The notes under the pieces are model-generated. The model ran no database searches. It was not told where the DNA came from and saw only the letters and a program-made list of their open reading frames with translations. A DNA stretch of 64,000 nt from Erodium maritimum (taxonomy: Eukaryota; Streptophyta; Magnoliopsida; Geraniales; Geraniaceae): NCBI GenBank assembly GCA_963921825.1, contig OY997590.1, positions 46,145,039-46,209,038 on the forward strand, written 5' to 3'. Of this stretch, positions 1 through 64,000 are shown piece after piece. Both the position numbers and the translations under genes were made by a program. Positions within the stretch are counted from its first letter, which is position 1; the number at the start of each line of letters is the position of its first letter.

Positions 1-1327
1 AAGAAGTCCCAGACAATGGAACCAAATCCCGAAAAACAAAAGGACTAAAAGTCCAAATAAAAAATTCACGGAGAATAGAAGTGGAAACAACCACGAGAAT
101 ATAGACTGAAGCTCGAGCCCCGAACCGTTGTAAACTAAGAAAATCATGCAAAAGCAAGACATGGGCACATTGGGCTCTGGCCCACCAACTATCCCAGGCC
201 TTGAATTCAATCAACCTACAACAATCTCATCCCTTGCTCCACAATAGACGCACTGCAATACAGGGAAGAGAGTTGCGCCTTGAACAGACTGTGGTAGACG
301 AAGCTTCATGTCAGCGAGGTTGTCCACAAGGACACACACGGGCACCACCAAGACGAACAGACCAACGAAACCCTGTAAAACCAAAAAAAAAGATAGACGA
401 ACAACAACCAAAAATGAACCTCTCAATTACCGTCAATTGAGCTCCCAACCGGCTAAGAAACCCACATGTCGAGGCAACCGAAAAGCCGACAATGAAAGCT
501 GACCATGTCTACGTGGTTCCACCTTCCACCAAAACTAAATATGACAAAATCCACGCACCACAATCACTTCGCATAAGCTCGAGGATAAAACCGTCCAAGG
601 AACGGAGGAAGAAACAAGTGAAGATGGATTAGACAAATCGAACACGCGAACACCCAAAATAAATGCAAAAGAAAGGCCATTGAGAGTGATCGGCAATCAA
701 CGGAGCCAAAATCCTTCCTCGGAAAGCCCCGAGCCAACGAAGAGAAATAGCGAACGGATCTTTCATCCAAGACCAATTGACGAAACCGCGAGGGATTTCC
801 ACCGTGAACGTCGGAACAAACCGAGCCCTCGAACGTTCACTAAAGATTCATCCTCCTCTTGGTCGACGGTCAAAGGAAACGTGAAGAAGAGAGGTATCTA
901 CTCGGGAGAAATCTCTTTTGAGGCGTCACCCAGGCAGTTGTTTTTTGAAATGAGAAATAAATTAACCAAAAGAAATGATGTAATATAGACTTAAACAAAT
1001 GAAAATCATTCAACAAACTACATCTTTTAGCTATAATACACACGACATCAACTAAAAACTAGATCTTCATAAAAAATTACTCATGATGAAACATACTACC
1101 TTAACGATTACAAATACTACAACATTAATAAAAATGGTCCTTGTTTTATCTATGAATTCAAGCATACAATCCTCTCTTTCTCTCTACAATAGTTCCATGA
1201 TCGTTTTCACAGGTTCGATGTCCCCCCCAAGTAAAAATCGATAACGTCTGGCCAGCTAGCTTTAGTCCCCTCTGTTGGGTGGGACACAAAGGTTTATCTT
1301 CCTCTTCTTCAGGTCTAGACATGTTTG
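1..1327. other. Intergenic flank, no gene recognised
   Basis: Short open frames occur on both strands here, but none resembles a family I know and none has a convincing start, splice sites or coding-like continuity. The last part (about 1165-1327) is similar to 27834-27990: both share a stretch reading ttagctttagtccc and a later cttcctcttctt. The pair therefore looks like two diverged copies of one dispersed repeat. This sequence is the original target of the solo LTR that begins at 1333. Confidence 0.5.
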
Positions 1328-1958
1328 AGGCCTGATGAGTAGGGATGACTATGCGTCAAAACCCTCTTTTAACGTGCATCAGGACACAATCATCAAGCAT
1401 AATATTTGACGGTTAAGTATCGGTCAATCCCATAAGGAGTAGAGGTGTCACTAGTATTTTGCTAAAACCTGGGGACGTGGGTTGTCACTTCCACATCCCT
1501 GAAAGAGAAAATAAAGGGCATAAATTAAAGGTTGTTGTTTAAGTTTAAACATAAGTAAAATATGTACACGCTATCACCTAAGACGCATAACTTTCGATTC
1601 ACGCAAAGAATCGGTCACGGGTACAAGTAAAATTGACTTCCAATTAACGCATGATTTGGTTAACGATGGTGAAATTGAATAATGCTTTCCTTATGGTCTT
1701 AGAACACTTAAGTTCCTATGTATGCGGTATCATGAAATCAACCGCATACTAGTCACGGGGAGAGGGCACAAGACCATTGCCCGGACCGATATGCGAACCA
1801 CCAATCATCGGAAAGCAATAAAATACGGTGTAGTTCGATGATCTTGAGCAAGACTCGATCAATCCTCGAACGAGAAATGACAACAATGAAATGCACGTCA
1901 CTCTCTCTACCAACTACCACAAGTAGAGATAGTTACACCACTCGACAAATCGACTCAA

Positions 1959-2260
1959 CTACGCCTAGTTCACTTCCTAATTCCCGAATGCCATAAATAA
2001 AGATGAACACCGAAAATTAGATAGAACTAAATAGAGTATCAAATCACGATACTTTGGTACTACACAAGCATGAGAGGACTCTAAATAAACTGGCGAGTCT
2101 ACTTAGCTACGCCTAGTTCAATAAACCTGACGACCGAATAACCCGATCTTCAAGGAGAACTAAATAGAGCAACGAATCACGAAGCTCTGGTAATACACAA
2201 GCATGAGTAAACTCTAAATAATGGACGAATCTACTTACCTACGCCTAGTTCACTTCTCGA
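1959..2260. repeat. Degenerate tandem repeat inside the solo LTR
   Basis: The phrase ctacgcctagttca recurs at 1959, 2107 and 2239, so the unit is about 132-148 bp. Each unit also carries an aacta(a)ata block, a cgaatcacg-like block and an acaagcatgag block. The copies differ by small indels, so the duplication is old. The array lies within the left half of the solo LTR, and no coding potential is seen. Confidence 0.55.
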
Positions 2261-3323
2261 AAACCGAACACCACCGGTCAAGATGAGCTCGATAATCAAA
2301 TCGAACTAAATACAACCTCGTTCTAGTAATACTCAAGCGTAAGCAAATTCTATAGAAGTGAAATCTCGTCTCACACTAGATCGAATCATGGATCGGTCCA
2401 AATATCAACCTACATAGCACACACACAACAATTAGATCCCTAAATTGTTCGATCGGCTTGAAACACACAAGAGAATCGAGAAAACACATCCTAGCATATT
2501 TCTACAAACCTTAACCGAAATAAAAATATCGGAAATCCTAAATAAGTTCACTAAATGGCTAAAGTTTACATTTTTACGAACCTTAACCTAGAACTTAATA
2601 TACACCCAAGAGATGAAATAGCTAGAACATGAAATCGGGTTTTAAAACATAAAAATCCAAACACAAAGTAAGAAAATCATACTTGAACATCAATTAGCTT
2701 AAATATAGACAAATACCCATATAAGCAAGTGGATGCTATTAAGCTCAAAAACCCCAAATCATGCCAAAAACATCACCAAACTCAAATTAACCATAAACCC
2801 ATGCATTAAATCAAAGGAAATCAACATTTACACAACACCCACGACCAAAGATTGAAATCCAAGGTCATGGATTCAAAATCCTACTCAAGCATACAAAAAA
2901 AAAACAATTTTTACAACAATACTAGAGAAGGGTAGAGATTAGAACCGGAATTGGGTTGAGAAACCCAATCGAAAAACTCCTCTAGCTTGGAAACCCACCA
3001 TCTCCAACTCTCCAAAGCTTCAACACATGAAAATGGAGAAGTTGGAGATGTGGGAGGCTCATAGATGCTTGAAACCTCCTTGGATCGTCTTAGTTATGGC
3101 TTATGGTGGTAGAAAATGCTCTTTAGATGAAGAACACTCAAGAACAAATAAAGAACAAGAGAGAGAAAAGAAAGAAAAAAAAATAAAAGTGTTTGATTCA
3201 ATTTCTATGGTAAAAAAAAAATCTGATGTTCCTTCAACTCACGCCTCACAAAGTTTATATAGGCAGCAAAAGAAATTGAAAAAAGTAAAAAAAAACACTA
3301 CTCCTATCCGAACATAAGTGTTG

Positions 3324-3394
3324 GGTGAATTTTTAAAAAGGCCTTAAGGGAAGATTTTATTTGCAAAAAATCCTCAACCATAATGTATTTTGAA
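3324..3394. repeat. MULE left terminal inverted repeat
   Basis: The outer 22 bases pair with the right end. After an extra segment of about 35 bp, the inner block ctcaaccataatgtattttgaa pairs with the inner block of the right arm. The left arm seems to carry a small internal duplication (tttttaaaaaggcctt, then tattttgaaaaagggcctt), which explains the length difference. Confidence 0.65.
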
Positions 3395-3835
3395 AAAGGG
3401 CCTTCAAGACCTTCAAGTTAATTAAACTTTTATAATCCCTATACTACCCTTTTCTATTCGGTCAAAATACCCTAAAATGAGACCCCAATTTCCCCATCGC
3501 CTCGTCCCCGCCATTTTCAGGCCCAAGCTCCACCTCTGAAAACCAGCACCATCGTCCCGAGCGCCGTCCACCGGACCGACTGTGTCGTCAACCTCTTCAT
3601 GTCTGCCATTGAAGCAAGGTCCAAGTAAGTTAAATTCATCCTCATCCTCTTCCAATTTTGTACATTTCAGTTATAGGTTTGAGTTGAACTTCGAATTGAG
3701 GATGGGGGAAAACGATTTTGAGTGGTATAAACCAAGTGAATGGATTGGAATGGGGTGTACAAACTGTAAATTGAGGATGGTCAGAAAAGCTGAACCAGTA
3801 GGGGTCATACGACCAGATTAGGTTGAAGACATACC

Positions 3836-3985
3836 CCGCACGGTCGTATGTAGCCGTGCGGCACCACAGGTCACTGCCCGTGCGGTTGGAAGATGACATA
3901 CATGGGGCAGTTGACCGCACGGCCGGATGGAGTCGTGCGGCACCACTGGTCACTACATGTGCGGGTGGTTCTACCGCCGTACGAC
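3836..3985. promoter_or_regulatory. Left CCGCACGG motif cluster
   Basis: CCGCACGG or its complement CCGTGCGG occurs at 3836-3843, 3854-3861, 3878-3885 and 3915-3922, with near matches at 3933-3940 and 3973-3985. The cluster lies in a predicted 5'-leader intron of the transposase gene: the donor gtaag starts at 3626 and the acceptor ag is at 4087-4088. The same motif marks every other non-coding gap of this MULE, which suggests protein-binding sites. That role is inferred. Confidence 0.55.
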
Positions 3986-4090
3986 CAATTGAATAATCAA
4001 CATAATTAGTAATATGTCTTTGTGAGGTTGTAATTGTTGTTATTGTTACAAGAATGTGTGAGGTTTGTAATTGTTGTTATTGTTACAGGA

Positions 4091-6541
4091 ATGGGTGGAG
4101 TTGTAATCCGTGTTACGTACGGTGGGGAATATAAGCTAGAGGGTGGTAAGTATAACTTGATATCAACAAACGCGGATCTATGTAATCTTGTTGTTGATGA
4201 TAGTACAACAATGAACACATTGAAGGACCTCCTTTATTCTAGGATCGGGGTGAAGGAAAGTGAGACAGAATTAAAACTTTGTTACATAGCTCGGGGCTTT
4301 GAAGGAGTTATGCCGCCAGAGAATATCATAGAGGATATTAATGTTCAGTGTTTTGTAATGGATAACATAAATATAGAATCCAGGATCGTCTTACGTGTAG
4401 AGCTGATCAAGAAAGATACCATTGGCGCCGAAGCTGAAATGGTGGAAGTTGAAAATGGGGTGCACTGTGATACGGTGGTAGGTGTACCGGAAGCTATTGC
4501 ATTTGAGAATGCTGAACATGAAAATGGTGGGCGTGATAATTTTTTTGACGTTGATATTGTAGTGGTGCGGATATTAATGAAAACCTAGTTATTCGGCGGC
4601 GTCGACGTAGAAAATGTGATTCGGATGCAGAAGCATCATCTCATACGCCACCACCAGTAAGCTTGGATAATATTGAAGAGAACGATCAAATGGTGGAGTA
4701 TGTTTCTGGGAACTAGCAGTTTCCGTTAGATACAGTTGATCCAGAACAAACCACGATCGGATTTAGGGATGAGTCAGATTTAGCAGTTGGTAAAGAGTTT
4801 CGGGACAAGAAAGGAGTGATGATGTATCTGACATAGCTTCAAAATAAGAGGAATTTTTGGATGCGCCGTGGTAGATCAAATAAAGAATTATTCATTGCAA
4901 AATGTCGTAGTGCTAATTGTGGATGGAGAGTGCGTGCAGCAAAAGATCGGGGATCGAATACTTTCTCCATTAAAACCTATGAGTCTTTGCATACTTGTCA
5001 GAACAGTGATCGGAACTCCCAAAAAGGCCATCTGACAACGAAACAAATTGCTTGTAATTTGGCTAAACAATATGCTGGAAGGAAAAAGATTCCCAGAACA
5101 TTGGAAATTCAAGACAGTTTGAAGGGAGACAATTTAGGCTTTTACAAATACTGGAAATGCTGGAAGGCAAGAACACTGGCGATGATTAAACTTGTGGGGG
5201 ATCCTGAATTAATTATGGGTTACTCCCTCTTTATTTGAAACATGTTCGAAAGCAGAATGAAGACGCGGTAACTCATTTGGAGTTGGATGAAGACAATAGA
5301 TTTAAATATGTTTTTGTAGCATATCGGCCATGCATTACTGAATTTAACACTACTTTAAGAAAGGTGCTCGCAGCAGATGGTACATGGTTGAAAACAAAGT
5401 ATAAAGAGGTTATGATAATTGCAACTGGTCAAGATGTTAATCATCACCAATATCCAGTTGCTTGGGTTGTAGTTGACTCGGAGAACAACGATTCATGAAG
5501 ATGGTTCTTCCAGAAGTTGAGGCTGGAGATCCCGGACGAGGAGGACTTGGTTATAATTTCTGATAGAAATAGAAGTATCATCAATGCAGTGTCGGCACTC
5601 TACCCAAATAATAAACATGGACATTGTAGGTGGCATCTGACCCAAAATGTCAGAGATCATCATGGGGGTAAGCCGAAAGACAAATTGTCGAAGTTATTCG
5701 AAAAAGTTTCTGATGCTTACACAATGGAGAGGTTCCTTGCCAAGTACAAAAAGTTGAAAGAAGTGTACCCCAAGGCAGCGCGATATCTGGAGAAAACAAA
5801 CATAGAACGTCCTCAGTGGGAGAGATCTCACTTTGAAGCCGCTCGGTACAATCTCATGACCACGAACGGTGTTGTGTAACAACAATGCAATACTAGAAGA
5901 GAGATAGTGGCCTATTGTAGAGCTGTTAAACGCCATGCAGAAACTGGTTAGTCATTGGTTCATCCTTCGTTTAGATGTGTTGGCCAAAATACCTCCTTCC
6001 CAAGCTCTAACTCCAAAGGTAGAGAGTATCATGTCAAGTAGGAATGATCTAGTGAAGGAGATGCGAATAATACCACTGAACAAACACGACCAATATCGGG
6101 TTAGTTGTGAAGACAATGACGTCTTTGTTGATTTGGGGATGAAGCGGTGTAGTTTTCGGGTGTTTGATCTCGATAGAATTACTTGTGAACATGCCTTAGC
6201 GTGTTGTGACCATGCTGGGGTAGATATATATTTCTTGTGCTCGAAATACTACACGGTAGAAGCATGGGCTCTTGCTTATACTGGAACCGTTTACCTAGTG
6301 TTACGAGAATCAGAGTGGAATATTGATGATGTTTTGCCTGAAGGTCGTATAGAGGTTCTCCCTCCAGATTATGAAATGAGACGCGGTAGACTAACTGAAA
6401 GAAGAATCCATCCCGTCAGTAGGTGAGGTGCCAAGAGCGGCTCAAGCGGCTCCGAAGCGTCCCCGAAAATGTGAAAATTGTTCGACTGTTGGTCACAACA
6501 AACGTACATGCCCTGGGCTTGCTTCTGCATCTACTATGTAA
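4091..6541 (+). pseudogene. MuDR-type MULE transposase (decayed)
   Basis: The product would be the DDE transposase that cuts and inserts the element. The ATG at 4091 follows a splice acceptor at 4088. The N-terminus (MGGVVIRVTYGG..) looks like the PB1-like region of plant MuDR proteins. A MuDR DNA-binding region follows (about 4730-5100, with a C..C..WR pattern). The MULE DDE core spans about 5330-5910: AADGTW..K, then IISDRN, then HCRWH, then RYNLMTTN. A SWIM zinc finger lies near 6140-6260 (CEHALAC) and a C-terminal CX2CX4HX4C knuckle near 6470-6510. Four frameshifts (near 4560-4600, 5235, 5870 and 6420) and four in-frame stops (near 4714, 4834, 5498 and 5919; TAG or TGA) destroy the gene. 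It converges with the small gene at 7163-7384. Confidence 0.85.
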
Positions 6542-7162
6542 GGATTTGTATTTTATTATGCTACTATTTGGTGAGTAAGGATAATATATGTAAGGATATG
6601 TATTTCACTATGCTACCATTTGGTGACTGAGGATGCTATATGTATTTCATTATGCTACTATTTAGGTTTGATGCGAATGTTTGCATTGCAATGTTCTGAT
6701 GTACTGTGTTGAAAGTCACCATTTCCATTTTAGGCTGTAATGCATTTCGTCGTGCGGTCATCATTGGCCACCGTGTGGTTAAATATAGAGCATTACTACT
6801 GCACAAGATCTGGCCGCACGGGTGTCTATAGTGCCATACGGGTGACCCGTGCGGGACTAAACATACCCGTGCGGCATTGGTCTAGGTGAAGGAATGCTTT
6901 CTGGTCACCCGTACGACACTATAAACACCCGTGCGCCAGATGACCGCACATTGTTTATACACTATTGTTCTACCTCAAACATGGCAACATTCAATCAATA
7001 ACCAGCCATGTAAAGATCAGAATAAAACAACTTCAACGTTAAACATGTTCCACGTTAAACACCAACCCTATTTATTACAACAAAGACTCACACGTATTGC
7101 AAAATTAGTGGTCTTTGTCTCCGATACAAAGTCGGGCACGTATTACCTAAACCCTAAACGAA
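6542..7162. promoter_or_regulatory. MULE non-coding gap with CCGCACGG cluster
   Basis: This is the shared 3' side of the transposase gene and the first small gene. Exact motif copies lie at 6814-6821, 6847-6854 and 6867-6874, with variants at 6751-6757, 6908-6914 and 6943-6949. Upstream, a short imperfect repeat (tatgctac[c/t]atttgg) occurs three times between 6558 and 6664. The open frames here lack support. Confidence 0.5.
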
Positions 7163-7384
7163 TTACCAATGCGCTGGACCAAAGTCTTGGTATGTGAATG
7201 ACAGGATGTAGTGTTCAAGATTGTCAAGCTCTTCCACAACTTTGTTGGCTTCTACTTGTCTTCCTCTGACCATTTTGTTGAATCGGCCACCCGGACCTCC
7301 TCCCAAACCTCCTCCCGAAGTTGGATCGCCTTCGGAAGGATCCGTAGGAGAGGTGTCTTGATTTTCTCGAACCTCAACATCATC
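7163..7384 (-). CDS. Short coiled-coil protein of the MULE, copy 1
   Basis: The frame is open for 73 codons from just below an in-frame TGA at 7385-7387 down to the TAA at 7163-7165. It runs from an acidic and Gly-rich part (..DPTSGGGLGGGPGG..) into a charged helix (VEANKVVEELDNLEHYIL) and ends LSFTYQDFGPAHW. The final LSFTYQD plus a C-terminal Trp is shared with the plus-strand ORF at 9660-9933. No ATG opens the whole frame. The first in-frame ATG (7271-7273, minus) would give 36 residues, so the start is lost or lies in an upstream exon. The upstream region (7440-7600) resembles the promoter of the other copy (ccccacattaaatgg). Function is unknown. Confidence 0.55.
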   Translation of the reverse strand, partial: DDVEVRENQDTSPTDPSEGDPTSGGGLGGGPGGRFNKMVRGRQVEANKVVEELDNLEHYILSFTYQDFGPAHW

Positions 7385-7626
7385 TCACCATTGTTTGTGG
7401 TCATTGCTGAATATCTAATTATCTCTTGAATGGATGAAGTGAGTGAAGACTCACACACATTTAAGGCGAGGTGGTTAGTGTTTTCCATTTAATGTGGGGT
7501 AGTTAGTGGGTTCTATTGAATGTGGGGTGGTGGTTAGTGGGTCCCATTTAATGTGGGGTGGTTAGGGTTCAGATTTTATGGTTTATGGGGAATTGAGTGT
7601 AGGGTTAGGGTTCAGTTGTAATATGA

Positions 7627-7634
7627 CCGCACGG
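7627..7634. promoter_or_regulatory. CCGCACGG motif between the divergent small genes
   Basis: An exact CCGCACGG preceded by GA sits just left of the solo LTR at 7649. The gap continues on the other side of that LTR, where another exact copy lies at 9485-9492 and diverged relatives (tggtcgcacgactcgatgtca) at about 9416-9437. The two small genes therefore share one divergent intergenic region that carries this motif. Confidence 0.5.
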
Positions 7635-7648
7635 CTCGATGTCATAGT

Positions 7649-9393
7649 TGTTGGGATCTCGATGTCGTGGAAATGTTAAACACAAGAATTGCAGCGGAAA
7701 ATTAACCACGAATCAATCGAGATGAATCTACCAAATATGAAAAACAAGTCTGAAAATTCAACAAAGGTTTGAGTACATCACCTTTGCTAGTGCCTCATCT
7801 TGCAGCTCGTGTATCTCGCAAACAAACCGTTGAAACTAAAATCCCTTTGGGCATATTGAAGACCCATATGTGGAGAACGTTCACTCCAAAAATAAGCTTC
7901 ATCGGAATTCGGATGAACCTTCGATCGAGCTCTTGAAAGTGACTGGTCGGACAAAACTATGCTGAAAATCAGCACCTTCTACTTGTCCGAAATTGGTTCA
8001 ATAACACCCAACTTTGAATGGCTTGAGCCCCTTGGACGCCTACGTATCCTTAAAGGAATCAAAGCCAACGTAGTTCTTGAGTTTGATGACTCAAGAACAT
8101 GAAAAACCAACCTTGAAGCTTGGAGGGGGTTTGGCCAAGGTAGAGGAAGAAGAAGAAGACTCTCTCTCTAATTCTCTACAGTTTCATGTTGTCTTCTCCA
8201 ACCTCTCTTGCATGCTTAGTTAAGTGGAATCACTTAACTCTCAACTTAAGACAAGTGTCCATGCCAAGATGCTAGGTGGAGCTAATAAACTACCTAGTTT
8301 ATTAGTTTAGTGGCAATTGGGTCCCACCCAATTTTGGTCAACAAGACTAATTGTCATCTAATGACTTAAGTCTTTGTTGGGCCTAGCCTATGTGGGCCGG
8401 ATATGGGCCTCTCCAAGAGAGCCCATGCCGAGCCCAATATGCTAGCCGGTCCACTATGACGATCCCCACCACAATTCCCTCCAACTTAGGTTCGTCATCT
8501 TCTTATCGAGTATCAAACTGTCGGTGTGACCCTTAGGTCTATGCATGTCGGTAAGATTAACGTAAAATCCCATTTTACTTGATCTTACCAAAGTGGCGAC
8601 TGATGAGACTCAGCATTGCCCGACCCTGCATAACGAATCGCGCCCTGTCGATTCTGACCTTTCAGCCGTCCTTGTCATTAGCCCTTTATCACCGATATCC
8701 TGATTGAGATAAGGCATAGAGCCATCATCCTTATTATCCTCAATCCATGTTCCTTGATATGTGAGATGACTGACCTTATGATACCAGTATCATGTGCATG
8801 GCCATGCTTTCCTGTCAGTCACTCTTGATCAAGCGGCCGTGAACCAGATATCTTTGTCATACCGCAGTATGAGGGATAAATCCCTTAGCCGTCTATCATG
8901 TCACTCATGCAGTCATTCCCCAAGCCAATCCTGGCCGTTATGGAAGCCCAGTCACGGTGCAACGTTGGGCTTTCATGTCAAACTTGGTTGTTTACTGCAT
9001 AGCAATCATATAGACTCCTACCTGACAAGCTACGACTTTGAACATGTTCATGACTTAATCTATGGAACATATTCAGGTCGGGTCGTCCAACAGCATGTCC
9101 CACATGATGTTTATGATCAGACTCCGGAACCCTTTCCTATGGCTAATAGAACGTAAGCCATCGAGAGTCATATCTAATACTAGTCGCTTCCAGCGAAGAC
9201 TATTGACTAGGGACTTCATCGAGTGTGATCCATTCTGATCTATGGTTCTATTCGCATGGTGGGCACAGATCGGAAACACACACGACATATTACTCCAACA
9301 CTTAAGTAATATAGAAGCCGCTTTATTTATATTGCCAACGATGATAATTACAATTGGACATTTACGATCGAACTACGGGCACTGATGCTAACA
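7649..9393 (-). mobile_element. Solo LTR, Copia family (diverged subfamily)
   Basis: The 1745-bp element starts tgttggg and ends gctaaca. It is flanked by the 5-bp TSD atagt at 7644-7648 and 9394-9398. Its ends, order of motifs and length match the LTRs of the full-length Copia element at 11882-20341 in the same (minus) orientation, but it has diverged clearly. It interrupts the region between the two divergent small MULE genes. No internal domain remains, so it arose by LTR-LTR recombination. Confidence 0.85.
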
Positions 9394-9630
9394 ATAGTCA
9401 CTGGCTCGATGTCATGGTCGCACGACTCGATGTCATAGCTGCACAATTGATTCAGCTGACCACATGGCAGTCTAAGCAATCTGACCGCACGGACCATTGG
9501 AACTAGATATTGGAAGACCCTTCCGACAAGAAACCTATTAATACCCATTGAACTATAACTCCCCACCCACCACTTACCCCATATTAATGGAACCCACCAC
9601 CCAACTTACATTTATGGAACTCACCATGCC

Positions 9631-9638
9631 TATAAAAC
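9631..9638 (+). promoter_or_regulatory. TATA box of the second small MULE gene
   Basis: A tataaaac box is followed by a CT-rich stretch of cactcttcact repeats, as in many plant core promoters. The start of transcription would be near 9660. The upstream ccccatattaatggaaccca resembles the repeated ccccacattaaatgg blocks upstream of copy 1 on the minus strand. Confidence 0.45.
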
Positions 9639-9659
9639 CCACTCTTCACTCCACTCTTC

Positions 9660-9933
9660 ACTCACCACTACTTTACTCATTACTCACTCTTCACTCTTCA
9701 CTTCATCAACTAGGTCTGCACCTCTTAGGGACATCATTACAACACAGAGTGCTGAACTTGAACACAAGGAGTTATTGGCCGAGCTCCAGAAGATCAAGAT
9801 AAGTCTTCTGATGTTGCAAGGGAAAGAAGATGAACTGATGAAGGAGTTGAAGGAGGCCTTGGAGCAGGTCAAAGGACTTAAAAAATTTGTACTGTCCTTC
9901 ACTTACCAAGATGCGACCACTTCCTGTTGGTAA
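9660..9933 (+). CDS. Short coiled-coil protein of the MULE, copy 2
   Basis: The frame is open from before the TATA box to the TAA at 9931-9933. The strongly coding-like part starts about 9721: SAELEHKELLAELQKIKI.. then a Lys/Glu-rich helix KEDELMKELKEALEQVKGLK, ending FVLSFTYQDATTSCW. The heptad-like leucines suggest a coiled coil, hence an oligomer. The terminal SFTYQD block and final Trp match copy 1 at 7163-7384. The first in-frame ATG after the TATA box is 9811-9813 (40 residues), so the original start may have mutated. It diverges from copy 1. I know no named family for it. Confidence 0.55.
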
Positions 9934-10114
9934 TATGGGTTTGTAATAAGTAGGGTTATAATGTAAATCATGTTTCTCATTGAGCTTGAATCAATTTTTA
10001 ATGTGAATCGTGATATTTGATGGACGTTTAGGGTATGTAACTTCCTTTTAGCCCTCTTTAATTGGAACATAACCTAACCACACCACTCTGTAATAGAACC
10101 GCACGAGTGAAATA

Positions 10115-11802
10115 TGTTAGTCTTAGTGCCCGTAGTTCAATCCTAAATGTCCAAATGTATATATCATCGTTAGCAATAAAGTTAAAGCGGCTTTATATCA
10201 CTTATGTGTTGGAGTAACATATCGATGTGTGTTCTGATCTATGCCCACCATGCGAATAGAACCATAGATCGAGATAGATCACACTCGATGGGTCCCTAGA
10301 CAACAAAGCTTCAGTAAAAGCGACTAGTATGAAAGATGACTCTTTATGGCTTACGTTCTGTTAGTCATTGGAATGGGATTCCGGAGCCTGATCATAGATA
10401 TCATGTGGGACATGATATTGGACGACCCGACATGAATATGTTCCATAGATCAAGCCATGAACATATTCATTGTTGTAGCTTGTCATGTATCCTTAGACCA
10501 AGGAGTCTTTGTGATCGTTATGCAGTAAACAACTGAGTTTGACCTGAGCCTAACGTTGTACGTAACAGGGCTTCCATAACGGCCATGATTGGCTTGGGTA
10601 TGGACTACATGCGTGACACGAAAGACGGCTAAGGGATTTATCCCTCATACTACGGTATGGGAAAGATATCGGTTCTCGGCCGCTTGATCGAGAGTGAATG
10701 AAAGAATAGCATGGCCATGCACATGATACAGGGTATCATATATTTAGTCATATACATATCAAGGAACAATGATTGAAAATAATAAGGATGACGGCTCTAT
10801 GCCTTATCTCAACAAGGATATCGGAGATAAAAGGATAATGACATAGACGATGGAAAGGTTAGAATCGACAGGGTCGTTTCGTTATGTAGTGTCAGGCAAT
10901 ACTAAAGTCTCGTTAGTTGTCACTTATATAGGATCAAGTAAAATGAGATTTTACGTTGACCTATTGACATGCAGAAACCTAAGGGTCACACCAGAGGGTG
11001 AAACTCATTGACACATTTATGGAGAATGGCCTAAAAGGGAGTTGTCTCGGGACATGACCAAAACTGGGTTTTGGGTCATGTGCCCATAAGTGAATAGGAC
11101 ATTACGGATCAAGACAAGGCTTGGAGTCTTGGGATTGATCACGTCAGATAATGTTGGACATTTCTGGAATGGAAGGCTTGGAGGCGATTAGCGCATCACG
11201 AGACCTCGTTGGGAATGGCCACGAGCCATGTTCCAAGAGGCCCATGAGAAGCCCATGCAACCAAGGCCCATGGAACTAATTAATGAAGTCTTGATTAATT
11301 AGTACTAAGTAAGCAAGACAAGGATTATGGTGTTGGTCATTCACCACCTAACCCCATCTTGTCTAGCCATACTTTGTCCTATTTACACCTTACTTGACAC
11401 CATACTTGTCCCGTGCCTTTAGTTGGACAAGTATGGGGTTTGTTATGTTTAAGTCATATTTTTTCAACATAACAAACACAAGACAAGAATAGGAAACACA
11501 ACTTCTCTCCCTCTCTCCCTACAATTTCGGGTTTGGCAAGCTCCCACGTCCATTTTTGTGTTCTTGAGTCCTCAAAGAGAAGAACTACGTGGCTTTGATT
11601 CCCATGTGGATACGTAGGCGTCTTGGAGACTCAACCCAATCATTCGTTACCCGGTGTTCTTGTTTTTGTAAGAAATAGTGCTGAATTTTTCTCTTGTGAA
11701 TCCATTCTTTGTTAGTTGTTTCATGGTTTTAATTGTCTCTTGGTTTTCATTGATTTTCCGCTGCGATATGGTTCATCTCCAACCCTACCTTGAGACCCAA
11801 CA
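10115..11802 (+). mobile_element. Solo LTR, Copia family (plus orientation)
   Basis: The 1688-bp LTR starts tgttagtcttagtgcc and ends gagacccaaca. It has the 5-bp TSD aaata at 10110-10114 and 11803-11807. It is the reverse orientation of the LTRs in the full-length element that begins 79 bp to the right, and appears about 95% alike in the parts I compared. The two adjacent LTRs therefore form a long inverted repeat. The target was the CCGCACG-rich MULE gap (ccgcacgagtgaaata before, tgaccgcacgg after). Confidence 0.9.
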
Positions 11803-11812
11803 AAATATGTGA

Positions 11813-11820
11813 CCGCACGG
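11813..11820. promoter_or_regulatory. CCGCACGG motif between Copia insertions
   Basis: An exact motif copy lies in the 79-bp island of MULE DNA (11803-11881) between the solo LTR and the full-length Copia. Degenerate copies (gacccgtacggg, agtgccgtatg) follow. The island continues after the Copia at 20342, where another exact copy is at 20445-20452. Confidence 0.5.
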
Positions 11821-11881
11821 CTGGTTATTGAATTCGTATGGTTATGGAATAGACCCGTACGGGAGTTTATAGTGCCGTATG

Positions 11882-13568
11882 TGTTGGGTCTCGAGGTAGG
11901 GTTGGAGATGAACCAACTCGCAGCGGAAAATCAATGAAAACCAAGAGACAATTAAAACCATGAAACAACTAACAAAGAATGGATTAACAAGAGAAAAATT
12001 CAGCACTAGTTCTTACCAAAACAAGAACACCGGTTACGAATGATTGGCTTGAGTCTCCAAGACGCCTACGTATCCACATGGGAATCAAAGCCACGTAGTT
12101 CTTCTCTTTGAGGACTCAAGAACACAAACATGGAGGTGGAAACTAGCCAAACCCGAAATGGCCATGGAAGAGGGAGAGAAAATGTGTTTCCTATTCTTGT
12201 CTTGTGTTTGTTATGTTGAAAAAAGATGACTTAAACATAACAAAACCCATACTTGTCCAACTAAAGGCATGGGACAAGTATGGTGTCAAGTAAGGTGTAA
12301 ATAGGACAAAGTATGGCAAGACAAGATTGGGTTAGGTGGTGAATCACCAACACCTTAATCCTTGTCTTGCTTACTTAGTACTAATTAATCAAGACTTGAT
12401 TAATTAGTTCTATGGGCCTTGGTTGCATGGGCCTTTCATGGGCCTCTTGGAACATGGCCCGTGGCCATTTCTAACGAGGTCCCGTGATTCGCTCATCGCC
12501 TCCAAGCCTTCCATACCGGAAATGTCCAACATTATCCGACGCGATCAATCCCAAGACTCCAAGCCTTGTCTCGATCCGTAAAGTCCTATTCACGTACGGG
12601 CACATGACCCAAAACCCAGTTTTGGTCATGTCCCGAGACAACTCCCTTTTGGCCATTCTCCATAAATGTGTCAATGAGTTTCATCCTCCGGTGTGACCCT
12701 TAGGTTTATGCATGTCAATAGATCAACGTAAAATCCCATTTTACTTGATCCTATTTAAGTGGCAACTAACGAGACTTTAGTATTGCCTGACACTACATAA
12801 CGAATCGACCCTGTCGATTCTAACCTTTCCGTCGTCCCTGTCATTATCCTTTTATCTCCGATATCCTGATTGAGATAAGGCATAGAGCCGTCATCCTTAT
12901 TATTCTCAATCACCGTTCCTTGATATGTGAGATGACTGAAGATATGATACCCAGTATCATGTGCATGGCCATGCTATTCTTCCAGTCACTCTCGATCAAG
13001 CGGCCGAGAACCGATATCTTTCCCATACCTTAGTATGAGGGATAAATCCCTTAGCCGTCTTTCGTGTCACTCATGTAGCCCGTCCCCAAGCCAATCCTGG
13101 CCGTTATGGAAGCCCTGTTACGGACAACGTTAGGCTCAGGTCAAACTCAGTTGTTGACTACATAGTGATCACAAAGACTCCTTGGTCTAAGGATACATGA
13201 CAAGCTACAACACTGAATATGTTCATGACTTAATCTATGGCACATATTCAGGGCGGGTCGTCCAATATCATGTCCCACATGATATCTATGATCAGACTCC
13301 GGAATCTCATTCCAATGACTAACAGAACGTAAGCCATAAAGAGCCATCTTTCATACTAGTCGCTTCTAGTGAAGCTTTGTTGACTAGGGACCCATCGAGT
13401 GTGATCTATCTCGATCTATGGTTCTATTCGCATGGTGGGCATAGATCAGAGCACACGTCGATTTATTACTCCAACACATAAGTAATATAAAGCCGCTTTA
13501 ATTTTATTGCTAACGATGATATATACATTTGGACATTTAGGATTGAACTACGGGCACTAAGACTAACA
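11882..13568 (-). repeat. 3' LTR of the Copia element
   Basis: It begins tgttgggtctcgagg and ends gactaaca on the plus strand, and is 1687 bp long. It contains the same short open frames as the other LTR at an exact offset of 6773 bp. Those frames are not supported as genes. Confidence 0.93.
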
Positions 13569-13583
13569 ATCTCCCACTTGCCC
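13569..13583 (-). other. Copia polypurine tract
   Basis: Read on the minus strand, a purine-rich gggcaagtgggagat abuts the start of the 3' LTR. It is the expected primer for plus-strand DNA synthesis. Confidence 0.75.
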
Positions 13584-13719
13584 TAGTTCCAATCTAAACT
13601 CCAATATGTCCCCATCGACTTTACATGTCTAACATGTCCAGGCAGTGACACTGCCTTAGTCAACGGGTTGGCTATGTTATCATCTGTTGCAATATCGGTT
13701 ATCTTCACTTCACCTCAGT

Positions 13720-16700
13720 TCAGTATTTATCTGATGAGGTGGATACGCCGCAGTACATGTTTGGATTTGTTATGCGATCTAGGCTTTTAGCTTGCGCAAT
13801 GGCCCTTGTGTTGTCGCAAAATGGATTCACCGGACTGGATGGGTTTTTAATTACACCCAGCCCTGCCATGAATTTCCAAATCCACATAGCCTCCTTAGCT
13901 GCCTCTGCAGCATCCATGTACTTGGCCTCTGTCGTAGATTCGGCAATGATATCTTGCTTTACGCTTTCCCAGCTAAAGCTCTGCCATTCAGCGTAAACAC
14001 ATATCCTGATTGACTTCTAAAGTCATCTGGATTTGTCTTGGAAAACTAGCGTCTACTCATCCTTCGACGACTAGTTCAGCATCATCTTTCCCCCGGGTTA
14101 GAATGATGTCTACTGGTCCAACATAAGGCCTACGAGACGTCTGGTCTCATACATGTCATGGCATATATGATCGATCCTGCCCCCAGGCGCATAGGATTCT
14201 CATCATCCTTTTCAGCTCATCAGGTGTCTTAGGACACTGAGTCTTGCTGAGATGAATGCCATGACTAGTGGGTAAGAGTCCTTTCTTTGAATCGAGCATT
14301 AAGAACCTACTCAATGCCTTGTTCACATAGGTTCCCTGACTTAAATCCAAGACCCTCTTGGTGCGATCTCTACATATCTTAATCCTTAAGATATGAGAAG
14401 CATCGCCTAAGTCCCTTATTGAAAAACACTTCCTCAACCAAGCTTTAGTCTCGTGCAAGGTTGGGATGTCGTTTTCAATGAGAACCAGAAAGGTAATATT
14501 GCTCCCACTAGCCTTCTTATAAACGCAAGATTCATCCTCGTTCTTGATTAAGCCAAATCCAATTACAGCTTCATCAAAACGAAGGATCCAACTCCGAGAA
14601 GTTCGTTTCAATCCATATATGGATTTCAACAACTTATAAATCTTTCCTTTATTCTTCGGATCGTCAAAACCTTTGGGCCGAGACATACAAATGTACTCAG
14701 TCAAATTTCCATTTAGGAAAGCGGTTTTGACATCCACTTGCCATATCTCGTAATTATGATACGCAGTTATGTCAAGAAGAATTTGGATCGATTTTGACCA
14801 TAGCCACTAAGGAGAAGGTTTCCTCATAGTCAATCCATTGGATCTGCCTATAACCTTTCGCCACCAGTTGAGCTTTGTAGGTCAGAGGGTTGCCGTCCAT
14901 GTCCATCTTCACCTTGAAGATCCATTTGCATCCGATGGTCCTCACACCATTGATGGGATCAACCGGTTCCCAGACTCGGTTGTCCGACATGGATTGCATT
15001 TCCTCCCTCATGGCTCCCAGCCATAACTCGGAGTTGGGCCCATCCACGACTTCCTGAAAGGTGGCTGGATCATCGTGATCCACCATGACTTCATTGTCAC
15101 CTCCGGATACCATATCTTGGAGGTGGAAGATTGATCCTTTCAAATCGCCTTGGACCTTCCAGAATTGTAACAGGAATTGGTTCTTACTCTACGACAATCT
15201 CTGGCTCCTTTCTACTGGGTTGCCAATTGGTTTAGACAGATCTGTACCATCCTGAATTTCTTCGAGATGCACAGTCCTCCCAATGACGTCTTTGGAAACA
15301 AAACTTCTTTTCCATAAAGACCCCACCCCAAGCGACGAACACCATGTTCTCACTGGGATTGTAGAAATAGTATCCCCTTGTTGCTTTGGGATACCACACG
15401 AAGGTGCATACCTCAGATCTTGGTTCGAGCTTAGTCGAAACCAAATGTTTCACATAAGCCTCGCAACCACAAATCTTTAGGAAGGACAAAGCGGGCATCA
15501 TCCCGTACCATTTTTAAAATGGTGTCCCTTCCACACCATTCGTCGAAGCCCGATTCACTATGAATGCGGTCGTCTCTAGAGCAAAACCCCTAAAAGAGAT
15601 GGGAGATCAGTCCAACTAATCATGGAACAGACCATTGTCTAACAATGTCTGATTTCTCCGTTTGGCTACACCTTTCAACTACAGTGACCTAGGAGGAGTC
15701 CATTCCAAAAGGATCCCATTCTCTTTTAGATGATCTAATAACTCTGTGGTCAAGTATTTTCCACCTCGATCCAATCGAAGTGCCTTAATACCTTTGTCGA
15801 GCTGGTTTTCTACTATAGTCTTAAACTCTTTGAATTTATCAAAAGTTTCAGACTTATGTCTCACCGAATAGACATAACCATATTTACTGTAATCATCAGT
15901 AAATGTGATAAAGTAGCTAAAACCCCTCCTGGCAAGTGAACTTATTGGTCTACACACATTCGAGTGTATCAGCCCAAATAATTCACCCGCCCTTTCATCG
16001 CGATCGATAAAGGGCACTTTAGTCATTTTTCCCATCAAACAAACCTTGCACCTATCGATCGAATGGAATTCGAATGAACCTGAAAGCCCGCACTTCTGAA
16101 GTGCTGATAGGCGCTTCTTGTTTATGCGACCCAAATGACAGTACCATAACAGAGTTAGGTTTAAATCGTTGGATTTAGACCTCTTGGTATTAACGGAATA
16201 TATAGAACTTGAGGCATTGTTACCCATATCTAATATGTACAATCCTCCAACCATGTCAGTACTGGTATAAAACATATCATTGCATAGAACATTGAAAACT
16301 CCATTTCCAATATTAACATTATATCCTTCCTTGTCAAACACGGATACAGATATAATATTCCTACTAAAAGTAGGTATGCAATATACATTATACAATACTA
16401 AGACAAGGCCTCTTGGCAAAGCAAGACTCATGGATCCTACAGTAGTTGCCACAACTCTGAGGTCCATTTCGTGCTTTCCAAATCTCTCCTACTTTCAGCC
16501 ACCATATATTAGTGCATGTGTGAGATTCAGTCATGGTATCTAATACCCATGAATCTTTGGAAGTAGAGAGATGTAGCTCTATAGAGTTAATACCGATTGA
16601 AGGCACGGTCCCACCGCCCTTCCTTAGATCATCCAGGTTTCCTGATGAAGGCGCAGTCTTACTGCCCTTCTTCAGATCATCCAGGCTATTTGATGAAGGC

Positions 16701-17096
16701 GTAGTCCCACTGCCCTTCTTCAGATCAGCCGTGAACTTCCTGTAATCCCGGTTCCAATGACCAGGCTGTTGGCAGTAGAAGCAGACATTCTCAGGTGTCT
16801 CATCTTTCCTGCCAAGTGCGCATGGGCCCAGCCCATGCCACTTCCAATTCCCTTGTTGACCATCAGAATATCCTTGGATCCCAGATCCCTGAGATATTCT
16901 TCTCAGCAGTTAATGACACTTCATGTAACTCTGATATGGTCTTAGAGACAGCCTTGTCAAGGACATATTCTTTGCGTTCAGACTTGAGGACTATCCTCAA
17001 AATTCTGTACCAGTCCAAATAGTTTGTCCCATTTAGCTTGACCCTGTCAAGAATGGTTTTTAATGACAAACTATTAATGTTCGCTGAATTTGCCAT
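13720..17096 (-). pseudogene. Copia gag-pol polyprotein (catalytically broken)
   Basis: Domain order on the minus strand is Copia order. Gag N-terminus (17096-16863, with LNGTNYLDWYRILRIVL) is followed by a zinc knuckle (near 16790) in which CX2CX4H is kept but the last Cys is Tyr. Most of gag between them is missing. GAG-pre-integrase (HLGRINKKR, C..C) and the integrase core follow (16467-15679); the first Asp of the usual HTDVCGP-like block is Asn (HSNVCRP). The integrase C-terminal region is 15501-15232. Reverse transcriptase is 15143-14156; the YVDD catalytic block is deleted, so LVL runs straight into ENDIPTLH. RNase H remnants lie at 13917-13720 (EAAKEA..W, CDN, AIAQAK). Frameshifts separate several pieces. 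Confidence 0.88.
16578..16730 (-). repeat. Three 48-bp units in the Copia gag
   Basis: A 16-codon unit reading DDLKKGSxTxPSSxx on the minus strand is repeated about three times between the zinc knuckle and the protease region. The first unit starts ADLKK. The copies keep frame, which suggests tandem expansion while the sequence was still coding. Confidence 0.65.
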
Positions 17097-18640
17097 TTGA
17101 TCTACAACAGATAAAATTCAATCAGTAAACTGAATAAATTTTATGAAGATCAAGCTTAAACACCAACAATCGATTCTAAACCTTTAGAATCTGAAACCAA
17201 GATCCTTGATTCACTCGATTAAGCTGAACTAATGCTCACCACTTAATCGAGCTATGTAGGTAGGACTCCATCCAATCACATCCAATGTGACTCTTGGCTA
17301 GGGTATGCACTTATGTACACGGCTTACCCTATCTGTTACCCTAGCTCAACCTCAGGCTGAGAATCGTAGTCGGGTCCACCAATTTTCAACTATGGCCCGT
17401 CACTATGTAGGTGCTCCGCTAATGCGCACGACACCCACATATGTCGTCCAAACCTACTACCCCGCTTTCCCATGGATGCTCCGCTAATGCGCACGACACC
17501 CATAGGACGGGGAGGTAGTAAGGTGTTGATGATTGGGAGGTATCGGACATGACCCGCTTTTACTTGTCCAGTTGTGTTCAAAACTTTGGCACATCCTAGA
17601 TGCGATGAGCACATCAACTACATTCCAAATGCAATGATGCCTCAAATTACATCCAATGTAATTCTTCCTTTGAACCCGTCAACTACATCCAATGCAATGA
17701 CGGTTCTAAGGGTTCACACACAAGGATTAAAATTCCAATTTTATCTTTGCATGTGAGATGATATGCTCGGTAAATAAAGTTAAGCATGCAATTCTAAAAC
17801 ACATAGAATTAATCATGCATAAACTAAACCAAGCATAAAGCGATAAATATGCACATAATAGCCCCCTAAACTAACTCCCACTAGCTTCTTGAGCTCCATC
17901 GACTCCAAGCCGATGCCAACACCCGAAAAGCCACCAAATGACCTTTTCGCCCTTTCTTCATCTTGAGTAAAATATTACAATTTAATACACGACTCGCAGG
18001 TCGGGAATAAATAAATATTACAAACAAGTGGTTCGACGACCACACCTTGAAAGAATAATTACACGCTAACACTAACGGCTCGCAGGCCGTGAAAAGCGAT
18101 AAATAATTAAATTGAGCTCGGGGCTATTATGTACACCATGCCAACATCACATCACACATCGTGTTATCAAACAAGCATATTATCAAACATCATGTGATTT
18201 TCCGGTTTTAATTAATAGCCAAGTTTCGAAATTTTTTTGATGCTCGGTTTATCGAAACCTTTCAAAAATGAAACTTTTGAACATTTGATCTTCGAGTTCG
18301 TCATGACGGTTCCAAACTCGTCATAACTAACAAAACGGTTTAGCCATGGCATATCAACCATCCAATGGTCATGCTTGGCCTAGCTCCGTCCAACGGAGCC
18401 CCGTTCGGTCCCGGTTTCGGCTCCCCGAGAGTCCCGCTCCCGAGACCCGAAAAATCAAACTTTTTTTCAAAATTTCCAGATTTGAAATAATTTTCAAAAA
18501 TTCATTTTACATGCATTAAATCCATAAACAATAATTTAAAACATGTTATCAAACAATTTAGCAAAACAACATGCCAAAAACGAAACTTTCAAGCAAAACC
18601 GAAACTTTGAACACCGTCTTGTGAATCCCGAAGGTAGCAC
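17097..18640 (-). other. Copia 5' leader, non-coding
   Basis: About 1.5 kb separates the primer-binding site from the gag start. It holds a duplicated block (gctccgctaatgcgcacgacaccca at about 17410-17436 and 17477-17503), repeats of catccaatg.aatg between 17610 and 17700, and no convincing gene. It would contain the packaging signal if the element was moved in trans, which is inference. Confidence 0.55.
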
Positions 18641-18653
18641 GGCTCTGATACCA
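18641..18653 (-). other. Copia primer-binding site
   Basis: Minus-strand tggtatcagagcc lies directly next to the 5' LTR (one base spacer). It matches the common plant Copia PBS complementary to initiator methionine tRNA. Confidence 0.9.
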
Positions 18654-18654
18654 C

Positions 18655-20341
18655 TGTTGGGTCTCGAGGTAGGGTTGGAGATGAACCAACTCGCAGCGGA
18701 AAATCAATGAAAACCAAGAGACAATTAAAACCATGAAACAACTAACAAAGAATGGATTAACAAGAGAAAAATTCAGCACTAGTTCTTACCAAAACAAGAA
18801 CACCGGTTACGAATGATTGGCTTGAGTCTCCAAGACGCCTACGTATCCACATGGGAATCAAAGCCACGTAGTTCTTCTCTTTGAGGACTCAAGAACACAA
18901 ACATGGAGGTGGAAACTAGCCAAACCCGAAATGGCCATGGAAGAGGGAGAGAAAATGTGTTTCCTATTCTTGTCTTGTGTTTGTTATGTTGAAAAAAGAT
19001 GACTTAAACATAACAAAACCCATACTTGTCCAACTAAAGGCATGGGACAAGTATGGTGTCAAGTAAGGTGTAAATAGGACAAAGTATGGCAAGACAAGAT
19101 TGGGTTAGGTGGTGAATCACCAACACCTTAATCCTTGTCTTGCTTACTTAGTACTAATTAATCAAGACTTGATTAATTAGTTCTATGGGCCTTGGTTGCA
19201 TGGGCCTTTCATGGGCCTCTTGGAACATGGCCCGTGGCCATTTCTAACGAGGTCCCGTGATTCGCTCATCGCCTCCAAGCCTTCCATACCGGAAATGTCC
19301 AACATTATCCGACGCGATCAATCCCAAGACTCCAAGCCTTGTCTCGATCCGTAAAGTCCTATTCACGTACGGGCACATGACCCAAAACCCAGTTTTGGTC
19401 ATGTCCCGAGACAACTCCCTTTTGGCCATTCTCCATAAATGTGTCAATGAGTTTCATCCTCCGGTGTGACCCTTAGGTTTATGCATGTCAATAGATCAAC
19501 GTAAAATCCCATTTTACTTGATCCTATTTAAGTGGCAACTAACGAGACTTTAGTATTGCCTGACACTACATAACGAATCGACCCTGTCGATTCTAACCTT
19601 TCCGTCGTCCCTGTCATTATCCTTTTATCTCCGATATCCTGATTGAGATAAGGCATAGAGCCGTCATCCTTATTATTCTCAATCACCGTTCCTTGATATG
19701 TGAGATGACTGAAGATATGATACCCAGTATCATGTGCATGGCCATGCTATTCTTCCAGTCACTCTCGATCAAGCGGCCGAGAACCGATATCTTTCCCATA
19801 CCTTAGTATGAGGGATAAATCCCTTAGCCGTCTTTCGTGTCACTCATGTAGCCCGTCCCCAAGCCAATCCTGGCCGTTATGGAAGCCCTGTTACGGACAA
19901 CGTTAGGCTCAGGTCAAACTCAGTTGTTGACTACATAGTGATCACAAAGACTCCTTGGTCTAAGGATACATGACAAGCTACAACACTGAATATGTTCATG
20001 ACTTAATCTATGGCACATATTCAGGGCGGGTCGTCCAATATCATGTCCCACATGATATCTATGATCAGACTCCGGAATCTCATTCCAATGACTAACAGAA
20101 CGTAAGCCATAAAGAGCCATCTTTCATACTAGTCGCTTCTAGTGAAGCTTTGTTGACTAGGGACCCATCGAGTGTGATCTATCTCGATCTATGGTTCTAT
20201 TCGCATGGTGGGCATAGATCAGAGCACACGTCGATTTATTACTCCAACACATAAGTAATATAAAGCCGCTTTAATTTTATTGCTAACGATGATATATACA
20301 TTTGGACATTTAGGATTGAACTACGGGCACTAAGACTAACA
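18655..20341 (-). repeat. 5' LTR of the Copia element
   Basis: The copy is 1687 bp, with the same ends and sequence as 11882-13568 as far as I compared. On the minus strand it starts tgttagtcttagtgcc. Confidence 0.93.
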
Positions 20342-20516
20342 GTATGAGCTTAATAATAGGGTGTAGGGTGCATATATTCTTATAGCCGCATGAGTGTATT
20401 TAGTCCGCACAAATGATGATATTACCGTACGGGCAGGTTTTTGACCGCACGGTGGACAGAGACAGAATCAAAGTAAATTTTAAAGTTGAAATCCATTATT
20501 ATTGAACAACATTACA
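20342..20516. promoter_or_regulatory. MULE gap with CCGCACGG, 3' of the DUF1985 gene
   Basis: MULE DNA resumes after the Copia. It carries CCGCACGG at 20445-20452 and relatives at 20384-20390, 20404-20409 and 20425-20432. It is the shared 3' region of small gene copy 2 and the DUF1985 gene. Confidence 0.5.
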
Positions 20517-23125
20517 TTAAATGGCAGAGAGTTGGTTAATAATAATCTGTTCCTTGTCTTTCTCCTGAGCCATCCACTCAATCCAACGGTGGAACTAAGC
20601 AGGCTCCTCGACCGAATCAAAGTCATCCCCAATCCCGTATGTCCAACGAGGCCTTTCAAATGGGGGTCCAGGACATGGAACATCTTTTTCGCGCATGAGT
20701 TGCTTAATGTGTCCCAACCACTAATTTGCTTCATCGACTAGTCGGTCGAACTCAACTGAGCACGCTGGTTGATATGGTGGGCCCCTCTGTCGTTCGGGTA
20801 CTCGTACTATGGTTCTGATAGCTTCACGTCGCCTCCATCTATGCTCCAGACGAGGATCATGGTGTGGTTCCATGCTGTCACAAACATATATTATATGCTT
20901 ACACCACTAAAAAAACACAAACATGTATAGTAAACTATAATGCATGAACATAAGTCGAATACCCGAGAAGAAGAAGAGGTTGATATCATGTGGATGGGAC
21001 ACCTCGCGTACTCTCTTCCTCTTTCTAGAACTTGGACCCTCTGTGAACGATGGCACGCGGACCATTATGTGGAGAGGAGAGTTTCCATGAGCTGCGACAG
21101 GCCGAGTAAGAGTTTCTTGCACTTGGACGTTCTCCATCCATGATTCATCTAATTCTTCCCAAACTGGTACATCTGCTGCACGTACAACAGTAGCCACTGA
21201 CCAAGAATCCGGTGTGGTCGTCTCCGGCTCTGCTGCCTCTGCCGACTCTTCCACTATAGGTGGCTGCTGTGGATGATCTTGTACCAAAGCTTGAGGCTGA
21301 GACACTGCCCCTTCTCCCGCTCCTGCCTGCTGTGGCACATCCAGTTGCAGATCCTATAGCACAGACTGTACCACATCATCTTCCGGTACTCGGGCAAGGG
21401 CAACCTCACCTACTCCTCTAGATGCGGCAGCACGCTCAGCGGGGATAATAGCAGCAGCAAATTCCACTACCACTACTTCTCTTGAACCGCCAACATCTGG
21501 AACATGAGGCCTTGACTGTGCACCAACATCTGCTTTTCGGTCGAGGCGTGGTGACTATCGAGATCTGGCACCTGATGGTTCGGCACGGTCACGGGCAGCG
21601 AATTTGGTACGAAGTACCCTAAGGACCTCAGCAATTTGAGTCCCTAACTCTGTAAATTGTCCCTCAGCCCATGTCCGTAACTCTCCGATTTCCTCTCTAA
21701 CAGATCAGATTTCTTCCATGACAACCGACTGAGCCACCGGTGCGGGCTCTCTGACATCGTCCCGTACAGGCTCTACATGAACTTCTTCTCCTTCGGATGT
21801 CTCCACAACCAGCGGACGAGATCTCTCACCCAATTCTTCTCCTGTTGTTGGCTCTTCAGCCATCCCCGCCTGCATAACCTTAGGGACCGGATGAGCTGCA
21901 GGTACCGGCAGCACTTCCTCGTCATCCCAATGAATAGATCCTCCACTCTCCAAAAATTCCGCCATACGATCAATATCGGAATTATGATGTTCTTCTGGTA
22001 TGACTCTGATATTCTGGATCCACGGGAGCTCCATCTCATCTACCGTCGGGATGAGGACACTTTCAGTCACACGCACCTGCATGGACATAACTATTACAAT
22101 ACATTACTGTGGCCGAGCAAATTCAAACTTAACTAAATAAGACTACCAAAATTTCAATTTATTACCTCAACTTTTGCAAGTGCTTTGGTGACATCATCTG
22201 GAGGCGGCGCCTTGGACCACTTCGTGCACCATTTGAAGAATCGTGGCCGGTCCGCCGTGTACTCTTCATCCAAGTATCCCCAAATTTTTGAGACTTCAGC
22301 CATACACTCGAACGCCAATATTTGTGTAACATATACGGATAATAATATTATCATTACTATTGTACGTACCGTTAATACGGGGAGAAAACCGCAAATGGTC
22401 CAAGTTTCCCCCTTTTTGATGTGGCTAACGAATCATACTTGGCCTTCAAGTCTCGCATGCAATCCTTCCTTAGTCATTCGAAGGCGACATACCCACATGG
22501 GTAGTTGTTGAACATCTCAAGGTCATCCGCTAACCCCATCCAATTATCCCTGACCTGCTTATATCTTTTTGCACTCGGTAGCAATGCATCTATGACGAAC
22601 AGAAGCTGAGCAAGTATGCATATGTCTTGATCTGGGGCTGACTTATTTCGTCGTCACTCCACGATTGACCTCTTTAAAACATTTGTCCTTTAACACTGTA
22701 GACTTGAATTGTGTTTGGAGCGCTTCATCTGCATGGTTCGGTTGTCTGCAGTTCAACCCAGTGATGAGTGCAAATTCCTTAAGTGACAACCTGAACGGTC
22801 TCCCTTTGAACACAAACCACATCTCCGATGATCTTGCAATCTTCGTTTTCCTAAGGATGAGGGACCACGCAAGGTTGTTGGTCTGCATAAACTTTTTCTG
22901 GAACTTAGTGAACATCCCGAATGGACCATCTTTCAGCAGTTGAATTGTGGAATTGTCACCATTCAAGGATTTCACTATTGTTTCCAGCAATCTGTATTTG
23001 CACCTCTGACTGATCCGACAGTCGAAGAACTGAGCTTCTTTTATTTTGGTTTCCAATCGTGGAAAAACCTGAGGTGGTTTCGAGGGAGTTGCACTTGGAA
23101 CCGTACGAGAATTGCTAGCTGCCAT
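20517..23125 (-). pseudogene. DUF1985 protein gene of the MULE
   Basis: Exon 1 (ATG at 23123-23125) encodes a DUF1985 domain: WFVFKGRPFRLSLKEFALITGLNC, then after a gap at about 22640 ..DDLEMFNNYPCGYVAFE. Plant DUF1985 genes are typically carried by MULEs, often joined to a Ulp1-like protease, but I see no protease motif here. A second exon-like block (..AEVSKIWGYLDEEY.., to about 22165) and a long third block (about 22079-20985) follow. The third block has a helix (REEIGELRTWAEGQFTELG), a Pro/Glu-rich part and a nuclear-localisation-like RKRKRVR. The last exon ends at the TAA at 20517 after EWMAQEKDKEQIIINQL. Six premature stops, all TAG or TGA, inactivate it. It converges with small gene copy 2. 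Confidence 0.75.
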
Positions 23126-24243
23126 TGTTTGTACAAGTAATACTACAATAAATTATTAAATGCAAATTACATAACAGAAATGCAAATCTCAACTTAAAGA
23201 AACAATGTTACTCGTCGTGCGGAAAAGATACCTAGCCGCACGGGTGAACAGAGGAGCCCTACTTCGACAATAAGGCCCCGTACGGCTATTACACCTCGCC
23301 GCGCGGGCTTTCATGCCGCGCGAGTGACCCCGCGCAAGTAGCCTACGTGTTCTCTAAGGCACAAAACGTCGTCGTTTCTTAGGCCCCGTGGGGGGGTTAA
23401 ACCTCACCGCGCGGGAGACACAACTTGCACACCATGCGATTGAGCCGCGTGTTCTCTTACACCAAAAACGCCGTCGTTTTTTGAGTACCCGTACAGGGGT
23501 TAAACCTCGTCGTGCGAGTCACACAGCTTACACCCCGCGTGAGTGAGCCGCGTGTTCTTGAAAGCCCAAAACGCCGTCGTTTCTGAGGCCCCGTGCGGGA
23601 GGTAAACCTCACCGCGCGGCCACCAAATCTCGCCCCCCGCGCAGGTTCGACATGGACGAAAAATGTCGTCATTTCCACCTCGCCGCGCGGGCTTCTGGTC
23701 CACACCGAAACCCTTACCTTTTCCTTCAAGGGTCAACACGCAGTCGTCCAGGCCTATTTCTACTCCGTGCGGGGGACTATGATCCTTCCCCGGCAAAGGC
23801 CCCAAAACCACGGCGTTTGCCTCACCAAACGCTATCGATTAGGCAACCCAACACTGGAGATTTCTACTCTCCTAGGATTTACATTTACTAAATATAACCT
23901 TCAAAATCTTACAGTTCTATTAAATCGTACCTGGTTGGAAGTCGTTTCCGTGGAACCTAATCGCAATGGAGAAAGAGTCGGCGCCGTTGACGGTTGCTCG
24001 GATTTACAGAGAGAGAGAGATAGCGCGAGGGAGGAGAGCAGTTTGATTGTGTTTGGTTTGAATGAAGTGAGCGAGAGGGGGAGGAGTGGAGGGAATTGAA
24101 GAGTCAGACCCGAGGGGTATTGTAGTACTTTCAGCGTTTTTTTAGGTCAAACGAGGTCAAACGAAGGGAAAGTCAGAAATGGAAAAAGATGGATGCTACC
24201 CTTCAAAATACATATTGGTAGAAGTTCTTTCCAATAATTCCTC
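23126..24243. promoter_or_regulatory. Right MULE end: CG-rich promoter repeats of the DUF1985 gene
   Basis: This region upstream of the DUF1985 gene is CG-rich and holds CCGCACGG at 23236-23243 plus many ccgcgcgg and ccgtgcgg relatives up to 23660. About three tandem units with a period near 103 bp are marked by aaaacg[c/t]cgtcgtt at 23363, 23465 and 23568. A gagagagaga run lies at about 24008-24019. The right inverted terminus is 24202-24243. No gene is supported on either strand. Confidence 0.55.
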
Positions 24244-24953
24244 CATAAGTGTTGCGTTGGAATATTTAGACTTATTCCTATTTGAAATCTGCGATGAAAG
24301 GCAGGGGAAAGAGAGCTGGCAGGGGTGATTGAGTGCGGGCAGAAATAATTTTGAACGGTGCAACCGACCTGATATACGTCCAGGATTGAGTCAACACGCC
24401 CAGTCAAGGATCGAAGGGCAGAGATGCGCGAGCTCACTGAAATGGTGTGCGCAACGCAGCACTAGAATGGATCTGTTGCAGCCTTTTCACCTTTTAATTT
24501 TATCGATTCAAATGCTCTTTCCCGCTTCGTCGTTGCTCCGATCGACCTCGTTCTTGTGCCAATAAATCTTTTTTTTGCGTCCTATAAAACAAGACCAAAC
24601 ATGAATATATTTGGAAGAAAATAAAAATATCGACTAAGAACGAAGTTTTGCGCAATTAATACTAAAACGCTAAAAATATAAAAACGAGTACAAATAAGGT
24701 AAAAACATAGAGAAAAACGGTCAAGTTAGATAAGACACATTTCGCTCATCAAGGCCCTAACAATGCCATTCTCTTCAATTGGGCTTGATCTTAAGCCCAG
24801 TATTAGAAAATCTACTAATTTCTTCCTCAATGCTCATGCCTCTTCCCATTGGACCAAATACTCCACTACTATTTTCCTATTTTTCTGAACGAGCCTGAGT
24901 TTGAGTACCTTGAGTGGCTCCACTCGAATATGTCCGCCTTCCCCAACTTCTAA

Positions 24954-26349
24954 GAGCATGTACAACAGACTGGCCCATCAGCCCGACTCGCGTTTTTGCG
25001 GGCCGCAGGACGGGGGCCGTGCCGTTGTGGGACAGCTTTTACGTGTCCCGCGTCCCACAACCGCAGGACGAGCCGAAGCCCGCGTCCCGCGTCCCACATC
25101 CGGCCGCTCGCCTATCCCCGCCTGCCACGTGTCCCTGATCATTGGCTAACAACTCAATTTTTTAATTCAAAATTCATACAATTTACCCCTATAAATTCCC
25201 CCCAACTCCTTACTCAAATCACAAACCATCCTACAACTTCTCTACAAATTTCAGTTCTATTTTTCGATACCAAATGTCCGACGATGAGTGTCCGACAACC
25301 AAGGGCTCCCTGGAATGGCTGGGAGTCTTGACTGTATGCATTGGGAGTGGAAGAATTGCCCAACCGCAGAGCAGGGAGCCAATGGACGGGGAAGTCACCA
25401 CGGTGTAAGTACGGTTATGCTTGATGCTGTAGCGTTCCGTGATTTATGGATTTGGTATGCATTTTTCGGGATGGCTGGCTCGAACAACGACATCAACGTC
25501 CTCAGAAACAACCACTTATTACAAGACGCTTACTATGACCGTGAGCTTGGAGTGGAGTACTATATCAACAAGCATTGGTACGACCGACCTTATTACTTTG
25601 TGGACGACATTTACCCAACATGGGGACGGTTCGTGAAGACTATTCGGCATCCCTACTCGCCCAAGGAGAAGTTGTTTGCTAAATGCCAAGAAGGTGCTCG
25701 GAAAGATATTGAAAGGGCTTTTGGAGTACTTCAAGCAATGTGGCACATCATTTCCCGTCCCGCTCGTACTTGGAGCAAACACACTTTGGCTGATATTATG
25801 AACAGTTGCATCATTCTACACAACATGATTGTAGATGATGAACGCGACCGGTACGAATATGGAGATGATGAGTTGTTGTACGAGCAACCTCCAGAATTGC
25901 CGAATTGGACACCACCGGAACGATGGCACCAAGAAGGGCCATTGCAATACCAACAACGAGTGGATGCTCAACTTAGTGTCACAAGTCATCAGACCCACAG
26001 ACAACTACAACATGATCTTATTCAGTACTTATGAGGTCTATATGGAGCTGGTTTTAATGCCGATGATTAGTCTTTTGCACTTATTATCATTAATTATTTT
26101 TTTTCACATTTATTTACAATTTATATAATTTAAACTGTTTCCGATAAAGAATGAAATAAAACAGCAAAAATATCAATTAATTAACTACTCAACATCCAGT
26201 CAGCATCCACTAACAATACAAGCCTCACATACAAGCCTCTCATTGTAAAACACCCACTATTTTGAGTCTTGAGTTCCATTATTTTGTCCAATCAGCATGT
26301 GAGCCTCACATATGACCCTCATATATGGGCCTTTCCATTGTACATGCTC
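24954..26349 (+). mobile_element. PIF/Harbinger element, internally deleted
   Basis: The ends are inverted: gagcatgtacaa at 24954 and, read inward from 26349, gagcatgtacaa again. The 3-bp TSD taa at 24951-24953 and 26350-26352 fits the TWA preference of this superfamily. The 1396-bp copy keeps a TATA-like ctataaatt near 25190 and the transposase C-terminal half. Confidence 0.88.
25288..26034 (+). pseudogene. Harbinger transposase, C-terminal half
   Basis: About 248 codons encode the DDE nuclease part: GMAGSLDCMHWEWKNCPTA holds the first Asp, then DLWIWYAFFGMAGSNNDINVL with the second Asp, and IERAFGVLQAMW with the Glu. It ends with the usual acidic tail. The family normally has another 150 or so residues first (FRRRFRM.., KCTAAIR..). 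Those are missing: the natural ATGs (25274 and 25284) are out of frame, and the leader joins the DDE half within about 20 bp. An internal deletion best explains it. Confidence 0.87.
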
Positions 26350-26352
26350 TAA

Positions 26353-26579
26353 TAACTATATGATATATTGTGGCGTTTTCCTACATGTAATACATTATAT
26401 ATCTTATTAGTCTCTTATACCTTTAGCTTACAAACAATAGCCCCCACCTTTGAATCAACATCAAAAGGCCCAAAACACCTAGCAATAAGCTTTGTATTTT
26501 TATCGGGCCTATCAATATTTGTATATAAGGTTGGAGCCTCAAATATACCCACTTTTGGTTAGGGGAAGTTTCTAGAAAA
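26353..26579. other. AT-rich flank, nothing recognised
   Basis: Short sequence between the Harbinger element and the gag-like fragment. I see no open frame with family resemblance and no repeat structure. Confidence 0.4.
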
Positions 26580-26902
26580 GGGGAAATCGAGTGCCATTGT
26601 GGAACAAGTCGATGTGGTGTTTGGGAACCTATTGAGTAGAGCGGATCGTGGAGAGGTGACTTGTTCCTCTTTCTATTATTGTCACATGGCTCGTAGAAGG
26701 GTCTCTTTGAACTGGTGGTGTTTGGTCTCGAAGCTCCTATAGGATGTCGTCGATTGATGTTTTGACCTGAGTCTAGCTCATGTATATTGCGTCGATTCTG
26801 GCTTTGACACCTTGAAGGTTCTTTTGGAGCTGGGTTTTGACATTGATCCTCTTGGAGAGAGTGTTGTTGCTCTGCTCAGCGGAATCTTTAGGGGAAGTCA
26901 TG
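26580..26902 (-). pseudogene. Possible retrotransposon gag start
   Basis: A minus-strand ATG at 26900-26902 opens MTSPKDSAEQSNNTLSKRI.., a polar helical leader like gag N-termini of plant retrotransposons, with stops after 42 and 52 residues. Just upstream on the minus strand, 26934-26922 reads tggtaccagatcc, which looks like a tRNA primer-binding site. The adjoining LTR is not visible because a Harbinger fragment starts at 26947. It could also be chance. Confidence 0.3.
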
Positions 26903-26946
26903 ATTTTTGGCTTGATCTTTTGGATCTGGTACCACTATTAGGATAA

Positions 26947-27834
26947 GAGCACGAACAACGGAAAGCACCCGCTCCTCGCTCCGCGTGCGCCCGGTCCGAG
27001 GACCGTGGGCCGTTCCGCTGTAGGCTCGAAAAAACGTGGTCCCGCTCCACAAACACGTGCTCCCGCTCCCCGATCCTCGCTCCTCGCTCCCCTCTCCCTG
27101 GCCGCTCCTCGCTCCCTCGGCTGCCGTGGACCTCTCGCGTGCCGCCACGTGGCTTCGCCAAATCAGACCGTTTTACAACGGTCGGGTAACGACTCTTTTT
27201 TTAATTCAAAAATCAGATAAATGGAACCCTATAAATACCCAACCCAATTCCTCATTTTTCCCACACCATTCTCTACTTTCACTCTTTCATTCTCACTTTC
27301 TACTCGCTATTTTTGAAAATGTTCGACGACGAGGTTATGTCCGACGTTGAGGAGATGACGTACGAGGAGCTGGCTCCCCGGATGCCGACGTATGAGGAGA
27401 TGGCAGCCCAACTGCCGACATATGAGGAGATTGCAGCCCAAATACGGCCAGTTGAGCGACGATTCCGGCGGATGATGGAGAGGCACATGCAGAGAGTAAT
27501 GCCAAGGATCCAGAGGGCCATCCGTGGGGAACCAATGCGATGAGAGATTAACAGAGGTCGTTCGGAAGCCCACATCCAATTGATGAGGAACTATTTTGAC
27601 GAACAACCCCTATATGGCCCTGATATGTTTAGACGTCGGTTCCGTATGTGCAGACCACTTTTCCAACGGATTATGGACGCGGTGAAGGCTCACGACAGGT
27701 ACTTCGAACAGAGGCGTGACGCTGCCTCACGGTCGGGCTTATCAACGGAACATAAGTGCACCGCCGCTATACGGATGCTTGCGTATGGGTCCGCGGCCGA
27801 AGATCCCTTCTTTGTCTTCAATTTCAGGTCTGCA
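26947..27834 (+). mobile_element. PIF/Harbinger 5' fragment
   Basis: It starts gagcacgaacaa after a taa (26944-26946), a variant of the end seen at 24954. A GC-rich leader, TATA-like ctataaata near 27228 and the N-terminal half of a transposase follow. The right end is missing: at about 27834 the sequence changes to a dispersed repeat also present at 1165-1327. Confidence 0.7.
27319..27830 (+). pseudogene. Harbinger transposase, N-terminal half
   Basis: From the ATG at 27319 the protein begins MFDDEVMSDVEEM with two copies of a PTYEEMAAQ-like unit. A TGA at 27541-27543 interrupts it, and the same frame continues HIQLMRNYFDEQPLYGPDMFRRRFRMCRPLF..., KCTAAIRMLAYG, the conserved N-terminal region of plant Harbinger transposases. 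It ends where the element is truncated, before the DDE part. It is complementary to the C-terminal half at 25288-26034, but the leader sequences differ enough to show they are separate copies. Confidence 0.8.
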
Positions 27835-28102
27835 ATCCTCCTTGTCCCTCTGCAACAATTCCATGGTCGTCTTCATGGATCGACGTGCTCTTTGACCAAA
27901 AACGACAACGTCTAACCAATTAGCTTTAGTCCCTCCCAATGGGCTAGGACAAAAAGGCCACCTTCCTCTTCTTAAGCCCCATAAATGTTTAAGGCCCGGA
28001 TAGTGATAAACATGACAATTAGATGCTATAACTCAGAAACTTTTTTATTTTCTAAAGGATCTGATTTTTTCCTTATAGGTCTATTAAAAGATTCTATACG
28101 AT
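27834..28102. repeat. Dispersed repeat, second copy
   Basis: Positions 27834-27990 resemble 1165-1327 (shared aacgtct, ttagctttagtccc, cttcctcttctt, atgttt.aggcc). The rest up to 28102 holds nothing recognised. The family is unknown. The first copy was the target of the solo LTR at 1333. Confidence 0.45.
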
Positions 28103-28987
28103 GAGAACGATTCCTTTTTTTTTGATCGGCAAAGAAAATTTAGATTAAAAACCTCTTTCGAGTTGAAAGAGGAGGTTGGTACAAGGAGTCTAAACCTTTG
28201 TAGAAGGATCAAACCAACTAACAAGGGAAGATCTATTTACAACAAATTGCATAAAAGGCTTCAAGCTAATGAGAAGAACTTATAACTAATTAAACTAATT
28301 GCATAATACATAAATTGAAAAAGAGAAGGTAATTAGGAGAGCAGGGAGTTGGTTGTATGAAAGTAAGATTATGGATGCTTCCTAGTACTTGTCATTGGAA
28401 GAGAAGACTTCACAAGCCAAGGGTAGTTGTAATAAAGAGGAAGCTTGGGGCACACTTCTAACCGTTGAGGGGAGAGTTTCAAAATCAAAATAGAAAACTT
28501 GCGGCTTACTTCACCCAAAATGGAACTTCTGCGAAGGGATCCGGCTCTTTTAGCTTGTGCTTCACTGTCAAATCAGGAGAATTCACCAAAAAGGTAAATC
28601 AATCTTCAGAGACCAAAAAGGTAATCAATCTTCAGAGAGATTCAATGTTCTAACAATGTAGTGATTAAATAACAATTAACCAGCAACCAACCAGCAAAGG
28701 GATGCCAAAGAACTGTCAAGGAAGATAAGCAAGAAACAGATGTAACAAAACAGAACAGGACTCTCAACCTAAGAAATGAACTACCCACACACCAGAAGAG
28801 AACAGAGGAAACCAAACAGCTAGCACCCACACACAAGAGGCCTTAACCAAAAAACAAGGAACAATAACCTTACCAAACTCACCACAGTACCCAACCCAAC
28901 CCAAAACCCCAGGTATAAAATCAGTCAAGGGCTACCCCAATTCTCAGCCTTGTAGCTGAGGGGAGCTATTGATTGAAAGAGGCCAGC

Positions 28988-31900
28988 CTAAGATGAATAA
29001 CTGGCAAGGCACTTAGAAGGATCAGCTAACCAGGAGTTGAAGCTGAAAAGATGACCAAAAGCTTTAATTTTGGCCCATTCCCAAGAGAAAGCTTGGTTTA
29101 CAATCTTCTGAAAAATTGATTCAGCATCCAAGCTTTCATTTTCAAACACAAGATAATTCCTTGCCAGCCATATTTGCCAACAACCAATATGAATGATATT
29201 TCCCCAAGAAGGCTTAAATTTGGGATTGACTAGTGAGTTCCAAGATGTAAATAAATTTTTGATGTTGCTTGGGATGATCACAGAAATTCCCCACCAGTTG
29301 AATATGAGTCCCCAAACTTCCCAAGCTTTTTTACAGTGCAACAAGACATGTGAAGCATCCTCCAAGTCATTACAACAGACTGGACATGTTATAACTTGGA
29401 GTGATAGATCCATTCCTCTTGAATCAAGAAAGCATTTAGTTGGAATGGCTTCAAGACAAGATAGCCAATTGAAGGCAGAAATTTTAGGAGGTACACCTGG
29501 TTTCCAAATTGCTTTTGACCAAGCTGCAGTTAGAGAAGGAGCAGAAGAGGTGGTATCCAAGAGTGCATATAGCTTTCTGACAGTAAAACCCTTGTGATCT
29601 CTATTCCAAACTAATAAATCCTTTTGTTGTGTCAACTCTACTCCAGCAAGTATTAATTGTAGTGTTTGCCAATCTGATTCAGCTCTGCCCCTTGGAGTAA
29701 TTCTGAAAGTGAGATCCCAATCTCCACTACAATAAGCTTCTGAGATAAGGATATTTTTTGACTATGATAGCAAGTATAGCCTTGGAAATACAAATTTGAA
29801 TGCTAAATCTCCCCACCAAATATCTTTCCAGAATTGGACTCTCTCACCATTTCCCAACTTCCAAGATAGTCCTTGAACCCCAAAAATATTTTGGAAAACA
29901 GGATTAGCATTGAGTGCTAAGATATGAGACATGAAACTGGTGCTTCCAATTTCAACAAAAGTGGATAGATCCCATTCAGCTAGATCCCAGCCATACTTTG
30001 AGCAAATGAATCTTTTCCAAAGTGTATTTTTCAAGTGCAAATCTCCACCACCACTTAGCCAATAGGGCTATATTCATTTTCTCAAGGTTTTTGATCCCAA
30101 GCCCTCCATACTCCTTTGTTCGGCAAACTTTGTTCCAACCAACTTTGCAAAAAGCTCTTGCAACTGTATTTCCATGCCATAAGAATCTCCTCTGCCATGA
30201 TTCCATCTTTCTGAGAACCTCTTTTGGTGCTTTGATTATTGAAAAATAATATAAAGGAAGAGCACTTAGTGTGGACTTGATGAGAGTGATCCTTCCTCCT
30301 AGTGAGAGCAATTTGGCTTGCCAAAGGCCTATAGCAGTTTTGACTTTTTTGATGATTGGCTCCCATGTTTGAATTCTTCTAGGATTAGCTCCTAATGGGA
30401 ATCCTAAATAAGTTGTAGGAAGACTTCCCTTTGTGCATTGGAGTATCTCTGTCTGCTCTAATTCTTCCTCCTCTGATATATTGAAAGGTATGGCCACTGA
30501 TTTTTCATAGTTGACAGAGAGTCCAGAGGCCATTTTGAACATTGTGAGTGCAAACTTGAGGCTTAAGGCATTGGCTATTGTAGCTTTGAAGAAGAACATT
30601 GTGTCATCTGCAAATTGAAGGTGTGTAATGATAGGGCCATTGAGATTGAACTGAATTCCTTCCAAGTGTCCTTTAATTACTGAGGCATGGATGATCTGAT
30701 TTAAACCTTCTGCTATTAGCACAAACAACAATGGAGATAAAGCACAACCTTGTCTCAACCCTCTAGACATACTGAAATCCTGGCTAGGAGAGCCATTTAT
30801 AAGCACTGAGATGTAGGCTCTTAGACATGAGACGATCCACAATCTCCATTTATATCCAAACTTCATTCTTGTCAAGATTTGCATGATATAGGTCCAGCTG
30901 ACCTTGTCAAAGGCCTTCTCAAAATCAGCCTTGAAAAGCATGGCCTTCTGCTTAGTAGCTTTTAGATCATATACAACTTTTTGAGGCAATAAGAATTCCA
31001 TCAACTATTTGTCTGTCTTGAATGAAACCAATTTGCTCTTCTCCTACTAGGCAGCCTATCACTTGTTTGAGTCTGGTTACTAGGAGTTTGGAAAGAATTT
31101 TATAGGGTCCACCCATTAAACTTATGGGCCTGTAATCATCAAAGGATAGAGGAGAAGAGTTTTTTGGAATTAAGGCCAAGAAGGATGAGTTCAGGCCCTT
31201 TCCCAGTTGTCCAGTTTCATAGAAACAATAAAGGAATTTCATAAAATCTCTTTGATTATTGGCCAACATACTTGAAAGAATTTCAATGTGTAGCCATCTG
31301 GTCTTGGGGCCTTTTCTGGGTTACAGGCCATCACAGCTTGTAATGCCTCCTCCTCGGTAAAGGGACTGTCTAGCCATGTTGCTTGCTCATCTGTCAATGA
31401 GAAGAAAGGAAGATCATCTAGTGTAATATCACTTGAAGTGCCAGCCTTGAATCTTTTAGCAAAGTGTTCTGCAGCAGCAATTTTGATTTCAACTGGGGAC
31501 TCTAGTAATTCATCCTTGTAGTGTATATGTGTGATTTAGTTGCTAGCTCATTTATAATTGGCAATTCTGTGAAAGAATTTTGAGCCTTTATCTCCCTCAT
31601 CTATCCATTTCTTCCTTGCCTTTTGGCTCCATAATTTGGCTAATTGTTTGTATTTCCAGATTAATGTAGCTTTTAGAGCACCTCTATGGGAACATTCCAA
31701 AGATGTTAGAGGTCTTGATTCCACTATAGCATCTAGTGCATCAATGTCTTATGAGAACAAGGCTATTTCTGTCTGTAGGTGGCCAAAAACATTTATGTTC
31801 CATAGCTTTAAATCTTCTCTGAGTAACTTGAGTTTCATCCACAGGGTATAATAAGGCTGACCTGAGATCTTATAGGAGCACCAGAACTCCTTGATTGCTA

Positions 31901-32668
31901 TGATGAACCTTGGATCTTCTGTCCATATATTGAGAAATTTGAATGGCCTTGGCCCCCAATCAATTATATCATCAAACAAAGTAATTGGCCTATGATCTGA
32001 TATTTGCCTTGGCAAGCAAAGTTGAGTCAAAGAGCTGAATTGTGCCAGGAAATCTTGAGAAATGAGGAATCTGTCAATCCTTGAAGCCCTTGATTGTGGT
32101 CCAAACCAAGTATATTTACCCCCTTTGAGTGCTGATTGATAAGTCTTGAGTTGTTGATGAAATTTTGAAAACCCTCCATATCTGAGCCTCCAGGTCTCTG
32201 AGAAGATCTCTCTACAATGGAGCTAACAACATTGAAATCACCTCCTACTAGGATCAAGTAATCAGGAGGTAGATCAACAATGATTTTTTCTAGATCTTTC
32301 CAAAGAGCCTTTCTTGCTGCTGAAGAATCTGAAGAAGCATATATATTGATTATGCAGCAATCTGAGTTGTTATGAAGCCACTTTCCCAGCCAGATCAAAG
32401 CACCTTTAATCTTTTAAGAATTTATTTTAGCAAAGTCTCTACTTTTCCATATAGATATGAGGCCTCCTCTCGATTCTATTGCATCAGTATGACAGAATTC
32501 CCATCCCTCTCTCAGATTGCATGACCTTAGAAAATTTGTAGGCATTATGGATAACTTTGATTCTTGAATGAAAATGAAGTTGGGGACTTGTTTTTGAATT
32601 AAATCAGATAGGCTCCTCCTCTTTTGTAGAGAGGATAATCCTCTCATATTCCATGAGAGGAATTTCAT
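28988..32668 (-). pseudogene. LINE-1 ORF2: endonuclease, reverse transcriptase, zinc-binding domain
   Basis: ORF2 starts at the ATG 32666-32668 (MKFLSWNMRGL), a few bases after ORF1 stops. The apurinic-type endonuclease runs to about 31960 (ESKL, VGGDFNV, ISDHRPI). Reverse transcriptase spans about 31300-29980, with FKADFEKAFDKVSW, LRQGCALSPLLF and the catalytic FADD in HLQFADDTMFF. The zf-RVT domain (SAFNWLS..PTKCFL.., CPVC..HVLLHC) ends near 28988. Stops and frameshifts occur near 32413, 32040, 31550-31270, 31000-30965 and 29750-29640, so it is inactive. Confidence 0.9.
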
Positions 32669-32674
32669 CTTCAC

Positions 32675-35313
32675 TTAGTTGGAAATGAGAAGATTGGAAT
32701 TAGCATCCAATCTAAACTCAGTGTCAGAGTCTCTTTCCAAGTCAACATAATCCTCATCTGAGCCTCCTTCTAGTTCCACAAATTGATTTTTGAGCTCCTC
32801 CATATTGAGTAATTGATCTACTATCTGATGATCACTGACCTTTTCCTTTATGTCAATAGATTTGCCAAAGCTCCAGTCCTTTTTGGTGTCATCCAAGAGT
32901 GTGAATTTTGCAGGAGTGGCTTGATCCTTCTGAGGTGGTTGATTGATTTTTGATCTGGTACTATAGGCATGAGTGGAGTTATCTCTGTAGAGTTTTTTTT
33001 TTCTTTTTTGGAACAATCTTGATTTTTTGCTATGGGTTTGAATTAGTTATCCCCAATAACTCTGCTACCTCTTGAGCTTGTGAGTGTTCAAAAATTTGTT
33101 GCAAAGGTGAGAGTTGTTGTTCTTTTGCAGTGGGACCACTAGTAAGATAATCTAGCCCAACAAATCCATTGATTGTGAGGGTTGAGGACTAACAACCCTT
33201 TGGTAGTGTGTTGCATTTAATGGTATAAGTTTTCCTTTTGAGAGCTCATTTTCATGTGTCTCACTCCCATTTAATTCTTCAGCTGTACTTGTACTTGTTT
33301 GTAATATAATAGAACTTGTTTCTTCTCTAACCCTTTGTGTAATAGCTTTGTCCACTGGTTTGTTCTGAATTGGTGGCTCAGACTCTCCCCCAACACTTGT
33401 TTGTGGCTGTAAAGTGGAGTTGATTGAGAAGAGAGTTGGCAAGATTGAGCTCTCCTTACTGTCAAGAGGAGTTGAGGGCATAGTCTCTTCTGTAGATACA
33501 ACAAGAACTGTAGAGGTTGAAGTTGCTCTAACCACCATTGTATATGTATTTTTGACTGTGGGGGGAGTGCTTGAGGAAGGCATTGAATCTGCAACAATTA
33601 AATTTTGCATAAAGTTTGGAGTTGGGGTCTGTACCATAGTGTGAGTATTGAATGTTACCAACTTAGTTTGCAGAGGAATGTTTTGTCCTTCAACAACTGA
33701 ATCTTCTATCACCTTTGAAATTATGAGACCAATTGCATTTAAAGAATCCTCTGGAAATAATGAGTTGCCTTTTGTGATTGGAGAAAGGGCCTTATTAATA
33801 AGCTGATCATCCTGCTGCACTGATAAAACTGCCAACCTTTCTTCTTCTATATTCTCTTCTACTAAATCATTTGTCAATAAAATTCCAAGCTCTGAGGACA
33901 TGGCTTCATCTGAGTTTTGAAAGGAGCCCTTTTCTGAACTACTTGATCCTTGAGTGTCTGAAGTGTCTGAAGATACTGATATAGCTGGAAATGTGGGAAG
34001 ATCTTGTGTTCTGATAGTATTAATCTAGAGTTTATAGAACTTGTTCCCAATAAACACTTTTGATTCCTCAGAGAAAGTTGTGAGATTGTGGGAGTGGATC
34101 AAAACATAAGCAATGTCAACATAGGTGCCTTCTTTAGATTTGGGATGAGTGTAGATCACAGTTCCTTGCTCATATACTGCAGCTTGGAAAGTTTCTTCAC
34201 ACCACCCTTGAAATGGAACTCCATAAATAGCCACCCATTTGAAGCTTCCTCCAATACCACAAAGATGGTTGAATTGAGGGATAAAGATAAGCCACTCATT
34301 TAACCAGTTTCTCTTTTCTTTCATCAGTTCTTCATCAAATTGGTCATCAGGGCAGTAGACCAGTGCAACTTTATTTCCTAATGATTTGATCTGAATCTCA
34401 TACACTCCTTGTAATGCTATCTCATTTTGAATGGCTTCCACTGTCAAATTCAAATGAGTGATTGCTAGGTGGCTTTTCTTCAATATCTTAGCATTTTCTA
34501 TGACTACAGAACCAGTATGCTTGAAGTCCTCATAAGATAGAGGAAGCTTGCCAATATCATACAGAGTAGATCCCTGCCTCATATACTGTCCTCCTCCCAA
34601 AGTGCTTCTATCCCAAGCTTTTGCTACAAAGAGCTTATAATTCCTTTCCCAAATACCATTGAATGTAGAAATTGCAGCAGTTAGAGCCTTTTCTGAATCA
34701 AAGTAGACAAAACCATAGCTCTTTCCTCTTGTGTTTTGTTTTTGTGCCATGAGAGCTTTGCAGTACCCCCTAATAGATCTGAATTTATCTTCCAACCACC
34801 TGATACCTAGTCCAAGAGGAAAGTTGCAGACATATGCAGTATAAAATAAGCTTTCCTTTCTTTTTGTGTTGTTGCAGCTTGACTCTGAACATTATGAGCA
34901 TGAACTCCTTTTATCTTGAGCTGATAAGCTTGTGATTGGACCTTCTCAAAACCAGGAGGGGGATATCCCATTGAAGAGGATGGTTGATGAGATCCTGAGG
35001 CTGGGTCCAAATGTAGATGATCAATTCCTTCATTTCTACCATGCTTCCTTCTATACTCAGGGGTGTGATCTGTGTCAAAATTGATAGGTTGAAAGTGTTT
35101 ATCATAGAACATTTTTTGGCCATCAAGCCATTTGGTTTTGCCTCCAGGTGAATACTATTGAGTCCTATCAGTAGAAGAGAGTGAAAATGAATGTGTCCCT
35201 TTCCTTTTGTGTTGTTTCTTGATTCCTTTGTTGTGAGGAGTAACTGGTAGAGGACTTTGGACATGTATGTAGCCTCCACTGAGTTCCTGCAGAGATAGAG
35301 CAGTGCTTTCCAT
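32675..35313 (-). pseudogene. LINE-1 ORF1: RNA-binding protein
   Basis: The start is most likely the ATG at 35311-35313 (MESTALSLQEL). An RRM lies at about 34850-34590: the RNP2-like AYVCNFPLG is split by a frameshift near 34830, and RNP1 is KSYGFVYF. A second domain (34500-34040, ..FKWVAIYGVPFQGW.., VIYTHP) resembles DUF4283 of plant LINE ORF1 proteins. A Ser/Thr-rich hinge (33901-33152) and an acidic C-terminus (..DEDYVDLERDSDTEF..) follow. In-frame stops near 35155, 34025 and 33150 and the frameshift disable it. It lies directly upstream of ORF2 on the same transcript. Confidence 0.82.
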
Positions 35314-35638
35314 AGCTAAAATTGATAAAAAACCAAGAACCAAACCTTATTACCCAAGGGACAGTTTCAGCTTATCCAAGAGAAGGTCTTGTTGCATAAG
35401 CCAGTTTAAGAGATGCAGAGACAAGAAAAAAAGCACAGTGTAACCAGAATCCGCAGCTACCAGAATCCAATGAGAGTAGAAGTAGTAGAAGATGTCTGAG
35501 ATCTCATTCCTAGATGAAGATCCAGTTGAATTCTGTGATGAATCTTCAAAGACTTACTGTAGCTGCCAAGGAAGCTCTAGAGTGCATTGTTACCAAATGA
35601 GCCTTAATTGCAAGGTTTAAACAGAGAACGATTCCTTT

Positions 35639-36029
35639 GATCCTAATCAACTCAACCATTTGATGGTAGGCATGAAAATCTAAGGGATTTCTTCGTATAT
35701 TCCTTTGATCAAGCCCCATGCTGCTTAATTGATGCACTGCCTGGATTCACCTGACCTAACTAAATCGAGACAACGAGGTTTTTTCGCCTAACCGATGACT
35801 ACTCCCAATTTTTACACACGAATCATAAATTTGACATTCTGCATTTCCTTGCGTATATGCACATATTGTTGATGTTAGATAGTTAGTCTTCTTTTTATAT
35901 ATAAATACAATCATTGGCTACCGCTCCAATGGGATCAACCAATATCATATTGTCTTTATATTTTTTTTTGTACGACCACGTATGTTTATCCTTGTAGTGC
36001 TAAGGTATGGTCCAACATAAAATACCAAA
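35639..36029. other. Unassigned sequence between two LINEs
   Basis: AT-rich DNA with a tatatataaata stretch near 35897. No family resemblance was found. The 5' end of LINE-2 lies somewhere to its right. Confidence 0.35.
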
Positions 36030-36079
36030 TTTTGGCTCAGAGACAAATCCTACAATGCTTTGGTAGCCACTACTAACAT

Positions 36080-38336
36080 TGTCACGCCCCAATTTCAGCG
36101 AACCGAACTCGGGACGCAAACTTTTAAAACACGAATACTTAAAACCTGTTTTGAATAAAAGCTTTGACATTTCCATTTATTTCTCAAAAATAATAATAGT
36201 ATTTATAATACAAAAACGTCCCAACAAGTGGACAAGGTACACATCCGTCACTAGACTCAACAAAAGTAAAGACCAGACTCCGCTCCAAGCTCCATGAACT
36301 TCAAGAGCTAACCTAGTCCGTCCGGTGATCAGTACCTGTAGGAAAAGCAGCTAGGGGTGAGCGTTCGCTCACCTCCATGGATAACAGACTTACTATGGCA
36401 TAATTAGTAGATAAAGCCAGTAACACTAAAACCAAACCCAACACCGGGACTATAGTCCCCAACTCAAGTACCCAACTGATCCACAACCCATTACTTTCCT
36501 CAACAGACTCAACACTCGATAAAACAATGTAGACCCGACACAACTATCGATGACCTCCTCCAAGGACACGACAGAAGGACTACGCAACGCCAAACAAGAT
36601 CACAAAGGACCGCACACCAGCTGCTCAGTAACCAATCTCAATCAGGTCAGGGTTCGACCTATCGCAATTCCTCGACACGAAGTCGGATCAGGCTGTCGAC
36701 CTTTCGAACTCACAATTCATCGACACTAAGTCGGATCAGGCTGTCGACCTTTAGAACTCGCAATGCATCGACACTAAGTCGGATCAGGCTGTCGACCTTT
36801 AGAACTCGCAATTCATCGACATTAAGTCGGATCAGGTTGTCGACCTTTAGAACTCGCAATTCATCGACACTAAGGCGGATCAGGCTGTCGACCTTCAGAA
36901 CTCGCAATTTCAGGTAACCACAATCACAACCACAGGCAAGTTCAATCACACAGGCACTCAAGACACCTCAACAGTCAAGACTCGGGTTCAACAACCCCAC
37001 GGGCACTCACTGCCACTCAATTCATCGACACTAAGTCGGATCAGGCTGTCGATAAAGGACCCGTAAAGGCCAGATTCGCCCGACATGGCGAATCTGCCCG
37101 GGTTTTGTTAATTGCCTTCCGTGGCTCCAAAAGCCCCCTTTTTCGTTTCTACGGTCTTAGAATATTTCAAGGAACCCAACGCACTTGACGGAATCGAATT
37201 CCGACTTCTAAGTCAATTTATTAACGTTTAAAGTTTCTAAAACCCGTTAATTACAACTTCTCCACTGTAACTCCAATTTTCGATTCGATTAAGGATAAAT
37301 GGTCCGTGGAACGTTTTAACCCACCCGAACATTAAAACCCGAGCAACCGAGCACGTGGACCCCACCCAAACCCCTTGGCCGAGAGCCCTAGGGTTCAAGG
37401 GGGGCTCGGCCACCATGTGTGGCTACTGCCAGCTCCGGCCAGCCACGTCAGGGCTGGCTGGCCACCACCCACGGTGGCCGGAGCTCCTCCCGAGCCTCCG
37501 GTCACCGGAAAACGTCATTCTTCACCTCCAACCACCTCCAAAACGTCTCCAACTATCCCCCAAACTCACTACAACCCTAATTCATAGATTATAACCAAAC
37601 CCTACCTTTGGAAAAATAAACGAAACGACGATCGGTTTAGGTCTTACCGACGAGGAAGACGAGGGGAGAACGTTTCCTTCTTGCTTTGAATCGATCCAAG
37701 GGTTTGATAATAAACCCTAGCTCAACTTCCCTTCTTCTCTCTTCTTCTTCTTCTTCTCCTTCTCTCTCTAAACCCTCTCTTCTTCTTTTTAATTTTAAAA
37801 CAACTAACAACTAACTCTAATTTTCCCCTTTTAACCCCCCATATTCGGCCACCTCTCACAACCACACCTTTTCCCCCTAAAACTAACACCACCATATAAT
37901 TGACAAGTGTCAAGGTGGGTCCCACAAATTTTGGAAAATATCTAGTTGATATTTTCCAATCAGATTCGCGAAATTCGGACGTTTCGGGCCCCGAACGGGC
38001 ACTTTTTCCAAGAAATTACGAAACTTCACGGGCTACAAGGAAACGGCTCAACTAAGACCTCTGCGATGACGGTTAAGCTTTTTGGATCCAAAACGGTCCT
38101 CGAATGGACCAAAACGTCGCTCGGTTGACTTTTCCAGCGAAAAGTCAATATTTCCCAAATTGATCAGAAAGTTGCCATGAGTCCCCTGGAACTCATTTTG
38201 GTCGATAACGGGGTCCACTTAAGTTCGGTATGACCCTCGGGGTCAAATTAGGTTAAATTAAGTGTCTGTCTCAAAAATTTTAAATTTTCCTGTTTTTCGC
38301 AGGTTTGACTGACGTTGACCAGAAGTGGTTATTACA
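36080..38336 (-). mobile_element. Solo LTR (2257 bp) in LINE-2 ORF1
   Basis: It starts tgtcacgccccaattt and ends tggttattaca, with TSD aacat at 36075-36079 and 38337-38341. It is the reverse orientation of the LTRs at 40163 and 49367, which start tgtaagaaccactcc or tgcaagaaccactcc and end ggggcgtgaca. No internal domain is present. Ends of this kind suggest a Ty3/gypsy family, but no coding region proves it. It is the shortest copy because its minisatellite arrays are short. Confidence 0.88.
36673..36912. repeat. 48-bp minisatellite in the LTR
   Basis: Five units start with cgacac or cgacatt..aagtcgg at 36673, 36721, 36769, 36817 and 36865. A sixth partial unit lies at 37024. A 48-bp period keeps frame (VLKVDSLIRLSVDELR on the minus strand), but that frame is not a supported gene. 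The related array in the next LTR lies at 44830-45010. Confidence 0.85.
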
Positions 38337-38341
38337 AACAT

Positions 38342-39427
38342 AAATCTTTTGCCTCAATGGGAGGCCCCCTGTTCCAGTTCCACCAGTGAGAGTGCTTCAA
38401 GGAACTCTTTGTCTAGTAATTTCACAACTCCATCTCAGTCCTTGTGTCAGCCTCATTCCCATTCTCCTGAATTTATTACTCATGTGTCTGATATTAATGA
38501 AAAGAAAATGGTGGAAGAAGAGTTATTAGAGAATAAGGTACTGCTGAAGAATGGTTCTGACTCAGGAATTGTTTTAATCACTGAAACTTGTCTAGGAGAG
38601 ATCAAGGTTGGTGGAGAATTGATGGCAGAGGGAATTGGAAGAAGACTTAATTTATTAGAAGACAAAAGTCCAAAGAAGGAATCAACTATTTCCCCCACTG
38701 ATACTGATCTGGAAAATGCTATTGTAAGTGATTCTCTGTCATCTTTAAATCCCACAAACATTCCTTCCTCAGTAGAGTACACACAGATTTTGCAGACACA
38801 CTTTCTCCCACTTGTTGAAGATGAAGGAACCATATTTTCCTTACCTATTGGTAGTTGTCCACTAGGTAAAGAAGAAAGCAAACAGATGGCTGTGGGAACT
38901 GAGATGGAAACATTGGGCACTGGGATAGCAAAGGGTATTAAAGAGAAGTTAAGGGTTGAATTAGAAAGTACATTAGAGGGTCCACAAGGAGATTTACTAA
39001 ATCACATTGACCTAAATTTGGAGGGAAGTCAAAATTGGAGTTTCATTTTCTCTGGCAACAACAAGGCTGCTGCTCTACCACAAAAATCTCATCACTTACT
39101 CAGCTCAGCCAAGAGAAAATAAAAAAGCTACAAGTTTCTTATGTCTATGATACCAGATCCAGGAGAGGAAAGGAAACACCTTTGCTTCAACTATCTGATA
39201 AAAAGAACAAAGGTAAGGCTGGAATCAAAATCTATGAAGAACAAAGAAGCCCTTGGGATTACTGCAAAGCAATAGGGTTGAAGGCTTTTGTGGCTGATGA
39301 TCAGGTCATTAATCAATTTGACAACCTTTAGGCTGAGATAAATCAGAAGGTGAATTCTGAGACAGACACTGATGATGATTTTGTGGATCTTGAAGGAGAG
39401 GATGCTAAAGGTGATGTGCTAGGATGA
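38342..39427 (+). pseudogene. LINE-2 ORF1, C-terminal part
   Basis: A Ser-rich hinge (INLLPQWEAPCSSSTSES..) is followed by an acidic, low-complexity region, then ..YDTRSRRGKE.., DDQVINQFDNL and DTDDDFVDLEGED. These match the ORF1 C-terminus of LINE-1 (YSTRSK, DHQIVDQL, DEDYVDLE). A frameshift near 39110 and a stop at 39329-39331 break it. The RRM part is absent, lost by 5' truncation. The solo LTR at 36080-38336 interrupts it on the left. Confidence 0.7.
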
Positions 39428-39488
39428 CCTTGTCTTGATGAAATAAATTCACAAGCAAGGTTATCAGCATCACCTTAGTTTGTTTATT

Positions 39489-40162
39489 ATGAAGATCCTC
39501 TCTTGGAATATGAGAGGATCCCCCTCTGAACAAAATAGGAGAGCTCTAAGAGGTGTGATTCAACAACATAGGCCACTTTTCATATTGTTACAAGAGACAA
39601 AATTACAGAAGATGCCTCCTTATTTCCTAAGATCAGTTGGGCTTTTTGATGGTTGGGAGCTGGCTTGTATAGATGCACAATGACTCTCTGGTGGGTTCTG
39701 CTCCATCTGGCAAACTGAAGCTTTCAAGGTGCAGTACATTAAACCATTAGATCATGCACTGATTTGGTTTGGATTTGTTCAAGATTGGAAGGTTCATTTG
39801 GCCATTGTTAATGTATATGCCCCATGCTCCTCTAGAATGAGGAGAGAATTATGGAAAGGGTTGGTGGAGGAAACAAGCCTATTGGGAAAGTATTACATGT
39901 TTGCTGGGGATTTTAATGTCGTACTAAATCCATCTGAAAAATCCTCCACATCTCAGTCACTTATTTCTATCAGAGATTTAAACAATTTTATACTTGATGC
40001 CTCATTGGTTGATCTCCCTCTTAGTATACCTGGTTCCATTCAAATTCCAAAGCTTCAAGGTTGGACAGATTTTTGCTTGCCCCTCAAGTCAATGCTGAAT
40101 TTTAAAATTTATCTCAGTTATGCTTGCCCAGATTAATCTCTGATCACAAACCAGTGTTATTA
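39489..40162 (+). pseudogene. LINE-2 ORF2, endonuclease domain
   Basis: The ATG at 39489 opens MKILSWNMRG, the usual start of plant L1 ORF2. QETKL, AIVNVYAP and AGDFNVVL follow. A TGA at 39681 breaks the frame, and a stop at 40134-40136 replaces the sequence before SDHKPV. The LTR complex at 40163 splits the domain. It continues at 45592 (ADPFIDWGPRPFKFLNAWL). Confidence 0.85.
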
Positions 40163-42879
40163 TGTAAGAACCACTCCCGGTCAACGCCAGTCAAATCGGC
40201 AAAAAACATGAAAATTTAAAAAATTTAGACAGACACTTAAATGAACCTAAATCTGACCCCAAGGGTCATACCGGACTTAAGTTGACCCCGATATAGACCA
40301 AAGTGAGTTCCGGGGGACTCAGGGAAACTTTCTGACCAATTTGGGAAAGGTTGACTTTTTGCTGGAAAAGTTAACCGAGCGACGTTTTGGTCCGTTCGAG
40401 GTCTGTTTTGGATCGAAAAAGCTTAGCCGCCGTCAAAGCGGTCTTAGTTGAGGCGTTTCCTTGTAGCCCGAAAGTTTCGTAATTTCTTGGAAAAAGTGCC
40501 CGTTCGGGGCCCGAGACGTCCGAATTTCGCAAATCTGACTGAAAAATATCTAGAAGATATTTTCCAAAATGTGTGGGACCCACTTGCCACATGTCAATTA
40601 TGTGGTGGTGTTAGGTGATTTTTTAAACAAGACAAAGATGAGAGGGTAGGGGGGTTCGGCCATAGTTGTAAAAAATAGAGTTTTTGTAGAGAGAGAATAT
40701 AGAAGGAAGAGAGAAGAAGGAGAGAAAAGAGAAGGGGGTGTTTAGGGTTTGCTATTTTCCCGACGATCCAACCGGTAGATCGTCTCAACGATCAAGGAAT
40801 CGAGTTCCCATCGTCATTCCCTCCGGTGAGCAACTATCCGATTTTCGTTTTGTTAAGTTTAAAGTTTAGGGTTTAGGTTAAAACTAGTAGTTTTTGGATG
40901 AGTTGAGGTGTGGGGTTCGTTGGAGACATTTTGGAGCAAAGATTGAACGTTTTCCGGTGACCGGAAGCTCGGGGGAGCTCCGGGTGGTGGCTGGCCAGAG
41001 CTAGGACCGGCCACCACCATGGTGGACCGGCCCAAACTCGGTCCAAGCCACCCACGGCCAAGGATGGCCGGGTGGGCCCCACATGCTCGGGTATCGGGTT
41101 TTTCGTGTTCGGGTGGTTTAGGACGATCCCCAAGTCGTTAATCCACGCCCGAAACAAATTTTGGAATTAAATTGTAAAAGTTGTAAATAACCACTCCCAG
41201 TCAGCGCTAGTCAAACCTGTGAAAAACAGGAAAATTTAAAAAATTTCAGCAGACACTGAATTGAACCGGAATTGGACCCCGAGGGTCATACCGGACTTAA
41301 GTTGACCCCGTTATCGACCAAAGTGAGTTCCGGGGGACTCAGGGAAACTTTCTGATCAGTTTGGAAAATGTTGACTTTTCGCTGGAAAAGTCAACCTAGC
41401 GACGTTTTGGTCCATTCGAGGACCGTTTTGGATCCAAAAAGCTTAGCTGTCGTCGCAGCGGTCTTAGTTGAGCCGTTTCCTTGTAGCCCGTGAAGTTTCG
41501 TAATTTTTGGGAAAAAGTGCCTGTTCGGGGCCCGAAACGTCCGATTTTTGCGAATCTGATTGGAAAATATCTAGTAAATATTTTCCAAAAAGGTTTGGGA
41601 CCCACATTACACATGTCATGAATGTGGTGGAAGGAAAAAGGGAGGACAACTTTACCCTTGACTTTAAGGAAAAGACAAAATGAAAAGGGGGGGGGGTATT
41701 TTGGTCTTTTTGCTATGTGTTAGTTTTGAAAAAATACAAAGATGAGACATGGTTGGTGTTCGGCCATTTTGTGAAAATATGAGAGGTTTTTAGAGAGAGA
41801 AAAGGCAAGGGAAGAAGGAGAGAAAAGAGAAGGTGTTGTTAGAGTTTTGCAATTTCTCGATCATCCGTCCGGTGGATCGTCTCAACGATAAAAGAATCGA
41901 GCTCACATCGACTTTCTCTACGGTGAGAACCTAACCGATTTTCATTTTGTTAAGTTTGAAATGTTAGGGTTTGGTTAGAAATGAGTAGTTTATGGTGGAA
42001 ATGAGGTTTGGAGTTCATTAGGAACGTTTTAGGGGCAAATAGGGAATTCTTCCAAGTTTGGGCGGGTGGGGCCCACGTGCTCGGGTGATCGGGTTTTGTG
42101 TTCGGGTGGTTTAGAACGTTCCCCGGATCATTTATCCACAACCGAATTGAAATTTGGAATTAAATTGGAAAAGTTGTAATTAACGGGTTTTAGAAACTTG
42201 AAACGCAAATTAAATGACTCGGAAGTCGGAATTCGATTCCGTCAAGTGCCTAGGAACCCTTGAATTATTCTAAGACCGTAGAAACGAAAACGAGAATTTT
42301 TGGAGCCCCGGAAGGGCATTTCCAAAACCCAGGCAGATTCGCCATGTCAGGCGAATCGGGCCTTTACGGGTCGAATATCGACAATGTCGAGTAATTGGGG
42401 AGTTTGGGAGTGATCGACATTGTCGGGGTTACTTTTGGGCGTCAGGTTTATTAAAGCTTAAAAGCGTTTAAAATTGTGTTCTTTTAGATCGTGCTGCAGA
42501 CCGAGGGAAAGGAAAGCTGGGTGAGTGACTGAGATCACACCGGAGCTCGTTGGTTGGCTTTTGGAGAACACGCACGAGGTAGGGAAAAGTAGCCGGATCT
42601 CGGCCCTGACTAGGAAAAGTTAACAGTAGAATTGCATGTGACACCGGGGTGTCGTGGGTTAAGTAGGTTTATCGAATATTAGAAAGGCATGATACGGGAA
42701 TGTAGCGAATATTGGAAAAGCATGTGACACTTAGTAGTGTCGTAGGAGCAGAGAACTTAGCGTTATTAGAATTACTGGAGGCATATGACCATGCCCGGAG
42801 GTTGTTTGTGAAACTGTTGATATTAGGACTGTTGGAGGCATTGGTTATGCCGGAGGTTGTTTGGGTATTATTGTTGATG

Positions 42880-43500
42880 TCTTTGGTGGCCTTGTGAGCC
42901 CGTGTATTATTGTTGATGTCTTGGGTGGCCTTGAGAGCCCGTGTATTATTGTTGATGTCTTTGGTGGCCTTGAGAGCCTGTGCTATTACCTTTGGTGTTT
43001 TTGGTGGCCATGAGTGCCCGTGGGGTTGTTGAACCCATGTCTTTACCTTTGGTGTTTTGGGTGGCCATGAGTGCCCGTGGGGTTGTTGAACCCGTGTCTT
43101 TACCTTTGGTGTTTTGGGTGGTCATGAGTGCCCGTGGGGTTGTTGAACCCGTGTCTTTACCTTTGGGGTTTTGGGAGGCCGTGAGTGCCCGTGGGGTTGT
43201 TGAACCCATGTCTTATTTGGCGGTGTGTCTTGGGAGGCCGTGAGTGCCTGTAGGGTTGTTGAGCCCGTCAGTTACTGTTTGTGTGTCTTGGGAGGCCGTG
43301 AGTGCCTGTGGGGTTGTTGAGCCCGTGAGTGACTGTTGGTAGTTTTGAGAGGCCGTGAGTGCCCGTGGGGTTGTTGAGCCCGTGAGTTACTGTTCGTGTA
43401 TCTTGGGAGGTCGTGAGTGCCTGTGGGGCTGTTGAGTCCGAGTTTTACTGTTGGTGTCTTGGTGGCCATGAGTGCCTGTGAGTGTTGAACCTATGATGTT
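42880..43500. repeat. Minisatellite of about 50-60 bp, ggtggccatgagtgcccgtgg
   Basis: About ten units alternate a ggtggccatgagtgcc-like block with a gttgttgaacccgtg-like block and a spacer tctttaccttggtgttttg. The same unit recurs at 44560-44760 in the outer LTR and 51060-51370 in the third LTR, with different copy numbers. Confidence 0.85.
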
Positions 43501-43561
43501 ACTGGTTGTTGAACTTGCTTGTGATTGTGATTGTGATTGTGATTGCGGATCCCGGTAGGTT

Positions 43562-43880
43562 GCAAGCATTCGTTGGCTGGCCTGACCAAGTTTGAGTATC
43601 AACAGGTTGCAAGCATTCTTTGGCTGGCCTGACACAGTTTGAGTATCAACAGGTTGCAAGCATTCTTTGGCTGGCCTGACATAGTTTGAGTATCAACAGG
43701 TTGCAAGCATTCTTTGGCTGGCCTGACACAGTTTGAATATCAACAGGTTGTAAGCATTCTTGGGCTAGCCTGATCCGATTTTGAGTATCAACAGGTTGCA
43801 AGCATTCTTTGGCTGGCCTGGTCCGAGTTTGAGTATCACAGGTTGTAAGCATTCTTTGGCTAGCCTGATCCGTGTTCATG
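43562..43880. repeat. 47-bp minisatellite, gcaagcattctttggctggcc
   Basis: Units start at 43562, 43609, 43656, 43703, 43750, 43798 and 43845, seven copies with a 47-48 bp period. This array is absent or reduced in the other LTR copies in the window. Confidence 0.9.
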
Positions 43881-44559
43881 TGAGTGGGAGAGGTTACTGA
43901 GCAGCTGGTATGCGATCCTTTGTGATCTTGTTTGGTGTGCGATCCTTTGTGATCTTGTTTGGTGTTGCGTAGCTTTCTTTTGAGTCCTTGGAAGAGGTCG
44001 TGATCGTTGTGTCGGGTCTACTTTACGCGTCAGGGTGTTGAGTTGGTCAAGGAAGGTAACTGTGGGTGTGTGTTCAGTCGGAGTACTTGGGTTGGGGATA
44101 GTGATCCCCGGAGTTGAGTTTGTTGTGGGTGTTACCGGCATTGTCTGCTAATTATGCCGTAGTCAGTCTGTTATCTGTGGTGGTGAGCGAACGCTCACCC
44201 CTAGCTGCTTTTCCTACAGGTACTGATCACAGGACGGACTAGGTGAGCTCTCGAAGCTTGTGGAGCTAGGAGCGGAGTCCGGGTTTTTGTCTTTTGAGTC
44301 TAGTGACGGATACCTTGTACTTTTGTCCACGTGTTCGAACATATTTTAAGTTGTAAATATTATTTTGATTAATTAAATGGAGATTTTAAAGTGTTTATCC
44401 AAACAGGTTTCATTGTTTTATTGTTTTAAAACGTTCACGTTCCAGGTTCGGTTTTACTGAATTTGGGGCGTGACAGTAGGAGCAGTGAACTTATCGATAT
44501 TAGAATTACTGGAGGCATTTGGTTATGCCTGGAGGTTGATTATTTAGTTGGTGTATTGG

Positions 44560-45010
44560 GTGGCCATGAGTGCCCGTGGGGTTGTTGAACCCGTATTTTC
44601 TGTTGTTGATGTCTTGGGTGGCCATGAGTGCCCGTGGGGTTGTTGAACCCGTATTTTTCTGTTCGTGTGTCTTGGGTGGTCGTGAGTGCCCGTGGGGTTG
44701 TTGAACCCGTGTTTTACCGTTGGTGTCTTGGGTGGCCATGAGAGCATGTGGAGTGTTAAACCGGTGTTGTTACTGTTAGTTGAACTTTGCTTGTGATTGT
44801 GATTCTGGTTGCCTGAGGATGGGGCCCGACAGGTCGACCGCCTGATCCGACTTCGTGCCAGGAAAAGTGTGATAGGTCGACCGCCTGATCCGACTGCGTG
44901 TAGGGAAAAGTGAGACAGGTCGACCGCCTGATCTGACTGCGTGTCGGGAAAAGCTTCGTGGGTTTTAGCTAGGCAAGTCGACCGCCTGATCTGACTGCGT
45001 GTTGGGAAAA
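44560..45010. repeat. Minisatellites in the outer LTR
   Basis: About three or four ggtggccatgagtgcc units (44560-44760) precede four units of aggtcgaccgcctgatc.gac with a period near 48-56 bp (44830-45010). The latter is the diverged complement of the 48-bp array at 36673. Confidence 0.75.
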
Positions 45011-45591
45011 GTTGCGTGGGCACTGAGCAGCTGGAGTGCGATCATTTGCGATCTTGTTTGGTGTGCGATCCTTTGTGATCTTGGGTGTTGCGTGGTTATC
45101 TTTCGCGTCTTTGGCGGAAGTCTTAATCGTTGTGTCGGGTCTACATTATGTGTCCGAGAGTTGAGTCGGTTGCGGAAAGTAACAGTTGTGTGTCAGTCGG
45201 GTTAATTGAGTTGTGGATAGTAGTCCCCGGTGTTGGGTTTGTTGTTGGTGTTTCCAGCATTGTTTGCTAGTATGCCGTAGTCAGTCTGTTATCCGTGGTG
45301 GTGAGCGAACGCTCACCCCTAGCTGCTTTTCGTATACGTACTGGTCGCGGGACGGACTAGGTGAGCTCTCGAACTTGAAGAGCTGGGAGCGGGAGTCCGG
45401 GTTTCCTTTTGAGTTTAACGACGTACGCCTTGTCTTTTGTCTGCTTGTTGGGACGCACTTTTGAGATGTAAATTATTATTTTGATTAACTGATTGGTGAT
45501 TTAAAGTGATTTATTTAATGGGTTCAAAAATGGTTTTACTGTTTTATCGTTCGCGTTCCGGGTTCGGTTCTACTGAATTTGGGGCGCGACA

Positions 45592-48500
45592 TATTAGCTG
45601 ATCCTTTCATTGATTGGGGACCAAGACCATTCAAATTTTTGAATGCCTGGCTTGATCACCCTCTTTTCTACTCTGTTGTGAGTCATTTCTGGGCCTCTTT
45701 ACAGATTGATGGGGAGCCTAATTATGTTATTTGGATGAAACTAAAGCAGTTGAAGGTTTTCTTCAAACAGTGGAATATTGGTGTTTTTGGAAGACTAGAA
45801 AAGGATATAGCAACCCTTCAGCAACAAATAAATGACCTTGATGGGATCTTGGATACAAGGTGTTTTAGTGAAGGTGAGAGAGCCTGTAGAGCCCTATCTA
45901 GTGCCCAACTTATTCAGAATTGAAATCTTTGGCAAAAGTGTAGAGACAAAAGGCTAGAGCTAAGTGGATTAAAGTGGATTAAAGGGGTTCAAAATTATTT
46001 CATCTCCTAGCTAATTTTTCCTCCTCTATGAAAAGAATCATTCAAGTCAATGAGGGAGGCATTATGTATTCCACTCCTCCTCAGATTAAGGAAGCTGCTA
46101 GAACTCACTTTTCTAGGATATTCCTAAAGCTTTCCTCAACAATTGTGGATATATCAGATCTTCCCTTCAACAACAGCTCTAATGCAAAGGCAGATTTCTT
46201 AGAGAGCCCTTTTTCTGATGAAGAAGTTTTAAGTGCTGTTATGGACTGTGATGGGGATAAAGCTACTGGGCCAGATGGCTATACACTTAAATTCTTCCAA
46301 AAATGCTGGAGTTTCTTGCAACATGATGTCCTAGCCTTTTGTCATCATTTCCATCAAACCGGTGCATTGGGGAAAGGTATAAACTCATCCTTTTTCACTC
46401 TAATTCCAAAGGTATCAAGCCCTACAACCTTCGATGAGTTTAGACCTATTAGCTTGGTTAGTGCTATATACAAAATCATCTCTAAGGTCCTTGCAGCTAG
46501 GCTCAAAACTGTGATGGATCAACTTGTTAGTGCTGTCCAAACTTGTTTTATAGCTGGGAGACAAATATTAGATGGCATTTTAATTGCTTCTGAGGTGCTA
46601 CATTCAGTAAAATCATCTAAAGAGGAAGTGATACTATTCAAGGTTGACTTTGAGAAAGCATATGACCACCTGGACTGGGGATACTTGGAGCTAGTCCTAA
46701 AAATTATGGGGTTTGGAAAAAACTGGTGTATGTGGATGAGATCTTGTTTTGATGCCTGGGCCTCAGTTCTAATCAATGGCTCACCTACAATAGACTTCCA
46801 TCTCAGTATAGGTCTGAGACATGGATGTTCTTTGTCTCCACTTCTCTTTGCACTAGCAGCTGAAGTTATACACTTAATTTTGGAGAAAAGGATACTAACA
46901 TGCAACTTACAAGGCATACCTAGTGGCAGTGGAGGCCCTATAATTTCACATTTACAATTTGCAGATGATACACTCATCTTCTTAAAGGCCAAGATCCCTC
47001 ATGTGCATAATATGAAAACATCTTTAATGGCCTTTCAATTAGCATTTGGATTGAAGATAAATTTCTCTGAATCTAAAGTGGTCTTGTTGAATGCTTCTTC
47101 TGTTGTGGAAAGTCAAATCACTGCAATTTTGGGTTGTGAAGGGGTTCAATTACCAATTGACTACCTTGGTTTTCAGCTGGGAGCCAATCCTAGGAGATAT
47201 AGTTCTTGGACTTCTGTCATAAATAAATTCAAGAAGTAGTTGAATCTGTGGCAAGAAAAGAATTTGAATTTTGGGGGAAGAATCACATTAATCAAATCAT
47301 CCTTATCCTCTCTACCCCTCTATTATATGTCTCTCTATAAAGCCCCCAAGAAAGTCCTTAGAGAGATGGAAATGTGGCAGATGAGGTTTTTATGGAATGG
47401 CTCAGTCACAAAGAAGGTCCTGCATAAAGTGAAATGGGATCTAATTTGTCAACCTAAAGAAAAAGGGGGGTTAGGTATCAAGAGTCTATATATTATGAAC
47501 ACAGCTTTGTTAGCTAAATGGTTGTGGATATTTTCCTTGGAAACCAACTCCCTATGGAAGAAATTTATTTGTGCAAAGTATGGACGATGTGCTGAGGATT
47601 GGGACTTATCACAGATTAATTTAGCTGGGAATCAAAAAATTTTAAATCATGTTCAAACACTGTTGGTAGATCAAAGATTTAGCAATGCATTTGGTTTTGC
47701 TGGACTTGAATGGTTTGTGCAGAATGGCTTGAGGGTAAACTTCTGGGAGGACATATGGTTGATTGATGTGCCTCTTAAATCAAGATTTGTGAGGCTTTAC
47801 CAACTCTTTATACACAAAAACAGGAAGTTTGCACACTTTTGGAACAATGGCATGTGGTTTATCAATTTTAGGAGGGTCATTAGAGGTTGGGAGGTAGGAC
47901 AATTCAGAATTTTGTCAGAGCTGCTCAACCTATTTGCTTTGCAAGATGCTGGTGAGGATAAGGTCTCTTGGAAAATACATGAAGCAGGCTTTAGGGTCAA
48001 GAGGATGTATAACTATCTTGATGATTCAGATTTGCAAGAACAACCTTGGAGCAAATTCCTTTGGTCCCCTTTATTGCCTCCCAAGATATCTGCATTTGTA
48101 TGGTTGTCTTGCCATAATGCAGTTCCAACAAAATTATTTCTAGATACAAGAGGTTTGAATTTGGGGCTAAATGATTCTCTTTGCCCCTTCTGTGCCTTGG
48201 ACTTTGAAGAAATCAATCACCTTTTTTTTTTAATTTGCAAGAGATCTTGGCACTTGTGGTATGCAATTCTAAATTGGTGGGGAATCAAGGGTGTGATGGC
48301 TGTTAATTTTCTGACTTTTTTATACTCTTGGGTGGAGTTGGACCTGTGGCCTCTGCAGATCAATGGAGGATCACCATTTTTGTATCCCTCTGGCATATTT
48401 GACTTGCTAGGAATGAAGTGGTCTTCAACAATTCAACAAGTTCCCCAGATGGGATGCTACACAAAATTCAGAGTTATACTTTCAACTTGGAATGGAGTTT

Positions 48501-48610
48501 GTTCAACAAAATCACACCTTTCTCTATTATTGATTGGCAGAAGAGGCCTTTCAAGTTCATTAGGAGAAAGATTAAATCTTCCTCATAATGGATCATGGCT
48601 ATTTCAAGAT
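45592..48610 (+). pseudogene. LINE-2 ORF2: reverse transcriptase and zf-RVT, nearly intact
   Basis: After the end of the endonuclease (DPFIDWGPRPFKF..) a linker is broken by a stop near 45923 and a frameshift. From 46028 the reverse transcriptase is open for over 400 codons: GDKATGPDGYT, FRPISLVSAIYKIISKVLAARLK, FKVDFEKAYDHLDW, HGCSLSPLLFALAAE and the FADD motif in HLQFADDTLIF. A single TAG (47237-47239) interrupts the same frame, where the duplicate copy has AAG. It continues to the zf-RVT domain (CPFC..HLFF..C). A frameshift near 48350 disrupts the C-terminus. Confidence 0.9.
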
Positions 48611-49366
48611 GAATTTTTAGGGGTGAGGAGGGGTGGTTGGGGGTGGTATTTTGGGGTTTTTTATAGTGGAAAGGTTAGGAACAGTATGGGATCAGGGTTT
48701 TATGGCCATATCATTGGCTGTTGCTTGGTGAGGGGGTTTCTTTTTCTTATACTCAACCTGTTTGGACTTCTATCATCAATAAATTCAAGAAGAAGTTGAA
48801 TCTGTGGCAAGCAAAGAATTTGAATTTTGGGGGGAGAATAACATTAATCAAATCATCCTTGTCCTCTCTTCCTCTATATTATATGTCTCTCTATATAAGC
48901 CCCCAAAAAAGTCCTCAGAGAGATGGAAATGTGGCAGAGGAGGTTTTTATGGAATGACTCTGTCACAAAGAAGGTCTTGCATAAGGTGAAATGGGACCTT
49001 ATCTGTCAACCTAAAGAAAGGGGGGGGGGGGGGGGGTAAGGTATCAAGAGTCTATACATTATGAACACAGCTCTGTTAGCTAAATGGTGGTGGAGATTTG
49101 CTTTGGAAACCAACTCTCTGTGGAAGAAATTTATTTGTGCAAAGTATGGGTGGTGTAATGAGGATAGGGACTTGTCAGAGGTTAAGTTAGTTGGGAATCA
49201 AAATTTTTAAGCCATGTCTAAGCTTTGTTAGCAGATAAAAAATTTAGCAATGCAGTTGGTTTTGCTGGACTTGAATGGTTTGTGCAGAATGGCTTGAGGG
49301 TAAATTTCTGGGAAGACATATGGTTAATAGATGTGCCTCTTAATTCAAGATTTGGGAGACTTTACC

Positions 49367-52193
49367 TGCAAGAACCACTCCCGGTCAACGCTAGTCAAAT
49401 CGGCGAAAAACAGGAAAATTTAAAAATTTTGGACAGACACTTAAATGAACCTAATTTTACCCCGAGGGTCATACCGGACTTAAGTTGACCCCGATATCGA
49501 CCAAGGTGAGTTCTGGGGGACTCAGGGCAACTTTCTGACCAATTTGGGAAAGGTTGACTTTTTGCTGGAAAAGTCAGCCGAACGACGTTTTGGTCCATTC
49601 AAGGTTCGTTTTGGATCCAAAAAGCTTAGCCGTCGTCACGGCGGTCTTAGTTGAGCCGTTTACTTGTATCCCGTGAAGTTTCTTAATTTCTTGGAAAAAG
49701 TGCCCGTTCGGGGCCCGAGACGGCCGAATTTCGCGAATCTGATTGGAAAATATCTAGAAGATATTTTCCAAAAAGGGATGGGACCCACTTGCCACATGTC
49801 ACCAATGTGGTGGTGTTATGTTTATTGGACAAAACAAGACAAGACTACATGAGGGTTAGTTTTGCAATTTAAGTGTTATTTGTTACTTTTTAAAAACAAA
49901 ACAAAAGGGAAGCAAATGGATGGTTCGGCCATTGTTCAAAAAATAGAAAGAAAAAAAAAGAAGTTTAGAGAGAGAAAAGAATCGAGTTCACACCGTCATT
50001 CTCTACGGTGAGCATCTAACCGATCTTCGTTTTGTTAAGTTTGAAAGTTAGGGTTTGGGTTAAAACTGGTAGTTTTTGGATGTGTTGAGGTGTGGGGTTC
50101 GTTGGAGATGTTTTGGAGCGAAGTTGAAACGTTTTCCGGTGACCAGAGGCTCTGGGGAGCTCCGTCCACCGTATAGCGTGGCTGGCCGGACTTGTGGGGT
50201 GGCTGGCCGGAGCTAGGACCAGCCACCACCATGGTGGACCGGCCCTAGCCACCCAAGGCCAAAGTTGGCCGGGTGGGGCCCACGTGCCCGGGTCACGGGT
50301 TTTCGTGTTCGGGTGGTTTAGGACGTTCCCCAAGTCGTTAATTCACACCCGGATCGAAAATTGGAATTAAATTGTAAAAGTTGTAATTGACGGGTTTAGA
50401 AACTTTAAACGCGAATTAAATTACTCGGAAGTCGGAAATTGATTCCGTCGAGTGCATAAGAACCCTTGAATTAAGACCGTAGAAACGAAAACGGGAATTT
50501 TCGGAGCCCCGGAAGGACGTTTTCCAATCCCGGGCAGATTCGCCGGGTCGGGCGAAACGGGCCTTTCCGGGACCATTATCGACAATGTCGAGTAATTGGG
50601 AAGTTTGGGAGTTATCGACATTGTCGGGTTACTTTTGGGCGTCAAGTTTATTAAAATTCAGTTTATGCCTGCAAGCTTAAAGGTGTTTTAAATTGTGTTC
50701 TTATTAGATCGTGCCACCGACAAGAGGAGAGGGAAAGCTAGGCGAGTGATCGAGATCATGCTGGAGCTTGATTGTGAGCTTTTGGAGAAAGCATACGAGG
50801 TAGGGAAAAGTAGCCGGATCTCGGCCCTGACTAGGGAAAGTTAATAGTAGAAATGCATGTGACACTTGGGTGTCGTGGGTTAAGTACGTTTATCGAATAT
50901 TAGAAAGGCAGGCGACACCGGGTGGTGGCGTATGATACGGCAACGTATCGAACAATAGAAATTCATGTGACACTTAGTAGTGTCGTAGGAGCAGTGAACT
51001 TATCGATATTAGAATTACTGGAGGCATCTATTTATGCCGGAGGTTGATTGTTTAGTTTGTGTCTTGGGTGGCCATGAGAGCCCGTGTTTTACTGTTGGTG
51101 TCTTGGGTGGCCATGAGTGCCCGTGGGGTTGTTGATCCCGTGTCCTTACTGTTGGTGTATCTTGGGTGGCCATGAGTGCCCGTGGGGTTGTTGAACCCGT
51201 GTCTTTACTGTTGGTGTGTCTTGGGTGGCCATGAGTGCCCGTGGGGTTGTTGAACCCGTGTCTTTACTGTTGGTGTGTCTTGGGTGGCCATGAGTGCCCG
51301 TGGGGTTGTTGAACCCGTGTTTTACTGTTGGTGTCTTGGGTGGCCATGAGTGCCTGTGGAGTGTTGAACCTGTGTTGTTGCTGGTTATTGAACTTTGTTT
51401 GTGATTGTGATTGCCTGAGGTTGGGGGCCCGACAGAGATCGGGGGAAGTTGTGTGGAGGTTGGCTAGCCTGGCCTGACAGGGATCAGTCTGGTTGAGCAT
51501 TCTTCGGCGATGGAGGGTTGCTCGCCTTCCGACTAGCTATCGGAAAAGTATCTCGGTACATATCGCTAACAGGTCGACCGCCTGGCCTGACAGGGATCGG
51601 TAAATTTGCGTGGGGCGGGCTCGAGCCCAGCCGGTTAGCAACCGGCACTGAGCAGTTGGAGTGCGATCCTTTGTGATCTTGGGTGTTGCGTGGTTGTCTT
51701 TTGTGTCTTTGGTGGAGGTCGTAATCGCTGTGTCGGGTCCACATTACGTGTCCGAGTGTTGAGTCGGTTGAGGAAAGTAACAGTTTGTGTGTGAGTTGGG
51801 TTACTTGAGTTGGGGGATAGTAGTCCCTGGTGTTGGGTTTGTTGTTGGTGTAACCGGCATTGTCTGCTAGTATGCCGTAGTCAGTCTGTTATCTGTGGTG
51901 GTGAGCGAACGCTCACCCCTAGCTGCTTTTCCTACAGGTACTGGTCGCAGGACGGACTAGGTGAGCTCTCGAAGCTTGAAGAGCTAGGAGCGGGAGTCCG
52001 GGTTTCCTTTTTGATTCTAGCGACGTACGCCTTGTATTTTCTCCGCTTGTTGGGACGTACTTTTGAGTTGTAAATTATTATTTTGATTAACTAATTGGTG
52101 GTTTTAAAGCGATTTATTTAAAAGGTTTGAAAATGTTTTATTGTCTTAAACGTTCGCGTTCCGAGTTCGGTTTACTGAAATTGGGGCGTGACA
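49367..52193 (+). mobile_element. Solo LTR (2827 bp) in the LINE-2 duplicate
   Basis: It starts tgcaagaaccactcccgg and ends ttggggcgtgaca, with TSD ttacc at 49362-49366 and 52194-52198. It belongs to the same family as 36080-38336 and 40163-45591. The ggtggccatgagtgcc minisatellite (51060-51370, about six units) is present and the 47-bp array is not. A palindromic gtgagcgaacgctcacc lies near 51901. Confidence 0.9.
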
Positions 52194-52198
52194 TTACC

Positions 52199-52974
52199 AA
52201 CTCCGTATCCACAAAAACGGGAAGGTTGCACACTTTTGGAACAATGACTTGTGGTTTATCAATTTTAGGAGGGCCATTAGAGGTTGGGAGGTTGGACAAT
52301 TCATAATTTTGTCAGAACTACGAAATCTTTTTGCTCTGCAAGATGCTGGTGAAGATAAGGTCTCTTGGAAAATACATGAAGCATGCTTTAAGGTCAAGAG
52401 GATGTATAATTATCTTGAGGACTCAGATTTGCAAGAACAACCTTGGAGCAAATTCCTCTGGTCCCCTTTATTACCTCCCAAGATATCTGCTTTTGTATGG
52501 TTGGCTTGCCATAATGCAGTTCCAACTAAATTATTCCTAGACACAAGAGGTTTGAATTTGGGGTTAAATGATTCTCTTTGCCCTTTCTGTGCTTTGGACT
52601 TTGGAGAAATCAATCACCTTTTTCTAACTTGCAAGAGATCTTGGCTTATGTGGTCTTCAGTTTTAAACTGGTGGGGATTCAAGCGAGTGATGACTGGTAA
52701 CTTTCTGACATTTTTATACTCTTGAGCGGAGTTAGGGCCTGTGTCCTCTGCAGATCAATGGAGGATCACCATCTTTGTATCCCTCTGGCACATTTGGCTT
52801 GTTAGGAATGATTTGGTCTTCAACAATTCAACAGAGATTATTTTACACAAAATCCAGAGTTATACTTTCAACTTGGAATGGAGTTTGTTCAACAGATACT
52901 CTCCCTTCTCTTTTATTGATTGGCAGAAGAGGCCTTCCAAGTGCATTAGGAGAAAAATTAATCCTTCCTCTTAA
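52199..52974 (+). pseudogene. LINE-2 duplicate: zf-RVT end of ORF2
   Basis: The copy reads PWSKFLWSPLLPPKISAFVWLACHNAVPTKLFLD, CPFC..HLFLTC, then after a TGA near 52725 and a frame change WRITIFVSLWHIWLVRNDLVFNN to a stop at 52972-52974. This part shows what the first copy lost by frameshift near 48350. The 3' UTR continues to the poly(A) at 53860. Confidence 0.8.
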
Positions 52975-53871
52975 TGGATCCTGGTTACTTCAAGCTGATA
53001 TCATTGGGGTGGTTAGGGGTGGTTTTTTGGGGTTTTTTACTAGTGGAGAGGTTAGGATCTGTCTGGGATGGGACTTTTGCTTTTTAGGCCATTTCAATGG
53101 CTGTTTCTTGGTGAGGGGGCTTACTTTTGTTTTCTCAACCTGTTTGATTTGAACATTTTAGAGGTGGCTAGATTTTTGTTGTATAGGTCTGAGATTTTTT
53201 ATCTTGTATTTTGTCTTGGTTGCCTTTTGGCTTGTTTTATACTCTCTTGAATATCTAACAGGTTCATGGCATAGAAGGAGTAAGAAGATTTTCAAGGGTT
53301 TAGAAAAAATTGGACATTGGAGAACTCCTTCAGAGGAGGCTCAGAAGCTCAGCTGAGTATTATGGAGTACAAACGTAGTTTCACTTTGTAACACATCAAG
53401 AACAAGGGAGACATAGAGATCACATGGTTGGTCCTCTTGGGATTTTGCTGCAGAATTGGAAAAAAATAGCAACATGGGTTTTGCTGCATGATTGCTTCAA
53501 AACCATAGAGAGCTTGCAGCAGAATTGGATTAGCAACTTGGGTTTTTCTACATAAGTGCTTCAAAAATCTTTTTTACCGCAGATTGTCACAATGGTTAAG
53601 TTAGGAATTATTGATTGTATTGTGACAAATATGGGGGGCTTTTATTTTGGATATCAATAGGGATTGGGTTTTTACAAAGATCGGTTGGTTTGTCTAGTAC
53701 AAGTTGGGGTTTTGTGTTTGTCAGTTACTTGTAATACAAGTAATTTGAATTGGGCCGGTAGAAACAACAAATTACTTTGTGTACTTGGAGGGACTTTATT
53801 GTCTCTTGGCCCTTTCTTCATTTCGAAGAATTGGCTCTATAATGAATAATTTGCTGATCAAAAAAAAAAAA
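52975..53871 (+). other. LINE-2 3' UTR and poly(A)
   Basis: Non-coding 3' end with T-rich text and a short repeat around agcaacatgggttttgctgca (near 53470 and 53530). It ends atttgctgatca followed by ten or more A. The terminal motif is shared with LINE-1, LINE-3 and the ORF1 retroposon. Confidence 0.75.
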
Positions 53872-54259
53872 TTGGTCACACCATTGTAACTTATACTCTA
53901 GTCCCTCACGTGTTCAATATTTGTTTGTTCAAAAATGTGAATTGGTTCTAAAAGATTTGATGACAAAGCTTCGAGAAGTTGGAGGGTCTTTATTTAATGA
54001 CCAAAGTTTGTGTCCATCCTTCTCTGTATCGTATTTATTCACACGACTTAACTGATGGATGTAAATTTCACTATAGCATAATATAATCAGAACATCTGAA
54101 GTAGGTATTGATAGAGGGTAGGTTGAGCGAAGACTAGTATTTTTTTGGTATTTTGGCCTTTTTCTCTCCCCCTCAGTTGACTTTCCTTTTTTGAGGCTAA
54201 ATCATATGTAGTGCTTGAACCTAATTGAGATTGAGAGGAGAAAGTCAGTTTATCTTTCC
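53872..54259. other. Spacer between LINE-2 and LINE-3
   Basis: No gene, repeat or element end recognised. It is the right flank of LINE-2 and the left flank of LINE-3. Confidence 0.4.
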
Positions 54260-55187
54260 TTTTTTTTTTTGATCAGCAAAACAGAAATTTTAAATTAAAA
54301 CCTCCTTTGAGGTAAAAGAGGAGTTACAATTACATCCATACATCTACAAGAAATTGTCCTTGTAGGCACTGAAAATGAATGAAGATACCTAGGAGGTATT
54401 AGTAACTTAAAGTGCAAGAAACTAAAAGGAAATGTTTGAAATCAAAATAGTGAAAGAGATGAGGTTGATCTGCAAAATGGATTATAAATGAAGGGTGGTT
54501 GTCTTGTGAGGGCTTGTGTAGTCTTGATCTGATGCTTGTGAATGAAGTAGATAGTTTGTGGAGCTTGTAATGATCTTCAGAGATGCTCCATGATTTTTGT
54601 AGATGAAAATAGTGTGGCTGGAGAAGGCTGATGATGATGTTGTAGTTAATGTTCTCCTGTGCTGAATTTGTGGAGTTGTCGATGATTTAGTTGAATGATA
54701 ATGTTTCCAAACCTGTCATAAGATGGCCAAAAGATGTTGATCTAGTCTGAGAGAAGGAGATGGTGCTGATATAGTCTTGTAAAGTATAATGATGGATCTG
54801 CATAAACTGTGGCATGACTTGATAGAGCTCATCTTGATTTTGAGTTCAGGCATGATTTGAATGAGCTCAACTTGGTCTTGAAATCTGAATGAATGATCTG
54901 CAGAAACAAAGACAGGGCCTAAAAGGGAGGCCAGACACAAAAGAGAAAAAACCAAACTCAAGTAGAAAGATCCTAGCCACACACAAGAGGAAAAGAGAAG
55001 GGTGGAAGAAAGAACCCACACTCAAGACCAGGATAAAAGAGGACACAAACCCCAAACAAGACTCCCTTACAACACTCCTCGAACTCAACCATCCCAACCC
55101 AAGCCACCCTAACCCAAACCCCAAAAGACAGTAAATCTCAGTGTTTCCAAGCCCCACAAGATCTTGGTGAGGTTATCCAATTGTGAT
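54260..55187 (-). mobile_element. LINE-3: 5'-truncated LINE 3' end
   Basis: A poly-T run (54260-54270) followed by gatcagcaaaa is the complement of a LINE tail. The next part (aaattaaaacctcctttgaggtaaaagagg) resembles the 3' UTR start of LINE-1, so they belong to related families. No ORF2 remains. The right boundary is approximate. An 8-bp aggagaaa occurs on both flanks (54237-54244 and 55188-55195), a weak TSD candidate. Confidence 0.7.
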
Positions 55188-56152
55188 AGGAGAAACCAAA
55201 ACCTTTCATCTTTTGAGTTTGGCTGTTACAATTCTATTCATAGAGTATTAGACTAGTATAGACTAAAATGTGAGGTCAATATAGAAAAAAAACAATATAA
55301 AATTCAAATATGTAAAAGAAAAACATATTGTTATTATAAAATATGATTTTTTTTACGGTTATAACTAATAAATAAAATTATAATTAAATAAATAAATAGA
55401 ATTATGAAATACATAATAATTTTAATTGAATCACAAAACAAAGAAAATATTTTTTTTTATTGATTTGGGATAAATTATGAATATTTGAACAAGAAATCAA
55501 AATAAATAAATAACCATAGTCAGATTATAAAATACAATACAATTTAATTGATTTAAGATAAAGTGATAAACTATAAATATTTTAATAACAAAAAAAAGAT
55601 CGCATCTTTCAACAGACGCTTTGTAGAGGCGTAATTTTTAACGTCTCTCACCAAAACACCCTATTTTCAGTTGTAGAAAATGCCACACAACATGTATTTT
55701 CGTCGATGTATTTAAAACACCCCATCCTTTTAGCCGTAAAACGTCACCGACTATAGATGCTCTACGAACCTATTGTCCGACCAATTCACAATGGCTAAGA
55801 GATACCTAGCAATTCATCTCCAATATGTCCTTCAAGACTATTTTCTACCGATTTGTCTCGATTGAGGTTATTCCCATTTACGCTATGAGATTTTGCAAAA
55901 GATATAAATTTCCTCCGTTTAATTTCTATTGAATTTCTCTCAAGAAACTTTTGCAAATGGGAAAGTTTGCCGCATGGAGTGTGCTGCCTAGGGTGGGCAT
56001 CGACCGGTGACCGGCCTTTTCACTCTTATCTAATAACCAGACCACGAATACCAGTTTACTAAGATCTGTAACCGTTATCGTTTCCATATCCGCCAATTAT
56101 TTAAGAATCTAACCAGTTACAAGGTTGATCGGTTACGGTTTTACCCAGTCTA
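55188..56152. other. AT-rich spacer
   Basis: Between about 55260 and 55600 the DNA is very AT-rich with runs of aataaataaat. Near 55990-56150 the text gggtgggcatcgaccggtgaccgg resembles ends of non-autonomous hAT-like elements, but I could not find a partner end or TSD. No gene is supported. Confidence 0.4.
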
Positions 56153-57733
56153 TGTTAGCATTTATGCCCGTAGCCCAATCGTAAATATCCAAATGAAAAT
56201 ATCATCGTTGGCAATATAATAAAGCAGCTTTTGATATTACTTAAGTGTTGGAGTAATATGTCGTATGTGTTTCTGATCTATGCCCACCATGCGAATAGAA
56301 CCATAGATCAGGATGGATCACACTCGACGGGGTCCCTAGTCAATGGTCTTCGCTAGAAGCGACTAGTATGAAAGATGACTCATGATGGCTTACGTTCTAT
56401 TGGTCATTGGAAAGGTTTCCGGAGTTTGATCATAGACATCATGTGTGGGACATGATGTTGGACGACCCGACCTGAATATGTTCCATAGATTGAGTCATGA
56501 ACATGTTCAGAGTCGTTTCTTGTCAGGTATCCTTAGACCGAGGAGTCTATATGATTGCTATGTAGTAAACAACCAAGTTTGACCTGAAAGCCCAACGGTG
56601 CACCGTGACTGGGCTTCCATAACGGCCAGGATTGGCTTGGGGAATGACTGCATGAGTGACATTATAGGCGGCTAAGGGATTTATCCCTCATACTGCGGTA
56701 TGGGAAAGATATCTAGTTCACGGCCGCTTGCTCGAGAGTGACTGACGGGAAAAGCATGGCCATGCGCATGATATGGGATATCATAAGGGCCAGTCATCTC
56801 ACATATCAAGGAATAGTGATTGAGGGTAAGAAGGAAGACAACTCTATGCCTTATCTCAATCAGGATATCAGTGATAAGGTATAATGACAAGGACGGCTGA
56901 AAGGTCAGAATCGACAAGGGGCGATTCGTTATGCAGGGTCCGGCAATACTGAATCTCGTCAGTTGCCACATTAAGTAAGATAAAGTAAAATGGGATTTTA
57001 CGTTGATCTTACCGACATGCATAGGCCTAAGGGTCATACCGACAACACGATGCTCAATAAGAACATGACAAACTTGAGTTGGAGGGAGACGTGGCGGGGA
57101 TCGCCACAGTGGACCGGTTAGCATATTGGGTTCGGCATGGGCTGTCTTGGAGAGGCCCATGGCCGGCCCACATTGGCTAGGCCCAACAAGGACTCAAGTC
57201 ATTAGATGACTAATTAGTCTTGTTGATTAAAATTGGGCGGGACCCAATTTCCACTAAACTAATAAACTTGGATAGTTTATTATCTCCACCTTGCATCTAG
57301 ACTTGGACACTTGTCTAGTGATGGAAACTACGTGGTTTGACAAAATGCACTTAACTCCACATGCAAGAGGGGTTGGGAGATATAACATGCAAGTGTAGAG
57401 AAAGAGAAAGAACAACTTCTTCTTCTTCTCCTACCTTGGTCGAAAACCTCCTCCAAGTTTCAAAGTTGTTTGTGCATGTTCTTGAGTCATCAAATTCAAG
57501 AACTACGTTGACTTTGATTCCATCTCGGATACGTAGGCGTCCAAGGGACTCAAGCTGAACCATAGTTGGTGTTATTCATCCATTATCTCCACCAAAACAA
57601 CAAGGTGATGTTCTTGAAACCTTGCTGAATTTTCAGCTTTGTTCTTCATATTTGGTAGTGTTAATTTACTTGATTCGTGGTTAATTTCCGCTGCTATTCT
57701 TGTTTATCTTGTACACGACTTCAAGTTTCAACA
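56153..57733 (+). mobile_element. Solo LTR, Copia family
   Basis: The 1581-bp element starts tgttagcatttatgcccg and ends agtttcaaca, with TSD gtcta at 56148-56152 and 57734-57738. Its motifs match the complement of the solo LTR at 7649-9393 more closely than the full-length Copia (for example the ctcaagaactacgttgactttgattcc region). It is thus a member of the same Copia group in plus orientation. Confidence 0.87.
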
Positions 57734-57738
57734 GTCTA

Positions 57739-58860
57739 CCAGTCCCATTAGCCTTTTTTGGTTTCTTTATATGATAATTAAAGTTCAACTCTGATTTATT
57801 TTTTCATTTACAAATTGATAAGACCGTTTAATTATTTGATGTTTATAATTTTCTAAATACAAAATACAAATTTTTTAACAAAAAATAAAAGATGAACTAA
57901 AGAGAATAATAGAGAGAGAACATGAACAAAATAGAGAAAGGAGAGACTGGGGGAAGAGGAGAGAACAACTAAGTTAAGTCATGATGTGTGTTGTGAGTTG
58001 GTGATAGAGTAGTGCATATTTATAAAGGGGTCAGAAGATGATTAGAGTTACATAAAGTGTATGCGTCGAATGAAAATGATTGGACTTATGGGTTGGACTA
58101 TAAAATAGTATATTAAAAACATGGGTTTATATACACTAATGAGAAACACATTAAAAAAATCACAGTATTATGTAAATGGAGCCGAAATCGGCTAGAAACC
58201 ATCGTTAACCTACGAACCCTGCGAACCCATCCACGCCGTCCAGCCACGACAATCAACCTCCCAGATCAAAATGTCTCCCACCTTCCTAATTTTCACATTT
58301 CTTCTACTGCCAAGGGTAAGACTGTCAATTCACTTACACGCTTCTTCTTCCTCTCACAGTGCGATCGCGATAGACGCAGAGAGTTCAGCTGATTTCCTTA
58401 TTTTCTCTCAACAAAGCAACGCTAAATCAAGTTAGAATATCTCTATTTCGTGAATCGATGATCATAGATGCAAATTCGAGCTCCAATTGTAATAATCTCA
58501 AGCTTCTGCAAAAATTCAAATTGTAGCCTTTTTATCACCTGATCAAGCTCAAAAACATGTGAGAATTAACTTTTTACTTCCTTCGATCATCATTCAATCA
58601 AATTCAGGATCGAAAAATCATAAATATATGTCGTTTTCAAAAAATCTGAAAACGTGCTCTATTATAGGGTTTATCGACTATGCTGTTAGGATTTATCGAC
58701 TATTTGATGTGAATTCACCTCGTTTCTCAATTGATCAAGCATAAAAAAGGTGACATACTTTAACATTCGTTGTTTATATCTGAAATTCGATAAGCAAAAA
58801 TCAAAATATAAGATTCTTGTTCTTTGTTCATATTTTATCGTTTGCGTTGATAAAAGTACG
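57739..58860. other. Spacer, possible left part of a FAR1-type MULE
   Basis: Contains gagagagaac runs near 57910. From about 58320 it resembles a plant 5' leader (cttcttcttcctctcacag, then agggtttatcgac). No open frame is supported. It may be the upstream region of the FAR1-like gene at 61277, but no terminal repeat was identified. Confidence 0.35.
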
Positions 58861-59219
58861 GTTTGTTGTTAATAAATCTAGCTTCAAGCGTTGATAAATT
58901 TCCTGTGACCTGGACCTTCCTGAGTTGATGCTCGTTCAAGGAACAAGTCGTGTTAGTTGAATGTATTGATAAATCTTTCTTCTAGTGTAGATAAATGTAT
59001 GTTTTAGAGTTGATAAACCTAACTGTCTATGACCTTGTCATTCCAAAGTTGATGATCGTTGTAGTCACACGTTGTATAGTAGTTAGCATTGATAAATTTG
59101 GTGTTTGTTGTTGGTAAAATTTGGGTTTAGAGTCGATAAATAACTTTGACCGGGTCCCTTCCTGAGTTGATAAGTCCATAAATTCTATTGATAAAATTGG
59201 CTTAATATGTTGATAAGTC

Positions 59220-61080
59220 CATAAATCCTGAGTTGGGTTTAGACATCGGAGATGGCTTCTCTCCCAAAACATCCCGACCCTTCTCTTCCTAAACCCTCTG
59301 ACTCCGGCCATCCTCCCCCCTCCCCCTCCTCTCGCCTCTTTGTCTGTAACCTTCCTTTGGATTTCACTTCCGTGAAGCTTGTAGCCTTCTTCAAAGTTTT
59401 TGGCCCTATAAGCCAAGCTTTCCTCCCATCCTCTCTCACCGGATCGGGGAAGAAGTATGGATTCGTCTTCTTCCTCAACTCCGACTCAGCATCCGCGACT
59501 GTCTCCGCCCTTCATCGCTCCTCGCTTGGCTCCGACCGGCTAATCGTTGACTACTATAGGGGTCCTCAACGTGGTGGTCTTGGTCATTCTTCTTCCTCGA
59601 CTCCTGCTTTCTCCAAGCCTGCTTCCATCGTTCAGCGTTCCTTCAAAGAGGTGATTGTTGGTTCAGGCGGTCCTCCTCCACCTCTTCTCGGCCCCTCTGG
59701 CTCTTGAGTCGAGCACTCTTGCTCGGGCTCCCAAAATCCTCTGAAGGCCTCCTAGCTCTGTTCTGCTGTGATTGGTGTGGCCCGCGTAAATCGCTCGGCT
59801 GCCTCGCTCCAAGCCGACCTCCCCTCCTCGTTGCTTGGTCTCGTTCATCTTCTCGAGCTCGGAGGCAGGGCGTTTTTAATCTCTTTCACCTCTCCTGAAG
59901 GCCTCAAATCCGCTGAAGCCACAGCCTGGGTCGAGCTCCGCCCCCTCTTCTCTGATTTTTTTTCGAACCTGAGTTTGGTTCTTGATGGGGGATGTTTCAG
60001 ATGGATATCGCTGGCCAGAATTCCACTCTCTGGCTGGTCGATGAACTCCATTCGCAACATTGCCTCAACGGCCGGGACTGTCATCGCCGTCCATCCTTGC
60101 TCCTCATCCTTCAATCGTCTTGATCAAGCCTTCGTCCTCATCTTCTCACGCTGCTTGGTCCCAGATCTCCTTACGGTTAACCTCGAAATTGATGGCTCGA
60201 TTTTCCCAATTCGGGTTTCTGGCCTCGAGTCTCAACTCGTCCCAGTCTCCGACCTTGAGCCCATCACCGTTGATGAAGATGATTCAGTGCTTGAACCTGA
60301 TGACTACGAGGATGGCGAGGTGCGATTCGATGCCGACCTCCCTCCCCGTCGGCCTTTGGCATCGGATTGGCTGGCCCTAGGTCAAGCTAAACCCCGTGTC
60401 TCGGTCTCCTCGCCATGCCATGGTCGGATCCCGCCATCGAAACCCTGCTCTGGTCGCGTTTCCTCGGCTTCTTCGCGCGACAGCCCCGAGAACGCCTCTT
60501 CAGTCCCCAACGTTCTGAGTCCCGAGGTGTCTCGAGAAGGTGCCTCTTCTTTTACGAAGAGCGCGTCTTGTCCCGAGACAGGCCTAGGGCCTCATGCTTT
60601 GGGCTCGCCTCCTTCTCCCCCAGGCCCGGTTTTGTCTGATGCTTTCAAGCCCAACAACACTTCATCAAGTCCTGCTTCTAAGGCCCTCATTCCAAGCCCG
60701 CATAACTTCTCTTCGTTTATTGCTGACATCGGTTCTCCCTCGGGTGACCCAGCGTCGCGCCCCTCTCTTCCCAAAAAGAAGAATAGGCGGCTTAGGAATG
60801 GTCGTCAGAAGCTCGCTCGAGCTCTTAAAGACGTTAGTCCCTCCCGCTCTCTTCGCAAGAAATTTGAAGCTAAACGTGCCTGGGCCCTCTGTAAGTCGAT
60901 GGGCTTCACCTCTTCGTACAGCGAAAAAGACACCATCAATATGTTTAAGGATCTCGGTTAATTGATGTTTTCCCTCTTTTTCTCTCTTCTTCTCTAGCTC
61001 TTCTGCCTCCAATTGTAATTCTCCTCTGGAGTGTATTGTTTGGTGGAATAAAACCTGTTTCCTTTGCTGATAAAAAAAAT
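59220..61080 (+). mobile_element. ORF1-only LINE-derived retroposon
   Basis: The 1.86-kb insert is flanked by a 15-bp direct repeat atatgttgataagtc (59205-59219 and 61081-61095). It ends ctttgctgat followed by about eight A, with a polyadenylation-like aataaaa near 61048. It is far richer in C and G than its AT-rich flanks. It carries ORF1 but no endonuclease or reverse transcriptase. The left boundary is somewhat uncertain because the flank itself repeats ttgataagtcc. Confidence 0.75.
59252..60961 (+). pseudogene. LINE ORF1 RNA-binding protein (single frame, two stops)
   Basis: A 569-codon frame begins at the ATG 59252 (MASLPKHPDPSLPK). An RRM occupies residues 27-100, with RNP2 RLFVCNLPL and RNP1 KKYGFVFF. 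Two stops (TGA 59705-59707 and TAG about 59753) interrupt an otherwise continuous frame. A second domain follows (..RAFLISFTSPEG.., FRWISLARIPLSGWSMNSI, VIAVHP), which parallels the DUF4283-like domain of LINE-1 ORF1 (FKWVAIYGVPFQGW, VIYTHP). A Pro/Ser-rich region and a basic C-terminus (KKKNRRLRNGRQK..FEAKRAWALCKSMGF) complete it. Its role would be RNA binding in the LINE particle. The short 32-bp leader and the intact domain order suggest recent decay. Confidence 0.8.
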
Positions 61081-61276
61081 ATATGTTGATAAGTCTAGCA
61101 TTTTATATTGATAAATCTCTCTTACCAGGTCCCTTCCTGAGTTGGTATTCACTCTAGCCACAGATCGTGGTGTCGTGTTGTTGATAAAAGTTTCTTAGTG
61201 TGTTGATAAATACACAGTTTATGGTTGATAAAAATTTATGCACATGGTAATACTTGTATTTTCTAGGGTTTGTACC

Positions 61277-61627
61277 ATGGATCTTGACGATGCTTGCTTT
61301 GGATTCGAGTATGAAGATGCGGATCCTGTTCCACAACCTATGATCACAAAAAGGTGTGGATTCCTGAATGTAGTGTTGATTTAAAACCTCAAAAGGATAT
61401 GAAGTTTGGTTCCTTGGAGGAAGGTATAATTTTCTACCAAACTTATGCATTAAATAGTGGGTTTGGGACACATTGATGACCAGAGAAGAAGAAACCAAGG
61501 AGTAACACAATCAATTTTAAATACATGTATGTGGAAGTGTTCATAACAGATCAAGACCCAGCAATGAGAAAGGCTTTTGAGGAAGTGTTCACACAAAGTA
61601 GGCATCGACTATGTATGTGGCACATAA
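61277..61627 (+). pseudogene. FAR1/MULE transposase fragment
   Basis: From the ATG at 61277 (MDLDDACFGFEYED) the text moves through frameshifts to KFGSLEEGIIFYQTYALNSGFGTH, the FAR1 DNA-binding domain start. It then jumps to VFITDQDPAMRKAFEEVFTQSRHRLCMWHIM, which is the second Asp region of the MULE transposase core in FAR1/FHY3 proteins. More than 150 residues between these are missing, and stops follow GTH. The LTR at 61628 cuts it right after CMWHIM. Internal deletion, stops and context favour a dead FAR1-type (Jittery-like) MULE over a host FAR1 gene. Confidence 0.75.
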
Positions 61628-64000
61628 TGTAAGAACCGCCCCCGGTCGATCCCGGTCGAACAAGAAGTTTTCGGCGAAAGTTGACTTTTTGCCGGAAAAG
61701 TCAACCGATGACTTCGGGAGTCATTCGGGACCTTTCCGGGGCCCAAAAAGCTTAGTCGTAGTTACGGTTAGCTTAGTTGGGCCGTTTCCTTTCCGTTGAC
61801 TGTAATATTAGGGAAAGTCAACCCGAAGTCTTTTTGGTCAAATTGTAGTCCGTTTAAGAACTAAATCCGATAATTTAATTCTGCTGGAATTATTTAAGCT
61901 TAGAGTGGTCCCCACATGGACATGTGTCCATGCTTGTTTGGAAGGGAAGAAATTAGGGCAATTTGACCTTTATGCCCTTATTGGTTACACTTGAGAAGAG
62001 ATAGGACCATGAGGTAGTTTGGGGATCATTTCTTAAGGGTTTAGGACTCCAAATTGGTCCATTTTCAGCACATTTCCCAAGGCAGCCATTTTTACCAAGA
62101 GAGAGAGAGAGTGTGTGTCTTCCATGGAAGCTTGAGGAAGAAGAAAGGGCAAAAGAAGAGACTTTTGCTTATCTACACACCAAAGATTCATAAAAACCAC
62201 TTTTTTCTTCATCTACACTTCACTACGAAGGTATCTATCTAATCTATTTTCGTTTTGGGTTGATTTGGATTAATTGGTTTGGGAGAAAAATGCTAGAAAT
62301 GATGAAGTTGGAGGTTAATTGATGTTGGATGATGGATTGGTGGATAGAACTGAAGTTTGTTGTTGAGAAATCATTGTTTTGAGTAACCTTGATGAAACCC
62401 ATTGAGGGGATTGAAGTATTGGAGGTGAATGAATCTATTTTGGAGGTTTTTGAACTCATCAATGGAGGTTTTTAGGTGAGATTCGCAGAAAACGAGTTGG
62501 GGAAGAAGGGTCCTGGTCTGACACGGAACGGAGCAAGGAGAGGGCCATGTTCCGACACGGAACGCTGCCCGGAACGGGCTTGGTCTCGGCACGGCACGCT
62601 GCGCGGACCATGTCTGGTTCCGGGCCCGTACGCTGCGCGGACCGTGCCTGGTTCCGGGCCGGCTGTGGCACCCACCGGGTCAGTTTCTGGGCCGGTCTGT
62701 TGTGCGGTTCGGGTCGGGTACCGGGCCGTTTCAGGGCACATACTGGGTCGGATTCCGGGTCAGTGGGCCTTCTGAATTGGGCTTCGTTTCGGCCCAGTTC
62801 TCGTGTAGCCTATGTCGGATTTTCGGGATTAATTCGGTTATTTCTCGTTCTTATCACAACTGAATTTGTATTGATTCGAGTATTTAATTGTGATCCAAGA
62901 TCTTGGACCCGAGCTTGGAGGAGGAGGACTTCGGGACACCGTTAGAAGACGGAGAGGAAGCTAGCCCGGACGTCAACAGTTAGGAGTATTTGTTCGTTGA
63001 AGAATTCGAGGTAGGGAAAGTACTAAACTCATCTCTTAATTTAAAGAACGCTAATAGTATGCCTATAGGATAATAATACCCAGAAATGTCCTAGTTTTCA
63101 TATAGGATGTGATTCACAAGAATAACCGCCTTTCAATTATAGTAATAATCGGACGAGTCTTAGTATGCATATAGGATGTGATTCACTAGTTAACCGATTT
63201 CAATACTTTGGGAAATTACTGTGCTGGTAGAATGGCCTTGTTGAGCCTTAAGATTGCTTGTTGAATGTGTTTATTGATGATTGTTCGTTCTTAGGATCAA
63301 TGCATGTTCCGTCTTTAGGTTAATATAAGAGTCTCACCAATCTAGTTGAATTATGATGATTGTACGTGAATGGTTGATCCGTGTTATGATTGATTGAATG
63401 ATTTTTGTTTGTGAATTTAGTGTGCCTAATGGTATGATCGGGTGAGTGCTAGACCGATAGAGCAATGTTGGTAAGTTATGCCGGTAAGTGTGATTGTTAA
63501 TGTGAGTTCTTTGTGGTGTGTTGTGGTAAGATTGTTGGATTGCTAAGTTATGGTTGTACTATGACCTTATGCTGCGTGTTATTCCTTTGATGTGTGTTCT
63601 AAGAGGGGTTGTGTTCCGGTATGGTACCTACATCGAGGGGAATGGCGGTGTAGGGTAGTACCTAGGCCGATGGATTATGGTAACCCCGATGCGAATCCCG
63701 GGAAGACGGATGCGAATTCCGGTATCGTGTTACCCCGATGTGAATCCCGGGAACACGTCTAGGCCGATGCGAGTTCCGGTATGATGTGAGGTTGTTTACC
63801 CTGCGGGGATTGTTACTTGTTGCTTCACCCTGAGGGTATACGTTCCTGCGGGAGCGTTTCCAGGAGGTTATCTTGTTTCGCCCCGATGACCTATGGTCCT
63901 TTGGGGACATTTCTGAGGACTCCAATGATATGTGTCCCTTTAGGGATGTTTCTGGTGGTCTCGACGATATGTGTCTTCTCTGGACCGAGGGGCAATCCGA
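61628..64000 (+). mobile_element. LTR (Ty3/gypsy-like), incomplete at window end
   Basis: It starts tgtaagaaccgcccccggtcgatccc, the same opening as the LTRs in LINE-2, but then diverges. The preceding bases are cataa, the probable TSD, whose partner would lie beyond 64000. A gagagagagagtgtgtgt leader near 62100 suggests the transcript start. GC-rich units (cgctgcgcggacc.tg near 62605 and 62630) and a gatgcgaat.ccggg series (63678-63780) show short tandem repetition. No coding domain is visible. Confidence 0.75.

Follow-up and report, generated by a model that had tools for sequence, protein, structure and literature searches.

A CpG-rich motif in the non-coding gaps of an Erodium MULE and its candidate VANC-like reader

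Introduction

The DNA analyzed here, a 64 kb stretch of the Erodium maritimum genome that we term the window, contains a MULE whose non-coding gaps are repeatedly marked by a short word, CCGCACGG or CCGTGCGG. This raises the question of whether the word is read by a protein of the element itself, and if so, how such a pair relates to the VANC anti-silencing systems of Arabidopsis VANDAL elements, in which a VANC protein recognizes short words of this kind and reactivates its own transposon family. An earlier note on this locus had proposed a motif-plus-factor pair arisen independently of VANC, with the DUF1985 protein or a small protein as the candidate factor.

Results

Limits and gene content of the element

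The element and its nested insertions are bracketed by a perfect target-site duplication (Table 1). The right end is supported by the flank alignments of relatives, which start most often at the position equivalent to window 24244 (382 in locus L031), and the left end by the alignment of locus L087, which reaches down to 3328. Within the MULE we found no terminal inverted repeat pair of at least 30 nt, the ends sharing a degenerate similarity of about 20 nt, in keeping with the missing or short and degenerate inverted repeats of VANDAL-like MULEs; some Brassicaceae relatives do carry terminal inverted repeats (PMC6446971). The count of four genes in the earlier note was about right: besides the transposase and DUF1985 genes, the element has two or three small ones. 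In Pfam searches the transposase ORFs matched Plant_all_beta, DBD_Tnp_Mut and MULE above the cut-offs and SWIM below it, while the DUF1985 fragment matched PF09331 with E = 2.1e-12. The predicted structure of the window protein P0001 alone was set aside (mean pLDDT 37.1).

Table 1. Features of the MULE copy in the window
Feature	Position	Strand	Remarks
Left target-site duplication	3314-3322		9 bp, ATAAGTGTT; identical to 24245-24253
Whole MULE with nested insertions	3323-24244		Left terminus GGGTGAATTTTTAAAAAGG; right terminus, as reverse complement, GGAGGAATTATTGGAAAGA
Left-end motif cluster	3836-3940		Exact at 3836, 3854, 3878, 3915; near copy at 3933
Broken transposase gene	4034-6540	+	ORFs 4034-4588, 4861-5238, 5517-5879, 5935-6426
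Motif cluster 3' of transposase	6750-6936		Exact at 6814, 6847, 6867; near copies at 6750, 6771, 6929
Small gene 3 homologue	7166-7404	-	Two pieces, 72 and 79% to L081:5074-5316
Exact motif	7627-7634	+	
Nested LTR-like repeat	8015-9402		Related to the 10115-11802 repeat; outer limits approximate; LTR label is our reading
Exact motif	9485-9492	+	
Possible second small gene	9700-9932	+	Ends FVLSFTYQD...; by eye, no tblastn match at 1e-4
Nested LTR-like repeat	10115-11802		Single; orientation opposite to the next one
MULE sliver	11803-11881		79 bp between two nested repeats; CCGCACGG at 11813, CCGTACGG at 11855
Nested element	11882-20341		Two LTR-like ends (11882-13568, 18655-20341)
Motif pair	20425-20452		CCGTACGG (20425), CCGCACGG (20445)
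Small gene 1/2 homologue	20520-20903	-	42 and 59% to two L081 small proteins
DUF1985 gene, second coding part	21261-22019	-	59% to L059:2703-3446
DUF1985 (VANC-like) gene, broken	22352-23125	-	First 160 aa open (22643-23125)
5' terminal motif array	23215-23772		Exact at 23236, 23591, 23765
Right target-site duplication	24245-24253		9 bp; perfect copy of the left one

Density and placement of the motif

All 12 positions at which the motif had previously been listed are correct, and two more exact copies were recovered at 23591 and 23765. The window thus has 14 exact copies, whereas 100 dinucleotide shuffles averaged 0.37 and never exceeded 3; when one mismatch is allowed there are 63 matches against 14.4 expected, and 12 of these 63 are CCCCACGG, which recurs at 43.0-51.3 kb in steps of mostly 57-59 bp and looks like a different tandem repeat. 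We divided the window by hand, taking the element as 3301-24200 minus the nested repeats, with coding limits approximate and introns kept in. On this division all 14 exact copies lie in the 3,417 nt of MULE non-coding DNA, with none in 5,572 nt of coding DNA and none in the 55,011 nt outside, which bears out the earlier description of a motif confined to the gaps. The corresponding counts (MULE non-coding, coding, outside) are 21, 0 and 0 for the degenerate form CCGYRCGG, 21, 1 and 7 for the looser CCGNNCGG, and 31, 2 and 11 for CGYRCG. Sites are found at the left end, 3' of the transposase, on both flanks of the gene at 7166-7404, in the sliver and next to the gene at 20520-20903, as well as at the right end, where the 5' terminal array additionally contains CCGTACGG/CCGCGCGG at 23278, 23299, 23407, 23612 and 23683.

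The motif is not as common in unrelated genomic DNA: there are 5,187 + 5,191 = 10,378 exact copies across 763 Mb, or some 14 per Mb, compared with about 4 per kb in the non-coding DNA of the element. Since the reversed control word occurs 4,057 + 3,993 times, the single exact word is only mildly enriched genome-wide, and this small excess is partly attributable to a minisatellite with a period of mostly 34 bp. Enrichment is stronger for close motif pairs (522 + 553 versus 133 + 144 for the control). Of the 100 listed pairs, all on C1, inspection by eye assigned 44 to minisatellites, none of them within 15 kb of a close DUF1985 match; 47 of the other 56 have such a match within 15 kb, and for five of the remaining nine, which come from the three places looked at, the sequence aligns with the window MULE or with its sibling E1.

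Association of the motif with one DUF1985 subfamily

Relatives with an open DUF1985 frame, such as the sibling at C2:12356451, do carry the motif. Over the 1.5 kb that precede the DUF1985 start, all 30 best protein matches (L031-L060, window copy included) have 6-16 copies of CCGYRCGG, whereas the 50 other DUF1985 loci (L001-L030, L061-L080) have 0-2 apiece, and some of the latter carry other repeated words. The phylogenetic tree groups 26 of the 30 close relatives in one clade (0.99). In 12 of 29 relatives a single CCGTACGG sits 3' of the start codon, an exception to the non-coding placement.

The sibling E1 (C2:12354951-12364400) has 41 CCGYRCGG sites, 34 of them exact, located both at the 5' end and in gaps inside the element, with two of the 41 inside open frames (2929 in L059:2703-3449 and 3726 in L081:226-474). 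Its 34 exact sites occupy 34 different 48-mers in both orientations, and their flank information does not exceed 0.53 bit. Ten of the spacings in E1 measure 19-22 bp (P 0.0006), and none of the 41 sites is closer to another than 19 bp, a minimum that random placement matched in 0 of 5,000 trials; the 18-bp spacings seen in the window (3836/3854) and in L087 show that 19 bp is not a strict minimum. Spacings outside the array (n = 22) are in phase at 20.4-21.4 bp (p 0.0024, the period window having been picked after the spacings had been seen), and a bare 10.5-bp period in E1 is not significant (p 0.10). When every adjacent spacing was scanned for a period, the best value lay near 19 bp; that scan mixes arrays, and the array-free spacings give the cleaner test.

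The prediction that the motif co-varies with DUF1985 across subfamilies is borne out mainly for the 5' terminal array. In the elements E2 to E5 the replacement words fall largely within the 5' 1.5 kb (7/9, 3/5, 5/6 and 7/8, respectively); nested insertions in the rest of these elements blurred a whole-element version of the comparison. A sister-subfamily element (L090, L088) carries both words: its array has the GTATGAG word, yet one internal gap retains four copies of CCGYRCGG. Turnover of the word from one subfamily to another is visible largely in the terminal array, and L090/L088 suggests that internal gaps may lag behind. Among the other words, CAGCTCCGTCTGG, that of L064-L066 and L068-L070, has 15 + 15 genomic sites versus 3 + 0 for its control; 17 of these 30 lie less than 3 kb from a listed DUF1985 match outside the motif-bearing group A and none near a group A match, while 13 are without a listed DUF1985 neighbor, the listed matches being the best 150 of 757-841 candidates per search. 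Pairs of the GTATGAG word show a weak excess genome-wide (9 + 14 versus 7 + 2), and at one such place on C7 (L091) eight of the words lie in 2.8 kb that gave no match to DUF1985. The L062 word, CCAAACG, is also found 4-5 times in L069, L070 and L078; AACGACG was rejected as a shared backbone word (none in L061, one in L063), and no strong repeated word was found in L071-L080.

Relationship to VANC and KIU proteins

The window DUF1985 fragment is detectably homologous to VANC21 (PDB 9lnj/9lnk; E = 4.3e-7), as are the sibling sequence L059 (2e-12) and L083 (4.1e-10). DUF1985 is marked in VANC proteins by Hosaka et al. (2017; PMC5735166), and independence of the pair from VANC, as had been proposed, is not supported. 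The legend of Fig. 5 in that paper places DUF287 beside DUF1985; DUF287 was not matched in the scanned frames of the window, L059, L081, L082 and L083, and we treated it as non-defining for VANC membership.

In the sibling the DUF1985 frame is followed by a Peptidase_C48 frame (L081:490-1029; E = 3.8e-4, 20.8 bits against a cut-off of 20.7), and the two may be spliced into one protein. The Peptidase_C48 match in L082 is below the cut-off, and L090 has a frame homologous to L081:490-1029. Sasaki et al. reportedly described, in EMBO J in 2022, KIU (Kaonashi, Ulp1-carrying) VANC genes of MULEs. A 2026 review (PMC13317346) has KIU genes recognizing their own motifs and puts the capture of Ulp1 at the time when monocots and eudicots separated. 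The arrangement of frames in the sibling is similar, whereas the plant is a different one and the scanned frames of the window copy have no Peptidase_C48 (Ulp1) match. If the element has a VANC system, that system is probably of the Ulp1-carrying type.

Discussion

We consider it likely that the element belongs to the VANDAL-like MULEs and carries a VANC system, in which the DUF1985 protein of the sibling would bind CCGYRCGG and thereby lift silencing. The density and placement of the motif, its tie to a single DUF1985 subfamily, the distances between sites in one sibling and the homology to VANC21 are directly observed, and alongside them we infer the binding, the identity of the binder and the loss of methylation and silencing as follows. 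The DUF1985 protein of an intact sibling would bind CCGYRCGG, best as CCGCACGG, in the gaps between and beside the genes of the element, and with sites about two helical turns apart several molecules could sit on the same face of the DNA. Binding would then lead to removal of silencing marks from every motif-bearing copy, allowing transposase to be made. Broken copies, including that in the window, would be acted on in trans, while the specificity for the motif would spare the remainder of the genome. A motif-plus-factor pair is thus supported at the sequence level by a dense, non-coding word typical of one DUF1985 subfamily. As motif and DUF1985 reside in one element, shared descent alone would link them; the transposase and small proteins would co-vary with the motif too.

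The repeated short sites also recall Spm/En of the CACTA superfamily, in which TnpA, a reader encoded by the transposon and tied to demethylation, has short repeated sites; these are subterminal only, unlike those of the Erodium element. The motif could by the same token serve transposition, its repeats being bound by the MULE transposase or by a TnpA-like helper. The clusters near both termini would suit this, and as the element is without long inverted repeats the transposase might bind elsewhere; but clusters also lie in internal gaps, kilobases from the ends, and the element has a homologue of a known motif reader, making this explanation unlikely. It is somewhat less probable that the reader is one of the small proteins, whose genes lie among the motif clusters and have relatives in E1, E2, L090 and L088. 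The one in L082 is weakly bHLH-like, below the cut-off (E 0.024), but the three small proteins of L081 have no Pfam match up to E 0.1, and the VANC precedent (PMC5735166) points to DUF1985 proteins.

A reader might also be dispensed with if the words had accumulated passively, through gene conversion and tandem duplication on a local scale. The right-end array does overlap a tandem repeat of 103 bp (2.9 copies, 23327-23618), and across the 30 sequences some context is shared, as 175 exact sites fall in 167 different 48-mers with flank information of up to 0.77 bit. However, the distinct 48-mers of E1, its lack of close packing, its use of both orientations and of separate gaps, and the restriction of the window's exact motifs to non-coding DNA render this marginally more improbable than a small-protein reader. 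Least credible, to the point of being nearly negligible, is a host transcription-factor site in the promoter of each element gene: the clusters do adjoin genes, but the non-minisatellite pairs listed on C1 are mostly in the MULE family, which would be odd for a host site.

Compared with the VANC21/VANDAL21 and VANC6/VANDAL6 systems of Arabidopsis (Hosaka et al. 2017, PMC5735166; Sasaki et al. 2023, PMC10398659), the candidate VANC system of Erodium has in common a MULE with extra genes, a DUF1985 protein homologous to VANC21, a short motif in non-coding regions and tandem arrays, and, mainly as seen in the 5' array, variation of the motif among related families. It differs in the several small genes and the lack of a DUF287 match in the scanned frames of the window element and its relatives, and in its word, the CpG-rich CCGYRCGG instead of YAGTATTAY and AGTTGTCC/AC. 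It looks like another case of the known anti-silencing arms race with a different, CpG-rich word.

CCGYRCGG has two outer CpGs, and its variable center accepts just CpG and its decay products. In the 30 group A sequences the center is CG in 126 sites, CA in 135, TG in 40 and TA in 8, and 80 sites have one outer CpG transition. We tentatively raise the rather doubtful idea that the word serves as a methylation fuse, whereby deamination of the outer CpGs would strip silent copies of their sites and gradually take them out of the reader's reach, while copies kept open by the reader would retain theirs. Unlike with the CpG-free word of VANC21, binding may depend on methylation of the site.

With a candidate word and reader identified, and with related copies by the dozen in this large plant genome, both VANC-like reading and motif turnover could be tested outside Arabidopsis. 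The neighboring subfamilies offer natural steps of word change, including one element with two words, and the CpG-bearing word makes it possible to ask if a VANC reads methylated DNA.

Motif concentration in a bounded MULE

The element at 3323-24244 is a MULE with defined bounds, flanked by a perfect 9-bp duplication, ATAAGTGTT, at 3314-3322 and 24245-24253. When the right-end flanks of relatives were aligned, the most frequent alignment start was window position 24244 (position 382 of the relative L031), and the left end of another relative, L087, aligns down to window 3328. No long terminal inverted repeat was found in the window MULE. Pfam domains identify transposase frames (DBD_Tnp_Mut, MULE and Plant_all_beta) and a minus-strand DUF1985 gene, and LTR-like repeats are nested within the element. 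In L087 (C1:77097000-77098400) two copies of this MULE stand side by side, left end facing right end across 184 bp, and the alignments stop at window 3328 and 24244.

The exact 8-nt motif CCGCACGG occurs 14 times in the 64-kb window, against a shuffle mean of 0.37. By a hand-made partition, in which the coding part is approximate, all 14 matches lie in the 3,417 nt of MULE non-coding DNA and none in the 5,572 nt of coding DNA or the remaining 55,011 nt; the degenerate form CCGYRCGG gives 21, 0 and 0 over the same regions. The earlier note had placed the motif in every non-coding gap of the MULE and judged it seemingly absent from the coding parts, and both observations hold in the window; the sites that it listed are real, but the list omitted exact copies at 23591 and 23765. 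Even a 79-bp MULE sliver between two nested LTR-like repeats retains the motif, at 11813. Elsewhere in the window CCCCACGG is repeated at 57-59-bp steps (43018-44697 and 51121-51305); it is apparently a tandem repeat of its own, perhaps akin to the ~57-bp-period array of locus L082 (E2 6339-7478).

The motif is concentrated in the MULE, with only mild enrichment of the single word genome-wide (10,378 versus 8,050 for the reversed control). These counts are inflated because a minisatellite carries the same 8-mer; it lies on C1 away from MULE matches, for example at 9904990-9905065 and 12462895-12463038. Word pairs with 11-41 nt between them number 522 + 553, versus 133 + 144 for the control. 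Among 100 listed pairs, all on C1, 44 were assigned by eye to the minisatellite class (mostly of 34-bp period); none of these has a close DUF1985 match within 15 kb, as opposed to 47 of the other 56. All five close DUF1985 matches in the covered stretch of C1 have word pairs. Of the nine leftover pairs, the five that were examined, at three places, all align to the window MULE or its sibling copy E1 (C2:12354951-12364400); one of these places, L088, sits in a sister-subfamily element.

Association of the motif with DUF1985 subfamilies

With the window DUF1985 fragment as genome query we obtained 757 first-look candidates and scored 150, the best 30 of which (group A; 68-100% identity, window copy included) all carry CCGYRCGG 6-16 times in the 1.5-kb stretch preceding the DUF1985 start. 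The motif occurs there 0-2 times in 20 loci picked from the 48-60% identity band (L061-L080), and is absent from the best 30 Pfam matches (~30% identity). On the tree, a single clade (support 0.99) takes in 26 of these 30 close relatives in group A. By these comparisons, CCGYRCGG is characteristic of one DUF1985 subfamily. The PF09331 search behind the Pfam set gave 841 first-look candidates, of which 150 were scored; many of its best 30 matches have open frames of 300-333 aa, and a simple k-mer look upstream found no target word of their own.

Several loci of the 48-60% band have their own repeated word at the equivalent place upstream (see table), and CCAAACG is also found 4-5 times in each of L069, L070 and L078; L071-L080 lack any strong word specific to them. 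AACGACG has 2-10 copies in group A and 3-8 in L062 and L064-L080, but 0 in L061 and 1 in L063, and so forms a partly shared backbone.

Repeated words upstream of DUF1985 in the 48-60% identity band
Word	Loci	Copies
GTATGAG	L061	7
CAGCTCC	L064-L066 and L068-L070	4-9
CCAAACG	L062	7
CCAAACG	L067	3

In four elements of other subfamilies, E2-E5, the 5' 1.5 kb holds 7/9, 3/5, 5/6 and 7/8 of the replacement-word copies respectively, the remainder of each element being 6.5-8.1 kb and including nested insertions. Co-variation of the motif with the DUF1985 subfamily is seen mainly in the 5' array, and one sister-subfamily element (C1:90894700-90900000; L090 and L088) carries both words: GTATGAG ten times in the 5' array, and CCGYRCGG nowhere in the first 4.1 kb (L090) and four times in an internal gap within the next 1.2 kb (L088). 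Either this element is a mosaic, or the 5' array changes its word first. CCGTATGAG is two transitions apart from CCGTRCGGG and may be a drifted form of it. Common descent accounts for part of the association between motif and DUF1985, because both ride in one element.

Spacing and variation of the motif

Over its 9.45 kb, E1 carries 34 exact sites and 41 degenerate ones, located 5'-terminally as well as in internal gaps; 2 of the 41 fall inside open frames (2929 and 3726). Each of the 34 exact sites has a different 48-mer around it, and the flanks hold no more than 0.53 bit of information. Across 52,950 nt of group A sequence, made up of E1 and 29 upstream flanks (30 sequences in all), the minimum spacing is 19 bp, and a spacing of 18 bp was seen at window 3836/3854 and once in L087. 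Random placement equalled the 19-bp minimum of E1 in 0 of 5,000 trials, and ten of its spacings are of 19-22 bp (P 0.0006). Outside the array, the 22 E1 spacings are in phase at 20.4-21.4 bp (p 0.0024; 0.0005 with seven window spacings added), as against p 0.10 and 0.08, respectively, at 10.2-10.7 bp, the period window having been picked after the spacings had been seen. The spacing data thus speak more for a unit close to two turns of the helix than for a simple one-turn rule. Sasaki et al. 2022 reportedly named motif sequence, density and helical periodicity as determinants. In 12 of the 29 relatives one CCGTACGG lies downstream of the start codon. L084 (E4, ~6417-8036 downstream of the DUF1985 start) has an array of AAAATCAG/AAACTGAT words beyond other ORFs, spaced partly at ~20 bp, which may be a further set of phased motifs.

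In the same 30 sequences, sites one mismatch away from CCGCACGG differ from it mostly by transitions (summed: 126 A>G at the centre, 116 other transitions and 29 transversions). The centre of CCGYRCGG is CG in 126 sites, CA in 135, TG in 40 and TA in 8, and 80 sites have one outer CpG transition. These variants fit a CpG-tolerant centre with the outer CpGs kept, an interpretation limited by the shared ancestry of the copies and their selection by pattern.

Probable kinship with the VANC system

The DUF1985 protein of the sibling locus L059 aligns with 9lnj, a solved chain of VANC21, over residues 36-265 (E = 2e-12), as do the window fragment (86-135; E = 4.3e-7) and L083, from another subfamily (E = 4.1e-10). 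On these matches, the DUF1985 protein of this MULE family is related to VANC. Hosaka et al. 2017 (PMC5735166), who mark DUF1985 in VANC proteins, report that these bind short motifs in non-coding, often tandemly repeated DNA of the VANDAL family to which they belong, and bring about methylation loss there. KIU-type VANC genes have, according to a review (PMC13317346), a Ulp1 frame after DUF1985; likewise, the sibling copy has a Peptidase_C48 (Ulp1) frame downstream of DUF1985, with a score barely above the cut-off.

The pairing of motif and factor proposed in the earlier note is likely, with the DUF1985 protein, a VANC homologue, as the predicted reader; its suggested independence from VANC was not borne out, given the VANC21 match. 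As judged from sequence, the window MULE system belongs to the VANC kind already known, rather than being a separate invention, and what is new is probably that its word is rich in CpG and that neighbouring subfamilies have in part switched to other words.
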